This document shows positions 1-64,000 of a stretch of DNA of 64,000 nt, one piece after another (within the stretch, counting starts at the first letter, position 1; the number at the start of each line of letters is the position of its first letter). The position numbers and the translations under genes were made by a program. The notes beneath the pieces are model-generated. The model saw only the letters and a program-made list of their open reading frames with translations, ran no database searches and was not told the DNA's origin. Source of the DNA: Aureimonas sp. SA4125 (GTDB lineage Bacteria > Pseudomonadota > Alphaproteobacteria > Rhizobiales > Rhizobiaceae); assembly GCF_019973775.1 (NCBI RefSeq), contig NZ_AP025032.1, positions 2,852,001-2,916,000 on the forward strand. Direction: 5' to 3'.

Positions 1-1
1 C

Positions 2-163
2 TTTGCGCTGTTTCCGCACCTGAACGTGCGTGACAACATCACTTATGGCCTGCTGAACCGCCAGCGGGCGCCTCTGACCGACAAGGCGGACATCGCCCGC
101 CGCGTCGACGACGCCAGCGGCGGCTGCTGCAGGACCCTTCGCTTGCGGGCGCGGCGGTCTTGA
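2..163 (+). pseudogene. Truncated ABC transporter ATPase fragment
   Basis: Read in the frame starting at base 2, the sequence gives an ABC-ATPase Q-loop-region stretch (ALFPHLNVRDNITYGLLNRQ) that follows the Walker A half of polyamine/ferric-type importer ATPases. After about base 110 the family resemblance stops and the frame meets a TGA at 161-163. No signature (LSGGQ) or Walker B follows. The 5' part lies outside the window, so whether the gene has a normal start is unknown. The downstream solute-binding-protein pseudogene may once have belonged to the same transporter. Not functional as an ATPase. Confidence 0.7.
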
Positions 164-1137
164 TCAACGAGTTCGGCGAGGTCGGGCTCGACCACCACCT
201 CATCGAGCGGATCGACGAGACCACGATCTTGCTGCAGTCCGGCTGCGTCTGCTGCACCATCCGCGGCGAGCTGTCGGCGGCGATCCGCGACCTGTTCTCC
301 AAGCGCGAGCAGGGGCTCGTCCCCACCTTCGACCGGCTGGTGATCGAGAGCACCGGCCTTGCCGATCCCTTCCCCATTCTGTCCACGGTCCGGGCCGACC
401 CTGTCCTCAGCCACCACTTCACCCTCGGCAACGTGGTGACGCTGGTCGACGCGGTGAATGCCGAAAGCCAGCTGGCGCGTTATCCCGAATGCGCCCGCCA
501 GATCGCCAGTGCGGACCGGCTCGTGCTGAGCAAGACCGATCTCGTTCCGGCCGCCGATGCCCATAGCCTGCGGATGCGTCTGGCCGCGATGAACCCGGCA
601 GCGTCCCTCGTCGATGTCCACGCCCCGGACTGGACTGCCGGCTGGCTCGTGACGGAGGATGCCGCATCCCAGACACCAAACCCAGCGACAACCGACCAGG
701 ATCACACGAGGGAAATCCATCATGTCCACGCGGCGGTGACGGACAACGAACTCGGCCACACCCACCATGATCACGACCCGAACCGTCATGGCGACAGCAT
801 CCGGGCCTTGGCACTCACCATCGCCGAGCCGCTCGACTGGACCACCTTCGGCATCTGGCTGACGATGCTCCTGAACCGCCATGGCAAAAGCGTGCTGCGG
901 GTCAAGGCGATCCTCAATCTCGTCGGCGAAACGCGGCCCGTCGCCGTGCACGGCGTTCAGCACCTCGTCCATCCGCCGGTGCACATGGCGCAATGGCCGA
1001 GCGTGGATCGCAGCTCGCGTCTCGTCTTCATCGTCGACGGAATTGAGGAAAGCGCCATCCGCGCCTCCCTGGCCGCCTTCGCCGCTCTCGCACCGCCAGC
1101 CCTGCCGGCAAAGGGCGACATCGCGATGTCGGCGTAG
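118..1137 (+). pseudogene. 5'-truncated CobW/COG0523 metal GTPase, fused at its left edge to an ABC-ATPase remnant
   Basis: The protein resembles the COG0523 (CobW/YjiA/ZigA) metallochaperone GTPases: INEFGEVGLDH switch region, the metal-binding GCVCC motif, VIESTGLADP (Walker B), SKTDLV (nucleotide specificity NKxD equivalent), a histidine-rich linker (HTHHDHD) and a CobW_C domain ending PVAVHGVQHLVHPP-type. What is missing is the N-terminal Walker A (GxxGxGKTTLL): homology starts at RLLQDPSLAG near base 121, immediately after the ABC fragment in another frame. The only starts available are internal (TTG at 160). Without the P-loop it cannot bind GTP, so I call it a pseudogene created by a deletion or recombination joining two genes near bases 110-118. 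The body of the frame is otherwise intact, so the event may be fairly recent. Confidence 0.8.
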
Positions 1138-1148
1138 ACGGCATCGAC

Positions 1149-2384
1149 GTGGACCAGCAGATTCGCCCCATCGCAAAATCGCGTCGCAAGACGCTGGCGA
1201 CCCCCGCCCTTCACCTCGAGGGCAAGCCCGTCATCCGCGTGCTCGGGACGGAAATCACCTTGCTCGAACAGCTTCGGCTGCGCGCAGAGGCCGATCTCGG
1301 CATCGGCCTGGTTTTCGAGAACCGAGACTTTCTCAGCGCCCAACGCAAGGCGGCCCGCGCGCCGGACGACTACGACGTCTACGACCAGTGCTTCCACAAT
1401 CTCGATATCGTCTGATACTGGCGCGCCATCCAGGCGATCGACACCGAGCGCGTGCCGCTCTGGGGGGAAGTGTCGGGCCTGACCCGCACCGGTACGATCG
1501 GACCATCCGCCCGCATCGGTCACGGCGACGCGCCGGTGACGAAGCTCTACGTCCAGGCGGACCAGTCGCTGTCGGCGTATCCGTCGCGCTGGATCTCGAT
1601 GCTTCCGACCGTCCACAATTTCGATTCCTTCGGCTTCGACGAGGATGCGCCGGGCATCAGTGCCCAGCGCATGACATCCTGGGCGCGCCTGCTCGATCCC
1701 GCGCTGCATGGACAGGTGGCGATCGTCAACGAGCCGGCGATTGGCATTTTCGACGTGGCGCTGGCAGCCGAGGCGGCCGGTCTGATGCAGTTCAGGGACA
1801 TCGGCAATCTGACGGTCGGCGAGATCGACGCCTTGCTGTCCCTTCTGATCCTGAAGAAGCGCGAGGGCCACTTCTCCTGTTTTTGGAACACCGCAGCCGA
1901 AGCGACCGAAATGATGACGGCCAAGCGCTTTTCGGTCGGCAGCCTGTGGTCCCCGAGCGTCACCGCGTTGAAGCGCAAGGGCGTTCGTGTCCGCCAGGCG
2001 GTACCGTCCGAAGGCTATCGCGCCTGGCATGGGGGGCTTTGCCTGTCACGTCGGCTGGAGGGACGCCAGCGCGACGCCGCCTACGAGTATCTCAACTGGT
2101 GGCTGTCTGGCTGGCCCGGTGCCGTCGTCGCGCGGCAGGGCTACTACATGTCGGTGGTCGAACGGGTGCGCGCCCATCTCACCCCGGCCGAATGGGCCTA
2201 CTGGTACGCTGGCCACGCGGCGAGCGAGGATCTGCCCGACCCGGACGGCACGACGGCGATCGTCAGGGGATCGGTGCGCAGCGGCGGCGCCTATTGGAGC
2301 CGGGCGTCCAACATCGCCGTCTGGAACACGACCATGGACGAGCACAACTACCTCGTCCGTCGCTGGGGCGAACTCGTCGACTGA
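1149..2384 (+). pseudogene. PotD-like extracellular solute-binding protein, interrupted by an in-frame TGA
   Basis: Two open stretches (1149-1415 and 1452-2384) lie in the same frame and form one continuous protein of about 411 residues if the TGA at 1413-1415 is read through. The sequence around it reads FHNLDIV*YWRAIQ, and the family normally has an aromatic residue there, so TGG (Trp) to TGA is the likely mutation. The remainder looks like a type-2 periplasmic binding protein of a spermidine/putrescine/iron-type importer (SMLPTVHNFDSFGF, hinge motifs, GLCLSRRLEG). No signal peptide is evident at the N-terminus. It starts 11 bases after the CobW remnant. Reinitiation downstream would give a protein without domain I, so loss of function is likely. 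Confidence 0.75.
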
Positions 2385-2477
2385 TGTTTTGACGCTCACC
2401 AGCGTGGACGTCGCGCGCGGGAGCCTGGCGCGACGCCAGATGGGCCGCCCCTCGGCACACTGTCACCCCGCGGATGA

Positions 2478-3458
2478 TCATGGCGCGAGGCTTTGAATGG
2501 CGCGCCGCAGGTCGTCGCCGGCAAGGCCTTGCCCCAGCAGGACCGCGGCGGCGATGCGCGCCTTCGGACCATTCAGATCGCCGGCGAAGATGGCACCGGC
2601 CCGCTCGAGATCCTTGCCGCCGCCATTTCCGTAGACGGGGCGAACCCGCCCCTGGGGACAGCGCGAGGTGACGATGACCGGAATGCCGGACGCCACCACG
2701 TCGGCCACGGCGGCGGTCACCACGGGCGGGGTGTTGCCGATGCCGAATGCCTCCAGCACGAAGGCCCGGGTTCCGCTGGCCGCGGCGAAGCGCAGATAGC
2801 GGTCGGTGCTGCCCATCACCAGCTTGATCAGCTCGACTTCGGTTTCCAGCGCCGCCGGATCAAAGACCCTTCGCCCCACCGGGCGACGCTGCACGATCAC
2901 CGTGCCATCGTCGACCTCGCCGAGCTTGCCATGCTCGCCGGAGCGGAACGTGTCGGTGCGCGAGGTGTGGGTCTTGGTGGCGTCGCGCGCCGCGTGGATT
3001 TCTCCCTCGAAGCAGATGACAGCACCAAGACCCCGCGCCGCGCTCGATGCGGCGAGGCGGATCGCGTCGGCGAGGTTGCGAGGTCCGTCGGTGTCGGGCA
3101 TGCCGGCGTTGCGTTGCGCCCCGGTGAAGACGATGGGGTTGTCGCCGGGAACGAGAAGATCGGCCAGATAGGCGCTCTCCTCCATCGTATCGGTGCCTTG
3201 GGCGACGACGACGCCCGTGCATCGGTTGTCGGCAAGATGGGCACGGATCCGCGCCGTCAGCGCAAAGGCCAGCGCCAGGTCGATGGCAAAGCTCCCGACG
3301 CTGCAGAAGTCGTCGACGACGAGGTCGATGCCGTCGAGGGGATCGTTGAGGCTCTCGCGCAACCTGGTCCCGGAATCGCCGGCGATGACGTCCCCGCCGA
3401 CGCTTGCGGCACGGGAGGCAATGGTGCCGCCCGTGGTGATCAAGCAGACCTTCTTCAT
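2478..3458 (-). CDS. L-asparaginase (type I/II asparaginase-glutaminase family)
   Basis: 326 residues, normal length for bacterial L-asparaginases, which hydrolyse asparagine to aspartate and ammonia. Both threonine motifs are present: TTGGTIAS near residues 8-15 (nucleophile Thr) and QGTDTMEESA near residues 87-96. The second is usually HGTDT; here His is Gln, seen in some family members and not in itself inactivating. The catalytic lysine region is present as TKTHTSRTDTF. No signal peptide is visible, so it is probably cytoplasmic. It lies alone between degraded genes, convergent with the binding-protein remnant, and reads away from the fragment at 3506. It fits the nitrogen-scavenging content further along the window but is not linked to it. 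Confidence 0.9.
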   Translation of the reverse strand: MKKVCLITTGGTIASRAASVGGDVIAGDSGTRLRESLNDPLDGIDLVVDDFCSVGSFAIDLALAFALTARIRAHLADNRCTGVVVAQGTDTMEESAYLADLLVPGDNPIVFTGAQRNAGMPDTDGPRNLADAIRLAASSAARGLGAVICFEGEIHAARDATKTHTSRTDTFRSGEHGKLGEVDDGTVIVQRRPVGRRVFDPAALETEVELIKLVMGSTDRYLRFAAASGTRAFVLEAFGIGNTPPVVTAAVADVVASGIPVIVTSRCPQGRVRPVYGNGGGKDLERAGAIFAGDLNGPKARIAAAVLLGQGLAGDDLRRAIQSLAP

Positions 3459-3505
3459 CAGTTCCCTCTCTTCATTTCTCGAGGCCCGAGCCCCTGCGCC
3501 AGGGT

Positions 3506-3800
3506 ATGGCGTATGGACCGGTGCGTCAGGCGCCCGTGGTCCAACCTCGGGCCAACACCGCCTCCCGTGGCAGTCATCGCCTGTGTTCGGAGCTGTCGCT
3601 GGCCGCGCGGCCGGAAGAGATCATCGGCGTGACCGGTCCCAGCGGCTGCGGCAAGCCGAGCCTCGGTGACGGCGTCTTGGCCTGTTTCGGCCGACGCCGG
3701 CACCGTCCGACGAGCTGTTGGACCGCGAACGGCATTTCAGAAGCTTTCCAGGACCCTGTCGCCGCCTTTGCACCCCGGCAGACGCTCGATCGCGGTCCTC
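3506..3800 (+). pseudogene. Frameshifted OppF/DppF-type ABC ATPase remnant
   Basis: One frame reads EEIIGVTGPSGCGKPSLGD, a Walker A in which the essential Ser/Thr after Lys has become Pro. A second frame (from about 3687) carries SADAGTVRRA, and the first frame then resumes with FQDPVAAFAPRQTL, a hallmark of peptide/nickel (Opp/Dpp) ATPases. Two frameshifts within about 150 bases, a broken P-loop and no C-terminal half mean this is a decayed fragment. Its right end runs into the 3' end of the convergent mxaX gene. This fills the otherwise gene-free space between the asparaginase and mxaX. Confidence 0.65.
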
Positions 3801-3802
3801 GT

Positions 3803-4450
3803 TCACATCCGATTGCTGGACCGCTGGGCCTCGACGAGGCGGATGCATTTGTAGACGAGGTCCGGCAATGCCTTGGCGGAGAGCTTCACCTTGAGCGTCG
3901 AGCAGATGTTGGCGACCGTCTTGTAGCTGATGCCGAGCGACTCGGAGATGCCCTGGTAGGAATGCCCGGCGGCGAGCGCGCCGATGATCTCCAACTCCCG
4001 CGAGGAGAAGGAGCCCTTCGCGGCCTGGGTCGAGGGCTGGTTGAGAAAGGCGACCTTGGTCGCGAGGCTCGCCGACAGGAACGGTCGCCCCTGGCTGACT
4101 GCCTCGTATGCCCCGCCGATCTCTTCGGGACTGGCATCCTTCTGGACGAAACCCGTGGCACCAAGATTGAGCGCCCGCCGCACGACGATCGGGTCGTCAT
4201 ACATGGAAAAGACGAGGATGGGCGTGCTTTGGTCGAAGCTGCGCAGACGGCGAAGAAAGGAGAGGCCCGCAAAGGCGTTCGCGCCGAAGGAAAGATCGAG
4301 GAGGATCATTCCCGGTCGCTGGCGGCGGTAGGATCTGAAGCCTTCGAGCGGCGTGCTGGCGCCCACGACGTCGCAGGCGCCATAGGCCGTGATGATGCGC
4401 TTGCACCCCTGCAGGACGATGGGATGGTCGTCGATGATCAGCGTGTACAT
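3803..4450 (-). CDS. mxaX: NarL/LuxR-family response regulator, MxaX-like
   Basis: 215 residues from an ATG at 4450 preceded by a GAGGGGAGA ribosome site; a longer open frame to 4525 lacks one and would overlap the kinase. Receiver domain: acidic pair D7-D8, phosphoacceptor D52 (LLDLS), conserved K104 (VQKD). C-terminal LuxR helix-turn-helix about residues 145-205 (SSRELEIIGALAAGHS... GISYKTVANICSTLKVKL). It follows the histidine kinase gene on the same strand and lies divergent to mxaF, the layout of mxaYX(Z) that controls methanol dehydrogenase in Paracoccus. Likely role: phosphorylated activator of the mxaF promoter. Its targets could be the palindromes at 6690-6760 or 6824-6840. The name rests on context plus domain type. 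Confidence 0.8.
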   Translation of the reverse strand: MYTLIIDDHPIVLQGCKRIITAYGACDVVGASTPLEGFRSYRRQRPGMILLDLSFGANAFAGLSFLRRLRSFDQSTPILVFSMYDDPIVVRRALNLGATGFVQKDASPEEIGGAYEAVSQGRPFLSASLATKVAFLNQPSTQAAKGSFSSRELEIIGALAAGHSYQGISESLGISYKTVANICSTLKVKLSAKALPDLVYKCIRLVEAQRSSNRM

Positions 4451-4525
4451 GCCTGTCTCCCCTCGTCCCGCTCGTGCGGCGCGACGCGCCGCCGCTTCGG
4501 CGCGGGGCCGGTCTCCTGTTCGCAC

Positions 4526-5989
4526 TCATGATCTTGCCGGCCGGTCGGGGTCAATGCGCCGGGCGCTGGCGCAGGGCACCCGCATGGATGTCCTGGTGCC
4601 GCCCGCCGAGCGGGCGGGCGGCGACCAGGTACCGCCCAGCGCCTCGACTCTTTCGGCGATACCGAGCAGACCGAGGCCTTTGGCTGGTTTCGGCGGCGGC
4701 CCGGCGCCATCGTCTACGACCTCGACCACCAGCATCGGGAGCCCCGCCGGATCCCCGTGCGGGACGTCGTCGGAGGCAAGCGACAAGGCGATGCGCCGCG
4801 CCTGGCCGTGCCGGATGGCGTTGAGCACGCTTTCCTGGACGAAACGGTAGACGGTAAGGTCGACCACGTCGCCGAAGCTGAAATTCTCGGTGCGGCAGTC
4901 GATCTCGAAGACGATGCCGGGGGATATGCGCTCGAACTCGGCCGCGAGCTCGCCAACGGTATCGCGCAAGGGGACATTGGCGATCGACATCGGTCGCAGG
5001 TCGGACAGAACGCGGCGGGCGATCTCCTGGATGGTCCGCGCCTGTTCGTCGATCGAGGCGATCGCCTCCTTCAGGCCCTCGCCCTGCTGCGGCGCCGTCG
5101 ACAGCAGAAGCCGCTTCAGCGAACCAGCCGTCGCTCGGATGCCGAAGAGATGGGGGCCCATCTCGTCGTGCAGATCGTTGGCGAGGCGGCGACGCTCGTC
5201 CTCCTGCGCCACGAGCAGCCGAAGCGCCAATTGGTGATTTTCCCGCTGCTTGGCGAGAAGATGCGAGGCGAGTTCGTTGACGCCGTCTGCGAGCGGCCTG
5301 AACTCGGCATAGCCGGTTACCGGCACGCGCGCCGACAAGTTGCCCTCGCGCAGGCTGTCGAGCGCCTGCGTCACCTGCCGCAGGCGCGCGAAGATGAGGT
5401 CGATCGAAAAGAGCGACATGAGAAGGATGAGGCCGGCATAACCGATCGTCAGCGGCAGGATGAAGCGGAAATCGAGCCAGACCTCCAGGATTTCGTCCGT
5501 ATCGTCGGAGGCAAGCCGGATGCTGCCATGATGGCGGTCCGCGAAGTCCAGCTCGAACGTGTCGACGCGGGGCTCGTCGCGGATGAGCCAGACGAACCAG
5601 GACGGCGCCGTCCCCTCCTCCTCCTCCGCGTCCCGGCTGCCGCGCGCATCGAGCGAGGAACGCTGCGCGCTGCCGTCCTCGGTGATGGTGGCGGCGACAT
5701 GGCGCATGTCCGCCAGTTCCTCGATGAGCTCGTTTAAGGCGGCGGGCGCCGCGGCGGCCTCGATCGGCGGGATTCGCGAGGCGATGAAGCGCGCGGCGAT
5801 CTGGAAGGACGCGTCGACCTCCTGCTTGGTCGCGATCCGGGCATTGACCACCATTCCGATCGCCACGGTGAACCACACGAGAACGCTGAGGCAGAGCAGC
5901 CCGGTCACGATGCGCCGTTTCAGCCGCACGGCGTTGCGAGAGGGCGCCTCCTCGCGAGCGATTGGCCGGATCGCCGCGTCGGCGGTCAA
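4526..5989 (-). CDS. mxaY: Membrane sensor histidine kinase (HAMP, HisKA_3, HATPase), MxaY-like
   Basis: 487 residues. Two transmembrane segments (about 27-48 and 178-199) flank a periplasmic domain, then a HAMP linker (ARLRQVTQALDSLREGNLSARVPV), a HisKA_3 dimerisation helix with phosphoacceptor H274 (LANDLHDEMG) and an HATPase domain with an N box (ESVLNAIRHG), VVDDGAG and GLGLLGI. The start is TTG at 5989 with GGGAG about 9 bases upstream; no ATG precedes the first membrane segment. The last codons lie just upstream of mxaX, so the pair is co-transcribed. The NarL-type kinase plus NarL-type regulator next to mxaF fits the methanol-regulating MxaYX system. The signal sensed by the periplasmic domain is not evident. 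Confidence 0.8.
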   Translation of the reverse strand: MTADAAIRPIAREEAPSRNAVRLKRRIVTGLLCLSVLVWFTVAIGMVVNARIATKQEVDASFQIAARFIASRIPPIEAAAAPAALNELIEELADMRHVAATITEDGSAQRSSLDARGSRDAEEEEGTAPSWFVWLIRDEPRVDTFELDFADRHHGSIRLASDDTDEILEVWLDFRFILPLTIGYAGLILLMSLFSIDLIFARLRQVTQALDSLREGNLSARVPVTGYAEFRPLADGVNELASHLLAKQRENHQLALRLLVAQEDERRRLANDLHDEMGPHLFGIRATAGSLKRLLLSTAPQQGEGLKEAIASIDEQARTIQEIARRVLSDLRPMSIANVPLRDTVGELAAEFERISPGIVFEIDCRTENFSFGDVVDLTVYRFVQESVLNAIRHGQARRIALSLASDDVPHGDPAGLPMLVVEVVDDGAGPPPKPAKGLGLLGIAERVEALGGTWSPPARSAGGTRTSMRVPCASARRIDPDRPARS

Positions 5990-6049
5990 GACGCGGCTCC
6001 CGAGGCCGGCCGGCGTGGCCGCGCCGCCCGGTGGGCGTCGTGGATGCGC

Positions 6050-6596
6050 TCACCGCCCATCGACGAGCCTCTCGGCCCCGAATTCGGATGCGACGCTCGG
6101 CCGCGGCCTGCTCGTCGAGGCCCTGGCGGCGAAGGTTGAGATAGTGGTGAACGACGGTGCCGAACAGCAGCTTCTGGCCGTCGCGCCCCCGGAACAGCAG
6201 ATGGCGAAACAGGCTTTCGAGCGTCGCATCCGCATCTCCCGCGAGCGCCGGGGTCTCCGCGATCGTGTCGCGCGCCTGAACGAGCCGGTTGGCGATCATC
6301 CGCGGCGTCTCGACATAGGCGCTGGACGCCAGACCCAGCAACCCTCCGAAGCGGGCGACGGAATCGGCCGGCGGTCGCCGCGGATTGCCGGATTCGAGCC
6401 CTGCGAGCCACTCGTCCGGCGAGATCGCATCGGAAACCTCCTGCCAGCGCGGCATGTCCTTCGCCGCGACGCGCGCATCGGCGAGCGGAATGGGCGCGTC
6501 GTCGCAGGCAGCGACGAACACACCCCCCAAAAGGGCGGCACTGGCGGCCGCGCCGCGCCGCCAAACGGATGGCCGTGTGTCGGATATGGCCTGCAT
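6050..6596 (-). CDS. Putative lipoprotein in the mxaZ position; C-terminal reading frame uncertain
   Basis: Starts at ATG 6596 with GGAGA upstream. The N-terminus has an export signal ending in a lipobox VAAC (Cys31), so it is probably a periplasmic lipoprotein of about 180 residues. It is first in the mxaZ-mxaY-mxaX order on the minus strand, divergent from mxaF. The opening frame does not stop where expected: it stays open deep into the kinase gene. The neighbouring frame gives a natural end (SEFGAERLVDGR, TGA at 6050-6052), about 60 bases before the kinase start; a third ends exactly on the kinase TTG (TGA 5986-5988). A one-base indel or sequencing error around 6070-6100 is the simplest reading. 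The 5' part is solid, the 3' boundary is not. Confidence 0.55.
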
Positions 6597-6689
6597 GGGT
6601 TCTGTCTCTCCGGCTTGCCGCGAGACTGCAATGCATGCGCAAGCAAATCAATCAAAACTATTGTCAAATTGAATGCTGCAATGCAAAAA

Positions 6690-6760
6690 TTCCCGGGGAA
6701 ATCGTTGTTTTGTCACCTCAATGGACGGGCAATATTCCCGAATATTCGGGAACTTTTCCC
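6690..6760. promoter_or_regulatory. Clustered TTCCC/GGGAA palindromes upstream of mxaF
   Basis: Three overlapping or spaced dyads share the half-site TTCCC/GGGAA: TTCCCGGGGAA at 6690-6700, a perfect 18-base palindrome TTCCCGAATATTCGGGAA at 6735-6752, and GGGAACTTTTCCC at 6748-6760. They lie in the 320-base divergent region between the mxaZYX and mxaF operons. Repeated, phased half-sites suggest an activator array; the adjacent response regulator is the obvious candidate. The repeats are seen directly; the binder is inferred. Confidence 0.6.
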
Positions 6761-6823
6761 TGTTCAATGTCTATCGACTTCCCATGGACAGGGTTTTCGC
6801 CGCGTGAGAACGTCACGACTACC

Positions 6824-6840
6824 GAATACATCCTGTATTC
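6824..6840. promoter_or_regulatory. Inverted repeat GAATACA-TCC-TGTATTC in the mxaF leader/promoter
   Basis: A perfect 7-base inverted repeat with a 3-base spacer, about 80 bases before the mxaF ATG. It is enclosed by a wider GTCAC (6812-6816) / GTGAC (6842-6846) pair. It could be an operator near the mxaF transcription start or a leader hairpin. It differs from the TTCCC/GGGAA dyads upstream, so a second regulator is possible. Confidence 0.5.
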
Positions 6841-6918
6841 AGTGACTTCGCAGTTGGGCACCAGTAATTCCGCTCGATCACGCCACAAAGGTGGGTCGAC
6901 CACACAAGGGGAGGAACG

Positions 6919-8859
6919 ATGAAAAAGTATTTGTCCACTGTGTCCGGAGTCGCATTGTTTTGCGGACTGTTGGCGGGATCGACGCTCAGCGTGTCGGCAA
7001 ACGAAAAACTGGTCGAGCTGGCGAAGGACCCGGCCAATTGGGTCATGACCGGCCGCGACTACAACGCGCAGAACTTCAGCGCGATGACGACCATCAACAA
7101 GGAGAACGTGAAGGACCTGCGCTCGGCATGGTCGTTCTCCACCGGCGTCCTTCACGGCCACGAAGGCACGCCCCTTGTCGTCGACGGGATGATGTACATC
7201 CACTCTCCGTTTCCGAACACGACCTTCGCGGTCAATCTCGACGAGCCCGGCAAGATCGTCTGGCAAAACAAGCCACGCCAGGATCCGACCGCCCGCGCCG
7301 TTGCCTGCTGCGACGTCGTCAACCGCGGCCTCGCCTACTGGCCGGGAGACGACGAGGTCGGCCCGCTCGTCTTCCGCACGCAGCTCGACGGCAAGATCGT
7401 CGCGATGGACGCGAAGACCGGCGTGACGCGCTGGGAGCTGGAGAATTCCGACATCAAGGTCGGCTCGACCCTGACCATTGCCCCCTACGTGATGAAGGAC
7501 ATCGTCGTGGTCGGCTCCTCCGGCGCCGAGCTCGGCGTCCGCGGCTACGTCACCGGCTACAACGTGAAGTCGGGCGAACAGCTCTGGCGCTCGTATGCGA
7601 CAGGCCCGGACGAGGAAGTGCGCCTCGCCGGCAACTTCAACGACGCAAATCCGCAATACGGCCAGAAGGGCCTCGGCACCAAGACCTGGGAGGGCGAGGC
7701 CTGGAAGATCGGCGGCGGCACCAACTGGGGCTGGTACGCCTATGATCCCGACGTCGATCTCTTCTACTACGGTTCGGGAAATCCGGCCCCGTGGAACGAG
7801 ACCATGCGTCCGGGCGACAACAAGTGGACCATGACCATCTGGGGTCGCGACCCCGACGACGGCATGGCGGCCTTCGGCTACCAGAAGACCCCGCATGACG
7901 AGTGGGACTATGCCGGCGTCAACGTCATGATGCTCTCCGAGCAGGAGGACAAGGAGGGCAAGATGCGCAAGCTCCTGACCCATCCGGACCGCAATGGCAT
8001 CGTCTACACGCTCGATCGCACGAAGGGCGACCTGATCTCGGCCGACAAGATCGACGACACGGTCAATTGGGTCACGCAGGTCGATCTCAAGACCGGACTT
8101 CCCCAGCGCGATCCTGAATTCGGCACGCGCATGGATCACACGGCCCGCGACATCTGTCCCTCGGCCATGGGCTACCACAACCAGGGGCACGATTCCTTCG
8201 ATCCTGCCCGCAAGCTCTTCTACATGGGCATCAACCACATCTGCATGGACTGGGAGCCCTTCATGCTTCCCTACCGTGCGGGCCAGTTCTTCGTGGGGGC
8301 CACGCTGAACATGTATCCGGGCCCGAAGGGCGATCGCCAGAACTATCTCGGCCTCGGGCAGGTCAAGGCCTATGACGCGATCAAGGGCGAGTTCAAGTGG
8401 GAGGTCATGGAGCGCTTCGCGGCCTGGGGCGGCACGCTGGCCACCGCCGGCGGCGTCATGTTCTACGGCACGCTCGACGGCTTCATCAAGGCGCGCGATT
8501 CCGACACGGGCGAACTCCTGTGGAAGTACAAGCTGCCCTCCGGCGCCATCGGCCATCCGATGACCTACGAGCATGACGGCATCCAGTACGTCGCCATCTA
8601 CTACGGCGTCGGCGGCTGGCCGGGTGTCGGCCTCGTCTTCGACCTGAATGACCCGACGGCCGGCCTCGGCGCCGTGGGAGCTTTCAAGCAGCTGGCCAAC
8701 TACACCCAGATGGGCGGCGGCGTGATGGTGTTCTCGCTGAACGGCGAAGGTCCCTATTCGGACCTCGAGCGCGGCGAATACCAGCCGCAGATCGGCACGC
8801 CTCCGCCTGCGACGCCGGGCAACCGCGCCGCGCTCGAGACCGGCAAGGACCCATCCTGA
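6919..8859 (+). CDS. mxaF: Methanol dehydrogenase large subunit MxaF (Ca2+/PQQ type)
   Basis: 646 residues; a periplasmic PQQ eight-bladed propeller enzyme oxidising methanol to formaldehyde. The start has a strong GGGGAGGA site at 6909. Signal peptide of about 27 residues (cut after SVSA). Diagnostic residues sit where the family predicts: vicinal disulfide Cys130-Cys131 (mature 103-104), metal ligands Glu204 and Asn288 (mature 177 and 261), catalytic Asp330 (mature 303) in DEWDYAG. The residue two after the catalytic Asp is Ala332; lanthanide XoxF enzymes have Asp there, so this is the calcium-dependent MxaF. First gene of mxaFJGIRSACKLD, divergent from the mxaYX regulators. Electrons pass to cytochrome cL (MxaG). 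Confidence 0.97.
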
Positions 8860-8880
8860 TCGGGACGGACCAACGGAACA

Positions 8881-8908
8881 GGACATGCCGGCTTCGGCCG
8901 GCATGTCC
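8881..8908 (+). terminator. Perfect 12-bp hairpin with UUCG tetraloop between mxaF and mxaJ
   Basis: GGACATGCCGGC (8881-8892), loop TTCG, GCCGGCATGTCC (8897-8908): all 12 pairs match, closing C(UUCG)G is an extra-stable tetraloop. It begins 22 bases after the mxaF stop and is followed by CCCC rather than a U tract, so it is probably a partial terminator or a 3'-end stabiliser of the mxaF message. That would let the dehydrogenase subunit be made in excess over the downstream genes. Confidence 0.75.
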
Positions 8909-8986
8909 CCCCTTCGCCACACCGCGTGCCGACGAGCCGAGCGGCGGTCCCTCCGCCTCCCTCATTTTATTCAGGAATACCGTTCG

Positions 8987-9925
8987 ATGATCACCGCGAA
9001 CACTGGTTTCACCTCGCCGCGTGGCAGGTCGAGCGGCCGTCTGGCCCTCCTCGCCGGCGCGGCTCTCGCAATCTTCGCCACCTCCGGCGCCCTGGCGCAG
9101 ACGGCGACCCTGCCCGGCGGTCTCGACGAGACCGTCTCCAAGGTCGGCCCGAGCCCCACCTCCACCAGCGACGTGCTGAAGATCTGCGCCTCGCAGAACG
9201 AGGCCCCCTTCTCCGCCGCCGATGGTTCAGGCTTCGAGAACCGGATCGGCGTGGCCCTTGCCGAGGGCATGGGCCGCAAGGCCGAGTTCGTCTGGACGGA
9301 CAAGAATGCCATCTACCTCGTCCGAGATTTCCTGGAGAAGAAGTCCTGCGACGTGGTGCTCGGTCTCGATGCGGGGGACGAACGCGTCCTGACGTCGAAG
9401 TCCTACTACCGCACCGGCTACGCCTTCGTCTCCGAGACCAAGGACGGCTTCACCGGCACGCGCTGGCAGGATGTCGACTCGAACGGCATGAGGCGCTTTT
9501 CGATGCGGCTGCATTCGCCGGCCGAAACCATCCTGAAATATGCCGGCAAGTACGAGGACAACCTCGCTTATCTCTATTCGCTCGTCGACTTCAAGTCGCG
9601 CCGGAACCAGTATTCGGAAGTGCCGCCCGCGCGGATCGTCTCCGAGGTTTCAGGCGGCCAGGCGGATCTCGCGATCGCCTTCGCGCCCGAGGTCGCCCGC
9701 TACGTCAAGGACTCTAAGGGGGCGCTGAAGCTGACCCTCATCGAGAACGCCCTGGAACAGAAGAACGGCATCACGCTGCCGCTGCAATACGATCAGGCGA
9801 TCGGCGTGCGCAAAGGCGACGACGCGCTTCTCGAGGCGGTCAACGAGGGCCTTTCCAAGGCCGCCCCCGCCATCGAGGCGATCCTCACCGAGGAGGGCAT
9901 CCCCCTCCTGCCGGCCAGCAGCTGA
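8987..9925 (+). CDS. mxaJ: MxaJ, methanol-oxidation periplasmic protein (SBP_bac_3 fold)
   Basis: 312 residues from ATG 8987; the frame is open from 8885 but that part is the hairpin region and non-coding in character. N-terminal signal peptide ([20 protein letters not shown]). The body resembles amino-acid-type solute-binding proteins ([14 protein letters not shown]... GVALAEGMG), as MxaJ does; in methylotrophs it is encoded between mxaF and mxaG and helps assembly or stability of methanol dehydrogenase. The second gene of the operon, 23 bases before mxaG. Confidence 0.93.
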
Positions 9926-9948
9926 TTGCCGAAGGACGACAGCAAGAC

Positions 9949-10482
9949 ATGAAGCGTTTCATTCCCCTCGTCTCGATAGCCGCCGTCTGCGCCTTCGCCT
10001 TTGGCGCCGCCGCCAATATCCAGCTCTACAACACCGTCGACGGGTCCCCCCTGGATCTCGGCTTCGCCATGGAGGAAGGCCGCGACACGGCTGCCGTGGA
10101 GACCTTCCTCCAGTCGGGAACCAATATCTACAACGAGAACGCGGCTCTCCTGCCCGAGGGCGAGGAGCTATTCCTGACGGCGTGCTCGGGGTGCCACGGC
10201 CATTACGGCGAGGGCAAGATCGGCCCCGGCCTCAACGACGCCTACTGGACCTATCCCAAGAACGAGACCGACAAGGGCCTTTTCGAGACGATCTTCGGCG
10301 GTGCGCAGGGGCAGATGGGCCCGCAATATGGCAGCCTGACCATGGACGAGATGCTGAAGGCGATGGCCTGGATCCGGCACCTCTATGTCGGCGATCCGAA
10401 TGCCGCGGCATGGCTCACCGCCGAGCAGCGCGCAGCCTTCAAACCCTACGAGCAACCAGCCGCAAGGCCGCGCAAGCCCTGA
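9949..10482 (+). CDS. mxaG: Cytochrome c-L (MxaG), electron acceptor of methanol dehydrogenase
   Basis: 177 residues with a signal peptide (first ~22) and one haem c site, CSGCH (Cys79, Cys82, His83). MxaG is the specific periplasmic acceptor that takes single electrons from the PQQ of MxaFI and passes them to a class I cytochrome c. The sequence has the cL-type flanks ([42 protein letters not shown]). Good position between mxaJ and mxaI. Confidence 0.95.
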
Positions 10483-10627
10483 CCGCCTGGGGCGACAGAC
10501 TTCGGCCGCGGCGCTGGCCGCCACGGCCGGACAGGAGACCGGCAGGCCGCCGAGCGGCAATGCGCCGGGAATGGAGCCGGGGCGACATGCAGCGGCTTTC
10601 AACAAGCACGTCAGGGAGGACATCATC

Positions 10628-10966
10628 ATGAAAACGACCGCATCGCTCGCCGCGCTCGCACTATCCCTCGCCACCTTTGCCGCCATGCCGTCCGCCATCG
10701 CCTATGACGGCACGGTCTGCAAGGAGCCGGGCAATTGTTGGGAGCCGAAGCCCGGCTATCCCGAGCAGGTTGCCGGATCGGAATACGATCCTCAGCACGA
10801 CCCGATGGAATTGAACAAGCAGATGGAATCGATCTCCGGAATGGAGGCGCGCAACAAGCAGCGCGTGGAGCATTTCGCCGCGACGGGCGAATTCGTCTTC
10901 GACGTCTCCAAGATCGGATCTGCCGCAACTCCCGAAGCGACCCCGGCGTCAACCGCGGCCGAATAG
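10628..10966 (+). CDS. mxaI: Methanol dehydrogenase small subunit MxaI
   Basis: 112-residue precursor from ATG 10628, with AGGGAGGAC about 9 bases upstream. Signal peptide of 25 residues (ends PSAIA), leaving an 87-residue mature subunit beginning YDGTVCKEPGNCWEPKPGYP with two cysteines for the subunit's disulfide and a lysine-containing C-terminal helix (MEARNKQRVEHF). Forms the alpha2beta2 enzyme with MxaF. The Ala/Thr-rich C-terminal tail (TPEATPASTAAE) is longer than the minimal family core. Confidence 0.95.
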   Translation: MKTTASLAALALSLATFAAMPSAIAYDGTVCKEPGNCWEPKPGYPEQVAGSEYDPQHDPMELNKQMESISGMEARNKQRVEHFAATGEFVFDVSKIGSAATPEATPASTAAE

Positions 10967-11248
10967 GGATGGGGGACGCTGGTTCCGCGCGACAAATCTC
11001 CCAAGGATGTCCCGGCGGCCTTCCCAGCTGTCGCGGCAGTCGCCCGGGCCAGCGTCTCCACTCGTCGTCACCCGCCCTCCGACGCTGGTCGGGCCTCTCG
11101 TCGGGGCCGGCGCAGGCCTTCCTGTCGGACCGGAGGCGATCGGTCTCTCCCGTCGCGGGTCTGCTCGGCAAACGACCTCGCGGCTTGTCCTGTGGGGAGT
11201 CGGCGGCGCACGCGCGAGAGCGGACGCGCCAGGCGCGAGGAATTCGAC
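10967..11248 (+). other. Gene-free gap between mxaI and mxaR
   Basis: 282 bases with no convincing coding sequence in any frame and no clear hairpin terminator. It separates the structural genes mxaFJGI from the overlapping accessory genes mxaRSACKL. A secondary promoter or mRNA processing site could lie here, but I see no strong motif. Confidence 0.5.
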
Positions 11249-12277
11249 ATGCTGTCTCGAAATGACATTCAGCTCGACGAATGGCGAGGGCGGGCCCTCC
11301 TCTTCGAGAACGCCATTTCCAACGTCGTGCTCGGCCAGGCCGAGCCGCTGCGCCTCATGACCATCGCCATCTTCTGTCGCGGCCACGTCCTGCTCGAAGG
11401 CGATGTCGGCGTCGGCAAGACGACACTGCTGCGCGCTGTCGCGCGCGGGCTCGGCGGCCCCTACGAGCGCATCGAGGGCACGATCGACCTGATGCCGAGC
11501 GACATGATCTACGCCTCCTACATTGCCGACGACGGCCGCCCGCGCATGGAACACGGTCCGGTGTTGCGGCACGGCGAGGACCTCGCCGTCTTTTTCTTCA
11601 ACGAGATCAACCGGGCGAGACCGCAGGTCCACTCCCTGCTGCTGCGCCTGATGGCCGAGCGCACGGTCACCGCGTTCCGGCAGGAATTTGCGTTTCCACA
11701 CCTCCAGGTCTTCGCCGACCGCAACAAGGTCGAGCGCGACGAGACCTTCGAACTGCCCGCCGCCGCGCGCGACCGCTTCCTCATGGAAATCACCATCGCC
11801 GCCCCCAGCGATGCGCAGAGCAGGCGCAGTCTCGCCTTCGATCCGCGCTTTCACGACGTCGACCGCCTGCTGCTCGAGGTCGACGAGGGCGTGCTCGATC
11901 ACCGCCAGCTGAATGCGGTCGCCGGCGCCATTCAGACCGGCATCTCCACGAGCCACGCCGTCGAGACCTATGTCGCGGACATCTGGAACGCGATCCGCAT
12001 GCCGCACGAGGCCGGCATCGTTCTTTCCTCCGCAGAGGCGAGCCGGCTCATCGAGGGTGGCGCGAGCCCGCGCGGCATCTCGGCCCTGGTGCGTGCGGCG
12101 CGGGTGCGCGCCTGGCTCGAAGGCCGATCCTGCGTGGTCCCGGAGGACATCCGCGCCGTCTTCGCGGCGGTCATGTCGCACCGGATCTTCCTCGCGCCCA
12201 TCTACGAGATCCGCCGCGAAGCGCTGATCGCGGAGCTTTTCGCCGCCGTCTTCGCGACGATCCCGACGCCGGCATGA
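11249..12277 (+). CDS. mxaR: MxaR, MoxR-family AAA+ ATPase for methanol dehydrogenase maturation
   Basis: 342 residues from ATG 11249 (GAGGA site at 11237-11241); a GTG at 11192 in the same frame lacks support. AAA+ MoxR core: Walker A GDVGVGKTT (about 51-59), Walker B-like VFFFNEINRARP, sensor region ELPAAARDRFLMEI. MoxR ATPases work with VWA proteins to insert metal or activate complexes; in methylotrophs MxaR is paired with MxaS, C and L. Its stop overlaps the mxaS start (ATGA at 12274), indicating translational coupling. Confidence 0.93.
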   Translation: MLSRNDIQLDEWRGRALLFENAISNVVLGQAEPLRLMTIAIFCRGHVLLEGDVGVGKTTLLRAVARGLGGPYERIEGTIDLMPSDMIYASYIADDGRPRMEHGPVLRHGEDLAVFFFNEINRARPQVHSLLLRLMAERTVTAFRQEFAFPHLQVFADRNKVERDETFELPAAARDRFLMEITIAAPSDAQSRRSLAFDPRFHDVDRLLLEVDEGVLDHRQLNAVAGAIQTGISTSHAVETYVADIWNAIRMPHEAGIVLSSAEASRLIEGGASPRGISALVRAARVRAWLEGRSCVVPEDIRAVFAAVMSHRIFLAPIYEIRREALIAELFAAVFATIPTPA

Positions 12278-13242
12278 AGCCCGCGATGCCGGTCCCGGCG
12301 GGAATGGACGAGGATATCGACGCCTTCGCCGACATGCGCTACCGGCTGGCGCGGCGCACCCGCAGTGCCCGGATCGGCGGCCATCGCGGCGGCGGGCTCG
12401 GGGGCGACGGCCGCTTTCACGGCCTCGCGCCGCTCGTCGACCATCCCGACCCACGGCACATCGATATGTCAGCGACCATCCGCGACCCCGGCGGCAACGT
12501 CTTCGTGCGCCGGTTCCGCCAGCCGGCGTGCGCGACGGTCTACGCGCTTCTCGATCTGTCGGCCTCGATGGGTCTCGTCGGCCGCGTCGACCGCTTCGCG
12601 CTCGCCTCCCTCCTCGTGGCGGGCCTTGCCCGGATGGTGCGCCGCTCCGGCGACCGTTTCGGCCTGATCGCCGCAGGCGGCGCGGCGCGTGATCCGAGCC
12701 ATTTCCAGACCCCAGAGCCATCCCTCGGTCCGAACACGGGGGCGCCCCCCGGGCCGGATTTGACCGTGCCGGCCAATCGGCGGTCGGACCTGCCCGGCGA
12801 ATTGCGCCGCGCCCTGGGCGAGCGCCGCCCGGCCGGACAAGGCATCGCCCCGCTCATCGACACCGCGCGCGAAAATCTTCCCCGTCGGCCTACGCTGGTC
12901 TTTCTCGTCTCCGACTTCCAGTTTGAGACGGCCGATCTCGCGCGCCTTCTCGGCGATCTCTCGCTGCACGACGTGCGGCCGATCCTCCTGCGCGACAGCC
13001 TCGCGGAAAACCCGCCGCAGCGCTTCGGCTTCGCGCGCCTTCGCGACGCCGAGACCGGGCGCTCAAGGACGATCCTGACCCGTCGCGCCACCCTCGCGCG
13101 CTGGCAAGAGGAATCGTCGCGTCACCTGTCTGCCGTGCGATCGACCTTCGCCCAGCACGGCCTGTCGCCGATCGAGATCGTCGACCAGATCGACGTGGAC
13201 GGCTTCTTCGAGGCACTGGCCGCGCAGGGTATCGTCTCGTGA
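12274..13242 (+). CDS. mxaS: MxaS, DUF58-family protein of the mxa operon
   Basis: 322 residues beginning at ATG 12274, overlapping mxaR by four bases. DUF58/VWA-like fold: an N-terminal basic stretch with GGGLGG, the DUF58-type DPRHID region, and a VWA-like core with YALLDLSASMG (a MIDAS-like DxSxS). DUF58 proteins are regular partners of MoxR ATPases; MxaS is needed for active methanol dehydrogenase in methylotrophs. A proline-rich insertion (about 148-175) appears specific to this sequence. Ends in GTGA overlap with mxaA. Confidence 0.88.
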   Translation: MKPAMPVPAGMDEDIDAFADMRYRLARRTRSARIGGHRGGGLGGDGRFHGLAPLVDHPDPRHIDMSATIRDPGGNVFVRRFRQPACATVYALLDLSASMGLVGRVDRFALASLLVAGLARMVRRSGDRFGLIAAGGAARDPSHFQTPEPSLGPNTGAPPGPDLTVPANRRSDLPGELRRALGERRPAGQGIAPLIDTARENLPRRPTLVFLVSDFQFETADLARLLGDLSLHDVRPILLRDSLAENPPQRFGFARLRDAETGRSRTILTRRATLARWQEESSRHLSAVRSTFAQHGLSPIEIVDQIDVDGFFEALAAQGIVS

Positions 13243-14162
13243 GGCGCGGCGCGATGCCAGCTCTCGCGATCTCGATCGCCTTGTCGATCCCGATGCCGGG
13301 GCTGGCGCAGGAGACAGGTGAGGCGACGGTCGAGTCGCGTTTGCCGCGCACCGTCGGCTATTTCGTCGGAGACAGGCTCGACTATGCCGGGACGATCACG
13401 GTGCCCGACGGTTTCGACATCGATCTGGCGTCGAGGCCGCGGCCGCGCGATCTCGACTACTGGCTGGAACTCCAACGCGTTTCGATCGAGCCGGCGAGGA
13501 AGGGCTCCGGCCGGCGCTTCGAGGTCATGCTGGGCTACCAGACCTTCTACGTTCCGCTGGAGCCGCGCGAGCTGCGCATCCCGCCGGTGACGATCGGGTT
13601 TCGACGGCAGGAGGACGGCGCGCGGATCGAAGCGACACTGCCCGGCTTTTCCTTCATCAGTTCGCCGTTGCGCCCCATTCTCGAACGCAGCTCGCCGCAA
13701 GCCATGCGGCCGGACGCGGCCCTCGTCGTCGGGGATACCCGTCCCGCGCAATGGCGCACCGGTATCGCCGTCGGTGCAAGCCTTGCCCTTTTCGGCATGC
13801 TCGCCGCCTATCGCGGCTGGTTGCCGACCGGCAGACGCCGTCCCCGACCTCTCGGCCTTGCCGCAAGACACATCGCCGGTCTGCGGCCGCAGACGTCGCG
13901 CGATGCCTACCGGGCTGCTCTCCTCGAGCTCCACCGGGGTCTCGACGCCGCTGCCGGCCGCCGCCTTCTTGCGGACGATCTCGCGAACCTTCTCCGCGAG
14001 CACCCGCGATTTGCGGAAGCGGCGGCAGATCTCGGCCGCTTCTTCGCCGCTTCCCGTCTTCTCTATTTCAGCGACGATCCCGCTGGCGCCGCAGCCGCCC
14101 TTCCCGCTCGCGACATCGTCCTCCTCGCCGGCCTCCTCGCCGCGATCGAGAGGGCGCCATGA
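13239..14162 (+). CDS. mxaA: MxaA, membrane-anchored methanol dehydrogenase assembly protein
   Basis: 307 residues from GTG 13239, overlapping mxaS by four bases. Signal peptide (ALAISIALSIPMPGLAQ), an extracytoplasmic beta-rich domain with VGYFVGDRLDY typical of MxaA, one transmembrane segment about 170-187 (WRTGIAVGASLALFGMLAAY) and a cytoplasmic C-terminal domain. In methylotrophs MxaA, K and L are linked to calcium insertion into methanol dehydrogenase. Overlaps mxaC by ATGA. Confidence 0.88.
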   Translation: MRRGAMPALAISIALSIPMPGLAQETGEATVESRLPRTVGYFVGDRLDYAGTITVPDGFDIDLASRPRPRDLDYWLELQRVSIEPARKGSGRRFEVMLGYQTFYVPLEPRELRIPPVTIGFRRQEDGARIEATLPGFSFISSPLRPILERSSPQAMRPDAALVVGDTRPAQWRTGIAVGASLALFGMLAAYRGWLPTGRRRPRPLGLAARHIAGLRPQTSRDAYRAALLELHRGLDAAAGRRLLADDLANLLREHPRFAEAAADLGRFFAASRLLYFSDDPAGAAAALPARDIVLLAGLLAAIERAP

Positions 14163-15244
14163 CGCATTTTCTTGATGGCCTCGCGGTCGATCGCCCTCTC
14201 GTGCTCGTGCTCCTGGCGCTGGCCATCTTGCCGTTCCTCCTGTCCGTCCTCGCGGTGTCGCCGACACCCTGGTCGGCCCTGACCCCGGCCGACGGCGCGT
14301 CGCGGGCGGCGAATCTCGCGATCCGCGGCCTTACCGGCCTCGCCTGCGCAGCCCTCGTCCTCGCGCTCGCGGGTCTCCACCGCACGGACCAGATCATCGC
14401 GCGCACCGGCGTCGGCGCTCATCTCGTGCTGCTCATCGACCGGTCGAGCAGCATGGACAACACATTCGCGAACCGCCGACCCGACGGCACCCAGGAAGCC
14501 AAGGCCTCGGCGGCCAAGCGCCTGATCCTCGATTTCGTCAGGAGCCGCCCGCGCGACCGGATCGGCGTCGCCACCTTCTCGACGGCGCCGATGCAGGCCG
14601 TTCCCCTCACGGACAGAAAGGGCCTCGTCGAGGCCGCGCTTGCCACGATGGACGAACCGGGCCTTGCCCAGACCAATGTCGGGCGCGGCCTTGCCATGGC
14701 GGTCGCCATGTTTGGGCGCGAGACAGGCTCGGCTTCGCGCGCCGTCATTCTCGTCTCGGACGGGGCCGGTGTCATCAGCCGCGACGTCCAGGCACAACTG
14801 CGCGAGATGATCGCCCGCGAGCCGGTGAACCTCTATTGGCTGTTCCTGCGCTCGGAGGGCGCGAAAGGGCTTTTCGAGCCGCCCGCGCGCGGCGAGCAGG
14901 ATACGCCGCAGGTCCGTCCGGAACGCCATCTCAACCTGTTCCTGCAGACGCTCGGCGTGCCCTATCGGGCCTTCGAGGCCGAAAGCCCCGATGCCGTCGC
15001 CGCTGCCATCGCCGAGATCGACCGCCTCGAGGCCAAGCCCCTGACCTATGTGGAACGCCTTCCGAGGCTCGAACTGGCCGCCGCCGCCTATTGGACGGCG
15101 CTCGGCGCCATCGCCGTGCTTCTCGTCGTCAAGCTGCTCGAGCACGCCCCCTTCGAGAGCACCGCGCCGCTGCCGCTGCTGCGCCGGCGCGAGCCGTCGC
15201 CCGGGCGTCCGGCCATTCCCCGCGAAGGGAGTATCCGGCAATGA
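14159..15244 (+). CDS. mxaC: MxaC, von Willebrand factor A-domain membrane protein
   Basis: 361 residues. Two N-terminal membrane segments (about 13-33 and 55-70), a VWA domain with intact MIDAS (LIDRSSSMD, about 96-104; T at ...AQTNVGRG; SDG at ...LVSDGAG) and a C-terminal membrane helix (AAYWTALGAIAVLLVVKLL). This is the BatA/B-like architecture used with MoxR ATPases. Start ATG 14159 overlaps mxaA; its stop overlaps mxaK. Role: metal insertion or maturation of MxaFI, by family knowledge. Confidence 0.9.
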   Translation: MTHFLDGLAVDRPLVLVLLALAILPFLLSVLAVSPTPWSALTPADGASRAANLAIRGLTGLACAALVLALAGLHRTDQIIARTGVGAHLVLLIDRSSSMDNTFANRRPDGTQEAKASAAKRLILDFVRSRPRDRIGVATFSTAPMQAVPLTDRKGLVEAALATMDEPGLAQTNVGRGLAMAVAMFGRETGSASRAVILVSDGAGVISRDVQAQLREMIAREPVNLYWLFLRSEGAKGLFEPPARGEQDTPQVRPERHLNLFLQTLGVPYRAFEAESPDAVAAAIAEIDRLEAKPLTYVERLPRLELAAAAYWTALGAIAVLLVVKLLEHAPFESTAPLPLLRRREPSPGRPAIPREGSIRQ

Positions 15245-15873
15245 GCGCCCTCGCCTCCCCGGACCGGCACCGGCAGGGCCCGGCGCCAGGACGCCTGCGG
15301 GTGCAGCTCCTGACTGCAAGGCGCCGCGACGTGCTGGTTTCGGGCGTGCTGTTGGCGATGCTCCTCTCTGTGTCGGGCTTTGCCGCGTGGTCGGCGGCAG
15401 ATCTCCTTCGCGAGCGGGCGGTCAACGAGGACATCCGCGCGCTGGCCGCAGGCCGCGACGTCGCCATCGGCGAGGACGCTTCCGCACGGCTCCTCGTCGC
15501 GCGGGCAAAATTCCTTTTCGACCGCGACCGGATCGAGGAGGCCGAGGTCCTGGCGCCGCGCATGGACGCTGCCTCCGACGAGGCCGCCAAGGCCGATTTC
15601 TTCCACGACCTCGGCAATGCGCGGCTCCGGGCAGCTTTCCGCCTGATCGAGGACAACGACATCACGGGCGCCACGCCGGTCGTGCGCCTCGCCCAGGAGG
15701 ATTATGCCGCGGCGCTGCGGATCGATCCGGCGCGCTGGGATACCAAGTACAATCTCGACATGGCCAGCCGCCTCGTGCGGACCTTTCCGCGTCCCGTGCA
15801 GGAGGAGCAGCCCGGCGAGCGCCCGCGCAATATCTGGACGGACATGCCCGGCCTGCCGCGGGGTCTGCCGTGA
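15241..15873 (+). CDS. mxaK: MxaK, single-span membrane protein with TPR-like domain
   Basis: 210 residues. One membrane segment about 31-52 (VLVSGVLLAMLLSVSGFAAW) followed by a helical periplasmic domain with TPR-like spacing (ARLLVARAKFLFDRDRIEEAEVLAPRM... AALRIDPARWDTKYNLDMASRL). MxaK is a conserved calcium-insertion accessory factor of the mxa operon, comparable with BatE-like TPR proteins. Overlaps both neighbours by four bases (ATGA, GTGA), so the accessory genes are translationally coupled. Confidence 0.87.
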   Translation: MSALASPDRHRQGPAPGRLRVQLLTARRRDVLVSGVLLAMLLSVSGFAAWSAADLLRERAVNEDIRALAAGRDVAIGEDASARLLVARAKFLFDRDRIEEAEVLAPRMDAASDEAAKADFFHDLGNARLRAAFRLIEDNDITGATPVVRLAQEDYAAALRIDPARWDTKYNLDMASRLVRTFPRPVQEEQPGERPRNIWTDMPGLPRGLP

Positions 15874-16988
15874 CGTCTTCTGCCCGCGAATGGCTCGCGG
15901 CACGTCCCGCCTCCCTCTGGTGGCTCGTCCTTGCCGCCGCCTGCGTCATTGTCGCGCTCGCGCGGCCGCAGATGGTGCGCGAGGAGTCGCTGCGCGATCT
16001 CCTGTTCGTGGTCGATATCACCGGCAGCATGAATGTGCGGGACTACGAGGCTGCAGGCGAGCCGGCGTCGCGCCTCGACGTCGTCAAGGCGGAGGTCGTT
16101 CGCATCCTGAAAGACCTGCCTTGCGGCTCCCGGGCGGGGCTTGCGATCTTTACCGAAAGGCGCAGTTTCCCGCTGTTTTCACCGGCCGAGGTCTGCGGGA
16201 ACCTCGCCCCCATGGCCGAGGCGATCATGGCGCTCCACTGGCGCATGGGCTGGGATGGCGATAGCCGGGTCTCCGCCGGGCTGCAGAGCGCGGTGTCGCT
16301 CGCCGCATCCTTCGGGGCCGATCTCGTCTTTCTCACCGACGGCCACGAGGCACCGCCGCTACCCTACGAGGGAAGACGGGCGATCAGGAGCGAAAAGACG
16401 ATTGGCGGCGTCATCGCCGGCGTCGGCGGCCCGAAGCCGGCGCCAATTCCCCGATATGACGAGGACGGCCGTGAGATTGGGTTCTACAGCGTCACCGACA
16501 TGATCCACGGCTCGCGCGTCGGCATGGCGCCGCCCACCGCCAGCCTGGCACCTGGATTTCACCCGCGCAACAATCCCTACGGCGAAGCCGACCTCAGCGG
16601 CATCGAACATCTGAGCGCGGTCCGCAGCAGCTATCTCGTGGAGATGGCGGCGGAGGCCGGTCTTGGCTACGCGCCGCTCGACAGGGGGCCGGCGCTCGAG
16701 AAGGCGATCGCGGATGCCGGCAGAAGCCGCATCGCGCGCGTGCGCATCTCGCTCGATCCGATCTTCGCCGCCCTCGCGTTCGCAGCGCTCCTCGCCGCGC
16801 ATCTCTCGGCCTTTCGTTGGCCCGCTGCCGTGCGCCGCATCCTCATCCCGGCCATCGCCACCCGGCCTCTCGCCTCCTTCAGCCGGCGGGCAGGACAGTC
16901 GGCCTCGGCGCCGCGAGCCGCAGCCACTCAGAAGATGCGGGCGCCGCGGCTCCCGCGCGGGCGCCATGCCACGCCAAGAAAGGACTGA
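15870..16988 (+). CDS. mxaL: MxaL, VWA-domain protein of the mxa operon
   Basis: 372 residues from GTG 15870, inside the mxaK stop. An N-terminal hydrophobic anchor (ASLWWLVLAAACVIVALA) is followed by a VWA domain with MIDAS residues DITGSMN (about 49-55) and LTDGHE, then a C-terminal membrane segment (ISLDPIFAALAFAALLAAHLSA) and a basic tail. With MxaC it forms a BatA/BatB-like pair acting with MxaR. Ends three bases before mxaD. Confidence 0.9.
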   Translation: MTSSAREWLAARPASLWWLVLAAACVIVALARPQMVREESLRDLLFVVDITGSMNVRDYEAAGEPASRLDVVKAEVVRILKDLPCGSRAGLAIFTERRSFPLFSPAEVCGNLAPMAEAIMALHWRMGWDGDSRVSAGLQSAVSLAASFGADLVFLTDGHEAPPLPYEGRRAIRSEKTIGGVIAGVGGPKPAPIPRYDEDGREIGFYSVTDMIHGSRVGMAPPTASLAPGFHPRNNPYGEADLSGIEHLSAVRSSYLVEMAAEAGLGYAPLDRGPALEKAIADAGRSRIARVRISLDPIFAALAFAALLAAHLSAFRWPAAVRRILIPAIATRPLASFSRRAGQSASAPRAAATQKMRAPRLPRGRHATPRKD

Positions 16989-16991
16989 TCC

Positions 16992-17543
16992 ATGTTTCGA
17001 GCCCTGGCTTTCGCCACGACTGCAACTCTCGCAGCTCTCCTCACACCACTCGCTTTTTCGGGCACGGCGAGCGCGCATGGCCCGACACCGCAGAAGATGG
17101 ATCAGTCGATCACCATCGCGGCGCCGGCCGAAAAGGTCTGGGCCGTCGTCGGCGATTTCGCGGGCATCGCCGCATGGAACCCGGCGATCAAATCGGCCGA
17201 GGCGACGGGCGGCACCGAACGCGGCGCGACGCGAAGCCTCACGCTCGAAAAGGGCGCGATCACCGAAAGCCTCGACAGCTACAGCGCCGAGCGAAGGGTC
17301 TATTCCTTCCGCCTCTCGCGCGAGAATGTCGCGGCCTTCCCCGTCTCCTTCTACACGGCCAAGATCACCGTTACCGAAGCGGGCGACGAGAGCACGGTCA
17401 GGTGGATCGGCCGCTTCTACCGCGGCGATACGGGCAATTTCCCCTCGCCCGAACAGGACGACGCCGCCGCGACGACGGCGATGACCGACTATATCGAGAC
17501 GGCGCTGGCGGGTCTCAAGACGAAGGTCGAGGGCGAGAACTGA
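16992..17543 (+). CDS. mxaD: MxaD, periplasmic SRPBCC-fold protein
   Basis: 183 residues with a signal peptide (ends FSGTASA, about residue 28). The mature part is a START/SRPBCC (polyketide cyclase-like) domain: SITIAAPAEKVWAVVGDFAGIAAWNPAI near the start and a long C-terminal helix (AMTDYIETALAGLKTKV). MxaD is reported in methylotrophs to help electron transfer between methanol dehydrogenase and cytochrome cL. Last recognised gene of the operon; mxaE and mxaH are not here. Confidence 0.9.
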   Translation: MFRALAFATTATLAALLTPLAFSGTASAHGPTPQKMDQSITIAAPAEKVWAVVGDFAGIAAWNPAIKSAEATGGTERGATRSLTLEKGAITESLDSYSAERRVYSFRLSRENVAAFPVSFYTAKITVTEAGDESTVRWIGRFYRGDTGNFPSPEQDDAAATTAMTDYIETALAGLKTKVEGEN

Positions 17544-17932
17544 GACGACGGGGAGAGAGCACGAGAGAGCCGTTGAAGCCGCCGAGATCCAGGCCGAGCA
17601 ACGCGAAGCTGGACTGTTCCTTGTCAGAAAGGCATCGCTCGGCGGCGGCGGTGGTCACGCCGAACCGGGTCGCCAGGATCTCCTTCTGCAGGGCGATCAC
17701 CACGGGCAGCATCTCCGAAAGCAGTTTCTCGCCTTCGCCCGTCAGCGTAAGCACGCGCGCCCACTTGTCGTGGGGACTGATCCGTCGCGCGACCAGCCCC
17801 TCATCCAGCGCGAGAAAAGGTTCGGTGCGAAGCCGATGTCGTTCGCGCGGCAGCTCCCCCTGGCTCCGGTCGAGCCCGGCCCATCCGACCGGCGTGCTGG
17901 TAGGCACTCTCGATGGTGCTGAGAGGCTTCGG
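17515..17932 (-). pseudogene. Decayed MarR-family regulator (C-terminal part)
   Basis: On the minus strand one frame reads EGLVARRISPHDKWARVLTLTGEGEKLLSEMLPVV, the wing and dimerisation helix of a MarR regulator, and continues with a helical tail to a stop near 17515, overlapping the 3' end of mxaD. Upstream the coding frame is lost: plausible MarR-related stretches appear in other frames and no start or complete helix-turn-helix can be assembled. It is therefore a frameshifted, 5'-degraded remnant in the space between mxaD and the HPP gene. Confidence 0.65.
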
Positions 17933-18012
17933 GAAGGCACGCCCTGACCTTGATGTATCTGCGGGTTGGGCATAGCGGTGGCGACCTCGTCCGCAGCAGG
18001 TGTCCGATCAGC

Positions 18013-19131
18013 ATGTCCCCCCCACCAGGCCTCCGAGGTGATCCTCCGGTGCGCAAGCCGTTCAGTCTCTTCGTCCCCATTCTCGCTGGCGCAACCCTCA
18101 GGGATCGCGCCATCGCGTGCATCGGAGCCTTGATCGGCATCTGCGCCACAGGCCTCTTGTCCTCCTTCGTGTTCGGATCGGATCCCGTTCTGCCGTTCAT
18201 CGTCGCGCCGATCGGCGCGTCGGCCGTCCTCCTGTTCGCGGTGCCGGCCAGTCCCCTGGCGCAGCCCTGGTCCATCATTGGCGGAAACACGATCTCCGCG
18301 CTTGTCGGCATTGCCGTCGGTCAGTTTGTCAGCGATCCCATGCTCGCGATCGGACTTGCGGTCGCGCTCGCCATCGCAGCGATGTCACTGACCCGCTGCC
18401 TTCACCCACCAGGGGGCGCGGCCGCGCTGACAGCCGTCATCGGCGGACCCGCCGTGGCAGCGGCGGGATACGGCTTCGCGTTCGTTCCGGTTTGCCTGAA
18501 CTCTGCCGTGCTGGTCGCCCTGGGCCTGTTCTTCCACAGGTTCTCGTCCCACTCCTACCCTCACGTTCCCGCGGTGGCCCCGGCCAATACGCACGGCACA
18601 GGCGACCTGCCGCCGCCTGTCAGGGTCGGCTTCCGGGCGGAGGACATCGAAGGGGCGCTGGCGGACCTTGGGGAAACGTTCGACATCGACCCGCAGGACC
18701 TCGACAGGCTGCTGCGGCGCATCGAGCTGCGCTCTCTGCTCCGAACGCAGACCGACTTTTCCTGCGCCGACATCATGTCCCGGGACGTGATCTCCGTCGG
18801 CACGATCGCAGACGCGGAGGAAGCCTGTTCTCTCCTCTTGAGCCACGGCGTCAGGACGTTGCCGGTGATCGACAGCAGTGGGCGACTCGCCGGAACGGTG
18901 GGCCTGCGGGAACTCGCACGGCGGACAGGTCCGGTCGAAGACCTCATGACCAGGGCAGTCATCAGCACCCCCACGGCCCCGGCCGTCAGTCTGATGGAGA
19001 AGCTGGCGGACGGAACCTCACATTCGGTCGTGATCGTCGATGAGGACCGTCGCATCCTTGGCCTCGTCACTCAGACCGATCTGCTGTCCGCCATCCCGAG
19101 GATGCTGGCAAGGCAGCCGGAAGAGACGTAA
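18013..19131 (+). CDS. HPP-family integral membrane protein with C-terminal CBS pair
   Basis: About 372 residues. N-terminal HPP domain with four or five membrane helices and the family motif LTRCLHPPGGAAALTAVIGG, then a linker and two CBS domains (CADIMSRDVISVG..., VEDLMTRAVIST...) that typically bind adenosine nucleotides. HPP proteins include nitrite/transport-related membrane proteins; the CBS pair suggests regulation by energy charge. ATG 18013 is chosen; GTG 18049, with GAGG upstream, is an alternative just before the first helix, and the frame is open to 17950. Monocistronic as far as visible; convergent with the FMN dehydrogenase. Confidence 0.85.
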   Translation: MSPPPGLRGDPPVRKPFSLFVPILAGATLRDRAIACIGALIGICATGLLSSFVFGSDPVLPFIVAPIGASAVLLFAVPASPLAQPWSIIGGNTISALVGIAVGQFVSDPMLAIGLAVALAIAAMSLTRCLHPPGGAAALTAVIGGPAVAAAGYGFAFVPVCLNSAVLVALGLFFHRFSSHSYPHVPAVAPANTHGTGDLPPPVRVGFRAEDIEGALADLGETFDIDPQDLDRLLRRIELRSLLRTQTDFSCADIMSRDVISVGTIADAEEACSLLLSHGVRTLPVIDSSGRLAGTVGLRELARRTGPVEDLMTRAVISTPTAPAVSLMEKLADGTSHSVVIVDEDRRILGLVTQTDLLSAIPRMLARQPEET

Positions 19132-19275
19132 GCGGGACGTCCGAACGCGGCGACGCTGCGAAGGCGGAAACCCCGTGCAGCGTCCGTGGTTCTTTGCATC
19201 AGTCTCGAAAAGCCCCGGGACGGGTCCCGCCATAACGAAGGCCCTCCAGTGGCGCTGGGCAGCCCAAGCGGCCCC

Positions 19276-20433
19276 TCAGCAGGGTTTTCGCAGAACGCTG
19301 CGCCCTTTGGCCTTCAGTTCGTCCACTGACGACAGGCCCATCAGCGCGAGGGTCACATCGATCTCCGCGCGCAGGAGATCGATGGCACGGGCGACGCCCG
19401 CCTCGCCGCCTGCCGCAACGGCGAACGCGTAGGCGCGGCCCAGCATGACGCCGGACGCGCCCAGGGCGATGGCCTTGATGATGTCGGTGCCGCGCCGGAA
19501 TCCGCCGTCGACAACCACTTCCAGGTCCCCGGCGAGCGCGTCCACGATTTCCGGCAGGACGGCGATCGTCGACGGCGCGCCGTCGAGCTGGCGCCCGCCG
19601 TGGTTGGAGACGACGATGGCATTCGCCCCGGCATCGCGGGCGCGCAGCGCGTCGTCGGCGTGGAGGATGCCCTTGATCACCAGCCGCCCCTTCCAGCGCT
19701 GGCGCAGCCAGGCGACGTCATCCCAGGACAGGGCCGGATCGATCAGCCGCGACAGCGTTGCGGCCTGTTCGAGGATGCCCGCGCCGAACTCCGTCCGGCC
19801 GCGCACCGCGCCGACGCCCGGCTTTCCCGCCCTGATCATGTCGAGACACCAGGCCGGCCGCAGCGCCATGCTGAGGCCCATGCGCGGTCCGATGCGGGTG
19901 ACGGCGCGAAACCCGTTGCGGGCATCGCGCTCGCGCACGCCGGTGACCGCGGTGTCGACGGTGAGGAACAGGGTATCGACGCCAGCCGCCTCCGCCGCCG
20001 CGACGAATTCCTCCGCCAGCCCCCTGTCCTTCAGGACGTAGAGCTGGAAATGCAGCGGGCCGTTGCAGCCGGCATGCCGGAGGTCGGCGAGCGAGGCGAT
20101 GGAGAAGTTGGAAAGGCAGGCCGGAATGTCCGCAGCATGCGCGGCCCTGGCGGCGAGGATCTCGCCCCTGCCGGCGAAGAGGCCGAGGAACCCCACGGGG
20201 CCCAGCATGAACGGCAGCGCGTTGCGGCGTCCGAGGAAGTCGGTCGCCAGCTGCCGCGGCTGGACGCCGGCCAGCACCCGCTGCTCCAGCTGCCAGCGGC
20301 TGAAGTCGCCGGTGCTGGCACAAAGCGTCTCCTCGGCCGACGAGCCGCCGTCGATGTAGTCGAAGAAGATCTTCGGCAGCCGGCGCCGGGCGGCGCGGCG
20401 GGCGTCGCCGATGCTGGCAAAGGTCACCGTCAT
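19276..20433 (-). CDS. FMN-dependent alpha-hydroxy-acid dehydrogenase/oxidase (LldD family)
   Basis: 385 residues, typical family length, TIM-barrel FMN enzyme oxidising L-2-hydroxy acids to 2-oxo acids. Key parts: FDYIDGGSSAEET, FQLYVLKDR, TVDTAVTGVRERD, K254 (LVIKGI), catalytic His278 with Arg281 in VSNHGGRQLDGAPS, and VDGGFRRGTDIIKAIALGA for the FMN phosphate. No membrane-binding insert is obvious, so it may be a soluble oxidase or mandelate/lactate-type dehydrogenase. The start overlaps the end of the GntR gene (ATGA), so it is the last gene of the catabolic operon. It could oxidise the hydroxy-acid product made by the upstream dehydrogenases. Confidence 0.88.
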   Translation of the reverse strand: MTVTFASIGDARRAARRRLPKIFFDYIDGGSSAEETLCASTGDFSRWQLEQRVLAGVQPRQLATDFLGRRNALPFMLGPVGFLGLFAGRGEILAARAAHAADIPACLSNFSIASLADLRHAGCNGPLHFQLYVLKDRGLAEEFVAAAEAAGVDTLFLTVDTAVTGVRERDARNGFRAVTRIGPRMGLSMALRPAWCLDMIRAGKPGVGAVRGRTEFGAGILEQAATLSRLIDPALSWDDVAWLRQRWKGRLVIKGILHADDALRARDAGANAIVVSNHGGRQLDGAPSTIAVLPEIVDALAGDLEVVVDGGFRRGTDIIKAIALGASGVMLGRAYAFAVAAGGEAGVARAIDLLRAEIDVTLALMGLSSVDELKAKGRSVLRKPC

Positions 20434-21161
20434 GGTCGCGTCTCCAGGCTGTAGCGGCTGCCGAGCGAGTAGCGCTTGCCGGCATAGGTCAGGCGGTTGA
20501 CGGTGGCGACCGTGGGGCCGGTCCAGGTACGCCGGTGCAGGAGAAGGCAGGGCTCACCCGGCGCGATCCCGAGATGGCCGGCGCTCACGGTATCGGCCGC
20601 GATGGCGGAAATGACGTGTTCCAGCTCGGTCAGCGGCGTCACGCCCTGCAGGTAGTCGTAGGTGGTCATGGCGGTGAAATCCTGACGGTCGTAGTCGGGC
20701 ACAAGGTCCGGATTGACGAAGCGCTCTTCGAGTTGCACCGGACGCCCGTCCTCGAAATGCAGCACCAGCGAATGCAGCACCACACGGGGGTTCGAGAACT
20801 CGAACGAGGCGAGGATGTCGGACGCCGGCACGAACCGGTCGAGCGCCAGCACCTCGGCCCGGTGCACATGGCCACGGGCAGAGATTTCAGCGGCGATGTT
20901 GGCGATCTCCAGCAGCGCCGAGCGTGGTCTTGGCGCCGCGACGAAGGTGCCGACGCCCTGGACGCGGACGAGCACGCCCTCGATGGTCAGCTCGCGCAGC
21001 GCACGGTTGATGGTCATGCGCGAGACGCCGAGCGACTGCACCAGCTGGTTTTCCGAGGGCAAGCGGTCATTGCTGGCCCAGGCGCCCTTCTCGATCTCGG
21101 CGAGAACGTAGACCTTCACCTTCTCGTAGAGCGGGCTCGCCGCCTCGCGCAGGACGCTCAT
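20430..21161 (-). CDS. GntR/HutC-family transcriptional regulator with UTRA domain
   Basis: 243 residues. Winged helix-turn-helix about 10-75 (LPSENQLVQSLGVSRMTINRALRELTIEGVLVRVQGVGTFV) and a UTRA ligand domain from about 90 to the end, the size and order of HutC-type regulators. Start ATG 21161 overlaps the stop of the zinc dehydrogenase gene (ATGA), so it is embedded in the operon it probably controls. The ligand is presumably the substrate or an intermediate of this pathway. Confidence 0.9.
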   Translation of the reverse strand: MSVLREAASPLYEKVKVYVLAEIEKGAWASNDRLPSENQLVQSLGVSRMTINRALRELTIEGVLVRVQGVGTFVAAPRPRSALLEIANIAAEISARGHVHRAEVLALDRFVPASDILASFEFSNPRVVLHSLVLHFEDGRPVQLEERFVNPDLVPDYDRQDFTAMTTYDYLQGVTPLTELEHVISAIAADTVSAGHLGIAPGEPCLLLHRRTWTGPTVATVNRLTYAGKRYSLGSRYSLETRP

Positions 21162-22174
21162 GACAGCGCCGGCCGGACGATGGTCTTGAGGCCGGCGCCC
21201 TGCCCGGCCAGCAGTCTGGCATAGGCTTCCGGCACGGCGCCGATGGCGATCTCCTCGGCGACGAAGCGGCGCAATCGTGGTGCCAGCTCCGGAAGCAGCG
21301 CTGCCGCCTCCGCCATCTCGTCCGCGAAGGCGTGGCAACCGAAAAGGGCGATGCCGCGCTCGACCAGCCGGTTGGGATCGAGATCGAGTTTTGCGTGGAA
21401 GATGCCGACAAGGGCGATCCTGCCGCCGCCGGCGACCGTTTCCAGCAAGGCGGTCAGCACGGGAATCTGGCCGGTCGCGTCGACAGCGGCCATCAGCGGG
21501 CGGCCCCCGAGGGCGGCTGAAATGCTCTCCGCATCGAGCGTGACGATCCGCGCGCCGGTGACCTCGGCGACCAGCGCGGCGCGTCCGGCATGGCGCTCGG
21601 CGATCAGAATCGGCCCGTCGTGGCGAAGCGAGAGCAGCAGTGCCACAAGCCCGCCGATCGGTCCGCATCCCGCGACCAGCACCGCCGCACCCGGCGCGGG
21701 CGACAGGCGCAAGACGGCATGAAGGGCCACGGCGAGCGGCTCGGCCAAGGCGGCGATGCTGGGATCGAGGCCGGCATCGACGGCATGCAGCAGCCTCGCC
21801 GGCAGCAGAACCCGTTCGGCAAAACCGCCGTCGCAGACCTCGCCGACGAAGCCGAGGTTCTCGCAGAACTGCTGTCGTCCGCTGCGACAAGGCCCGCAGG
21901 CGCCGCACCAGACGCGGGAATCGGCAACGACGCGGTCGCCCGGCGCGAAATTCTCGACCCCGGTTCCGACGGCGATCACCCGGCCCGCCAGCTCGTGGCC
22001 CGCGACCGAGGGGGCGCGGCTGATCCACTGGCCGGTGCGAAAATTGTGCAGGTCCGAGCCGCAGATGCCGGCCGCCTCGACCGCCAGCAACACTTCGCCG
22101 GGTCCTGGTGCCGGCGGTGCCGGGATCTCCTCGGCGCGGATGTCACAGGCAGCGTGGAGCCGCGCCGCTCTCAT
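21158..22174 (-). CDS. Zinc-dependent medium-chain alcohol dehydrogenase
   Basis: 338 residues. Catalytic zinc ligands in GICGSDLHN and GHELAG, structural zinc cysteines C-x2-C-x2-C-x7-C (VWCGACGPCRSGRQQFC), Rossmann motif VAGCGPIGGLVALL with a downstream IAERHAG. Resembles sorbitol/threonine/2,3-butanediol-type dehydrogenases that use NAD. Start ATG 22174 overlaps the HisD-like gene stop (TGATG), and its own stop overlaps the regulator start. In a cluster with other dehydrogenases it probably oxidises a secondary hydroxyl of the imported polyol-like compound. Confidence 0.9.
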   Translation of the reverse strand: MRAARLHAACDIRAEEIPAPPAPGPGEVLLAVEAAGICGSDLHNFRTGQWISRAPSVAGHELAGRVIAVGTGVENFAPGDRVVADSRVWCGACGPCRSGRQQFCENLGFVGEVCDGGFAERVLLPARLLHAVDAGLDPSIAALAEPLAVALHAVLRLSPAPGAAVLVAGCGPIGGLVALLLSLRHDGPILIAERHAGRAALVAEVTGARIVTLDAESISAALGGRPLMAAVDATGQIPVLTALLETVAGGGRIALVGIFHAKLDLDPNRLVERGIALFGCHAFADEMAEAAALLPELAPRLRRFVAEEIAIGAVPEAYARLLAGQGAGLKTIVRPALS

Positions 22175-23502
22175 CAGCCTTTGCCCGCCAGCAGCGCGTC
22201 GCGCATATCCGAGATGGCGTTCTCGTGGCTGGAGAATCCTTCGTAGCGGGCGAGCCTTCGGGCGTGCAGCGCCAGTTCCGGATAGCCCGCGGAAGTGACG
22301 TAGCCGATCGACGAGCGCTTCAGGAAGTCGGTCACCGACAGGGGGCCGTAGGTGCGTGCCCAGCGGCTGGTCGGCAGCACGGCATTGGGGCCGAGGACGA
22401 AATTGCCGAGGGTGATCGGCGTGTGCGGTCCCATCAGGATCTCCGCCGCCTCGGTGATCCGGCCGAGATGGCGAAACGGCTCGGTCGAGAGAATTTCGAG
22501 GTGTTCGGGCGCGTAGTCGTTGATGAAGGCGTAGCTGTCTTCCAGCGAGGCCGTCAGGATGATGCCGCCATAGGCGCCCTGCAGCACGGTTTTCGAGAAA
22601 CCGACGCGCTGCTCGGTCATCGCTTCCCAGAAGCCGGGCAGCGCGGCCATGGCAGCCTCCGCCACCTTTCGGTCGTGGGTGACGATGTAGGCGGAGGAAT
22701 CCGGCCCGTGCTCGGCCTCGATCAGGACGTCGAGCGCGGCAAGCGCGCCGTCGACGGTCTCGTCGGCGAAGATGATCGCCTCGGAGGGTCCGGCCGGCAG
22801 GCCGGTATTGATGACGCCCGAGAGCAGGCTCTTGGCCGCGACGACGAAGGGCGAGCCGGGGCCGACGATCTTCAGCACCGGGGAGATCGTCTCGGTGCCG
22901 TAGGCAACGGCCGCCACCGCCTGCGCGCCGCCGACCTTGTAGACCGTCTCGACGCCGGCGATGCGCGCGGCGACCAGCGTGGCGGCGTCGACCGAACCGT
23001 CCGGCGTCGGCGGGGTAACGATGCAGAGGTTCGGAACGCCCGCCACCACCGCAGGCACGCTGGTCATCATCGTCACCGAGGGAAAGGCGCCCTTGCCGCG
23101 CGGCACATAGAGCGCGGCGGACTGGATCGGCGTCCAGCGATCCCCGGCAAACGATCCGGGCCGCATCTCCTTGAACCACATCGGCTCCGGCTTCTGCTCC
23201 TCGTGGAAGCGGCGGATGTTGTCGATGCCGAAGCGGATGGACTCGACGACGTCAGGCTCGACGGCCTTGAAGGCGGCGTCGAACTCGGCCTCTGAAACCT
23301 TGATCTCGCCGGGCTTCACCTCCGACTTGTCGAAGTCGCGCGCAAACCGCAGCAGCGCGGCGTCGCCCTCGGTGCGCACCGCCTCGATGATCGGCTTCAC
23401 CCGCTCGACGAAGCTCGAGAGATCCGTCTCGGAGCGCTTCGTCAACGCGGCACGGCCCTTGGCATCGAGCGTCGAGAGATCGTGGAAGGAGCAGTGGGAC
23501 AT
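22174..23502 (-). CDS. Histidinol-dehydrogenase-family catabolic dehydrogenase (not a typical HisD)
   Basis: 442 residues, HisD fold throughout, catalytic Glu333-His334 (YAPEHLEI). Residues forming the histidinol site differ from true HisD: the zinc ligand Gln in QAEH is Glu262 (EAEHG), the ligand Asp in GDY is Asn367 (GNF), and the conserved His after GxN is Ala374 (GPNAVLPTS); His265 and His426 are kept. Such HisD paralogs include sulfopropanediol 3-dehydrogenase (HpsN), which oxidises a terminal CH2OH to a carboxylate in two NAD-dependent steps. No his genes are nearby; the gene sits between an ABC importer and two other alcohol dehydrogenases. I therefore read it as a catabolic enzyme; the exact substrate is unproven. 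Confidence 0.88.
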   Translation of the reverse strand: MSHCSFHDLSTLDAKGRAALTKRSETDLSSFVERVKPIIEAVRTEGDAALLRFARDFDKSEVKPGEIKVSEAEFDAAFKAVEPDVVESIRFGIDNIRRFHEEQKPEPMWFKEMRPGSFAGDRWTPIQSAALYVPRGKGAFPSVTMMTSVPAVVAGVPNLCIVTPPTPDGSVDAATLVAARIAGVETVYKVGGAQAVAAVAYGTETISPVLKIVGPGSPFVVAAKSLLSGVINTGLPAGPSEAIIFADETVDGALAALDVLIEAEHGPDSSAYIVTHDRKVAEAAMAALPGFWEAMTEQRVGFSKTVLQGAYGGIILTASLEDSYAFINDYAPEHLEILSTEPFRHLGRITEAAEILMGPHTPITLGNFVLGPNAVLPTSRWARTYGPLSVTDFLKRSSIGYVTSAGYPELALHARRLARYEGFSSHENAISDMRDALLAGKG

Positions 23503-23513
23503 GGGAATGCCTG

Positions 23514-24314
23514 TCACTTGGATTTCAGGAAGATGTCGAGGCCGACCAGCCGGTCGAGCGCGAAGATCGCCGCGGCCGCGCAGGCGATGAACACCACGGA
23601 GATGGCGGCAAGGTCCGGGGTGATGATCGAGCGGATGGAATTGTAGATCTGCACCGGCAGCGTGACGATCCGCGCGTCGACGAGGAGCAGGCTGACCAGG
23701 AACTCGTTGAGCGCCAGGATGAACATCAGGAGAGATCCCGAAATCACGCCCGGCGTCACCGCCGGCAGCGTCACGAACAGAAAGGCCTGCAGCGGCGGCG
23801 CGCCGCAGCTCGCGGCGGCCAGTTCCAGGTCGGGAACGAGCGAGGCGGCGCTGGCGGTCACCGCCCAGATCATGAAGGGCAAGTTGATGACGCAGGCGGC
23901 CACGCCCACCGGCCAGAGCGAGCCGAGCACGCCCGCCTCGCCGAACACCAGCATCAGGCCGATGCCGGAGCCGATCAGCGGGATGGTGAAGGGCAGGAGC
24001 AGGTAGATCTGCAGCGCCTGGCCGAAGCGCACGCGGTATTTCACCAGCGCAAGGCCGGCGAGCGTGCCGACCGGGATGGCCAAGGCCGTGCAGATCACCG
24101 CGACCTGCAGCGAGCGGAGGAACGCCTGGCGAAGGTCGCTCGCCGCGAACACCTTGGCGTACCACTTCAGCGAAAACCCGTCGGGCGGGAAGGTGATGAG
24201 GTTTCCGGAGGTGAATGAGGCGCCGAGCACGACCAGCGTCGGCGCCGACAGGATCAGCAGCGCCAGGACGACGAAACCGTTGATCGTCCACGTCTTGCTG
24301 CGCGGCGTGCTCAA
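23514..24314 (-). CDS. ABC transporter permease, PotC-like
   Basis: 266 residues, about six membrane helices and the cytoplasmic EAA loop (ELAAASCGAPPLQAFLFVTLP, about 175-195) that docks the ATPase. Belongs to the spermidine/putrescine/2-aminoethylphosphonate importer class. Start is TTG at 24314, overlapping the stop of the first permease (TTGA); no closer ATG precedes the first helix. Eleven bases separate it from the HisD-like gene, so transport and catabolism are co-expressed. Confidence 0.88.
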   Translation of the reverse strand: MSTPRSKTWTINGFVVLALLILSAPTLVVLGASFTSGNLITFPPDGFSLKWYAKVFAASDLRQAFLRSLQVAVICTALAIPVGTLAGLALVKYRVRFGQALQIYLLLPFTIPLIGSGIGLMLVFGEAGVLGSLWPVGVAACVINLPFMIWAVTASAASLVPDLELAAASCGAPPLQAFLFVTLPAVTPGVISGSLLMFILALNEFLVSLLLVDARIVTLPVQIYNSIRSIITPDLAAISVVFIACAAAAIFALDRLVGLDIFLKSK

Positions 24315-25258
24315 CGCTTGGCTCCGAGCGCCAGCGTGCCGGCGCCGAACAGGGCGAACACGGCGCCTACGAGAGCCGAGCCGACGAGGACGAGCAGCAC
24401 CGTCAGCGTCGCGCCCATGCCCTGGTCGGAGGTGCGGAAGAACTGGTCGTAGATCGCATTGGCGATGAAATCCTGACCACCGCCGCCGAGAATGGCGGGA
24501 ATGGCGAAGTCGGTCAGCGACAGCGTCAACACCACGAGCCCGGCGCCGATGAAGCCCGGCCGCGCCATGGGGATGACGACATGGCTGAACACCTTGACCC
24601 AGCTCGCGCCGAGCGAGCCGGCGGCGGCCTCGATCTCCTCGGGGATCGCGGTCAGCGCAGGGGCGAGCATCAGCACGGCGAAGGGCAGCATGTACTGCAC
24701 CAGGCCGAACAGGACGGCCCAGTAGTTGAACAACAGCCGGATCGGGCCGATCCCGAACAGGCCGAGGAATTCGTTGGCCAGACCCTGGTTGCCGAGGATG
24801 ATCAGCCAGCCATAGGCGCGCACCACCTGTCCGATGAAGAAGGGCAGAAACAGCGCGATCAGCAGGAATTTTCGCAGGCCCTTGGAAGGCGTGCGGACCA
24901 TCAGATAGGCATAGGGGAAGGCGAGGACCAGCGTCACCACCGTGACCAGGAGGGCGCCGCCGAGGCTGCGAAGCGCAACGGTGAAGAACAGCGGCTCGGA
25001 AACGGCGCGGGCATAGTTGGCGAGTGACCAGTCTTCGGACGGCAGGAAGGTGGACGTATCGAGCGTGCGCAGGCTGAGGTCGGCGATCTCGACGAGGCCG
25101 AGGACGAGCAGGCCGACCAGCAGCACCGCCGGCAGCAGCATCAGGTACGGCAGTCCCGGTGCGAAGGAGCGCGGCCAGACCGCGCCGGCCGCGGCCTCGA
25201 GAGCATCGAGGACGCGCCAGGACAACGGATAGGCGCGGCGGGCGGGACGAAGCGGCAT
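24311..25258 (-). CDS. ABC transporter permease, PotB-like
   Basis: 315 residues, a long cytoplasmic N-terminus then about six membrane segments. EAA loop EIEAAAGSLGASWVKVFSHVVIPMARPG. Partner of the PotC-like permease; both would form the channel for the substrate delivered by the Tat-exported binding protein upstream. The gap to the binding-protein gene is 62 bases. Confidence 0.88.
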   Translation of the reverse strand: MPLRPARRAYPLSWRVLDALEAAAGAVWPRSFAPGLPYLMLLPAVLLVGLLVLGLVEIADLSLRTLDTSTFLPSEDWSLANYARAVSEPLFFTVALRSLGGALLVTVVTLVLAFPYAYLMVRTPSKGLRKFLLIALFLPFFIGQVVRAYGWLIILGNQGLANEFLGLFGIGPIRLLFNYWAVLFGLVQYMLPFAVLMLAPALTAIPEEIEAAAGSLGASWVKVFSHVVIPMARPGFIGAGLVVLTLSLTDFAIPAILGGGGQDFIANAIYDQFFRTSDQGMGATLTVLLVLVGSALVGAVFALFGAGTLALGAKR

Positions 25259-25320
25259 GCAGGTTTCCGGTCGGGATAAGGGGGACCCGCCGCCGGTGGC
25301 GACAGGTCCCGGGCGAAGGA

Positions 25321-26433
25321 TCAGCCCTGCATGATCGCCTTGAACTTGCCGAACCAGTCGCTCTCGTTCTCCACCTGGATCTTCGACGAGATGCGGATGA
25401 GGTTCTCGAAATCCTCAGGCTTCGTCGGGTAGGACGCGTCGCCGACGAGATCGGCCGGCGGCGTCAGGCCCGGCACGACGCCGGGCAGACCGAGACCGTC
25501 GAGCCAGACCTGCTGGGCCTCCTTGGTGATCGCGTGGTTGATGTACTGCTTGGCCCAGTACAGCTCGTTCTCCGGCAGGCCCTTCGGGATCCACAGCCCG
25601 TCGGTGTCGAATTTCGCCCCCTCCTCCGGTACGACCCAGGCGACGTTGATGCCGTTCTTCTTGGCCTCGCGGGCATTGGTCGAGATCGTGCAGGCGAGAT
25701 CGATCTCGCCGTTCTGGAACCAGGTGGTGAAGTCAGGATCCTCGCCGAGTAGCGGCTGCTGCTCCTTGATCTTGGCGATGAAGTCCCAGGCCGGCTGCAT
25801 GTTGCCGGGAATGTCCTCGAGCGTGCCGCCGCCGGCGACCTGGGCCGGGAAGTGGAAGCCGATGCCGTCATTGTAGAGCGCGATGCGGCCCTTGAACTTC
25901 GGGTCGAGCATCGCCTTCCAGGACGTGGGCGGGCCGTCCGGAAAGGCTTCGGGACGGTAGGCGAGGACGTAGACATAGCCATAGGTGTTGACGATCGGGA
26001 AACCGTCGAGACCCACGGGCTTGGCCAGATCGGTGACGTCCTTCAGGTTCGGCAGATCCGACAGGTCCTCGGTGACGCCGCGCAGCGCCGACTTGGTGGC
26101 ATTGGTGGTGGTGTCCCAGTTGATGTGAATCGGCGGCACGCGCTTCTGCGCCACGGCCGCCCAGACCTTCGGCTGGATCTCGTTGTCCTCGGTGAGGTCG
26201 TGCCGGACGGCGATGCCGGTCGCCTTGGTGAACGAGTCGGAGACACCGGCCTTCAGGGCGTCCACCCAGCTGCCACCCCAGGCGCGCACGATGATCTCCG
26301 TCGGCTTTTCCGGCTCCTGCGCAAAGGCACGGCCGAGGCCAAGCGCCGAGGCTCCGGCGAAGGAGCCCAGCGCGGCGGAGCCGGCGAGGAAGCGGCGGCG
26401 GGAGAGTTCGATCAGTCTATTGCCATCGGCCAT
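25321..26433 (-). CDS. Extracellular solute-binding protein, PotD/type-2 family, Tat signal
   Basis: 370 residues. Twin-arginine signal (ELSRRRFLAGSAALGSFAGASA) predicts export of the folded protein. The mature part is a type-2 periplasmic binding protein with IIVRAWGGSWVDALKAGVSDSFTKATG near its start and a WIPKGLPENELYWAKQYINHAI hinge. This group binds polyamines, opines, phosphonates or related small polar molecules. With the catabolic genes downstream it probably defines the pathway substrate. Confidence 0.88.
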   Translation of the reverse strand: MADGNRLIELSRRRFLAGSAALGSFAGASALGLGRAFAQEPEKPTEIIVRAWGGSWVDALKAGVSDSFTKATGIAVRHDLTEDNEIQPKVWAAVAQKRVPPIHINWDTTTNATKSALRGVTEDLSDLPNLKDVTDLAKPVGLDGFPIVNTYGYVYVLAYRPEAFPDGPPTSWKAMLDPKFKGRIALYNDGIGFHFPAQVAGGGTLEDIPGNMQPAWDFIAKIKEQQPLLGEDPDFTTWFQNGEIDLACTISTNAREAKKNGINVAWVVPEEGAKFDTDGLWIPKGLPENELYWAKQYINHAITKEAQQVWLDGLGLPGVVPGLTPPADLVGDASYPTKPEDFENLIRISSKIQVENESDWFGKFKAIMQG

Positions 26434-26456
26434 GCGGGTCTCCTTGGGTTGGGGTT

Positions 26457-27575
26457 TCAGGTTGGGTAGACGAGAAGATCGCGGGCGTTCCAGCCAAGCG
26501 CGACCGTGCTGCCGGCCGGCCGCGGGGCATGGCCTGCGGGATCGTGGTCGAAGACGCTGAGCGTAAGGCCACCGAATGCCGGTACCGCGACCTGGTAGAC
26601 GACCCGCTCGCCCTCGAAGATCATGTCCTCGACCGTGCCGGTGATCCGGATTTCGAGCCCGGCGAGGCTTTCGGCGTTTGGCGCGATGCGGATCTGCTCG
26701 GCGCGCAGCGCCCCGACCACGGCAGCGCCGACGGCCGGTGTGGGCGCCTTGCCTGCCGCCTGGCCGGACACCATCATGTCGCCGATGCGCAGGGCCACCG
26801 AATCCGGCGTCAGGGCCTCGACGCGCGCGTCCAGCCTGTTGGTGACGCCGATGAAATCGGCGACGAAGGCCGTCGCGGGTTGGCGGTAGGTGACGGTCGG
26901 CTCCGCCATCTGCTGGATGCGGCCCTTGTCCATGACGATCACCTCGTCGGAGACGACGAGCGCCTCGCGCTGGTCGTGCGTCACGTTGATGGTGGTGACG
27001 CCGAGTTCCCGCTGGATGCGGCGAAATTCCAGCTGCGTCTCCTCGCGCAGCTTGCGGTCGAGGGCCGCCAGCGGCTCGTCGAGCAGGAGCAGGTCCGGCT
27101 CGAAAACCAGCGCCCGGGCGATGGCGACACGTTGCTGCTGGCCGCCCGAGAGCTCGTGGATCCGCCGGTCGCCATAGCCGCCGAGTTGCACGAGATCGAG
27201 ATAGCGCCCCACCCGCGCCGGGATTTCGCGCGCATCGAAACGGCGCATTTTCAAGGGAAAGGCGACGTTCTCGGCAGCGGTAAGGTGCGGGAACAGCGCC
27301 AGCTTCTGGAACACCATGCCGATCGAGCGCTTGTGCGGCGGCTCGGCCGAAACCTGCCGGCCGTTGATCGCGATTTCTCCGGAAGTCGGCGCCTGGAAGC
27401 CGGCGATCATCCGCAGCAGCGTGGTCTTGCCGGAGCCGGACGGGCCGAGGATGGTGAGGAACCGACCGCGGCGCAGCTCGAACGAGGCGTCGGCCACGGC
27501 ATGCTGACCGTTGTAGACCATGTCGACATGGCGCACTGACACGGCGATTTCAGCGTGCTTGTCCGAAATGGCCAT
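26457..27575 (-). CDS. ABC transporter ATP-binding protein, PotA-like with TOBE domain
   Basis: 372 residues. Walker A GPSGSGKTT (about 44-52), Q-loop VFQKLALFPHLT, signature ELSGGQQQRVAIARAL, Walker B LLLLDEPLAALD, H-loop THDQREA, then a C-terminal TOBE regulatory domain with the VGALRAEQIRI motif. Energises the two permeases downstream. It is the first transporter gene after the SDR, with the SBP 23 bases on. Confidence 0.92.
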   Translation of the reverse strand: MAISDKHAEIAVSVRHVDMVYNGQHAVADASFELRRGRFLTILGPSGSGKTTLLRMIAGFQAPTSGEIAINGRQVSAEPPHKRSIGMVFQKLALFPHLTAAENVAFPLKMRRFDAREIPARVGRYLDLVQLGGYGDRRIHELSGGQQQRVAIARALVFEPDLLLLDEPLAALDRKLREETQLEFRRIQRELGVTTINVTHDQREALVVSDEVIVMDKGRIQQMAEPTVTYRQPATAFVADFIGVTNRLDARVEALTPDSVALRIGDMMVSGQAAGKAPTPAVGAAVVGALRAEQIRIAPNAESLAGLEIRITGTVEDMIFEGERVVYQVAVPAFGGLTLSVFDHDPAGHAPRPAGSTVALGWNARDLLVYPT

Positions 27576-27734
27576 TCACAACGCCTGCGCTTCGTCCGGC
27601 CGACAGGGCCGAGACACCTAGACAAGTCTATACAGGTTCGGTTCGCTGCATCAAGACGAGGCAGGCGCGGAAATGACGCAGATCACGGCAAGGGCGTTCC
27701 ATGGGTCACCCGCCGGTCGGCGGCTTCGCCGCCC

Positions 27735-28511
27735 TCAGATCGAGGCCAGCAGGCCGCCATCGACCGTCAGGCACTGCCCCGTGACATAGCCCGACGCTGC
27801 CGAGGCGAGGAACACCGCGACGTCGCCGAGATCATCCATCCGGCCGAAGCGGCCCATCGGGATCTTCGCCCGCATGCCCGTTTCCCAGGCCTCGTCGGCA
27901 TAGAACCCATCCGTCATCGCGGTCCGGAAATAGCCGGGGGCGATCGCGTTGACGCGGATGCCGAGCGGCGCCCATTCGGCGGCGAGCGCCCGCGTCATGC
28001 CGAGAAGGCCCGTCTTCGACGCGCCATAGGGTACCGCCGTCGGAATGCCGACGAAGGAGGTCACCGAGCAGAGATTGAGGATGCTGCCGCCGCCGCCCTT
28101 CGCCATCAGCCGCCCCGCGCCCTGGGCGACGAAGAACGCGCCCTTCAGGTTGGTGTCGACGATCTTGTCCCACAGCGCCTCGTCGACCTCGAGAGACGGC
28201 CGCACCTCCTCGGTTCCGGCATTGTTGACGAGAATGTCGAGCCTGCCGAAACCGGCCTCGATCGCGGCGAAGGCGGCGGGCATGGCAGCGACATCGGTGA
28301 CGTCGAGCGCCAGCGGCAAGCCGCGCCGGCCGGCCGCCTCGATCGCCGCCACCGTCGCGGCAAGGTCTCCGGCGTCGCGCGCGGTGGCCGTCACGTCCGC
28401 GCCGGCCTTGGCGAGCGCCACCGCGATCGCCGCGCCGATGCCGCGGCTGGCGCCGGTGACGAGCGCCACGCGGCCGGTGAGATCGAAGGCTGTGGGCAAG
28501 CAATCATTCAT
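27735..28511 (-). CDS. Short-chain dehydrogenase/reductase (classical SDR)
   Basis: 258 residues from ATG 28511, chosen over an upstream ATG at 28556 because of an AGGA site and the position of the cofactor motif. TGASRGIG for NAD(P), NNAG, catalytic Ser (SVTSF) and YGASK. Acts presumably on a hydroxyl of the imported compound. It is the promoter-proximal gene of the minus-strand cluster, 160 bases before the ATPase gene. Confidence 0.9.
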   Translation of the reverse strand: MNDCLPTAFDLTGRVALVTGASRGIGAAIAVALAKAGADVTATARDAGDLAATVAAIEAAGRRGLPLALDVTDVAAMPAAFAAIEAGFGRLDILVNNAGTEEVRPSLEVDEALWDKIVDTNLKGAFFVAQGAGRLMAKGGGGSILNLCSVTSFVGIPTAVPYGASKTGLLGMTRALAAEWAPLGIRVNAIAPGYFRTAMTDGFYADEAWETGMRAKIPMGRFGRMDDLGDVAVFLASAASGYVTGQCLTVDGGLLASI

Positions 28512-28854
28512 CGAGAGGGTCCTGGCTGCGGATCGCCGGCCGGACGATAACCGCATCGTCCGGCGTTTGACGAGCGACGCGATCGTCTAGCCGAGCGACC
28601 ATACCACCCTCAATCCTTGGCGACAGCCGAGACACCGGAAGACGTGGCAGGTCACCGAAAGCACCGCGCCGGGCTCTGCGGCAGAGCGCAGGACATGTAC
28701 TGGCGTGGTCTTTCTGGCAAAATTGCCGCAAGTCCCCGACACGCACATCGACTGACCACTTCTTGCGCATGCATGCTAAAACTTTGATCTTGCAGGTTTT
28801 ATTCTTAGAGATAAGCTTGGCCCATAGTCGACAGAGACAAGGTCAGGTGGCTCG
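28512..28854. promoter_or_regulatory. Divergent control region between the dehydrogenase cluster and urtA
   Basis: 343 bases without coding sequence. It holds a 12-base palindrome GGCAAAATTGCC at 28716-28727 and an A+T-rich stretch at about 28770-28825. Both operons must start here. I looked for a sigma-54 site toward urtA and did not find one with correct spacing. Confidence 0.5.
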
Positions 28855-30108
28855 ATGAACAAGTTTTCGCGGCGTAGTTTCCTTCGCACCAGCGGTCTGG
28901 TGGCGGCCGGGATCACCGGATCCTTGGCCATGCCGGGGCTCATCCGCCCCTCGCTCGCCCAGAACGGCTCGGTCAAGCTCGGCTGCCTGTTCTCGTCCTC
29001 GGGGACGATGGCAAACATCGAGGGCCGCCTGAACGACGTCGTGAAGATGGCGGCGGCCGAGCTGAACGCCGCGGGCGGCGTCCTCGGCAAGACCGTCGAG
29101 GTGATCGTCTCCGATCCCGCCTCCGACTGGCCGCTCTACGCCCAGACCGGCCGGCAGATGCTGCAGCAGGAGAAGGTCGCGGCCCTGTTCGGCTGCTGGA
29201 CCTCGGTGTCGCGCAAATCCGTCCTGCCCGTCGTCGAGCAGGACGACGGCCTCCTGTTCTATCCCCTGCATTTCGAGGGCGACGAGAATTCCAAAAACGT
29301 CGTCTACGTCAACTCGCCGCCGGCAAGCTCGGTACTGCCGGCCGTCGACTATCTGATGAGCGAGGACGGCGTCAGCGCCAAGCGCTTCTTCCTGCTCGGC
29401 TCCGACTATGTCTGGCCGCGCACGATCAACAAGCAGCTGAAGGGCTACTTCGCCTCCAAGGGCATCGAGCCGGCCGCGATCCGCGAGGAGTACGTCCCCT
29501 TCGGCTTCTCCAACTTCCAGACCCTCGTCAACCAGATCCGAGAATTCGCCGACGGGACGGGCGGCCAGCCCGTGGTCATCCTGACGACGGTCGGCAATTC
29601 CATTCCCGACTTCTTCCGCGAATTCGCCAACCAGGGCATCCTCGCGACCGACGTGCCGGTGCTCGGTCTCGACGCGCTGGAGGCCGATTTCGAGGGCCTC
29701 GACACCGCGGCGCTCGTTGGCCACCTCAATTGCTGGGCGTATCTGCAGGCCGTTGAAGCGCCGGAGAACGACAAGTTCAAGGCCGACTGGGCCGCCTATG
29801 TCGGCGCCAACAACGTGCCCTACCGGCCCGACGTCGTCATCGACCCGATGGTCTCGGCCTATGATTCCGTGAAGCTCTGGGCCATGGCCGCCGAGAAGGC
29901 AGGCAATTTCGACGTGCCGGAAGTTCGCAGCGCTTTTGCCGGCATCGGCTTCAAGGACCCGTCCGGCTATGACATCGCGATGACGGCGGACAACAACTAT
30001 GTCAGCCGCGGCGTCTTCATCGGGTCGCTGAATGCCCAGCAGTCCTTCGACATCCTCTGGCAGTCCGAAGGCACGCCGAAGCCCGAGCCGTTCAGCACCT
30101 TCGGCTGA
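28855..30108 (+). CDS. urtA: Urea/short-amide ABC transporter substrate-binding protein UrtA
   Basis: 417 residues. Tat-type N-terminus (FSRRSFLRTSGLVAAG... SLAQ). Type-1 periplasmic binding protein of the UrtA/AmiC group: VKLGCLFSSSGTMANIEGRL, LFGCWTSVSRKSVLPVVE, FYPLHFEG, GSDYVWPRTINK. First gene of a five-gene urea-type importer, preceded by AGGTGG. Because fmdA follows immediately, the natural ligand may be formamide or a short aliphatic amide as well as urea, as in the Methylophilus Fmd system. Confidence 0.92.
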   Translation: MNKFSRRSFLRTSGLVAAGITGSLAMPGLIRPSLAQNGSVKLGCLFSSSGTMANIEGRLNDVVKMAAAELNAAGGVLGKTVEVIVSDPASDWPLYAQTGRQMLQQEKVAALFGCWTSVSRKSVLPVVEQDDGLLFYPLHFEGDENSKNVVYVNSPPASSVLPAVDYLMSEDGVSAKRFFLLGSDYVWPRTINKQLKGYFASKGIEPAAIREEYVPFGFSNFQTLVNQIREFADGTGGQPVVILTTVGNSIPDFFREFANQGILATDVPVLGLDALEADFEGLDTAALVGHLNCWAYLQAVEAPENDKFKADWAAYVGANNVPYRPDVVIDPMVSAYDSVKLWAMAAEKAGNFDVPEVRSAFAGIGFKDPSGYDIAMTADNNYVSRGVFIGSLNAQQSFDILWQSEGTPKPEPFSTFG

Positions 30109-30170
30109 AGAAGGCTTTGCGAGGCGCTTGCCCGCCAGGGCGTCTCCTCCACCTCGGGCCTCCCGGAAGC

Positions 30171-31934
30171 ATGAGCCAGCCGGACGGTCCAAGCGGGTCG
30201 CGAAGGCCGTTGGTCGCCGGCAACGCAGCGCGCGGATATCGCAGCAGGCACAACGCATCCCCTCGGGGGTGCCGGAGACAGCGATTGCAGAAATTCCTCG
30301 ACCGATGGGGCCGTCTCGCGGCAGCCGTCTTCCTCATCGCCGTCGCCGGATTTTCCGGAGCCGCCCGCGCCCAAGGCACCGATGCGGCGGCGCTGGATCG
30401 ACCCGGTTTCGTCGCCGGCCTCTGCGGTGGCGCGGGGCCGATGGCGCAGGCCATCGCTGGCGGCCTCGAAAGCCTTGCCGCCGCGTCGCCGGAAGATGTG
30501 ACCTGGATGGCCGGCATCGTCGCGGCACTCGGCGCGCGGCAGTTGCGCTGCGTTGAGCCCGGTGGGCTCATCCTCACGGCCGGGGCCGCGACCGACGCCG
30601 TCACCGGAGCGACAGTCTCCCCCCCAGGATCGCCGCGCACGCCGGTCCTGAACCTCCGTAGCCGTGGGGCGGTCGAGAATCTCGAGGCCGCGCTGACGCT
30701 TCTCAGCTCCAGAGACGCGCCCAGCCGCCAGCGCGCCCTCGCGCTCCTGTCGCGTCGGCCGGACGCGGTCCCGCCCACCGTCTTCGCGCGCGCCACGGAC
30801 CTTGCGGCGACGACGGCAGAGCGGGACGCCATCGCCGAACTGTCGGTGATCGCCGCGCTTTCCTCGCCCGACATGCCGGCGCGGCTGGCGGCCATCGCCG
30901 GCCTTGCCGCAGAGCCCAACCGCCGCACGCTGCTGCGTCTCGAAACCCTGCGCGAGGACCCGGCCTACGGCACCGACACGGCCTTCCGCGACACGGTCGA
31001 CGCGGCGATCGCCGACAGCAGCTTCTGGGTCAAGCTGAGCTCGGTGCTGTCGGTCGCCTATAACGGCATCAGCTATGCCAGCATCCTCTTCATCGCCGCG
31101 CTCGGCCTCGCCGTCATCTTCGGCCTGATGGGGGTCATCAACCTCGCCCAGGGCGAATTCATCATGCTCGGCGCCTACACCGCCTTCATGGTGCAGGAGG
31201 GTGTCCGCAGCGTCGCTCCGGGGCTGATCGACTTCTACCTCATCATCGCCGTGCCCTTCGTCTTCCTCGTCACCGCCCTCCTCGGCATTCTCGTGGAGGC
31301 GACGATCGTGCGCCATCTCTACCGGCGGCCGCTGATGACGCTGCTGGCCACCTGGGCGGTCTCGCTCTTCCTGATCAATCTCGTGCGCGTCACCTTCGGC
31401 ACGCAGAACCTGCAGTTCGTCACGCCCTCCTATGTCACGGGCGGCTTCACGCTCGTCGGCGATTTCATCGTCACCTACAACCGGCTGTTTGCGATCGTCT
31501 TTGCCGCCGCAGTGCTGGCGCTCGCCTGGTTCGTGCTGCAGCGGACGGGCCTTGGCCTCAACATCCGAACCGTCACGCAGAACCGCGACATGGCCGGCTG
31601 CATCGGCATCCCGACCCGCCGCGTCGACCGGCTCGCCTTCGGCCTCGGCTCGGGCCTTGCGGGCCTCGCCGGCCTCGCGCTGGCGCCGATCTACAACGTC
31701 AATCCGCTGATGGGGACGAACTTCATCATCGAGAGCTTCATGGTCGTCGTCCTCGGCGGCGTCGGGACGATCGGCGGCACCCTCATCGCCTCGCTCGGCA
31801 TCGGCCAGATCAACGTGATGATCGAGCCGCTCTACGGCGCGGTGGCGGCCAAGGTGATCGTGCTTCTCCTCATCATCGCCTTCATCCAGTGGCGGCCCGA
31901 GGGCCTGTTCCCGGCGCCGGGGCGTCGCAAGTGA
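30171..31934 (+). CDS. urtB: Urea ABC transporter permease UrtB with long N-terminal exported domain
   Basis: About 587 residues from ATG 30171 (GGAAGC upstream). UrtB characteristically has an N-terminal signal or anchor (RLAAAVFLIAVAGFSGAARA) and a helical HEAT-like region of about 250 residues before the LivH-type permease domain; both are present. The permease part starts near SVLSVAYNGISYASILFIAALGLAVIFGLMGVINLA-type helices and carries the NRDMAGCIGIPTRRVD loop. The family-typical length supports the fusion rather than two genes. Overlaps urtC by GTGA. Confidence 0.9.
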   Translation: MSQPDGPSGSRRPLVAGNAARGYRSRHNASPRGCRRQRLQKFLDRWGRLAAAVFLIAVAGFSGAARAQGTDAAALDRPGFVAGLCGGAGPMAQAIAGGLESLAAASPEDVTWMAGIVAALGARQLRCVEPGGLILTAGAATDAVTGATVSPPGSPRTPVLNLRSRGAVENLEAALTLLSSRDAPSRQRALALLSRRPDAVPPTVFARATDLAATTAERDAIAELSVIAALSSPDMPARLAAIAGLAAEPNRRTLLRLETLREDPAYGTDTAFRDTVDAAIADSSFWVKLSSVLSVAYNGISYASILFIAALGLAVIFGLMGVINLAQGEFIMLGAYTAFMVQEGVRSVAPGLIDFYLIIAVPFVFLVTALLGILVEATIVRHLYRRPLMTLLATWAVSLFLINLVRVTFGTQNLQFVTPSYVTGGFTLVGDFIVTYNRLFAIVFAAAVLALAWFVLQRTGLGLNIRTVTQNRDMAGCIGIPTRRVDRLAFGLGSGLAGLAGLALAPIYNVNPLMGTNFIIESFMVVVLGGVGTIGGTLIASLGIGQINVMIEPLYGAVAAKVIVLLLIIAFIQWRPEGLFPAPGRRK

Positions 31935-33112
31935 GCGCCGCGACCACACCGGCCGGCGCCCTCCCCGCCTCGCCCGGCCTCGTCCGCCGCTTCGGCGGCG
32001 ATGGCGGTTTCAGGACCGTCACCGCCCTCGTCGCCGCCGGGCTGGCCGCGATCCTCGTCTTCGGCGGAGCCCTCGCCGGCGGACCGCTCGGCCTGTCGCC
32101 CTATCTCGTCAACCTCGTCGGCCAGCTCGCCGCCTTCGCGCTGCTCGCTTTGGCGCTCGACCTGATCTGGGGCTTTGCCGGCATTCTCAGCCTCGGCCAC
32201 GGCCTCTACTTCGCCATCGGCGGCTACATCGCCGCCATGCATCTCCTGAAGCACGGCTTCGCGGTCAGCGGGGTCGTGCCCGACTTCATGCAGTTCATGG
32301 GCTGGAGCGAGTTTCCCGCCTTCTGGTGGGGTCTCGAGAGCTTTCCCTATGCGCTCCTCCTCGTCGTCCTCGTCTCCGGTACCGTCGCCTTCCTGTTCGG
32401 CTACGTCTCCTTCCGCTCCAAGGTCGGCGGCGTCTATTTCGCCATCATCACCCAGGCGCTCGTCTACGTCGCCATGCTGCTGATGTTCCGGAACGACACG
32501 GGTTTTGGCGGCAACAACGGCATGACCGGGTTTTCCGTGATCTTCGGATTTCCCGTCGGCTCCGCGGGCCTCACCGTCGGCCTCACGGCGGCATCGCTGG
32601 CGGTCCTCCTGACGGCCCTCCTCGGACTGCGCTGGCTGATGACGGGGCGCTACGGCCGGCTTGTCCTCGCCTGCCGCGACGACGAAGTGCGGCTGCGCAC
32701 GCTCGGCTACCGCACGCTGTGGCTGAAACTCTCGGTGTGGTGCCTGTCCGCCGTCCTCGCGGCCGTCGCCGGCATGCTCTACGTCCCGCAGGTCGGCATC
32801 ATCAACCCGCGGCTCCTCTCGCCGGAGCTGTCGATCGAAATCGCCGTCTGGGTCGCCATCGGCGGCCGGGGCTATCTCACCGGCGCGGTGCTCGGCGCGA
32901 TCTTCGTCAACGCCCTGAAGTTCTGGCTGGCGACGCGCGCGCCCGAGCTCTGGCCCTTCATCCTGTCCGGGCTGGTCGTCCTTGTCGTCCTCCTTCTGCC
33001 GAACGGCTTTTCGGACGCCGGTCGCGAAATCTCGCGCCTCGGGGATCGCCGCGGCCGGGGCCGGACGCTGGAGTCACTTCGGCGAACCCTCCTCCGGGAG
33101 CGAGGCGCATGA
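31931..33112 (+). CDS. urtC: Urea ABC transporter permease UrtC
   Basis: 393 residues from GTG 31931 inside the urtB stop. LivM-type permease with eight or more membrane helices (LWGFAGILSLGHGLYFAIGGYIAAMHL is the first conserved one), cytoplasmic loop DDEVRLRTLGYRTLWLKL, and a basic cytoplasmic tail. Pairs with UrtB. Overlaps urtD by ATGA. Confidence 0.92.
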   Translation: MSAATTPAGALPASPGLVRRFGGDGGFRTVTALVAAGLAAILVFGGALAGGPLGLSPYLVNLVGQLAAFALLALALDLIWGFAGILSLGHGLYFAIGGYIAAMHLLKHGFAVSGVVPDFMQFMGWSEFPAFWWGLESFPYALLLVVLVSGTVAFLFGYVSFRSKVGGVYFAIITQALVYVAMLLMFRNDTGFGGNNGMTGFSVIFGFPVGSAGLTVGLTAASLAVLLTALLGLRWLMTGRYGRLVLACRDDEVRLRTLGYRTLWLKLSVWCLSAVLAAVAGMLYVPQVGIINPRLLSPELSIEIAVWVAIGGRGYLTGAVLGAIFVNALKFWLATRAPELWPFILSGLVVLVVLLLPNGFSDAGREISRLGDRRGRGRTLESLRRTLLRERGA

Positions 33113-33840
33113 GCGGCGCGGCCATCGTGGTCGACGGGCTGGTCGTGCAGTTCGGCGCCTTCCGCGCCATCGACCAGCTCTCCCTCGTGATCAACTATGG
33201 CGAGGTTCAGTCGGTGATCGGCCCGAACGGCGCCGGCAAGACGACGCTCCTCGACGTCATCTCCGGCGTGACGCGCGCCGCCGCCGGAACGGTGACGCTC
33301 GACGGCGGAACCGAACTGACGACGGCGTCCGAGGCGGACATCGCAGGCGCGGGGATTCGCCGGAAATTCCAGAAGCCGAGCGTCTTCGAGGCGCTGACGG
33401 TTCGCGAAAACGTCGCCATCGGCCGGGCCGCGGGCTTCTGGCTGCTGGACCGGCGAAAGGCGAGCGATGCCGCCGCCGTCGCCGCGACGCTGTCGGCCGT
33501 CGGCCTCCTGGACCGCGCCGACGACAAGGCCGGGGGGCTCTCCCACGGCGAAAAGCAATGGCTGGAGATCGCGATGGTGCTGGCGTCGGAGCCGAAAGTG
33601 CTCCTCCTCGACGAGCCGGTCGCCGGCCTCAGCGACGAGGAGCGCGCCCGCACGGCCGATCTCGTGCGCTCCCTGCGCTCGCCCCGCCGCGCCATCGTCG
33701 TCGTCGAGCACGACATGGGTTTCGTCGAAAAGATCGCCGACCGCGTCACCGTGATGCACGAGGGCCGCTCGCTTTACGAGGGGCCGATGGAAGGCGCCCG
33801 CCGCGACGAGCGCGTCATCGACGTCTATCTCGGGCGCTGA
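33109..33840 (+). CDS. urtD: Urea ABC transporter ATPase UrtD
   Basis: 243 residues. Walker A GPNGAGKTT (38-46), signature LSHGEKQWLEIAM (UrtD-type in place of LSGGQ), Walker B VLLLDEPVAGLS, H-loop VEHDMGFV, C-terminal VIDVYLGR typical of LivG/UrtD. Two bases before urtE. Confidence 0.93.
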   Translation: MSGAAIVVDGLVVQFGAFRAIDQLSLVINYGEVQSVIGPNGAGKTTLLDVISGVTRAAAGTVTLDGGTELTTASEADIAGAGIRRKFQKPSVFEALTVRENVAIGRAAGFWLLDRRKASDAAAVAATLSAVGLLDRADDKAGGLSHGEKQWLEIAMVLASEPKVLLLDEPVAGLSDEERARTADLVRSLRSPRRAIVVVEHDMGFVEKIADRVTVMHEGRSLYEGPMEGARRDERVIDVYLGR

Positions 33841-33842
33841 CG

Positions 33843-34535
33843 ATGAGGCTGGAAATCAAGGGCCTCGACCAGCACTATGGCAGCGCCCAGGCGCTGCGCG
33901 GCATCGAGCTGACGGTGGAGAGCGGCGAATGCGTCGCGCTTCTCGGGCGCAACGGCGCGGGCAAGACGACGATCCTGAAATGCCTGATGGGGCTTCTTCA
34001 GCCGAGCGCCGGGACCATCCTTCTCGACGGCACCGACATCACGCGCTGGCCGAACTTCAAGCGCTCGCGCGCCGGCATCGGCTACGTCCCGCAGGGGCGC
34101 GAGATCTTTCGTGAGCTGACGGTGCGCGAGAACGTCCTCGCCGCCGCCCGCGCGCACGGCCATGACCAGGACGGCACGATCGAGGAAGTGCTGGCCTCCT
34201 TCCCGATCCTCACCGAGTTCTGGAAGCGCACCGGCGGCCAGCTCTCGGGCGGCCAGCAGCAGCAGCTCGCCTTCGCCCGGGCGCTCGTCACGCGGCCAAG
34301 ACTTCTCGTCCTCGACGAGCCGACGGAAGGCATCCAGCCCTCGATCGTCAAGGTCATCGGCGACGTCATCGCCCGCCTCAGGGGCGACATCACCGTCCTT
34401 CTCGTCGAGCAATATGTCGACTTCGCCCTCGGCCTCGCCGATGCCGCCGTCACCATCGAGCGGGGGCGCGCCAGTGCCCGCGTCCCGAAATCGGACTTCG
34501 CGGCAAAGGACCTGTCGCGCTTCGTCACGGTCTGA
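33843..34535 (+). CDS. urtE: Urea ABC transporter ATPase UrtE
   Basis: 230 residues. Walker A GRNGAGKTT (35-43), YVPQGREIFRELTVRENV, signature QLSGGQQQQLAFARAL, Walker B LLVLDEPTEGIQPSI, H-loop VEQYVDF. LivF/UrtE-type. Last transporter gene; fmdA follows after 27 bases with its own GGAG. Confidence 0.93.
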   Translation: MRLEIKGLDQHYGSAQALRGIELTVESGECVALLGRNGAGKTTILKCLMGLLQPSAGTILLDGTDITRWPNFKRSRAGIGYVPQGREIFRELTVRENVLAAARAHGHDQDGTIEEVLASFPILTEFWKRTGGQLSGGQQQQLAFARALVTRPRLLVLDEPTEGIQPSIVKVIGDVIARLRGDITVLLVEQYVDFALGLADAAVTIERGRASARVPKSDFAAKDLSRFVTV

Positions 34536-34562
34536 TCCCTTCCCATCCCCGGAGAAACCTGC

Positions 34563-35501
34563 ATGCCACAAAGCCACGAAATCCCCGCCAGCCACGAATT
34601 CATGGTCTGGGGCTATGTCGACGCGACGACCAAGCCCGTCCTCGAAATCGCCTCGGGCGACATCGTCACCCTCCATTCCTTCCCGGCGGGCGGCGCCGAC
34701 ATCCTGCCCGCCAACCGCGAGATGGTGCCGCCGGCCTATCTCGAAGCGCTGGAGAAGATGACGCAGGGGCCCGGTCCACATTTCCTGACCGGCCCGGTCT
34801 ACGTAAAGGGCGCTGCCCCCGGTGATGTCCTCCAGATCGACATCCTCGACGTCGGCGTGACCATGGACTGGGGTTTCGTCGCCATCCTGCCGCTGCTCGG
34901 TACGCTGCCGGAGGCTTTCACCGAATACGAGACCGTCCACCCCGTCATCGATCATGAGCGCCAGGTCTGCATCATGCCCTGGGGGACGGAGATTCCGCTC
35001 GATCCCTTCTTCGGCATCATGTCCGTCGCCCCGCCCCCGGCCTGGGGCCGCTGCGGCTCGCCCGTGCCGCGCGCCTTCGGCGGCAACATGGACAACAAGG
35101 AGCTGCGGCCGGGGACGACGCTGTATCTCCCCGTCTTCAATGAGGGCGCGCTGTTCTATGCCGGCGACGGCCATGGCGTGCAGGGCGACGGCGAGGTCTG
35201 CATCACGGCGCTCGAGACCGGCGTCAGCGGCACGTTCCGGCTGACGGTGCGCAAGGATCTGGACTTCGACCGACCCTTCGCCGAAAGCGCGACGCATCTC
35301 ATCTCGATCGGGCTGAACGAGGATCTCGACGATGCCGCCAAGGAGGCGGTGGCGGAGATGGTCAAGCATGTCTGCGCGCGAACGAAGCTGACGCGCAACC
35401 AGGCCTACATGCTGATCTCGCTCGCCGGAAACCTGCGCGTCACCCAGCTCGTCGACGGCAACAAGGGTATCCACATGATGCTCGACAAACGCTTTCTCTG
35501 A
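34563..35501 (+). CDS. Acetamidase/formamidase (FmdA family)
   Basis: 312 residues. FmdA_AmdA fold; motifs HSFPAGG, TGPVYVKGAAPGDVLQIDIL, AGDGHGVQGDGEV and a C-terminal RTKLTRNQAYMLISLAGNLRVTQLVDGNKG stretch. These cytoplasmic hydrolases release ammonia and a carboxylate from formamide or acetamide. Direct linkage to urtABCDE indicates uptake and hydrolysis of a short amide as nitrogen source; formate would enter C1 metabolism. It is one of two FmdA-family genes facing each other here. Confidence 0.9.
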   Translation: MPQSHEIPASHEFMVWGYVDATTKPVLEIASGDIVTLHSFPAGGADILPANREMVPPAYLEALEKMTQGPGPHFLTGPVYVKGAAPGDVLQIDILDVGVTMDWGFVAILPLLGTLPEAFTEYETVHPVIDHERQVCIMPWGTEIPLDPFFGIMSVAPPPAWGRCGSPVPRAFGGNMDNKELRPGTTLYLPVFNEGALFYAGDGHGVQGDGEVCITALETGVSGTFRLTVRKDLDFDRPFAESATHLISIGLNEDLDDAAKEAVAEMVKHVCARTKLTRNQAYMLISLAGNLRVTQLVDGNKGIHMMLDKRFL

Positions 35502-35523
35502 CGCCGACCGCATCACCCCGAGG

Positions 35524-35547
35524 GCAAGCGTCCGGCATGGCGCTTGC
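35524..35547 (+). other. Hairpin GCAAGCG-N10-CGCTTGC between fmdA and the HTH gene
   Basis: A perfect 7-bp stem with a 10-base loop 22 bases after the fmdA stop. No U tract follows, so it is at best a weak attenuator or an mRNA 3'-end structure of the urt-fmdA transcript. Confidence 0.45.
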
Positions 35548-35604
35548 ATGGCGGCGGGCGGGGCAGGTCTATCCGCCCCGCCTCACCGACCTTGGAGGTT
35601 TCTG

Positions 35605-36000
35605 ATGAGACGTTCCAACCATACCGATGCGGAAATCGTGTCGCTTCTGAAGGAGGCCGAAGCCGGGGTCCCGATCGAGGAGATCTGCGCCACCGCCTAT
35701 ATCTCGACGCGGACCTTCTACCGCTGGCGCAAGCAGCTCGGCGGTCTCCAGCCCGACGCGCTCCGCCGTCTGCGGACGCTTGAGCAGGAAAATCAGCATC
35801 TCCGCGTGTTGATCGGCCACCTCAAGGCGGTCAACCCCGGCGGCGTCTGGAGCGGCTGGGCCGGGGGCAGCAAGGCCACGCGCAGCGAATGCGGCCTCGG
35901 CACCCCGCTGAAAGACGCGCCCCTCGTCTCGGCCGGCCGGCATGCCGGCTCGGGCGCCTCGTCCGGCCGCTTCGCCAGCCTGCGCGCCGGCCGCTGCTGA
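35605..36000 (+). CDS. IS3-OrfA-like helix-turn-helix protein with unrelated C-terminal tail
   Basis: 131 residues with an excellent GGAGG ribosome site 6 bases before ATG 35605. Residues 1-75 match the transposase_8 / IS3 OrfA N-terminus: SNHTDAEIVSLLKEAEAG, ISTRTFYRWRKQLGG, then LRRLRTLEQENQHLRVL of the leucine zipper. The tail (about 78-131) is Gly/Ser/Ala-rich and lacks OrfA features; no OrfB, frameshift signal or terminal repeats are present. It is either a stranded transposase fragment or a solo DNA-binding protein. Its good start and place between urt-fmdA and a terminator leave a regulatory use possible. Confidence 0.7.
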   Translation: MRRSNHTDAEIVSLLKEAEAGVPIEEICATAYISTRTFYRWRKQLGGLQPDALRRLRTLEQENQHLRVLIGHLKAVNPGGVWSGWAGGSKATRSECGLGTPLKDAPLVSAGRHAGSGASSGRFASLRAGRC

Positions 36001-36010
36001 AATGCAGCCT

Positions 36011-36044
36011 GCGCCGCCTGGAAACGAGGCAGGCGGCGCCTTTC
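36011..36044. terminator. Terminator-like hairpin between convergent operons
   Basis: GCGCCGCCTG (36011-36020) pairs with CAGGCGGCGC (36030-36039) around a 9-base loop, then CTTTCC. It begins ten bases after the HTH gene stop and lies between the converging urt-fmdA and minus-strand transporter-amidase operons, so it could serve the plus strand and, less well, the minus strand. Confidence 0.65.
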
Positions 36045-36135
36045 CGTGCTGCCCTGTCCCCGGCCGAGCCTGCGTCTCTCGCCGCCAGTACCGAAAAATG
36101 GGGCCGACCGCCGCTTGCGGTCAGCCGCCGACGCG

Positions 36136-37053
36136 TCAGAACGCCGCCAGGATCTCCTTCGAGACCTTGCAGATGTAGGTGTATTTGGGATTGACCACCT
36201 GGGTGCAGCGCGCCTCGGCGATCTGACCGAGCAGCATGTAACCCTCTGCGGCGGGAATGGCGTAGCTTTCCTCCATCCAGTAGACCATTTCCTCGAACGC
36301 GATCCGCATCGCGTCCTCCAGCGGCCGGGCGCAGCCGACGGTGCAGATGTGCGTCGGCGTCTCGATCCGCGGCCAGGTGAGGCGCCCGGGCGCGGGCGAC
36401 AGCTGGACGCGGACGGTCAGGACCGCAGCGATTTCGATCGCCCCCATGCCGTTCGCCTCGCCATCGCCCTGGATCGCATGGCAGTCGCCGAGGAAAAGAT
36501 GGGCACCCTCGTGGTGCACTTTCAGCATCACCGAATTGCCGGTGGTAACCTCCTGCACATCGAGATTGCCGCCATGCGTGCCATTGTCCACGGTCAGCAC
36601 CGATCCGTGCACCGGCGCGACGCCGATGACGCCGATCATCGGCCGGATCGGCAGCTTGACCCTGTCGTTCCAGTGCACGACGCCGTCCGTGACGGAGACG
36701 ACGCGGGTCTGCATGCCGAATTCCTTCTGGCGCACCCAGTCGGGAAACATGCCGATGCCCGGCCAGAGCGCGGTGAAGCCGATCGTGTCGAGTTCCATGC
36801 CGAGGATTTCGACCGTCAGCATGTCGCCGGGCCTGGCGCCCCTCACCTCGATCGGCCCCGTGGCCCCGTTGACGAAGGGCAAGGTCACGTCCTCCGGCGT
36901 CAGCTGCTGGCCGACGAAGCGGATGACGCCGTCATTGATATTGATCGCGCACTGCACCGTCACCGTCTCGCCGGGATCGATGGCCGCGATGAACGGGTCG
37001 TTGCCCGAGAGGGCGTATTTGATGTTGCCGGCCTTGGAAACGAGCGTGGACAT
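36136..37053 (-). CDS. Second acetamidase/formamidase-family hydrolase
   Basis: 305 residues, FmdA_AmdA family but clearly different from the gene at 34563: EVRGARPGDMLTVEILGMEL, DNGTHGGNLDVQEVTTGNSV, FLGDCHAIQGDGEANGMG and the C-terminal VNPKYTYICKVSKEILAAF. It is the last gene of an operon whose first three genes encode an NMT1/SsuA-type importer, 29 bases after the permease stop. So this hydrolase should act on what that importer brings in, probably an amide other than formamide. Expected to be nitrogen-regulated through the sigma-54 promoter at 39889-39904. Confidence 0.88.
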   Translation of the reverse strand: MSTLVSKAGNIKYALSGNDPFIAAIDPGETVTVQCAININDGVIRFVGQQLTPEDVTLPFVNGATGPIEVRGARPGDMLTVEILGMELDTIGFTALWPGIGMFPDWVRQKEFGMQTRVVSVTDGVVHWNDRVKLPIRPMIGVIGVAPVHGSVLTVDNGTHGGNLDVQEVTTGNSVMLKVHHEGAHLFLGDCHAIQGDGEANGMGAIEIAAVLTVRVQLSPAPGRLTWPRIETPTHICTVGCARPLEDAMRIAFEEMVYWMEESYAIPAAEGYMLLGQIAEARCTQVVNPKYTYICKVSKEILAAF

Positions 37054-37082
37054 GGACTGCTACTCCAGAGGGAACAAGGGCC

Positions 37083-37958
37083 TCAGCGGGTTTTCTGCCA
37101 AGGTTTCAGAAGACGTTCCAACCGGCCAACGAGCCATGTCAGAACCAGAGCGAGGGTGATCGTGGCGACGAGGGCGGCAAAGACCTTCGGAATCACGTAA
37201 AGCGACCCGGCCTTGAAGATCGCGTGGCCGAGCCCCTCCGAGGACGACATGAATTCGCCGATGATCGCCCCGATGAGCGCGAAACCGACGGTGAGCTTCA
37301 GCCCGGCAAAGATGTCGTTCAGCGAAGAGGGAACGACGAGTTTGGTGAAGATCTGCGACTTTCGGGCCCCCAGAGTGCGCAGGAGGTTCACCTGGTCCGG
37401 ATCGACGCTCATCGCGCCCTTGTAGGAGGTGACGAGCGCCACCACGACGACCGACAGCGTCGACATGGCCACCTTGGAGGTGAGCCCGGTCCCGAACCAG
37501 ATGATCACCATGGGCGCCAGCGCGATGATCGGGATGGAGCCGAGAGCGACGACAAAAGGTTGGACGACCCGCGACAGAAAACGCGAATACCAGAGCGATA
37601 GGCCCATCAGCGTTCCCAGGATATTGCCGAGTCCGAAGCCGAGAAGAGTCTCGAGGCCGGTGACGTAGGTGTCGCGCCAGAGACTGCCGTCACCGGCCAT
37701 CTGCACGAGGAAGGTGAAGATCGCGCTGGGCGAGCCGAACAGGAACGCCGTCTGGCGGCTCAGCGACGTGACATATTCCCAGGCGCCGACGAAGACGACG
37801 AGGATGCCGATCTGGCAGGCGAGAACGAGCGCGCTTTCCCGCCGCCGCCGGGCGCGGGCCTCTCCCCGCCGCGCGGCAGCGCCAGCGCCGGATAGCGTGG
37901 TTCCCGTCTCGCCGGAAGCGACCGCCGCAGCGGCGGGAATGTCCGACAGGCCGCTCAT
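37083..37958 (-). CDS. ABC transporter permease, SsuC/TauC-type
   Basis: 291 residues from ATG 37958 (overlaps the ATPase stop, ATGA). A basic, Ala-rich cytoplasmic N-terminus, then about six membrane helices with a BPD_transp_1 EAA-like loop (LLRTLGARKSQIFTKLVVPSSLNDIFAGLK). Family transports nitrate, sulfonates, pyrimidine precursors and related compounds. Works with the ATPase and binding protein upstream. Confidence 0.9.
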   Translation of the reverse strand: MSGLSDIPAAAAVASGETGTTLSGAGAAARRGEARARRRRESALVLACQIGILVVFVGAWEYVTSLSRQTAFLFGSPSAIFTFLVQMAGDGSLWRDTYVTGLETLLGFGLGNILGTLMGLSLWYSRFLSRVVQPFVVALGSIPIIALAPMVIIWFGTGLTSKVAMSTLSVVVVALVTSYKGAMSVDPDQVNLLRTLGARKSQIFTKLVVPSSLNDIFAGLKLTVGFALIGAIIGEFMSSSEGLGHAIFKAGSLYVIPKVFAALVATITLALVLTWLVGRLERLLKPWQKTR

Positions 37959-38770
37959 CGCGCCACCACGTCGAGATCGCCCCAGATGGCGCGGACATAG
38001 TCGGTAAAACCCTTGGCCTGCCGGGCCGCCATCATGTCGGTCCGGTCGCCATCGAGGATGATGTCGTAGACCGTCTTCACCCGCGTCGGGCGCTGGGAGA
38101 GGACGATGACCCGGTCGGAGATCGAGACGGCTTCCTCGATGTCGTGGGTAATGCACAGCATGGCGCGCTCCTGGTTGCGCACGAGACGCACGGTGTCGCC
38201 CTCGATCAGGAGTTTGGTCTGGAAATCGAGAGCCGCGAAGGGTTCGTCGAGGAGGAGAACGTCGGGATCGTTGACGAAGGTGCGGGCAAGAGCCACGCGC
38301 TGGCGCATGCCGCCGGAGAACGTGCCGGGATAGCTGTCGGCAAAGCCGTGCAGGCCAAGCTGATCGAGAAGCACGCGGGCCTTGTCGCGCTCGGCCATGC
38401 CCACCTTGCCGCGAATTTCCAGCCCGAGCGTGACGTTGGCCAGCGCCGTCCGCCAGGGCAGGAGCAGGTCCTTCTGCAGCATGTAGCCGGCGCGGGCCGG
38501 CATGCCGGTCAGCGTCTCGCCGTACCAGGCCACGCTGCCGGCCGACGGCGGGGTCAGTCCGCAGAGGACGTTGAGGAGGGTCGTCTTTCCGCAGCCGGAC
38601 GGTCCGACGATGCTGACGATCTCGCCGGCCTTCAGCGTGAAGGTCAGGTCGGCGATGACCGGGATCTCGCTCTCGCCGTCGTCGTAGGACTTGGCAAGAC
38701 CCCGGGCCACCAGCGGCGGCGCCGACGAGGCAACGACAGGCACGTCGCCGACCAGCGCCGCCGCCCGCAT
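37955..38770 (-). CDS. ABC transporter ATPase, SsuB/TauB-type
   Basis: 271 residues from ATG 38770, which overlaps the binding-protein stop (TGATG); an in-frame extension to 38887 is the shadow of that gene. Walker A GPSGCGKTT (56-64), Q-loop MLQKDLLLPWRT, signature TFSGGMRQRVALARTF, Walker B VLLLDEPFAALD, H-loop THDIEEA. Typical of nitrate/sulfonate/taurine importers. Confidence 0.92.
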   Translation of the reverse strand: MRAAALVGDVPVVASSAPPLVARGLAKSYDDGESEIPVIADLTFTLKAGEIVSIVGPSGCGKTTLLNVLCGLTPPSAGSVAWYGETLTGMPARAGYMLQKDLLLPWRTALANVTLGLEIRGKVGMAERDKARVLLDQLGLHGFADSYPGTFSGGMRQRVALARTFVNDPDVLLLDEPFAALDFQTKLLIEGDTVRLVRNQERAMLCITHDIEEAVSISDRVIVLSQRPTRVKTVYDIILDGDRTDMMAARQAKGFTDYVRAIWGDLDVVAR

Positions 38771-39780
38771 CAGCCCTTCACCGCAGCGACGGCCTTTTCG
38801 GCGAAGCTGTTGTCGATGATCTCGGCAAAGGGCACCGTCCCCTTGATGTTCTTGAGGTAGACCTGCATGTCCATCAGGTTCTTCCACTGGTCTTCCTGGA
38901 CGACGACGGTCTCGGCCGGGATCTTGTATTCAAGCTGGGCGTCGATCGCGGCATCGACCACGGCAGGCGGCAGGTCGGGAAACTCCTTGCGCGCGACCTC
39001 CTTGGCGAAGGCAGGGTCGGCATAGGTCTTGCGCGAGGCTTCCTCGAAGGCCGTGACCAGCGCCTGGACCATCTCCGGGTCCTTCTCGATCGTCTCCGGC
39101 AGCACCATGATGCCGGTATTGCAGAACGGCCCGACATAGCTCGAGAAGTCGAAGACGACCTTGGCGCCCTGATCAACGGCGGACGCGACGCTCGGCTGAT
39201 AGGCGATGGCCATGTCCGCCTGCCCGGCCAGCATCGCGGCGATCTCCGTGCCCGGCGAGACCTGGAGGATCGTCGTATCGGTGCCGACGACGAGGCCGGC
39301 ATTCTCCAGCATGCGCTTGGCGACGGAATAGTTCGTGTTCGGCTCGGGCGAGGTGACGATGGTCAGGCCCTTGAAGGCCTTGGGATCGGTGATCGGCTCG
39401 AGATTCTTCGACACGCCGAAATAGTGCGCCCGCTGAACGACGGTGCCGACAACGACACCCGGTCCGCCCGCCTCGCGCGACATCTGCGCCATCGTCGCGT
39501 CGCCGATCGCGAAGTCGGCCGAGCCGCCGAGGACCGCCGCGAAGGTCTGCGTGTCGCCGCCGGCGGCCGAGACGTTCATCTTCAGCCCGTGCTTCTCGAA
39601 GATCCCGGAATGAATCCCGACATAGAGGTTGATGTAACCGAGATTGTGCACCGCCTCACTGAAGTTGACCTCCTTCAGTTCCTGCGCCGAACTGGGAACC
39701 GGCGCGGTGACGACCAGCGCAAGACCGGCTGCACAGAGGGCGCGCGCCGCGCGTCCCTTGAAAGTCTCCATCAGCGTCAT
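38770..39780 (-). CDS. NMT1/SsuA-type substrate-binding protein
   Basis: 336 residues (or 333 from the second Met). Sec signal peptide (ALCAAGLALVVTAPVPSSAQ). NMT1/THI5-like type-2 binding protein: FSEAVHNLGYINLYVGIHSGIFEKHGL, GGSADFAIGDATMA, VSPGTEIAAMLAGQADMAIAYQPSV. Such proteins bind sulfonates, formylaminopyrimidines, thiamine precursors or nitriles/amides. First gene of the operon behind the sigma-54 promoter. The linked FmdA-family hydrolase suggests an amide ligand. Confidence 0.9.
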   Translation of the reverse strand: MTLMETFKGRAARALCAAGLALVVTAPVPSSAQELKEVNFSEAVHNLGYINLYVGIHSGIFEKHGLKMNVSAAGGDTQTFAAVLGGSADFAIGDATMAQMSREAGGPGVVVGTVVQRAHYFGVSKNLEPITDPKAFKGLTIVTSPEPNTNYSVAKRMLENAGLVVGTDTTILQVSPGTEIAAMLAGQADMAIAYQPSVASAVDQGAKVVFDFSSYVGPFCNTGIMVLPETIEKDPEMVQALVTAFEEASRKTYADPAFAKEVARKEFPDLPPAVVDAAIDAQLEYKIPAETVVVQEDQWKNLMDMQVYLKNIKGTVPFAEIIDNSFAEKAVAAVKG

Positions 39781-40270
39781 CTGAATGCTCCTGTCCTTGG
39801 CACGGTCGCGCCCGGAGGCGCCTCGCCGCGTCGATCACCGCGACTGGCCGCACGCCCATCATGGAACGCGAGCCGTCGCGATAAGCAATGCAAATGCGAT
39901 GCCAGATTTGAGATTTGAATCGACATGAGACAGAAAACGGCACGACACCCCCTGGGAGAGAAGATCTCCCGCAATAATTCAGGCTCGCATCCGCGTCTGG
40001 ATCCGTCATCAAGACAGTCAGAAAACAGTTCGTATTCTGCCGAACGGCTTCAGCAAGGCACTTGTTGCTTTTTCGATCAATCATTTCGAGGAGTGGCAAC
40101 TTTGACATTATGTGCCTCGATCCTGGCGAAGGAAGGCGGAACGCCGGCGCTGCCAGTTCATGGCGATCCTCTCCGAAGGCTCGATATGCGGCCTCGCCGT
40201 GGACGATCCGGCCGGCCAGGCGAGGTCGACCATCATCCTGTCCGCCTTCGGGCACCTGCCTGGTGCCGGA
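39781..40270. other. Gene-free region upstream of the NMT1-type transporter operon
   Basis: 490 bases with lower G+C than the surroundings and no convincing gene. It carries the sigma-54 promoter (39889-39904) and several short inverted repeats near 40020-40105, including GTTCG...CGAAC and GTTGC...GCAAC, where an enhancer-binding protein such as NtrC might bind. The distal half is the 3' side of the ABM gene. Confidence 0.55.
39889..39904 (-). promoter_or_regulatory. Sigma-54 (RpoN) promoter of the NMT1-type transporter/amidase operon
   Basis: On the minus strand the 16 bases read TGGCATCGCATTTGCA, matching the RpoN consensus TGGCACG-N4-TTGCA at all positions except two in the -24 box, with correct GG-N10-GC spacing. 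The predicted start, about 12 bases on, leaves a leader of roughly 100 bases before ATG 39780. RpoN control fits nitrogen-limited expression through NtrC. Confidence 0.75.
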
Positions 40271-40570
40271 TCACGCCTTGGCCGAGATTTCCTTCGCCGT
40301 GACGAGGACGACGTCGCCGTCGAGAATGGGTTTTGCAAGGGCGAAGAAGGCGGCGACGGTGTCGGAGCCGTTGTGCCGGTCCATCGCCGCCTGGTCGGCG
40401 AAGCGCTCATAGGTGGTGAAGAGGCAGGGATCGCCGAGGTCCTGGCTGACGAAGAAGCCGGTCGTCTCCGGCTCGTTGGCGGCGACGTGGGCGGCCACGG
40501 TGAGGAGGCCGCCGCGCATGACCTCCTCCTCCCCCGGCTTGACGCGGATGATGGCGGAGATCGTCAGCAT
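40271..40570 (-). CDS. ABM-domain protein (putative quinol monooxygenase, YgiN-like)
   Basis: 99 residues. Antibiotic-biosynthesis-monooxygenase ferredoxin-like fold: [66 protein letters not shown]. Start ATG 40570 shares bases with the amidase stop, so it is translated with it. Small ABM proteins oxidise quinols or serve as stress-linked oxygenases; in this operon the link to amide breakdown is unknown. Confidence 0.85.
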   Translation of the reverse strand: MLTISAIIRVKPGEEEVMRGGLLTVAAHVAANEPETTGFFVSQDLGDPCLFTTYERFADQAAMDRHNGSDTVAAFFALAKPILDGDVVLVTAKEISAKA

Positions 40571-42084
40571 CAGAAGTTCTTCCAGTCGCCATCGGCCTCG
40601 AAGGCAGCGGCGGCCTGGTAGATCGTGCTCTCGTCGTAATCCTTCGCCGTCAGCATCAGGCCGACCGGCAGACCGTCCGAGAGGCCGCAAGGGATCGACA
40701 TCGAGGGATGGCCGGTGACGTCGAACTGGCAGGTGGCGCCGATCATCTCGAACGCGCGCATGACGACCTCCTCCAGCGGGGCGTCCTTTTCCGGAAGCTT
40801 CGAGGCGACGATCGGCAGGGTCGGCATCAGCAGCAGGTCGTATCCGGCGAAGACCGCGTCATAGGCCGCCTTCATTGCCCGGGCCAGATTCTGCGCCTTG
40901 GCGTAGTAGCGGCCCCGATAATGCGTGAGCCCCCACTGCCCGACCAGCATCGACAGCTTCAGCGTCTTCGACAGGTCGTCGGCGCGGTCGCGCCAGGCCG
41001 AATGCGCGTCGATCAGGCCGACATCGTACTGGCCCTTCCAGTTGAAGCCCATGCCGTTGCCGTGCATCATCTGCTGCACCAGGCCTTCGAGGCCGATCGG
41101 CTGCCAGACGGCAGCCGTCAGCGGGTGCTCGGGGATCGAGATCTCCTCGACCGTCGCGCCCATCGCTCGAAATCTTTCGGCGCCCGCGCGTACCTTGTCG
41201 GCGACCGCAGGGTCCATGTTGGCGATGGTGAAGCCCTCCGTCACAACCGCGATCTTCAGGCCCTTGGGACCCTTCCCCAGCGCCTCGGTATAGGCCGAGA
41301 CCTTCGGCGCGTACTGGCGTGGGTCGAGCCCGTCGGCGCCGGCCAGCACCTCGAGCAGCAGCGCATTGTCGGCGACACTGGCGGTCATCGGGCCGGTATG
41401 ATCGATGGTGGATTCGATCGGCATCACGCCGGTATAGGGCACGAGGCCATGCGTGGCCTTCATCCCGTAGATGCCGCAGAACGAGGCAGGGATACGGATC
41501 GAGCCACCCTGGTCGCCGCCGATCGCCATGTCGACCTCGCCCGCCGCAACGAGCGCGCCGCTGCCCGAGGACGAGCCGCCGGCGGAGTATCCCATGCGAT
41601 GCGGGTTGTGAACCGGTCCCGGATCGGAGGTGTGGCTGCCGCCCGAAAGACAGAACTGCTCGCAGACGGCCTTGCCGAGGATCGTTGCGCCGGCGTCCAG
41701 CATACGCGTCACGATGGTCGCGTCCACGGTCGGCACGAAGCCCTCCAGCGTCGAGGCGCCGTTCATCATCGGCACGCCGGCAAGGGAGATGTTGTCCTTC
41801 AGCGCCACGGTCTTGCCGGTGAGCTTGCCCTTGGCAGCGCCCTTCACCTCGCTCTTGTAGTACCAGGCATTGTACTTGTTCTCCTCGCCGACAGGGCGAT
41901 AGCCGGGCGTGCGGGGATAGGCGACCTTGGCGACGTTGTCCGGCATGGCGTCGACGACGTCATAGGCATCGAAGTTCGCCTGCATCAGCGCAAGGTAGCT
42001 CTCGGCCTCCTCGGTGCTGAAGGTCAGGCCGAGATCGGCGGCGATTTCCAGGACCTGTTCGGTCGAGGGACGGGTGATGGCCAT
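40570..42084 (-). CDS. Amidase-signature amidase, Rhodococcus enantioselective-amidase type
   Basis: 504 residues. Catalytic Ser-cisSer-Lys triad visible: K96 (VALKDNIS), GGSSSGSG at 169-176 with S171, nucleophile S195 in [12 protein letters not shown]. These positions and the N-terminal helical extension ([17 protein letters not shown]) are those of the nitrile-hydratase-linked amidases of Rhodococcus, which act on short and arylaliphatic amides. No nitrile hydratase genes occur in this window. It follows amidase 43543 by 79 bases in the long minus-strand operon and should convert the imported amide to acid plus ammonia. Confidence 0.92.
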
Positions 42085-42163
42085 CTTGTTTCCTTACTGG
42101 CTGACGGGAATGTCTGAAGCTGCGGAGTTGTGAGGCGGGGCCGGCCTCGAGGGTGCGGCGGGT

Positions 42164-43543
42164 TCAGTCGGCCGGGTGGCGGAGGTGCCATTCGCTCACC
42201 CGCTGGAAGGCGGAGGCTGCCTGGCACAGCATGGCCTCCGACAGATGCGGGCCACAGAGCTGCATCGCGATCGGCAGGCCATTGCTGTCGAAGCCCGCCG
42301 GGAAGGTGATCGTCGGGCCGCCGGTGAGGTCCGCCGGAATGGTGAAGCGCAGGTACGGGCTGAAATCCTCGGCCGCCATCGCGCGCCACTCGGTCATCGT
42401 CGGTAGGAGCGTCGGGATGGTCGGCATCAGGACCAGATCGACGCTGGAAAAGAGCAGGCCGACCTTGGCGGAGAATTCGACACGCGAGATGTTGGCGCCC
42501 GCCATGTCGACGGCGGTCTTCGACTGGCCGAGCTCGATGAAGTCGGACAGGACAGTGCCGTAATCGGCCTTGCGCGACGGATGGGTTTCGCGATGTGCCC
42601 AGGCGGCCTCGGCGGCGCAGAGGAGGTTCCAGTTCTCGACCGCGAGGCGCCATTCGGGGAACTCGATCGGGACGAGGACGGCGCCGAGATCGGCCAGCGC
42701 TTTGGCCGTGGCTTCGAAGGCCGCGACGACTTCGCCGGCAATTCCGTCGGTCGCAAAGGCATGCGGGATGCCGATCCGAAGGCCGCTGATCCCCTTTTCG
42801 CAAAAGGAAAGATAGTCGGGGACGGCAGCGCGCAGCGCCGTCGGATCATGGGGGTCCTGCCCGGCGATGGCCGACAGCATGATCGCCGCATCCGCGGCGG
42901 AACGCGTCATCGGGCCGATGTGGTCGAGCGTGTCGCCGAGCGCGAAGACGCCGTAGCGGCTGACGCGACCCCAGGTCGGCTTCAGGCCGGTCAGGCCGTT
43001 CGCTGCCGACGGCAGGCGGATCGAGCCGCCGGTATCCGAGCCGAGGGTCCCGTAGGCGAGGCCCTTCGCAATCGACACGCCCGATCCCGATGACGACGCA
43101 CCGGGAAAGCGATCGGCGCCCCAGGGATTGATCGGCGCCTCGACGTCGGGATGATGGTCGGCAAAGGCCTGCTCGGTCGTCTTCAGCTTGCCGAGCACGA
43201 TCGCGCCGGCATTCTCCAGACGCTCGGTGACGGTCGCGCTGTAGGTCGGCTGGAAATCCTGGTTGATGCGCGTTCCGCCCGTCGTCCTGGCGAAGTCGGT
43301 GAAGATGATGTCCTTCAGCGCGATCGGGACGCCGTGCAGGGGGCCGCGCCAGAGTCCCCTGGCGATCTCGGCTTCCGCGACCTTCGCCTTGTCGCGCGCC
43401 CGCTCGGCGGTCACGGTGACGTAGCTCTTGCTCGCCCCATCCACCGCCTCGATTCGCGCCAGCATATGGTCGGTGACGTCGACGGGCGACACCGCGCCGC
43501 GGCGAAGCTCTTCCGAGAGGGCCGTGATCGATTTGAAGTGCAT
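42164..43543 (-). CDS. Amidase-signature family amidase
   Basis: 459 residues from ATG 43543; the frame extends to 43588 without a ribosome site. Amidase-signature triad: K77 (IALKDII), GASSSGSG at 148-155, nucleophile S174 in GSDTGGSIRLPSA. Closer to the aspartyl-tRNA-amidotransferase-A/aryl-amidase branch than its neighbour, so the two probably differ in substrate. It lies about 100 bases after the LivF-like ATPase gene, in the same operon; no gat genes are near, so a role in tRNA amidation is unlikely. Confidence 0.9.
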   Translation of the reverse strand: MHFKSITALSEELRRGAVSPVDVTDHMLARIEAVDGASKSYVTVTAERARDKAKVAEAEIARGLWRGPLHGVPIALKDIIFTDFARTTGGTRINQDFQPTYSATVTERLENAGAIVLGKLKTTEQAFADHHPDVEAPINPWGADRFPGASSSGSGVSIAKGLAYGTLGSDTGGSIRLPSAANGLTGLKPTWGRVSRYGVFALGDTLDHIGPMTRSAADAAIMLSAIAGQDPHDPTALRAAVPDYLSFCEKGISGLRIGIPHAFATDGIAGEVVAAFEATAKALADLGAVLVPIEFPEWRLAVENWNLLCAAEAAWAHRETHPSRKADYGTVLSDFIELGQSKTAVDMAGANISRVEFSAKVGLLFSSVDLVLMPTIPTLLPTMTEWRAMAAEDFSPYLRFTIPADLTGGPTITFPAGFDSNGLPIAMQLCGPHLSEAMLCQAASAFQRVSEWHLRHPAD

Positions 43544-43647
43544 GGACGATACTCCGAAAACGCGGGGCAAGGGTCGGCATTCCCCCAAAGGAGGGGTCGA
43601 TGGTCGATTGCGCTGGGATCGTGGCCCGGGAGGAGCCGGTGAGAGGC

Positions 43648-44355
43648 TTAAGCCATGCTCATGCCGACATGGCTGGCGATGGCCTCGCTGTCCTCCAGGT
43701 CGGCGGCGGAAATCTCGCCGGTGATGCGACCCTTCTGGATGGTCAGAACGCGGTCGGAGAGCGAGGTGATGAAGTCGAGATTCTGCTCGACCAGGATCAT
43801 GGTGATGTCCCAGCGCGCCTTGAGGCCGAGCAGCGTTTCGATGATCTCCTCGATGATCGAGGGCTGGATGCCCTCGGTCGGCTCGTCGAGCAGGATGATG
43901 CGCGGCTTGGTGCAGAGGCAGCGCGCCAGCGCCAGCAACTGCTGCTCTCCGCCCGAGAGCGCGCCGCCGCGCCGATCGAGCAGCCGCACGAGCCGTGGGA
44001 AGTCGGCGAGCACGGCGTCGATGACGCTAAGGTCTTCCTTCTTCGCGCTGGCAAGCCCCATGCGCAGATTCTCCTGCACGGTGAGCGCCGGAAAGATCTC
44101 GCGGCCCTGCGGCACGATGCCGACACCCATGCGCGAGCGCTCGTGCACGGGCTTGCGGGTGATATCGGTGCCGTCGAGCGTCACCGTTCCGCCGGTGGCG
44201 GGCAGGTAGCCCATCAGCGTCTTCATCAGCGTGGTCTTGCCCATGCCATTGTGGCCGAGGATGCCGAGATACTCGCCCTGCCTGAGGTCGAGGCTGACGC
44301 CGGTGAGGATGGGAACGCGGCCGTAATTGGCCCTGAGGTCTTTGACGGTAAGCAT
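43648..44355 (-). CDS. Branched-chain/urea-type ABC transporter ATPase (LivF/UrtE-like)
   Basis: 235 residues. Walker A GHNGMGKTT (34-42; Met in place of the usual Ala), VPQGREIFPALTVQENL, signature ALSGGEQQLLALARCL, Walker B IILLDEPTEGIQPSI, H-loop VEQNLDF. One base overlaps the LivG-like gene. The EGIQPSI text groups it with urea/amide rather than amino-acid importers. Confidence 0.92.
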   Translation of the reverse strand: MLTVKDLRANYGRVPILTGVSLDLRQGEYLGILGHNGMGKTTLMKTLMGYLPATGGTVTLDGTDITRKPVHERSRMGVGIVPQGREIFPALTVQENLRMGLASAKKEDLSVIDAVLADFPRLVRLLDRRGGALSGGEQQLLALARCLCTKPRIILLDEPTEGIQPSIIEEIIETLLGLKARWDITMILVEQNLDFITSLSDRVLTIQKGRITGEISAADLEDSEAIASHVGMSMA

Positions 44356-45086
44356 CAGGCGGCGACCTTCTTGCCGAGATAGACGTCGCGCACGCGAGGA
44401 TCGCGCATCACCGTGTCGATCGGCGCTTCCATCATGATCTCGCCCTGGTGGAAGACGGTGACGGTGCGGGCGATCATCTTGATGAACTGCATGTCGTGCT
44501 CGACGACGATCAGCGCCCTTGTGAGGTTGATCTCCTTGATGATCTCGGCGGTGCGCACGGTCTCATCGTCGGTCATGCCGGCGGCGGGCTCGTCGAGCAG
44601 GATCAGCTCGGGATCGGCGGCGAGCACGGTGCCGATCTCCACCCATTGCCGCTGGCCATGCGACAGCTGACCGACGATGGCATCCTGGCGCCCAGTCATG
44701 CGGATCTTCTCCAGCACCTCGTCGACGAGGCCCTTGATCCGGCGCGGGGTCGCGCGCCGGCGGGCGCCCATCCAGATGTTCTCGCGCACGGTCAGGCCGT
44801 TGAAGACGTTCGGCACCTGCGTCTTGATGCCGACGCCGAGGCGGGCGATCTCATGCGAGGCGGCGCCGGCGATCGGCTTGCCGCGAAAGGCGATGGAGCC
44901 GCTCGTCGGCGTCAGCTGGCCGGTCAGCATCTTGAAGAAGGTGCTCTTGCCGGCGCCATTCGGGCCGATCAAGCAGCGCAGCTCCATCTCGCCGAGGGTG
45001 AAGTTCACGTCGTTGTTGGCCACCACGCCGCCGAAGCGCATCGTGAGGTTCTTCGTCTGCAGCAACGGGACGAGTTCGGTCATCAC
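44355..45086 (-). CDS. Branched-chain/urea-type ABC transporter ATPase (LivG/UrtD-like)
   Basis: 243 residues. Walker A GPNGAGKST (41-49), signature QLSHGQRQWVEIGTVL as in UrtD, Walker B LILLDEPAAGMT, H-loop VEHDMQFI, C-terminal VRDVYLGKK. Two in-frame ATGs (45086, 45083); the first overlaps the permease stop. Confidence 0.92.
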   Translation of the reverse strand: MMTELVPLLQTKNLTMRFGGVVANNDVNFTLGEMELRCLIGPNGAGKSTFFKMLTGQLTPTSGSIAFRGKPIAGAASHEIARLGVGIKTQVPNVFNGLTVRENIWMGARRRATPRRIKGLVDEVLEKIRMTGRQDAIVGQLSHGQRQWVEIGTVLAADPELILLDEPAAGMTDDETVRTAEIIKEINLTRALIVVEHDMQFIKMIARTVTVFHQGEIMMEAPIDTVMRDPRVRDVYLGKKVAA

Positions 45087-46141
45087 TCGGCTCCTACCGG
45101 GCTGGCATCGAGGCGGGTCGGTTCCGCCGCGGAGCGCCGGCTGCGGTCGCCGACGAAGCGGCCGGCCTTTGTCAGGAGATTGCTGAAGGTCGGGACAAGG
45201 CCCTGCGGCAGCAGCAGCACGAAGGCGATGAGGATGGCACCGAGCACGAGGTTCGAATTGAACGCCTGCTGCGAGCCGATCTGGGCGACGATGTACTGGA
45301 TGATGAAGCAGCCGATGACCGGGCCCAGCAGCGTGCCGAGACCGCCGACGGTGATCCAGATGATGATCTCGGCCGACAGCGACAGGCTGAAGATGGTCGG
45401 CCCGACGAAGGCGCCCCAGTTGACGTAGAGCGCGCCGCCGAGACCCGCCACCGCGCCGCCGATGACGAAGGCGCAGAGTTTGATGAGGCGCGGATCGTAG
45501 CCGAGCAGCGAGGCGCGCACCTCGTTCTCCTTGACGGCGACGACGACGCGTCCGAAGGGGCTGGCGAGAATGATGCGCAGGAGCACGTAGACGAGGATCA
45601 GCGCCCCGGCCGTGACGTACCAGGCCTGGTCGATGTCGAGGATTGTGGATGGGTCGAAGGGCATGTTGAAGGTCGGGACGGAGGGAATGCCGTTGAAGCC
45701 GCCGAGCCGGGCGGTGCCGATCGTGTATTCGTCGCCGGCGGTGGAGTTGACGAGGTTGAACAGGATCAGCGTCACCGTGAGCGTAATGACGCCGAGATAG
45801 ACGTCGCTGATCCGGCCGTAGAAGACGAAATAGCCGAGCGCCGCGGAAAAGAGCGCCGGCACGAGGATCGCGAGGCCAATCGCACTGGTGGAGTCGCCGG
45901 TGTTGATCGCCGTGATGGCATAGGCATAGGCGCCGAGGCCGAAGAAGGCGGTCTGGCCGAAGCAGAGGATCCCGCCAAAGCCCCAGATGAAGCCGAGACT
46001 GAGGGCGAGAACGCCCATCGACGCGAACAGTGTCAGCTGCATCAGGTCGAACATCTCCATGACCTTCGGCAGGATCATCACGGTGGCGATCGCGGCGACG
46101 AGGGCGAGAAGCTGAAGGCCGTTCTTGAGGGTTGAGGGCAT
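45083..46141 (-). CDS. ABC transporter permease (LivM/UrtC-like)
   Basis: 352 residues from ATG 46141, which overlaps the LivH-like stop (TGATG). About eight to ten membrane helices, IWGFGGILCFGQTAFFGLGAYAYAI, loop VKENEVRASLLGYDPRLIKL, VGGLGTLLGPVIG. Cytoplasmic tail of about 40 residues. Half of the translocation channel for the amide importer. Confidence 0.92.
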   Translation of the reverse strand: MPSTLKNGLQLLALVAAIATVMILPKVMEMFDLMQLTLFASMGVLALSLGFIWGFGGILCFGQTAFFGLGAYAYAITAINTGDSTSAIGLAILVPALFSAALGYFVFYGRISDVYLGVITLTVTLILFNLVNSTAGDEYTIGTARLGGFNGIPSVPTFNMPFDPSTILDIDQAWYVTAGALILVYVLLRIILASPFGRVVVAVKENEVRASLLGYDPRLIKLCAFVIGGAVAGLGGALYVNWGAFVGPTIFSLSLSAEIIIWITVGGLGTLLGPVIGCFIIQYIVAQIGSQQAFNSNLVLGAILIAFVLLLPQGLVPTFSNLLTKAGRFVGDRSRRSAAEPTRLDASPVGAE

Positions 46142-47007
46142 CAGAGGCTCCCCTTGTAGAAGCGGCCGGAAATGCCTGTCGGCAGAAGGCGGATGAGCAG
46201 GATGGCGGACAGAAAGAGGATCACCTCGCCATAGACCGGCGTGGTGAAATAGGCGCCGAGCTGGTTGATGGTGCCGAACAGGCCGGCGGCCGAGGCGGTG
46301 CCCGAGAGGATCGCCGCCCCGCCGCCGACGACGGAGATGAAGGCTTTTGCGACATAGGCCGAGCCCATGGTCGGCACGATGCCGGAGATCGGCGCCAGCA
46401 GGCCGCCGGCAAGGCCGGTCAGACCCGCACCGATGGCAAATGTCGCCATGTAGACGCGCGCCGGGGCGATGCCGAGCGCCGCCGCCATCTGCGGGTTCTG
46501 CATCGTCGCGCGGGCGATAAGGCCGAAGCGGGTGTAGCGCATCACCACATAGATCAGCGCCATGACGACCAGCGCCATCAAGGCGAGGAACAGCGTGTAG
46601 TAGCTCGACCGGTAGGCACCGATGGCAAAGCCACCGAGCGGCGTCGGCACGCCATTGATGGTGTTGCCGAAGATCGTCGTTACGATGCCGATGATGAGAA
46701 GGCTGAGGCCCCAGGTGGCGAGCATGGTGTCGACCAGCCGGCCATAGAGGAACTGGATCAGGCAACGCTCGATGACGAGGCCGACAAGGCCGACGAAGAC
46801 GGGAGAGATGACCAGCATGGCGAACCAGATGTTCACGCCGGCATTGGTCGAGATCACCGTCGCATAGGCGCCGAGCATGACGAACTCGCCATGCGCCAGG
46901 TTGATGATCCGCATCATGCCGAAGATGATCGCCAATCCGAGGCAGAGCAGAAGAAGCGAGGCCGCGCCGCTGACGACATCGAGCGCAAGGATGACCGCAA
47001 GTTCCAT
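46141..47007 (-). CDS. ABC transporter permease (LivH/UrtB-like)
   Basis: 288 residues, no long N-terminal extension, unlike UrtB at 30171. Helices with FGMMRIINLAHGEFVMLGAYA and the loop ATMQNPQMAAALGIAPARVY. Partner of the LivM-like permease. About 100 bases after the binding-protein gene. Confidence 0.92.
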   Translation of the reverse strand: MELAVILALDVVSGAASLLLLCLGLAIIFGMMRIINLAHGEFVMLGAYATVISTNAGVNIWFAMLVISPVFVGLVGLVIERCLIQFLYGRLVDTMLATWGLSLLIIGIVTTIFGNTINGVPTPLGGFAIGAYRSSYYTLFLALMALVVMALIYVVMRYTRFGLIARATMQNPQMAAALGIAPARVYMATFAIGAGLTGLAGGLLAPISGIVPTMGSAYVAKAFISVVGGGAAILSGTASAAGLFGTINQLGAYFTTPVYGEVILFLSAILLIRLLPTGISGRFYKGSL

Positions 47008-47110
47008 GGCATATTCCAGCTAGGCGTGGGCGCGGCAGCCGATGCCGGGTGCAGCGATCCTGAGAGCGGAAGCGACGGGCCGGGAAGCCCGCCGCCGAAG
47101 GCGGGCCCGA

Positions 47111-48349
47111 TCAGACGTCGATGACGTACTGCTTGTTGTCGGTCGGATTCTTGACAAGGTCGCAGACGCCCGCCGTATCGAGCGGCTTGGCTTCCGGGAA
47201 CGTCTCCAGCACCGACCACTTCCGCTCCTTGACCTCGGCGAGATAGGCGTTGCGCGTGGTGTGATGGGTGGCATGGTCGAGCACGACCTTGCCGCTCGGT
47301 CCCTCGAAGGTGATGCCGCTCTCCAGTGCCTCGATCACCGCCATGCGGTCGATGACGCCGGCCTTCTTGACGGCCTCGACCCAGAGATAGAACCCCTCAT
47401 AGGTCCCCGCCGCGAGCTCGGCGATGTAAGGAAGATCGGGCGTCTTCGCCCTGAGCTTGCCGACGAAATCGGTGCTGGCGGGTGTGGTGAGCTCCTCGAA
47501 ATAGCCATAGGCGCCCAGAATGCCCTCGCTCTCGCTGGCATCGAGCGTCGACGGCTCGTTGACGAGGCCGAAAGTCGTCGAGGCGATCGGGATCTGGCTC
47601 TTCATGCCGGCCGATGTCCACTGCCGGTAGAACGAGGTGTGATTGCCGCCGACGAGCGCCGACAGGATGAGATCGGGCTTGGCCGCCTGGATCTTGGAGA
47701 TGGTCGGGCCGAAATTGGTGACGTCGAGCGGGAAGAAGTCGACCGACAGCACCTCGCCGCCATTGTCCTTGACGTATTTCGCCATCCATTTCGAGGTGAT
47801 CTGGCCGTAATTGTAGTCGGCAGCGATGATGTAGACCTTCTTGCCGCTCTTCCCCATCGCGTAGGGAACCAGCTTTTCCACCGTCTGGGCCGGCGTCGTG
47901 CCGGTGCAGAAGGTGTTGCGGTCGCAAACGCCGCCCTCGTAGAGCGTGTTGTAGAAATAGAGCACCTTGAAGCGGTCGAAGGTCGGACGCACCGCCTCGC
48001 GCGAGGCCGAGGTGATGCCGCCGTGCACGACCGCGACCTTGTCCTTCACCGCCAGCTGTTGAGCGTATTGCGAATACATCTGGATGTTCGACTGGGTGTC
48101 GTAGTGCACGAGTTGCAGCGGCCGGCCGAGCAGCCCCCCGGCGGCGTTCACCTCCTCGATCCCGAGATTGAGGGCCGCCACCATCGGGACACCGGACGCG
48201 GCGATCGGCCCGGACTGATCGTGCAGGCTGCCCACCAGGATCGGATCATCGGCGCCATAAGCATGGCGCGAGATTAGTGCCGGGGCGGCGAGAATGGTGA
48301 CCGAGCCAGCGATCGAGCTGCGGAGAAACTGGCGGCGTGAATAGCTCAT
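47111..48349 (-). CDS. UrtA/AmiC-type substrate-binding protein of the amide importer (Tat signal)
   Basis: 412 residues. Tat-type signal (YSRRQFLRSSIAGSVTILAAPALI). Mature protein is a type-1 binding protein: ILVGSLHDQSGPIAASGVPM, LVHYDTQSNIQMYSQYA, VHGGITSASREAVRPTFD, LYFYNTLYEGGVCDRNTF, IIAADYNYGQITSKWMAKYV. The sequence is of the urea/short-amide class. The 93-base gap before it is strikingly A+T-rich and may hold a promoter of its own. Confidence 0.9.
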   Translation of the reverse strand: MSYSRRQFLRSSIAGSVTILAAPALISRHAYGADDPILVGSLHDQSGPIAASGVPMVAALNLGIEEVNAAGGLLGRPLQLVHYDTQSNIQMYSQYAQQLAVKDKVAVVHGGITSASREAVRPTFDRFKVLYFYNTLYEGGVCDRNTFCTGTTPAQTVEKLVPYAMGKSGKKVYIIAADYNYGQITSKWMAKYVKDNGGEVLSVDFFPLDVTNFGPTISKIQAAKPDLILSALVGGNHTSFYRQWTSAGMKSQIPIASTTFGLVNEPSTLDASESEGILGAYGYFEELTTPASTDFVGKLRAKTPDLPYIAELAAGTYEGFYLWVEAVKKAGVIDRMAVIEALESGITFEGPSGKVVLDHATHHTTRNAYLAEVKERKWSVLETFPEAKPLDTAGVCDLVKNPTDNKQYVIDV

Positions 48350-48442
48350 GGCACAACCCTTTGAAACACGGCCTCATGCCGCCCAGATAGTTGAAATCAT
48401 AATATTTGAAATTGCAAATAGTTTTTTTGCAGTGCACTGGGA

Positions 48443-49480
48443 CTATTGCGGGCCCATGATCCTGACGTCACAGCCCTCAACCCGGGCGAAATGAATGGGG
48501 TGCCTGGCGCCCGCCACGGGCTGCCTGTCGACGCCGCGGGCCGTGCTGGCCTGGAAGGTGCGGCGCATCCGGCGCCGGATGTCTGAAACGTCGAAGGCGC
48601 CTGCGGCCTGCACCAGGCCGGCGAGACAGTGGATGCCCTCGTAGCATGACTGCCCGAAGGCGTTGGCCGGCGGCGGACAGTCGCCGAACAGACCGTGATA
48701 GCGCTCGAGAAAACCGCCATTGTTGTGCGAACGGATGCTCGAGAAATAGGCGGACGAGAGGAAGAGATTCTCGGTGGCATCTTCACCGAGCCCGTAGAGC
48801 ACCGTCTCGTCGATCGCCGAGCAGAACCGCAGGACCCGCGCCGCAAGCCCCGCCTCGGCAAAGGCGCGGTTGAAGCTGATCGCCCCCGCCCCGAGAAAGT
48901 ACGGCAGGACGACATCGGCGCCGGACACCCTGATCGCATCGAAGATGCGGTCGTAGTCGGCAAAGCCGAAGGGCAGCAGCATTTCGCCGACGACCGTGCC
49001 GCCATGCGCGCGGATGATGGGCTTTGCCGTTCTGAACGTCCCGCGCGGCCAGACATAATCGTCGCCGACGAGAAAGAAGCGACGGGCGCCGAGCGCCTGG
49101 GAGAGATGGGCAATGCCGGGCACGAGCAGATCGTCGGAGGTCTCGCCGACCGTCAGGCAGTCGGGATCGTCGCCTTCGAACTGCGGCGTATAGACGAAGG
49201 GAATCCTCCCGCCGATCGCCTGGACGATGGCCCGGCGGGCATAGCTCGGGATCATGCCGACGATGGCGTCCACACCATCGATCTCCAGCGCGGAGGTCGC
49301 GGCAGCGGCGGCGCTCCGCGCGGTGGGCCCGGCGTCGACCACGGCGAGCCTGACCTCGCGGCCGAAAAGACCGCCGGTCCCGTTGAGCTCGTGAACGGCG
49401 AGCGTCGCGCAGGCCTCGGCCGACGGCGCCCAGATGCCGGGCGGGCCTTCCTGCGGAATGAGCAAGCCGATGGTGACCAC
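48443..49480 (-). CDS. AmiC-like cytoplasmic amide sensor (type-1 binding-protein fold without signal peptide)
   Basis: 345 residues from GTG 49480, chosen because GGGAGG lies 5 bases upstream and the protein fold begins there (VTIGLLIPQEGPPGIWAPSAEA); the frame is open to 49858 but that stretch is not coding-like. No signal peptide or Tat motif, in contrast to both UrtA-type proteins in this window. It matches the AmiC/UrtA group (ACATLAVHELNGTGGLFGREVRL, FLVGDDYVWPRGTFRTAK, YFSSIRSHNNGGFLERY). Pseudomonas AmiC is a cytoplasmic amide sensor that holds the antiterminator AmiR; no ANTAR-domain AmiR is in this window. As first gene of the amidase operon it is probably its regulator. Confidence 0.8.
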   Translation of the reverse strand: MVTIGLLIPQEGPPGIWAPSAEACATLAVHELNGTGGLFGREVRLAVVDAGPTARSAAAAATSALEIDGVDAIVGMIPSYARRAIVQAIGGRIPFVYTPQFEGDDPDCLTVGETSDDLLVPGIAHLSQALGARRFFLVGDDYVWPRGTFRTAKPIIRAHGGTVVGEMLLPFGFADYDRIFDAIRVSGADVVLPYFLGAGAISFNRAFAEAGLAARVLRFCSAIDETVLYGLGEDATENLFLSSAYFSSIRSHNNGGFLERYHGLFGDCPPPANAFGQSCYEGIHCLAGLVQAAGAFDVSDIRRRMRRTFQASTARGVDRQPVAGARHPIHFARVEGCDVRIMGPQ

Positions 49481-49865
49481 GCCAGCCTCCCGTCTTCCCT
49501 TTCGGCCCACCACCGCAGCCTGGCTGCGCTTATCCGGGTCGACGTCCTGACACTTGTCGCGGCGCGACCGAGTGACAAAGCAATCGCGGGTGCCGATGCA
49601 GGTGGCGTGCCAATTCCCAGGGCGCCTGACAGCCGGCCGATCCCACTGCCGTCGGCTCATCAGATCATCCCTCGTCCGGAAAGCGATGAAATAATCGGCA
49701 GTCGCCATTTTGCATCGCAAAACGGCAGACCCACTGGCATTTTTGCCTGAACGGTCTTCGCAGATCGAAAACGGAGAATTTTGCGACAGTTCAGGATGGC
49801 AACCACCCGCAAAAGCCTTGCTCAAGGGGGGTGCGGTTGAATATGCCTGAAACGGCAACTATTGA
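49481..49865. promoter_or_regulatory. Divergent control region of the amide operon and marR
   Basis: 385 bases between the AmiC-like gene and marR. The main feature is a dyad at 49704-49726 with core TTTTGC-ATC-GCAAAA (49708-49722). A second, GGCA-AAAA-TGCC, overlaps 49737-49750, and a repeated CTGAA-CGG element occurs near 49747 and 49849. A MarR-type protein commonly binds such a dyad. Confidence 0.55.
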
Positions 49866-50309
49866 ATGTCGAGAGATCCAGTGACCCAACCCGACCCGCA
49901 GCCATACGAACTGGCCCATCTGATTACCGGCGTCAGTCGGCGGCTGGAAGCCGAGATCGAGGAACGGCTGCGGCCCGAAGGCGTGCCGATCGACCAGTAC
50001 CGCATCCTGCGCACCCTGACGTCCCGAGACGGTCAGGCGATGGGCGAATTGGCCGACGCCGTTCTCGTCGATTCACCGACGCTGACCAAGATCGTCGACC
50101 GCATGGTCAGCAATGCGCTCGTCTACCGCGCCCCCGAGCCAAAGGACCGGCGCAAGGTGCTGATCTTTCTGTCCACCAAGGGCAAGGCTCTGCAAGCCCG
50201 GCTAACCGGCCTTGTGGAAATCCCCTCCCGCGGGCTGGCGGGGCGGCTCGGCGGCAAGGAAACCGAAATGCTGACCTCTCTCCTCACCCGGTTGATGCGC
50301 CCGGCGTGA
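49866..50309 (+). CDS. MarR-family transcriptional regulator
   Basis: 147 residues. Winged helix of MarR type: ELAHLITGVSRRLEAEIEERL, QYRILRTLTSRDGQAMGELADAVLVDSPTLTKIVDRMVSNALVYRAPEPKDRRKVLIFLSTKGKAL. Divergent from the AmiC-like/amidase operon, so it probably represses that operon and itself, through the dyad at 49704-49726, with an amide or acid as effector. Confidence 0.9.
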   Translation: MSRDPVTQPDPQPYELAHLITGVSRRLEAEIEERLRPEGVPIDQYRILRTLTSRDGQAMGELADAVLVDSPTLTKIVDRMVSNALVYRAPEPKDRRKVLIFLSTKGKALQARLTGLVEIPSRGLAGRLGGKETEMLTSLLTRLMRPA

Positions 50310-50416
50310 AAAGGCGACGCCGGCCGCTGCCGGGCCGAATTCGCTCTGCCGGACCGCGATCGCCTTCATGACGCATGGCGCGGTCGCGGCGAATGCCCGG
50401 GGCAAGGAAGCCGACC

Positions 50417-51529
50417 TCAGCGCGACTGGTGCAGGAGATCGAGATAGTCGGCGCGGCTCGGCGTCCGGGGATTGGTCGCGTGGCAGTGGTCCTTCAGCGC
50501 CTCGCCGGCGACATGTTCCATCATCGCCTCGGTGACGCCCATGGCATCGAGGCCGGAGGGCAGCCCGATGTTTGCCGTGAGGTCGGCCATGACGCGGTCA
50601 GGCTCGCCGCCGAGAATGCCGGCGAGAACGTCCCACTTCTCGCCCACCGCCGCGCGGTTGAAGCGCAGCACCGCCGGCGTCAGCACCGCGTTCAGCGTTC
50701 CATGGTGGAGGTTCAGCTCGCGCACGGCGCCCAGCGGATGCGTCAGCGCGTGGACGGCGCCGAGCCCCTTCTGGAAAGCCATGGCGCCCTCCAGCGCGCA
50801 CATCATCATTTCCCAGCGTGCGGTCCTGTCGCTGCCGTCGGACACCGCGCGCCGGAGTGCGCCGACGCCGCGCTTCAGGCCATCGAGGGCGATCGCGTCG
50901 GCGGGCGGATTGATCGCCGGCGCCATGTACGTTTCCAGGCAATGCGACAGCGCGTCCATGCCGGTCGCGGCCGTGAGCAAGGGCGGCAGCCCGAGAGTCA
51001 GTTCGGGATCGCAGAGCGCGATCGACGGCAGCATGTGCGGGCTGATGATGCCGAGCTTGCGGCCCTCGGCGGTGATGATGACGGCGGCGCGCCCGACCTC
51101 CGACCCGGTGCCCGACGTCGTCGGCACCGCGATCATCGGACAGATCCGCCCGTGGATCTTCGCCGCGCCGCCTTCGACGGCGGTGTACTGCGCCAGCGGT
51201 CCGTCATGCCCGGTCAAAAGCCGGACGGCCTTGGCGAGATCGATCGACGAGCCGCCGCCGAAGCCGACGATTCCGTCGCAGCCTTCGCTGCGGTAGAGCG
51301 TCAGGGCGGCATTCACCGCGTCCTCGGTCGGATTGGCCGGCGTATCTTCGAAGATCAACGGCCTGGACGAGAAAAGGCCGGTGACGCGCTCGACCAGGCC
51401 GCTCGCGACCAGCCCTCGGTCCGTGACGATCAGGGGCCGGCCGACGCCGAGACCTTCCAGGAGCGATGGCAGTTTGGAGACCGCGCCTTCGTCGAATTCG
51501 ATGCGGGTCAGATAGGTGATGAGGGCCAT
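50417..51529 (-). CDS. Iron-containing alcohol dehydrogenase (group III)
   Basis: 370 residues. NAD motif GFGGGSSIDLAKAV, PTTSGTGSEV, and the metal ligands Asp and His in GMDALSHCLETY, His in AVHALTHPLGA and His in LHHGTLNAV. Enzymes of this type oxidise small alcohols, 1,3-propanediol, or reduce maleylacetate. Last gene of the operon with the ribose-type importer and SDR, 109 bases after the SDR stop. Probably oxidises a polyol or alcohol intermediate. Confidence 0.9.
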   Translation of the reverse strand: MALITYLTRIEFDEGAVSKLPSLLEGLGVGRPLIVTDRGLVASGLVERVTGLFSSRPLIFEDTPANPTEDAVNAALTLYRSEGCDGIVGFGGGSSIDLAKAVRLLTGHDGPLAQYTAVEGGAAKIHGRICPMIAVPTTSGTGSEVGRAAVIITAEGRKLGIISPHMLPSIALCDPELTLGLPPLLTAATGMDALSHCLETYMAPAINPPADAIALDGLKRGVGALRRAVSDGSDRTARWEMMMCALEGAMAFQKGLGAVHALTHPLGAVRELNLHHGTLNAVLTPAVLRFNRAAVGEKWDVLAGILGGEPDRVMADLTANIGLPSGLDAMGVTEAMMEHVAGEALKDHCHATNPRTPSRADYLDLLHQSR

Positions 51530-51638
51530 TCACGGCGCTTTCTGTATGAGAACTGTTCTGGGTAGCGGATGCCTGCGGGACGTTCCGGGCCGCCAGTGTG
51601 GACCCGACCGTGTCCGCCGCGCCAAGGCGTCGAACGCT

Positions 51639-52421
51639 TCAGGTCCAGCCGCCATCCACGACATGCGACTGGTTGGTGCAGGCGCCAGCCTCGTCGGAGG
51701 CAAAGAAGAGGATGGGCCGGGCGATGTCGGCGGGATAGATCTTGCGCTTCAGGCACTGGCGCTTGAAGATTTCGGCTTCGACCTCGGGTGTCACCCAGAG
51801 GTCCAGCTGGCGCTGCGTCATGATCCAGCCGGGGAGAACGCAGTTGACGCGGATATTGTGGACGCCGAGTTCCCGCGCCAGTCCCCGCGTCAGCCCGATC
51901 ACGCCGGACTTCGCAGCGACGTAGGGCGTCAACCCCTCGACGCCGGCGATGTAGGCGAAGGAGCCGACATTGACGATGGCGCCGCCGCCCGCTTCGGCCA
52001 TGTCCTTGTAGACGGCCTGGGCGCAGAAGAACTGGTGGCGCAGGTTGACGGCCTGCCGATCGTCCCAGAACTCCGGGGTGATCTCGTCGATCGTCGCGCG
52101 CTGGTCATGCGCGGCGTTGTTGACGAGAAGGGTGATCGGCCCGAATTCGGCGCGGATGGCGTCGATGCCGGCACGAACCGCCGGGATGTCTCGCAGATCG
52201 ACGTTCTGGAAGAGAACCTCGCAGTTTTCCGCGCGCAGTTCCTCGACGAGTGCCTTGGACTCGGCCACAGCGATGTCGATGAACCCGACCCGCGTCCCCT
52301 GATGCGCGAAATGCCGGGTGATCTCGGCGCCAATGCCGCTGCCGCCGCCGGTGATGAGGACGGTCCGGTCGCGAAGACTGGGATAGATGGCGCCGTAACG
52401 CGGGCTGTGCTTGTCGTTCAA
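51639..52421 (-). CDS. Short-chain dehydrogenase/reductase
   Basis: 260 residues from TTG 52421 with AGGAG about 10 bases upstream; the longer frame to 52634 runs into the permease gene and is not supported. Motifs TGGGSGIG, NNAA, catalytic Ser (VGSFAYI), YVAAK. Similar to sugar/sorbitol-type SDRs (the QRQLDLWVTPE insertion resembles aldose or xylose/fucose dehydrogenases). 82 bases after the RbsC-like permease. Confidence 0.88.
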   Translation of the reverse strand: MNDKHSPRYGAIYPSLRDRTVLITGGGSGIGAEITRHFAHQGTRVGFIDIAVAESKALVEELRAENCEVLFQNVDLRDIPAVRAGIDAIRAEFGPITLLVNNAAHDQRATIDEITPEFWDDRQAVNLRHQFFCAQAVYKDMAEAGGGAIVNVGSFAYIAGVEGLTPYVAAKSGVIGLTRGLARELGVHNIRVNCVLPGWIMTQRQLDLWVTPEVEAEIFKRQCLKRKIYPADIARPILFFASDEAGACTNQSHVVDGGWT

Positions 52422-52503
52422 ACCCTGTTCTCCTGATGCGGGGACGCGGTTCGCCCCTTTCTGCCGGCCGGGAATGTGCCGGGCTTCTGGCATCCGCCGG
52501 CGA

Positions 52504-53505
52504 TCATGCCGGGGAGCGGGTGCCGGCCAGCGTGCGCTGTTCCAGTTGCTTGCGCCCGATCGAAGCCTGGCGCCGCTTTTGGATCTCGCGGTCGGCGATG
52601 ACACCGAGAAGGATGACCGCGCCCATGACCGCAAAGTTCAGCGAGCTCGGAATGCCCAGCATGTTCACGAGGTTCTGCAGGACCTGCAGAAGCACCGTGC
52701 CGAGGACGATCCCGAGCACCGAGCCCTCGCCGCCACGCAGCGAGCAGCCGCCGAGGACCGCGGCGGCGATGGCGTAGAGCTCGTAGAAGTTGCCGTGGGC
52801 GGATGGCGAGACCGACTGCGTGTAGAACACGAAGGCCATGGCGCTGATGCCGGTGAGGATGCCGGAAATCGTATAGGCCAAGGTGATGACGAGATTGGTC
52901 GGCAGGCCCGAATAACGCGCCGCCTCCTCGTTCTTGCCGATGGCGAACAGGTAGCGGCCGAACACCGACTTGTGGATGAGGACCGCCGTGCAGAGCGCCA
53001 CGAGCACGAAGAAGATGAAGGAGTGCGGGATGTTCCAGGTGCGGCCAGACGCCAGCCATTCCAGCCACTCGTAACCGCCGGTGTAGCCGAATCCACGGGT
53101 GGAGTCCTCGGTATACCAGCGCGCCGTGCCCCGGTAGATCAGGAGACCGCAGAGCGTGACGACGAAAGGCTGAAGTTTAAGACGGGTAATCAGGATGCCG
53201 TGAAGGGTCCCGAGGATCGCTCCGGCAAGGACCGTTGCAAGCGCCGCGAGCGGCCAGGCCACCTCGTACTCCACGAGGAGGTCGAGGAACAGAATGCCGA
53301 GCAGCGCCAGCATCGAGCCGACCGAGAGATCGATGCCGCCGGTGATGATGACGATGCCGAGACCGATGGCGAGGAGGCCAAAAAGACCGATCTGGTTGGC
53401 GAGATTGACCAGGTTCACCTGCGACAGGAATTGCGGGTTGATGGCCGCGGTGATCGCGCCGGTAACGACGATCAGGAGGAAGAGGCCGGTCTCTTTGCGG
53501 ATCAT
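52504..53505 (-). CDS. Ribose/sugar-type ABC transporter permease (RbsC-like)
   Basis: 333 residues from ATG 53505, overlapping the ATPase stop (ATGA). About eight to ten membrane helices, GGIDLSVGSMLALLG and GILITRLKLQPFVVTLCGLLIYRGTARW characteristic of RbsC/XylH/AraH permeases; NEEAARYSGLP coupling loop. Contains an insertion with DSTRGFGYTGGYEW between helices, found in some family members. Confidence 0.92.
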   Translation of the reverse strand: MIRKETGLFLLIVVTGAITAAINPQFLSQVNLVNLANQIGLFGLLAIGLGIVIITGGIDLSVGSMLALLGILFLDLLVEYEVAWPLAALATVLAGAILGTLHGILITRLKLQPFVVTLCGLLIYRGTARWYTEDSTRGFGYTGGYEWLEWLASGRTWNIPHSFIFFVLVALCTAVLIHKSVFGRYLFAIGKNEEAARYSGLPTNLVITLAYTISGILTGISAMAFVFYTQSVSPSAHGNFYELYAIAAAVLGGCSLRGGEGSVLGIVLGTVLLQVLQNLVNMLGIPSSLNFAVMGAVILLGVIADREIQKRRQASIGRKQLEQRTLAGTRSPA

Positions 53506-55025
53506 GGATGCGCGCTTTCGGTAAGGTGTCCCTGCCCCGTCGCGAGGGTCAGGACATTGTGTTCGGAAAAATCGTCGCGCTTCAGGTGACCGCCGATCCG
53601 ACCCTCGTGCATCACGACGACCCGGTCGCTGACGCCGATGACCTCCTCCATGTCGCTCGACACCATCAGGATGGCGACGCCGCTGTCGGCGAGATCGCGC
53701 ATGATCCGGTAGATTTCGGACTTGGCGCCGACGTCGATGCCACGCGTCGGTTCGTCGAAGATCATGACGGAGGGCTTCATCGACAGCCATTTCCCGAGAA
53801 CGATCTTCTGCTGGTTGCCGCCGGAGAGGGTCAGCGCCGAGGAGCCGACGCTGGCGCTCTTGATGCGCAGCGACTTGCTCTGGGACTGTGCGACTCGCTT
53901 TTCGGCAGCGCCGTCGATGAGCCACAACCGGGCATAGTGGGAGAGGTTGGCGAGCGTCATGTTATGCATCACCGACTGCTCGACGATCAGGCCGCAGCGC
54001 TTGCGGTCTTCCGGCGCGAGGTAAATACCGTGGGCGATGGCATCGGTGACGCCGCGGATCCGGATCGGTTTGCCATCGAGCCACACTTCGCCGGCCAGCG
54101 GCATGTCGACGCCGAAAATCGCCTCGACAAGCTCCGTGCGCCCGGCCCCGACGAGGCCGGCGAGTCCGACGATCTCGCCGCGCCGCACGACAAGATCGAC
54201 GGCACGGTCCGGATAGGCGCGCGTCACGATCCCGCGCGCATCGAGCCCGTCCGATACGACGTCACGGGAAGGGTTGATGTAGATGGATTTGAGGTCGCGG
54301 CCGATCATGAGGCGGATCATCGCCGGGTGCGTGATCGCGCCCCTGTCGAGTTCACCGACGACGCGGCCATCGCGCAGCACGACGACCCGGTCCGCGATCT
54401 CCTCGATCTCGCCCAGTCGGTGGGAGATGTAGATGATGCTCACCCCTGCCAGGCGGAGATCCTTGACGACTTTCAGGAGCCGCGCCGTTTCGGTCAGCGT
54501 GAGGCTCGACGTCGGCTCGTCCATGATGATGACACGCGCCTCCTGAGACAGCGCCTTGGCGATCTCGACCATCTGCTGCTGGGCGATGGAGAGGGTCTCG
54601 ACCGGGTCGGAAGGTCCGAAATCAACGCCGAGGCGCTGGAGGATGGGCCCGACGCGCCGATGGACCTCGGCGTCGTCGACGAGCTGAAGCAGACCGCCCT
54701 TGCGGGGCTCGCGGCCGATGAAGACATTGGCGGCAACGTCGAGATTTTCGAAGAGGTTCAGTTCCTGGTGCACGAAGGCGATCCCCTGCCGCGCCGCCTC
54801 CTTGACCGACAGGTGATCATAGACGGTGCCGCCAAGGGAGATGCTGCCGGACGTCGGCGCGATCACGCCGCCGAGGATCTTCATGAGGGTCGACTTGCCG
54901 GCCCCATTCTCGCCGACGAGCCCGAGAACCTCCCCCGGGCGAACGTCGAGACTGACTCCATCCAGTGCCGTGACACCGTGATAGGCCTTGTGGATCGAGC
55001 GAAGCTCGAGGACCGCTTCCGACAT
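53502..55025 (-). CDS. Ribose/sugar-type ABC transporter ATPase, two ABC domains (RbsA-like)
   Basis: 507 residues from ATG 55025. First domain: Walker A GENGAGKST (38-46), signature LSIAQQQMVEIAKAL, Walker B VIIMDEPTSSLT. Second domain has the degenerate P-loop GLVGAGRTE, signature LSGGNQQKIVLGKWL and IFDEPTRGIDVGAK. This asymmetric pair is normal for RbsA/XylG/MglA proteins. Follows the binding-protein gene by 207 bases. Confidence 0.93.
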   Translation of the reverse strand: MSEAVLELRSIHKAYHGVTALDGVSLDVRPGEVLGLVGENGAGKSTLMKILGGVIAPTSGSISLGGTVYDHLSVKEAARQGIAFVHQELNLFENLDVAANVFIGREPRKGGLLQLVDDAEVHRRVGPILQRLGVDFGPSDPVETLSIAQQQMVEIAKALSQEARVIIMDEPTSSLTLTETARLLKVVKDLRLAGVSIIYISHRLGEIEEIADRVVVLRDGRVVGELDRGAITHPAMIRLMIGRDLKSIYINPSRDVVSDGLDARGIVTRAYPDRAVDLVVRRGEIVGLAGLVGAGRTELVEAIFGVDMPLAGEVWLDGKPIRIRGVTDAIAHGIYLAPEDRKRCGLIVEQSVMHNMTLANLSHYARLWLIDGAAEKRVAQSQSKSLRIKSASVGSSALTLSGGNQQKIVLGKWLSMKPSVMIFDEPTRGIDVGAKSEIYRIMRDLADSGVAILMVSSDMEEVIGVSDRVVVMHEGRIGGHLKRDDFSEHNVLTLATGQGHLTESAHP

Positions 55026-55178
55026 CACGCCTATCCCGATACCCGTTATGACAAGTCCGCAGGCCACAGTCGTTGCGAAAGACGAAGGCGATCCGCCCCG
55101 CCTTCCGCAACACCGCCACTCCTGGCAAGGTTGAAACTAACCGCACGGCCCGGCGCCCGATGTCGGTGAGCGTCGGCG

Positions 55179-55198
55179 TGCCGGACCGCGATCCGGCA
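55179..55198 (-). other. Hairpin between the RbsB-like and RbsA-like genes
   Basis: TGCCGGA and TCCGGCA arms of 7 bp around a 6-base loop, about 35 bases after the binding-protein stop. A stem there typically stabilises the binding-protein mRNA or attenuates transcription so that binding protein exceeds membrane components. No U tract. Confidence 0.5.
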
Positions 55199-55232
55199 AC
55201 ACCTGGTCCGTATGGTCCAGCCGGTCGCTGGG

Positions 55233-56255
55233 CTACTTCTTCAGGAGATCGGCCGTCTTCTGGGCGAATTCCTTGACATTTTCCTTGTCGATGATCTGCG
55301 TCGGGACGATGTCGAGCTTGTTCTCGGGAACGACGGACTTGTCGCCCTCGATGTACTTTGCCAGCTTGATCATCGACTGGTAGCCGAACTCGTAGGGCTG
55401 CTGCACCACGGTTCCGAGGATGGCGCCCTCCGAGATCCCCTTCAGCGTCTGCTGGTCCTCATCGAAACCGACGATCTGGACCTTGCCCTCCATGCCGGCG
55501 GCCTTCACCGCATTGTAGATCTGCGGCGTGTTGTAGGCCCAGAGGCCGACGAGGAGGTTGATGTCGGGATACTTGGTCAGCGTATCCTCGACATTGGCCT
55601 TCGCCTTGGCCTGATCGCCGCCATCGGTGCGGATGTCGATGATCTCGATCTTCGTGCCGGCGATCGCCTCCTTGATGCCCTGCGAGCGCTCGCGCGCATT
55701 GGCGGCATCCATCGTCCCGACGAAGAGCATGGCCTTGCCGCCATCGGGCAGCGCACGCTTCATCAGTTCGCCCGCCTTGCGTCCGGCATCGACGTTGTCC
55801 GTCCCGATATACATCGCCCGGTTGGAGTTCGGCGCGTCGGCGTCATGCGTGAAGAGCACCGCCTGCGAAGCGACCTGGTTCAGGATGCCGGTGGAATCGT
55901 CGGGATTGACCGGACTGATGGCAACACCCGCCACGCCGCGGGCCAGCAGATCCTCGAGAATGCGCTTCTGCGCTGCAGCCGACATCTCGCCAGGAATGAA
56001 GAACTCGATGTTGTAGTTCGGCAGTTCGGCCTGCGCCTTTTCCGTTCCGCGCTTGGCGATCGTCCAGAAGTCCGCCGGCACGTTGACGACGAAGGCCAGA
56101 GTCTTCTTTTCCTGTGCCAACGACGGCTGCATGAATGCAACGCTCGCAACTGCAGCAGAAGCCGCCAATATAATTGTGCGTCGCAATAAATCGGTCTCGG
56201 ACCGCGTCTTTCTGGCAGTCAATGCCCCGCCGACAATGGAATTTTTCATCCCCAT
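55233..56255 (-). CDS. Ribose/sugar-type ABC transporter substrate-binding protein (RbsB-like)
   Basis: 340 residues from ATG 56255, 5 bases after GGAGG; the open frame to 56387 is unsupported. N-terminal segment of about 20 residues precedes the hydrophobic signal core (IILAASAAVASVAFMQPSLAQ), longer than usual. Peripla_BP_4 fold: TLAFVVNVPADFWTIAKRGTEKA, GVAGVAISPVNPDDSTGIL, FTHDADAPNSNRAMYIGTDN, IVGFDEDQQTLKGI. Binds a sugar or polyol imported by the RbsA/C-like proteins. Confidence 0.92.
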   Translation of the reverse strand: MGMKNSIVGGALTARKTRSETDLLRRTIILAASAAVASVAFMQPSLAQEKKTLAFVVNVPADFWTIAKRGTEKAQAELPNYNIEFFIPGEMSAAAQKRILEDLLARGVAGVAISPVNPDDSTGILNQVASQAVLFTHDADAPNSNRAMYIGTDNVDAGRKAGELMKRALPDGGKAMLFVGTMDAANARERSQGIKEAIAGTKIEIIDIRTDGGDQAKAKANVEDTLTKYPDINLLVGLWAYNTPQIYNAVKAAGMEGKVQIVGFDEDQQTLKGISEGAILGTVVQQPYEFGYQSMIKLAKYIEGDKSVVPENKLDIVPTQIIDKENVKEFAQKTADLLKK

Positions 56256-56587
56256 ATTCTCCTCCCATGCTTGCACGCCAAGCGACATCATGGATAGGGC
56301 AGCGCCGTTATTTGCGTCAAGGCCAAAGCTGCTGGCGATCCCCGAAGATTGTTCGTGGAGCCAAGCCCGTTTTGCGAAAAAGGCCAAGGAGTTGGATTGC
56401 GGGCCATCCGTGGAGCCGATGATGGCTCCCGGGTGCAGGATTAGTCGCCGGCGCCGCTAACGGCCGGTGCTCTCTGACATGACAGGTGACGCCGGGCCGA
56501 GCAGCCATCACACTTGCGAAACAGCGTCGTGACACTGTCAGACGGCTGTCTGAAAAGGCACGTCTGGCAGCCGAAGCGACATGGAAA
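56256..56587. other. Region upstream of the sugar-transport operon
   Basis: 332 bases with no supported gene. Short open frames here have no family resemblance. It must hold the promoter of the minus-strand rbs-type operon; I see no unambiguous -35/-10 pair. The right part precedes the stress-operon terminator. Confidence 0.45.
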
Positions 56588-56618
56588 GGAGATCACGTGC
56601 CGAGGCAACGTGATCTCC
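56588..56618 (-). terminator. Perfect 11-bp hairpin terminator of the stress operon
   Basis: GGAGATCACGT (56588-56598), 9-base loop, ACGTGATCTCC (56608-56618). On the minus strand it starts 16 bases after the last stress gene and is followed by TTTCC. Probable intrinsic terminator. Confidence 0.75.
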
Positions 56619-56633
56619 GATAGGTCGCGCGCT

Positions 56634-57518
56634 TCAGGAAACCTTGCCGGCCTCTTCGCGCACGCTCGTCTGGGCCGCAGAGGCAACCTGCGAGAAGCGG
56701 TCCTTGAGGTCTGCCGCCTGATCCTTGGCGGCTTCCGTGGTCAGACCCTGCGCTTTGGCCTCGCGCGCGATCTCGTCCAGTGCGGCACCGGCCAGATTCT
56801 TGGCCTCGCCGAGCTTCTCGCCGGCAGCAGCCCGAGCCTGATCCTTCACCGCGTCGCTGGTTTCGCCGAGATATTCGCGTTCGATATCAGTCGCCGGTAG
56901 GAGTGCCGCAACGCCGGCGCCGAGCGCCAGGCCGAGAACGCCGAGCGCAAGAGGCTGGTCCTCAAAGAAGTCGCCGACCGTCTGCTGGATCTGGCCAGCC
57001 TGGCTCCGGACCATGCGCGACCCTGCACGGGACGCGTCATGGGCGGTCGAACCGACGTAGGCGGTTGCGTCGCTCGCATAGGATGCGGCCGCCTCGTAGC
57101 CTCGAGCAACACCCCCGGCCAACGACGAAGCATTTTCCGCAACGCGCGATCCCGCCTGCTGGGCGCTGCCTTCAACGGAATCGACAAAACCGCGCCCGCC
57201 ATTTCCTGGATCACGGCTCGCACCGCCGAACCGATCGACGTAGCGCGCCTGTGCCGCCTCGAAGCGCATATCGTCGTCGTCCTGCTCCCGCCGGTGGCGG
57301 GGTCGGTCGTGACCGTGGCTCCTCGCTCCGAAAATGGACGTCCTGGCACCGCCGAAGAACAGCCAGGCCGCGCCCATGCCGATCAAGGCCGCTGAGGCCG
57401 GGTTGTCGCGGACGGCACCGAGGAGACTGTCGCCGAAGCCCTGTTTGACTTGCTTCGCCCTCGGGGGGACATCGGTGACGAGGGGATAGCGGTCCGTTGA
57501 ACCGACTGTTTCGCTCAT
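56634..57518 (-). CDS. Hypothetical helical membrane-associated protein
   Basis: 294 residues; no family recognised with confidence. Two glycine/alanine-rich hydrophobic segments (about 38-57 AASALIGMGAAWLFFGG-like and about 195-212 ALGVLGLALGAGVAALL) flank a long Ala/Ser-rich, Asp/Arg-containing central part, and the C-terminus is a long amphipathic helix (KDQARAAAGEKLGEAKNLAGAALDEIAREAKAQGL). The layout recalls DUF3618/YqjD-like ribosome or membrane-associated stress proteins, like its operon neighbours. Start overlaps the holin-like gene stop (ATGA). Last gene of the EcfG-controlled operon. Confidence 0.75.
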   Translation of the reverse strand: MSETVGSTDRYPLVTDVPPRAKQVKQGFGDSLLGAVRDNPASAALIGMGAAWLFFGGARTSIFGARSHGHDRPRHRREQDDDDMRFEAAQARYVDRFGGASRDPGNGGRGFVDSVEGSAQQAGSRVAENASSLAGGVARGYEAAASYASDATAYVGSTAHDASRAGSRMVRSQAGQIQQTVGDFFEDQPLALGVLGLALGAGVAALLPATDIEREYLGETSDAVKDQARAAAGEKLGEAKNLAGAALDEIAREAKAQGLTTEAAKDQAADLKDRFSQVASAAQTSVREEAGKVS

Positions 57519-57910
57519 GGCATGTTTCCTTTCGCTGCCTGGGCATCGAGCCCGACCTGCCGCACGGTGCGCTCCGGCACGACGCTCTCGGCTTTCAGCT
57601 TCTGAAGTCCCGACATGGCCAGGATCGCGGCGACGACGCCGCCGATGACCGTTGCAACCAGGAAGGAGAGCCCTGCCCCCAGGCCAGCCTGGACGAGGAA
57701 GGTTGCGACGGTCGTGAGCAACATCACGAGCGTTGCGATGGCGAACGCCAGACCTGCAACCATCATCACGATCGCCGCCATGGCGATCGTGACCTTGTGG
57801 CTCATCTCCGCCTTGGCAAGCTGGATCTCGCTGCGGAACAGCGAGGTTACCTGTTCCAGCCCATTGGAGATGAGGTCGGAAAAACTTCTGTCTTCGGGGT
57901 TCGTTGTCAT
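57515..57910 (-). CDS. Phage-holin-superfamily membrane protein (Holin_3_6/YqjE-like)
   Basis: 131 residues. N-terminal cytoplasmic part SFSDLISNGLEQVTSLFRSEIQLAKAEMSHK, two membrane helices (about 44-70 and 75-97), basic tail. The EIxLAKAE... pattern is that of the YqjE/putative actinobacterial holin-X family, which in Gram-negative bacteria are stress-related inner-membrane proteins rather than lysis proteins; no endolysin is nearby. Ten bases after the upstream gene. Confidence 0.8.
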   Translation of the reverse strand: MTTNPEDRSFSDLISNGLEQVTSLFRSEIQLAKAEMSHKVTIAMAAIVMMVAGLAFAIATLVMLLTTVATFLVQAGLGAGLSFLVATVIGGVVAAILAMSGLQKLKAESVVPERTVRQVGLDAQAAKGNMP

Positions 57911-57920
57911 TATTGGCCCC

Positions 57921-58487
57921 TTAGCTCGGCGTGTAGCCGGTCGGCCTCGGGCGATAGCCTGCCTGCGGGCCAGGCTCACGGTTGAGGCTGCCGGTTCCGG
58001 CCTGCTGCGTGCGTTTCTCAGCAGATGCCGACAGGAAGCGAACGGCGAGGAAGCCGGCAAAAGCCGTCGCGCCGAGGAAGATGGCGGGCTGACGACGGGC
58101 GTAGTCGTGCACCACGCCGACAAGGTCCGCCAGTTCACGATCCTTGACGCTATCGGCCAGATGCTCGATCTCGCCGGCCGCCCTGCGAGCAAGATTGGCG
58201 ACCATCGGCATCTCGTCGTCGAGCGAGTCCGCGGCGCGGTTGATCGAGCCCGCATAGCCCTTGAACCGGTCCGCGCCGGCGCTCTTCTGCTCCTCGGCAA
58301 GCCCGCGGATGCGATCGGCCGCATCGACGACACCCTGCTTGGCGCGATCGCCAAGGTCATTTACCGCCGCCTTCGCCTCCCCAGCGAGCGAGCTCGCCTC
58401 GGTTTCGGCCCGGTTCAGGGTATCGCGCGCCTGGTCGGGGACACGGGCATTCGGGGTCTGGTTCGGGAAATTGGTGGTGTTGCTCAT
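57921..58487 (-). CDS. Small helical stress protein with one membrane segment
   Basis: 188 residues from ATG 58487 with GGAG upstream; an ATG at 58550 in the same frame would overlap the previous gene. Long hydrophilic helix (ARDTLNRAETEASSLAGEAKAAVNDLGDRAKQGV...) followed by a hydrophobic stretch RRQPAIFLGATAFAGFLAVRFL and a Pro/Gly-rich tail. Similar proteins are annotated as nutrient-deprivation-induced proteins in rhizobia. Second gene of the operon. Confidence 0.75.
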   Translation of the reverse strand: MSNTTNFPNQTPNARVPDQARDTLNRAETEASSLAGEAKAAVNDLGDRAKQGVVDAADRIRGLAEEQKSAGADRFKGYAGSINRAADSLDDEMPMVANLARRAAGEIEHLADSVKDRELADLVGVVHDYARRQPAIFLGATAFAGFLAVRFLSASAEKRTQQAGTGSLNREPGPQAGYRPRPTGYTPS

Positions 58488-58542
58488 CGAGGGCTCCATC
58501 ATTTGGTCGCTGGAATTGGTTTTCGAAACTGGGGACGGGAGA

Positions 58543-59547
58543 TCAGCCATGCGTCGGCCGCTCGGTCGCGAAATCGGGGGACCGCTTTTCGGGTGTCACG
58601 GCATTGATCCCGGCGTCGACGACAGCGCCGGCACGGTCGGCGACGTCACGGATGGCCTCGCGTCCAGCGCCGGCATCCAGCCCCTCGTCGCGGGCTGCCT
58701 GCAGTGTCGATCCGACGACCCGTTCACCCGCATCCATGACGGCACTGACGCCTTCGCGAGCACGCGCCGACGCTTCATCCCTGACGCGGGAACTGGCACT
58801 GCCGAACAGGCGGCTCTCGGTCCGGCTGGAAGGAATCATGGCGGCGAGGGCCGCTCCTGCGAGGGCCGTCAGCGCGCCGACCATCAGGGGATGGCGCTGC
58901 ACTGTATCGACCAGGGTGTTGCGTCCTTGGCGTCCCAACGCTACGGCCCGGTCGGTGGCCTCGCCCGCGGCATGCAGGCCGTCGTGATAGTTGGCGCGGG
59001 CCGAATGCACAGCGGCGTCAGCGGTTTCCGACACCGTATTGGCAGCGGCGGCAGCGGCACTGGTTGTCCGGTCCGCAGCGGACCTGACCGCGGAGGTAAC
59101 CGACGCAGCCGCACCGGATGCCGTCGTCCTCGCCGAGCCGGCAGCATCCGACGCTCTTTCGGCGCCGGACGAAACGGCGCCCGCAAGCTTGTCGTTGGAC
59201 ATCAAGCCCGACAACAGATTCCCGCGCCCGGAAAGCGCGACACCCGCCCCCATCAGGAGGATGGGCGCGGGAATGCTCCGGAGAATGCCGATCAGAGGGT
59301 AAGCCAGGCCGGCGCCGATGGCGGCGGTCTGCAAGGGGTTTTCGCGGGCCGAGCGCTCGAGTTTCGCCAACATGTCCTGTCCCGTCCTGGCGACCTGTTC
59401 TTTCACGTCAGCCTTGATGGTCTCAGGCGAAAGGCGGCTTTTGAGCTCACCCACGGTTTCGGCGAGGCCGGAACGAAGCTGTTGGGACCGCGCCTCGAGC
59501 GTGTCGAGTTCCGGGTCGGGGACATGGGCTGTACCAGCGGTGCTCAT
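58543..59547 (-). CDS. DUF3618-domain protein
   Basis: 334 residues from ATG 59547 (GGAG 7 bases upstream). N-terminal DUF3618 (ELDTLEARSQQLRSGLAETVGELKSRLSPETI), hydrophobic segment (AIGAGLAYPLIGILRSIPAPILLMGAGVALS), a long Ala/Ser/Thr-rich region with coiled-coil character (about 135-215), another hydrophobic part (LMVGALTALAGAALAAMI) and an alanine-rich C-terminus. First gene of the operon, directly behind the EcfG promoter. Members are induced in general stress; mechanism unknown. Confidence 0.82.
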   Translation of the reverse strand: MSTAGTAHVPDPELDTLEARSQQLRSGLAETVGELKSRLSPETIKADVKEQVARTGQDMLAKLERSARENPLQTAAIGAGLAYPLIGILRSIPAPILLMGAGVALSGRGNLLSGLMSNDKLAGAVSSGAERASDAAGSARTTASGAAASVTSAVRSAADRTTSAAAAAANTVSETADAAVHSARANYHDGLHAAGEATDRAVALGRQGRNTLVDTVQRHPLMVGALTALAGAALAAMIPSSRTESRLFGSASSRVRDEASARAREGVSAVMDAGERVVGSTLQAARDEGLDAGAGREAIRDVADRAGAVVDAGINAVTPEKRSPDFATERPTHG

Positions 59548-59601
59548 CGTTTTCTCCAAAGCAGACAGGGCGCGTCGAGGCGCATTCGTCACTGCTGGAT
59601 G

Positions 59602-59626
59602 AACCCAAATGCAGGGCCTTAGTTCC
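59602..59626 (-). promoter_or_regulatory. EcfG (sigma-EcfG) general-stress promoter of the DUF3618 operon
   Basis: On the minus strand GGAAC (59626-59622), 16 bases, then GGTT (59605-59602). The alphaproteobacterial general-stress consensus is GGAAC-N16/17-cGTT. It predicts transcription start around 59593, giving a leader of about 45 bases before ATG 59547. This places the four genes in the PhyR-NepR-EcfG regulon. Confidence 0.75.
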
Positions 59627-59639
59627 GAAAGTGAGTGTC

Positions 59640-60108
59640 TTATGACAAAATGTAGCCACGACTACTTATCAAAGCGAAAGACAATAGCCAGGCAATGATA
59701 GCCATGACTTAGAGTTGGCGACATGGGTGACGCCGGATCTGTCTTTTTGCAGTCCGTTGCTGGAAAATGCCATGGCGGAGTTTCGTTGTCGGCACCGAGC
59801 ACAGTCGCACATCGGCGGGGCTAGCGTCTGAGTGTCGCCGGATGCGGGCGCTGCAAAATGGTGGTTGTGCTGCTGGGCGCGATTTGATCGCGACAATCTG
59901 TTTAGGCTTGGCATCGGCGACGAGGCGGAAGGTCAACGGGGACATTCCTTTTACGAAGATGACGGGCACGATCCAGCCAGATTCTTGAAGTTCACATGGT
60001 AATCCGAGATTTTTCGACAGCGCTCAAAGCACTGACACTGAAAATTGTTCATTCACGCTGATGCGGCAGGATGGGTTGACCCCCCGCTGACGCCGAGTTC
60101 TCGTAAAC
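59640..60108. other. Low-coding, lower-G+C region left of the IS element
   Basis: About 470 bases in which short open frames show no family resemblance and base composition is less GC-rich than the surroundings. Before IS insertion it was the upstream region of the acyltransferase gene at 61527, so the promoter of that gene may lie here. I see no other feature. Confidence 0.5.
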
Positions 60109-60116
60109 TTTTTTTC
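60109..60116 (+). repeat. Left copy of 8-bp target-site duplication
   Basis: TTTTTTTC immediately outside the left terminal repeat; identical to 61493-61500. The size suits IS256-family transposition. Confidence 0.85.
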
Positions 60117-61492
60117 GGTCGTGTCCGTCAACGTGGTGGAAATTGGGGTGTAACTGAAGCGGCTCGGTTTCAGGCGGCTGCGGTGGAAATACGTACGGTT
60201 TCGGGCTTGGTGCTGTTGGACATGAGTTCGGCCATGGGTTCGGTCTGCATGTAGCGGTTTTGCGTCTGCCATTCGTCGTTGGCCTCGAGGAGGACGGCGC
60301 CGATGAGGCGGATGATGGAGCCCTCGTTCGGGAAGATGCCGACGACATCGGCGCGCCGCTTCACCTCCTTGTTCAGGCGCTCCAGGGAATTGGTCGAATG
60401 GATCCGGGTCCGATGCTGACCGGGAAAGTCCAGATGCGCCAGCACGTCGGTCTCGCTGTCGTCGATGAAGCTGCCGAGCTTGGGACACTTTCCCCGGAGC
60501 TGGTCGGCGACGTGGCGCAGCGCCTGGGCCGCGCCGGCGCGATCGGGTTGGATGAAGGCCTGGCGCAGGGCCGCAGCCGCCATGCTTTGCTGCGCCTTCG
60601 GGACATAGGACAGGGCGTTGCGCATCCAGTGGACGCGGCAGCGCTGCCAGGAGGCGCTGAACACCCGGCGGATGGCGGCCTTCAGCCCTTCATGGGCATC
60701 CGATATCACGAGCTTCACGCCGGAAAGGCCGCGGCGCACGAGGCTCTTGAGGAAGGTCGACCAGAAGGTCTCCGCTTCCGAGGGCCCGATGTGAAGGCCG
60801 ACGATCTCGCGCTTGCCGTCGGTGTTGACGGCGACAGCGATTATTGCCGCCACCGAGACGATACGGCCGCCTTCGCGCTGCTTCAGGTAGGTCGCGTCGA
60901 GCCAGAGATAGGGCCAGTCGCCGGTGAGCGGGCGATCGAGAAAGCCGCCGACGCGGTCGTCGATATCTTTGCACAGCTTCGACACCGTGCTCTTGCCGAT
61001 CCCCGACAGTCCCATGGCCTGCACCAGATCGTCGACGCGACGCGTGGACACGCCGCTGATCCAGGCCTCCTGGATGACCGCGACAAGCGCCTTCTCCGAG
61101 AGCTTTCTCGGTTCCAGGAACGGCGGAAAGTAGCTGCCTTGTCGAAGCTTGGGGATGCGAAGCTGCAAGGAGCCAAGCCGGGTATCGAACGAGCGGTCCC
61201 GGTAGCCGTTGCGATAGGTCGCCCGTTCCAGGGTGCGTTCATGGCGCCCGGCGCCGATCATGCCCTCCACGTCGGCCTCCATGAGAAGCTGCATCACGCT
61301 CTCGGCTATCGTCCTCAGGAAATCGCCGTCTCCGGCTTTTGCCAGAAGCTCGGCAAGCGGTAATCTGTCCTCGGTCATCGGGTGCTCCGGTCAGGTTGAA
61401 GTCTCGCAACTCCACCTTAGCCGGCCAATCCGGTGGCCACCTCCGTCGCACCATCTGAGATCCGAGTTTCCACCACCAGCGCGGACACTACC
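60117..61492 (-). mobile_element. Complete IS256-family insertion sequence
   Basis: 1376 bases. Terminal inverted repeats: left begins GGTCGTGTCCG and right (reverse complement) begins GGTAGTGTCCG; the first 26 bases match at 20 positions including a shared GTGGTGGAAA. Flanked by identical TTTTTTTC octamers. Contains one full transposase gene. Looks intact and possibly recent, since the duplication is perfect. Confidence 0.9.
60170..61378 (-). CDS. IS256-family transposase (mutator type)
   Basis: 402 residues, the usual length. Mutator-type DDE domain: LDATYLKQREGG with the first Asp, LVISDAHEGLKAAI with the second, and a C-terminal helical region with NSLERLNKEVKRR carrying the Glu. N-terminal DNA-binding part has GRHERTLERATYRNGYR. 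Runs nearly end to end in the element with no frameshift, so it is probably active. Confidence 0.95.
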   Translation of the reverse strand: MTEDRLPLAELLAKAGDGDFLRTIAESVMQLLMEADVEGMIGAGRHERTLERATYRNGYRDRSFDTRLGSLQLRIPKLRQGSYFPPFLEPRKLSEKALVAVIQEAWISGVSTRRVDDLVQAMGLSGIGKSTVSKLCKDIDDRVGGFLDRPLTGDWPYLWLDATYLKQREGGRIVSVAAIIAVAVNTDGKREIVGLHIGPSEAETFWSTFLKSLVRRGLSGVKLVISDAHEGLKAAIRRVFSASWQRCRVHWMRNALSYVPKAQQSMAAAALRQAFIQPDRAGAAQALRHVADQLRGKCPKLGSFIDDSETDVLAHLDFPGQHRTRIHSTNSLERLNKEVKRRADVVGIFPNEGSIIRLIGAVLLEANDEWQTQNRYMQTEPMAELMSNSTKPETVRISTAAA

Positions 61493-61500
61493 TTTTTTTC
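61493..61500 (+). repeat. Right copy of 8-bp target-site duplication
   Basis: TTTTTTTC, identical to 60109-60116. It ends 26 bases before the ATG of the acyltransferase gene. Confidence 0.85.
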
Positions 61501-61526
61501 AATTCCGCCGCGTCTACAGTCACGGC

Positions 61527-62711
61527 ATGTCGAACCTCAATCTCTCCTTTCCTTCCGCTACGACAGACCACATCTCTCTCCCGACCGTTCAGGTTGGAGA
61601 GACTTTCGACTTCCTGTCAGCAGCTTATCGCCGACTTTTCGAAGCGAGCCGTCAGGATGCCTTCCGGAACCCTGTCTGGCTCGATTCCTTCTATCGGCAT
61701 CTCGCGCCGTCTCGTGGCGCTGCAGCCGTGATCGTCACGGGAAGGAGCGCGGCGGGCGAGCTTGTCTTCGTGCTGCCGCTCATCCTCAGGCGGATCCAGG
61801 GTATCACTCTTCTTGAAACCGCCGATCTCGGCGTTGGCGATTATGCCTCGCCTGTCGTCGACCTGTCGGCGCAAGGCGCTTTGGAAAGCCATTCCGACCT
61901 TCGCGCAGAGATCCTGGCCGCCCTGCCGGCGCATGACATTCTCCGCATCCGCCCGATCCGGTCGGATGTCCTGGAGGACTGGCGGGTGTTTCTGGGCGGG
62001 GATGTCGTTCCACTGGGATTCAGCGCCCATGCCGCCACCTTGGCGGCCCCCTATCCGGACTGGCGCAAACGGAGCTTCACGAAGAGCTTCCAGAAATATC
62101 TGGCACGCCGCAAATCGCGCTTCCTCAAAAGCGGCGATGTCGTTCTGGAGCACCTGACGGGGGACGCGGCTGCCGAAGCCGTCTACGCCCTTCGAGATCT
62201 CAGGGCGGGCCGCTTCGAGGGCGACCCCATCCAGAGCGATGCGGTGGCCGATTTCTATGCGGCTGTGGCACGAAACGGCGCCTCCGAAGGCCTCTGCCGC
62301 CTGTACCGGCTGTCGCATGATGGAAGATCGGTCGCGTACACCTTCTCGCTGACGCAGGCGGGTCGCCTGCATTATCTGCTGATCGGCTGCGATTACGGGG
62401 CTTTTTCGCGGCATTCGCCCGGCCTCCTCCTCTACGACATGATGATGGAAACCTTCGCCGAGGAGGGCGGCCGCATCTTCGATTTCACCATCGGCGACGA
62501 AGCCTTCAAGGCCGACTTCGCAACCGTCCCAACCGCGATGTACGCGCTGCTGAGCCGTCCCACCGTCCGCGGGCGCATCGCGCATGGCATGTTCGGGGTG
62601 CGCGAGCACGCGCGCCGACTCTACGAAAACTGGCGCGGCGGAGGAAGAACTGGGTCCACGGACACAAGCGGGGATGGCGAGCGCCCGAACCCGGCGACGC
62701 AAGGGAGCTGA
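61527..62711 (+). CDS. CelD/BcsL-like GNAT (FemAB-fold) acyltransferase
   Basis: 394 residues. Acetyltransf_6 type: N-terminal PVWLDSFYRHLAPSRGAAAVIV, ADLGVGDYASPVVDLSAQ, a basic SFTKSFQKYLARRKSRFLKSG segment, LHYLLIGCDYGAFSRHSPGLLLYDMMMETFAEEGGRIFDFTIGDEAFK. Members (CelD/BcsL) act in cellulose and exopolysaccharide production, likely acylating sugars or lipid carriers. No strong ribosome site precedes ATG 61527. The IS element sits 26 bases upstream, so the native promoter is separated from the gene. Three bases before the PIG-L gene; the two form an operon. Confidence 0.82.
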   Translation: MSNLNLSFPSATTDHISLPTVQVGETFDFLSAAYRRLFEASRQDAFRNPVWLDSFYRHLAPSRGAAAVIVTGRSAAGELVFVLPLILRRIQGITLLETADLGVGDYASPVVDLSAQGALESHSDLRAEILAALPAHDILRIRPIRSDVLEDWRVFLGGDVVPLGFSAHAATLAAPYPDWRKRSFTKSFQKYLARRKSRFLKSGDVVLEHLTGDAAAEAVYALRDLRAGRFEGDPIQSDAVADFYAAVARNGASEGLCRLYRLSHDGRSVAYTFSLTQAGRLHYLLIGCDYGAFSRHSPGLLLYDMMMETFAEEGGRIFDFTIGDEAFKADFATVPTAMYALLSRPTVRGRIAHGMFGVREHARRLYENWRGGGRTGSTDTSGDGERPNPATQGS

Positions 62712-62714
62712 TCG

Positions 62715-63608
62715 GTGATTGATGGAATGTCCTTTCTCGAACGCTCCCTGATCGTCGCCGCGCACCCGGACGACGAGATGCTGTGGTTCAATTCGATCAT
62801 CGGCAAGGTCGACCATGCCGTCATCGTCTACCGCAACTTCTGGGCGGCTCCGGAGCTCGGATTGGCTCGGGCGGCGGCGATCGGCGCGCTTCCGCTGAAA
62901 AAGGTCACCTGCCTCGATATCGACGAGGCCGGCACCTACGGCTGCGCCGACTGGTCGAACCCGGTCCTGACGGAACACGGCCTGGAGTTTGGTGGCGCCG
63001 AAACCCGCCGCGAGATCAAACGCGTGACCAAGCGCTCCATCGGCAGGATATTGCCGGTCACCGCCGCCACGGCACCGGAGCGCGTCAGCGCGCAGTATGC
63101 CGAGAATTTCCAGCGCATCTGCGACGTACTCGAGCCGATGCTGTCGCCGGACATGAACGTCTTCACGCACAATCCATGGGGCGAATACGGGCATGAGGAC
63201 CACATCCAGGTCTTCCGCGCACTCGATCGCCTTCGCGACAAGATCGGCTTTCGCCTCTGGATGTCGAACTATTGCACCGAACGCGCGCTGCCGCTCGCCA
63301 TGCGCTATTTCGTCAAGGCGCCCGGCCCCTACATCAGGCTTCCCACCGACAAGATCCTCGCCGACCGGATTGCCGATGTGTACCGCGCGCACGGGTGCTG
63401 GACCTGGGCCGACGACTGGTCATGGTTCGACGAGGAGTGCTTCATGGAGGCGCCGCGCGGGGAGAGCGGCGGCAAGCAGCGTCATCTCTTTCCGCTGAAC
63501 TTCTTCTCCATCGAGGATCATCGCCAACCCAGCCCGTCGCACATGGCGACCGTTGCGACCCTGCTGATGTCGGGCATGGTCGGAGCCGCCATCGCCGAAG
63601 CGATGTGA
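62715..63608 (+). CDS. PIG-L/LmbE-family deacetylase
   Basis: 297 residues from GTG 62715 (GGGAG upstream). Zinc motif AHPDDE (16-21) and the second ligand pair in GHEDH (His160, His163). PIG-L enzymes remove N-acetyl groups from GlcNAc-containing glycans or conjugates. With the CelD-like acyltransferase it suggests a modification of a cell-surface polysaccharide or glycolipid. Likely co-transcribed with it; a terminator-like repeat follows. Confidence 0.87.
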   Translation: MIDGMSFLERSLIVAAHPDDEMLWFNSIIGKVDHAVIVYRNFWAAPELGLARAAAIGALPLKKVTCLDIDEAGTYGCADWSNPVLTEHGLEFGGAETRREIKRVTKRSIGRILPVTAATAPERVSAQYAENFQRICDVLEPMLSPDMNVFTHNPWGEYGHEDHIQVFRALDRLRDKIGFRLWMSNYCTERALPLAMRYFVKAPGPYIRLPTDKILADRIADVYRAHGCWTWADDWSWFDEECFMEAPRGESGGKQRHLFPLNFFSIEDHRQPSPSHMATVATLLMSGMVGAAIAEAM

Positions 63609-63714
63609 GGGCCGCCGTCAGATTTAAGACGTGCTTTTGGTCGATCACGGCCGGTTCGGAGATCTCTCCGGTTATCCAAACCGCGCCGCGGCGCCCTGCC
63701 GCAGGGTCGCGTCT

Positions 63715-63818
63715 AAAGCGGGATGGCTTTTCTTTGAATCGCCGTCCCGCTTTCGTTCTTTGTTTCCGCATGATCTCTTTCCGAAAGCCGGAAGCCACCT
63801 TTCGGGATCATGCTCTAG
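63715..63818. repeat. Dispersed Hyphomicrobiales-type intergenic repeat with hairpin
   Basis: Begins with AAAGCGGGATGGC (63715-63727), 13-base loop, GCCGTCCCGCTTT (63741-63753): a 13-bp stem with one G-U pair, followed by T-rich sequence; then a second module with TTCCGAAAGCCGGAA (63778-63792) and TTTCGGGATCATGCTCTAG-type ending at the stop of the minus-strand gene. From general knowledge, this text resembles a family of intergenic repeats found in many copies in Rhizobium/Brucella-like genomes. Here it also serves as a bidirectional terminator between convergent genes. Confidence 0.7.
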
Positions 63819-64000
63819 CTTCGCAGTCGGCCGACGAGGTCGCCGAGATGCGCGGCGAAGCCCAGCGCCAGGAACAGCGCGATCCAGAGGGCGCCCGCGT
63901 CGATGAGAGCGGCCCGCAAAGCCAGGATGAGGAACAGGCCCGACAGCGCGTTGGCAAGCAGCGGCAGCCGCGGCGCGCCGGGCTTGAACAACAGGATCGC
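63815..64000 (-). CDS. C-terminal part of a membrane protein (cut by window edge)
   Basis: 61 codons to a TAG at 63815-63817. Two hydrophobic segments separated by a short loop (NALSGLFLILALRAALIDAGALWIALFLALGFAAHLGDLV) and a short basic end. Too little is visible to assign a family. It converges on the PIG-L gene with the hairpin repeat in between. Confidence 0.7.
   Translation of the reverse strand, partial: AILLFKPGAPRLPLLANALSGLFLILALRAALIDAGALWIALFLALGFAAHLGDLVGRLRS

Follow-up and report, generated by a model that had tools for sequence, protein, structure and literature searches.

The amide-nitrogen island of Aureimonas sp. SA4125 carries, between two of its hydrolase genes, the gene for a 131-aa protein that is probably (we would put it at roughly 0.6) a domesticated regulator, related to the OrfA of IS3 elements, governing two of the island's three operons via a dyad that they share. 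The DNA analyzed, hereafter the window, is 64,000 nt long (GCF_019973775.1, NZ_AP025032.1, 2,852,001-2,916,000, forward strand). If the proposal is true, a family labelled 'transposase' in databases would in fact regulate host genes, from a target site that can be predicted, and would be a further case of transposon-to-regulator conversion in bacteria. It would then provide a marker for finding amide regulons, including operons far from the regulator gene, and Urt/FmdA operons of this kind would no longer be read as serving urea or formamide.

Island layout and gene order

Open reading frame and profile searches place three ABC importers and four predicted amide hydrolases, with frames intact, at 28855-50309 (Table 1). 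Operon 1, on the plus strand, is of the urtABCDE type and ends in a short FmdA and the HTH gene; on the minus strand, operon 2 has an NMT1-type binding protein (nmtSBP), ATPase and permease with a second short FmdA, and operon 3 a Urt/Liv-type importer with two amidase-signature enzymes. A prior sequence-only reading had seen this set side by side, each importer joined to its own hydrolase, and the gene layout agrees; such pairing is already known. That reading's methylotroph host is borne out by a MoxJ equivalog that exceeds its cut-off and a PQQ methanol/ethanol dehydrogenase at 6919-9925, and by three Fae matches in the genome. Four of the genes tabulated, those of the HTH_Tnp_1, AmiC-like, ABM-domain and MarR proteins, were absent from it, and the end of the MarR gene is the end coordinate it had given the island. 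Scanning the window for tRNAs and, at gathering scores, for Rfam families gave no lead.

Table 1. Features of the island and its candidate operators (positions in the window)
Feature	Position	Strand	Remark
Dyad TGGCAAAATTGCC, candidate operator	28715..28727	.	~140 bp 5' of urtA1
UrtA1, amide/urea-type binding protein	28855..30108	+	Tat-type leader by eye; under urea cut-off
UrtB-type permease	30117..31934	+	TIGR03409 357.6 bits > cut-off 250.3; N-terminal start uncertain
UrtC-type permease	31889..33112	+	TIGR03408 357.2 bits > cut-off 296.2; start uncertain
UrtD-type ATPase	33109..33840	+	294.8 bits, just under cut-off 304.1
UrtE-type ATPase	33843..34535	+	285.8 bits, equal to cut-off 285.8
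FmdA1, short acetamidase/formamidase family protein, 312 aa	34563..35501	+	
Orphan HTH_Tnp_1 protein, 131 aa, proposed regulator	35605..36000	+	between the two FmdA genes
FmdA2, short acetamidase/formamidase family protein, 305 aa	36136..37053	-	
NMT1-type importer permease, SsuC/TauC-like	37083..37958	-	
NMT1-type importer ATPase	37955..38770	-	
NMT1-type substrate-binding protein	38770..39780	-	
Dyad AGTGGCAACTTTGACATT, candidate operator	40092..40109	.	~327 bp 5' of NMT1 operon; minus strand TGTCA-N4-TGCCA
ABM-domain protein	40271..40570	-	behind the amidases
Amidase, 504 aa	40570..42084	-	close to amidase 3a1i/3a1k
Second amidase-signature enzyme, 460 aa	42164..43543	-	
UrtE/LivF-type ATPase	43648..44355	-	
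UrtD/LivG-type ATPase	44355..45086	-	
UrtC/LivM-type permease	45083..46141	-	
UrtB/LivH-type permease	46141..47007	-	
SBP2, Urt-type binding protein	47111..48349	-	under urea cut-offs
AmiC-like binding protein	48443..49480	-	GTG start after GGGAGG; leader not evident by eye
MarR-type regulator	49866..50309	+	divergent from AmiC-like gene

Whether the full set is undescribed, as had been supposed, has a divided answer once gene order is compared. All three modules stand in one place in the window only, among the loci examined (flanks at most ~10 kb), but full uniqueness of the neighbourhood had to be given up: urt-fmdA1 and nmt-fmdA2 also occur together in five further loci (L031, L036, L148, L150, L151). 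Liv-type importer genes adjoin urt-fmdA1 in L156, L158 and L159, and in Aurantimonas (L028) a Liv importer and an AS amidase of another subfamily lie beside nmt-fmdA2, the HTH gene and FmdA1, with no urt genes there. Since parts of the gene order recur in other genomes, the arrangement is not due to chance.

A dyad shared by operons 1 and 2

The dyad TG[TG]CA-N4-TG[AC]CA was first spotted when part of these same loci were aligned, and the T/G and A/C alternatives were allowed only after a first scoring, in which the two groups of HTH-free loci overlap at 10 (L032, L063). It is present 5' of nmtSBP in 25/29 loci from genomes with the HTH protein, nine of them with the HTH gene elsewhere, and in none of the nine checked loci from genomes without it (0/7, plus G193 and G098). 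Ahead of urtA1 the figures are 18/22 with the protein versus 0/3 without, at -131 to -145, and in L200-L203 the dyad precedes FmdA1 at -138. Regions of HTH genomes that break the rule thus number 4/29 for nmt and 4/22 for urtA1; among shuffled 450-bp upstream regions, 0.3% have a site. The Fisher value, 4e-6, overstates the evidence because the genomes are related.

Relatives close to the window's own genes serve as controls. In L044, G193 and G098 nmtSBP is 83-85% identical to that of the window, yet neither dyad nor full-length HTH gene was found, though for G098 absence of the latter is not certain since its two partial HTH-like matches are cut by contig ends. Similarly L146, whose urtA1 is the closest among mapped loci (80%), showed neither dyad nor full-length HTH gene. 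Seven nmt loci with no adjoining HTH gene are from genomes outside the scan for the protein: six of them are without a dyad site, and the seventh, L050, set aside because little upstream sequence is available, reached 11/14 in the first scoring but departs from the relaxed rule. In the strict form, which misses the nmt site, the pattern occurs at four places in the genome, one of which reads on either strand. The urtA1 site is among the four; the other three were viewed only as lists of reading frames. Promoter scans found no sigma-70-like promoter near either dyad, and comparison of recognition-helix residues with the T/G of the site gave no clean rule.

In the sequence-only reading each group appeared to have its own regulation. 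Operons 1 and 2 do not look so, sharing as they do an inverted-repeat signal that tracks the HTH_Tnp_1 protein. Dyad and co-occurrence are read from sequence; from them we infer DNA binding, with activation or repression, and an inducer, as further presumed steps. urtABCDE-fmdA1-HTH and nmtSBP-ATPase-permease-fmdA2 probably form one small regulon, its regulator most likely being the 131-aa protein, which would bind the dyad ahead of both. Here the HTH gene is the last in its own operon and therefore the protein would also control itself.

Might the protein regulate the fmdA1 operon only, with the nmt dyad serving a different, co-inherited regulator? Its gene adjoins FmdA1 but does not in every case adjoin nmt; no dyad was found ahead of FmdA1 in L038-L042, L045-L047, L049 and L053, in which FmdA1 and HTH are divergent and nmt follows; and in five nmt loci (L030, L032-L035) AmiC- and ANTAR-like genes lie 5' of nmtSBP. 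As the genomes of these five have both, either AmiC-ANTAR or the HTH protein could control nmtSBP there. We think this division of labour unlikely: one and the same dyad is found ahead of urtA1, of FmdA1 in L200-L203 and of nmtSBP, and at nmtSBP it is missing from all nine checked loci whose genomes showed no full-length HTH gene. The shared regulator itself is supported by the nine nmt loci that have a dyad though no HTH gene adjoins them (L030, L032-L035, L043, L048, L051, L052): each of their genomes has a full-length one elsewhere, always beside FmdA1.

The HTH_Tnp_1 protein

A quite improbable alternative to the shared regulator is that the protein is a functionless IS3 remnant, the dyad belonging to another nitrogen-supply regulator. 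Its family is indeed that of a transposase helix-turn-helix (PF01527, 46.0 bits against a gathering score of 24.1), there is a weak match to IS3 transposase (NF033516, 25.2 bits, far under the cut-off of 160), and its named relatives (8/24) are all labelled transposase in databases. But the gap between the HTH gene and FmdA2 has no room for an OrfB, and no repeats flank the gene; two 10-nt inverted pairs were found, and neither does so. Nor does selection fit a remnant: over the 33 closest pairs, kept after distant, saturated pairs were dropped, dN/dS is 0.23 for the HTH part, 0.62 for the linker and 0.065 for the tail, i.e. purifying selection that is strongest C-terminally. The tail motif, GR[FY][AS]xxR, is present in 41/43 family-model matches at the examined loci and is altered in two second copies of the protein (L150, L151). 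Linkage to FmdA1 persists through rearrangements. In a scan of 397 genomes at any location, each of the 17 listed stop-free matches reaching at least model position 117 has FmdA1 no more than 7 kb away, though the family model was itself built from 12 FmdA1-linked rows out of 19.

AlphaFold gives confident helices at 8-45, a helix at 50-76 and a disordered linker, and a fold search with the model returned no solved structure at E 0.001. The protein probably dimerizes through its long helix. Gene content, conserved linkage, tail and selection are likewise read from sequence. It is somewhat better than an even bet that this is a new regulator family, formed from the OrfA half of IS3, that has retained no more than the DNA-binding and dimer helices, has gained the conserved GR[FY][AS]xxR tail and controls amide import and hydrolysis via the dyad. 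Because the protein is without a sensing domain and its gene accompanies fmdA1, the tail may, as a long shot, be a docking site for FmdA1 or some other partner, with the enzyme itself reporting amide supply. No earlier description of the protein or of the dyad was recognized among the papers listed by searches of open-licence PMC text.

Substrates, the third operon and known systems

All three operons seem designed for short amides other than urea: amide caught by the binding proteins outside the membrane would be imported by the ABC permeases, and a cytosolic short FmdA or amidase-signature enzyme would free ammonia and the carboxylic acid. The formamide or urea role earlier ascribed to urtABCDE-fmdA is unsupported. 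FmdA1 and FmdA2 are PF03069 members (107.8 and 97.1 bits; gathering score 27), and their formamidase scores (NF045496, cut-off 500) are 64.1 and 77.4 bits. Canonical FmdA, a long form with a zinc-ribbon neighbour, and a full-scoring UrtA are outside the window at C1:2834460-2840413, and a further UrtA with a full score, at 4.04-4.05 Mb, has urease ~9 kb away. For the NMT1 importer with FmdA2 a role with thiamine precursors was considered as a possibility. UrtA1 and SBP2 reach 392.5 and 249.9 bits, below the urea cut-off of 492.75 (TIGR03407). The urea-contact residues are Ser122, Gln144, Tyr190 and Asn246 (PMC10392092); with positions mapped by hand from alignments, UrtA1 keeps Ser122 and Tyr190 and has His in place of Gln144 and Val in place of Asn246, and SBP2 has Leu and Val at the latter two. 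Score, pocket residues and the other systems in the genome led us to reject urea as what operon 1 carries.

The permeases of operon 3 are under the UrtB/UrtC cut-offs, and its 504-aa amidase is PRK07235 (838.8 bits, cut-off 545) with 3a1k, from Rhodococcus, as best solved relative. Control of this operon is probably separate, by the AmiC-like sensor and the MarR protein; in the five genomes where the arrangement was seen, the MarR gene points away from the operon. The sequence-only version, three formamide/urea/N-methylamide systems each under its own control and without any special regulator, would accord with there being three operons and with MarR and the AmiC-like gene on the third, but is very improbable given the dyad and HTH protein common to the first two and the urea and canonical formamide-type systems elsewhere in the genome.

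What likeness is there to described systems? The fmdCABDEF genes of Methylophilus methylotrophus, summarized in PMC10781810 (citing Mills 1998 and Wyborn 1996) as involving formamidase, a putative positive regulator and a porin, share a methylotroph host with the island, but the island's FmdAs are short and its HTH protein resembles a transposase. Bradyrhizobium japonicum blr0968-blr0973 has, like operon 1, a Urt-type importer (five genes, predicted non-urea) beside an acetamidase/formamidase family gene (PF03069), with an AmiE-type amidase gene as further neighbour; the passages of PMC3098086 describing it contain no NMT1 operon, HTH protein or dyad. Operon 3 recalls AmiC-AmiR antitermination in being headed by an AmiC-like sensor, and AmiC-/ANTAR-like pairs do occur at the five nmt loci above, but operon 3 itself falls outside that class: an AmiR partner close by was sought and rejected, the two ANTAR matches of the genome being at 2.29 and 4.18 Mb, and what lies divergent from the operon is a MarR gene. 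With IS3-family OrfA the 131-aa protein shares the HTH_Tnp_1 domain and a leucine-rich helix, yet OrfB is missing from its side, a search showed no inverted repeats around the gene, the neighbourhood is kept and a conserved C-terminal tail has been added.

The amide locus and its substrates

All frames of the named genes between 28855 and 50309 are intact, with three importers and four hydrolases as first counted from the sequence, and a MarR gene stands divergent from operon 3. That the host is a methylotroph is likewise supported, genes for a PQQ methanol/ethanol dehydrogenase and MoxJ lying about 19 kb before the island and the genome giving three Fae matches. The ABM-domain protein of operon 3 is encoded immediately behind the 504-aa amidase and has a 64% identical counterpart in a related locus (L075).

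Features of the amide locus and its surroundings (window positions)
Feature	Position	Strand	Content
PQQ dehydrogenase and MoxJ genes	6919-9925		methylotrophy markers
Neighbouring cluster	20430-24291		HutC-type repressor and HisD-type dehydrogenase frames
Candidate dyad, operon 1	28715-28727		upstream of urtA1
Operon 1	within 28855-50309	+	UrtA, B, C, D, E-type genes and short FmdA (FmdA1)
HTH gene	35605-36000	+	131-aa protein, between FmdA1 and FmdA2
Operon 2	within 28855-50309	-	NMT1-type binding protein (nmtSBP), ATPase, permease and second short FmdA (FmdA2)
Candidate dyad, operon 2	40092-40109		upstream of nmtSBP
ABM-domain gene	40271-40570		operon 3
Operon 3	within 28855-50309	-	AmiC-like protein, Urt-type binding protein (SBP2), 2 permeases, 2 ATPases, 2 amidase-signature enzymes, small ABM-domain protein

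The sequence-only reading of an amide/urea island holds for importers joined to hydrolases in a methylotroph, but urea and a canonical formamidase have to be given up. Against a curated urea cut-off of 492.75 bits, UrtA1, the operon 1 binding protein, reaches 392.5 and SBP2 249.9. An excerpt on Prochlorococcus UrtA (PMC10392092) has urea hydrogen-bonded by Ser122, Gln144, Tyr190 and Asn246; in numbering mapped from the printed alignment UrtA1 has Ser, His, Tyr and Val there, and SBP2 Leu at the Gln144 and Val at the Asn246 position. Operon 1 was rejected as a urea importer on its score and the two of four contact residues replaced. FmdA1 and FmdA2, both of PF03069, were rejected as canonical formamidases since the two short proteins reach just 64.1 and 77.4 of 500 bits with the formamidase model; among its six solved relatives FmdA1 is closest to 2ii1, labelled acetamidase (145 bits), and formamidase 2wkn scores lowest (57.9 bits). 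Two other UrtAs in the genome exceed the urea cut-off. One lies at 2834460 on the source contig, with a canonical long FmdA (606 bits, at 2839280) and then a zinc-ribbon gene coming after it, and its urtABCDE-like surroundings upstream of the window (L073, G000:C1:2832001-2852000) are probably the genome's classic formamide/urea-type operon; the other, at 4050112, is some 9 kb from the urease at 4040522. The 504-aa amidase surpasses its curated family cut-off (838.8 versus 545 bits) and is closest to amidase 3a1k.

A transposase-like protein in company with FmdA1

Our overall reading, to which we give a probability of roughly 0.6, is of an amide locus whose operons 1 and 2 would form one regulon under a domesticated OrfA-like putative regulator; the island itself is confirmed as an observation, and its first interpretation is partly supported. 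The candidate regulator carries a transposase HTH (PF01527, 46.0 bits), and all eight named proteins among its 24 relatives found are called transposase. There is no room beside the gene for a second transposase gene, and of two 10-nt inverted pairs near it neither flanks it. The family has a conserved core, a linker variable in sequence and length and a conserved C-terminal patch, with dN/dS (33 closest pairs) of 0.23 in the HTH part, 0.62 in the linker and 0.065 in the tail; the AlphaFold model gives confident helices at 8-45, a long helix at 50-76 and disorder beyond. The tail GR[FY][AS]xxR is present in 41 of 43 family-model hits in the loci examined, the exceptions, which end in a variant with YYASLR, being the second HTH copies of L150 and L151, two loci with two FmdA1 and two HTH genes each.

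With a family model for which 12 of 19 rows came from FmdA1-linked loci, 17 stop-free hits reach at least position 117 among the matches listed (397 genomes, E up to about 6e-20), and by coordinates each of them has an FmdA1 gene no more than 7 kb away; G098 gave a further long stop-free hit, an ordinary OrfA that lacks the tail. The gene is downstream of FmdA1 in the window and Aurantimonas and divergent from urtA1 or FmdA1 elsewhere; the partnership persists despite changed position. A scan of the genome collection for FmdA2 gave 45 loci, 14 with an adjoining HTH gene; FmdA1 is in 13 of these, the remaining one stopping at a contig edge, and at 70% identity or more it is absent from all 31 others. 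Among 40 FmdA1 places, taken near the top of the match ranking, the 16 with HTH all have urt or nmt genes too; the 24 without it include urt genes in L146 and L171 only, and nmt genes in none.

A dyad shared by operons 1 and 2

Alignment of HTH-nmtSBP intergenic regions yielded a conserved inverted repeat, of which TG[TG]CA-N4-TG[AC]CA is a later, loosened form. Scored by a fixed 14-letter consensus, the nmt loci without an adjoining HTH gene that entered a later genome scan gave nine with 10-13 matches (L030, L032-L035, L043, L048, L051, L052) and seven with 8-10 (L037, L044, L054, L056, L058, L060, L063), the groups overlapping at 10. When their genomes were afterwards scanned (E up to 1e-14), a full-length HTH gene was found elsewhere in all nine of the former and none of the latter; those nine genes, and a second HTH gene of G443, adjoin FmdA1. 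Under a rule loosened after that scoring (TG[TG]CA-N4-TG[AC]C[AG] or [CT]G[TG]CA-N4-TG[AC]CA), a site precedes nmtSBP in 25 of 29 loci from genomes with the HTH gene versus 0 of 7 checked loci without HTH, and urtA1 in 18 of 22 versus 0 of 3 (Fisher's test 4e-6 and 0.015, though with related genomes and with some loci that had served to find the motif). Seven nmt loci without adjoining HTH were left out of the genome scan (L050, L055, L057, L062, L064, L066, L071); none of six has the site, L050 being dropped for too short an upstream. Shuffled upstream regions contain it in 0.3% of cases. Its position is nearly fixed before urtA1 (-131 to -145) and ranges from -176 to -327 before nmtSBP; in L200-L203 it lies at -138 before FmdA1 itself.

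Mere similarity of the operons does not account for this relation, because identity to the window's genes is 83-85% for the nmtSBP of L044 and of the later-found loci of G193 and G098, and 80% for the urtA1 of L146, yet all four are without the site and no full-length HTH gene was found (in G098 two partial hits run into contig ends). Two of the dyad misses are L150 and L151, where the changed-tail second HTH copy adjoins an nmt operon without the site and the first copy a urtA1 with a perfect one; a split of duties between the copies would explain this, though as an after-the-fact reading.

In L030 and L032-L035, whose genomes carry their HTH gene elsewhere, the slot upstream of nmtSBP held by HTH in other loci is occupied by an AmiC-like and an ANTAR-like gene (61-62 bits to the L079 ANTAR protein). 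Because such genes stand there in five loci, they lend support to amides as putative inducers of the nmt operon and to a regulatory role for whatever occupies the slot. L079 (G000:C1:4166001-4182000), with another short FmdA-family gene near AmiC-like and ANTAR genes, is likely an AmiC-AmiR system elsewhere in the genome. The AmiC-like gene that begins operon 3 has no evident leader and adjoins the divergent MarR gene in five genomes seen; no ANTAR gene is near operon 3 in the window.

Gene order and known systems

NMT1 binding-protein genes stand beside FmdA2 in 37 of the 45 loci, Burkholderiales and Skermanella among them (the eight others being L059, L061, L065, L067-L070 and L072), and of 397 genomes scanned in the order, 100 have FmdA1 (E up to 1e-60). 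Pairs of modules recur: urt-fmdA1 with nmt-fmdA2 in L031, L036, L148, L150 and L151; FmdA1 with nmt-fmdA2 and no urt genes in Aurantimonas (L028, where a different Liv importer and amidase adjoin), Bradyrhizobium-type loci and others; and urt-fmdA1 beside Liv-type importer genes that share 48-56% identity with operon 3 in L156, L158 and L159. An operon 3 that includes the 504-aa amidase and has a divergent MarR was met in four genomes (L075-L078) among 60 relatives searched; in L076 a flotillin/SPFH-type gene (3777-5525) lies between the AmiC-like and binding-protein genes, where L077 and L078 have similar-sized gaps. The three-operon combination was seen in the window alone among the loci examined, whose flanks reach about 10 kb at most.

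Excerpts of earlier work describe importer-hydrolase operons for short amides in Methylophilus (PMC10781810), a 2010 prediction of amide transport for a Urt-like importer adjoining a PF03069 gene (PMC3098086) and urtABCDE with formamidase in a Pseudomonas using formamide as nitrogen source (PMC13209695). Since comparable operons are published, and no publication on the HTH protein or the dyad was recognised in open PMC text, the operons themselves are of a known kind and the new part is the proposed HTH regulator.
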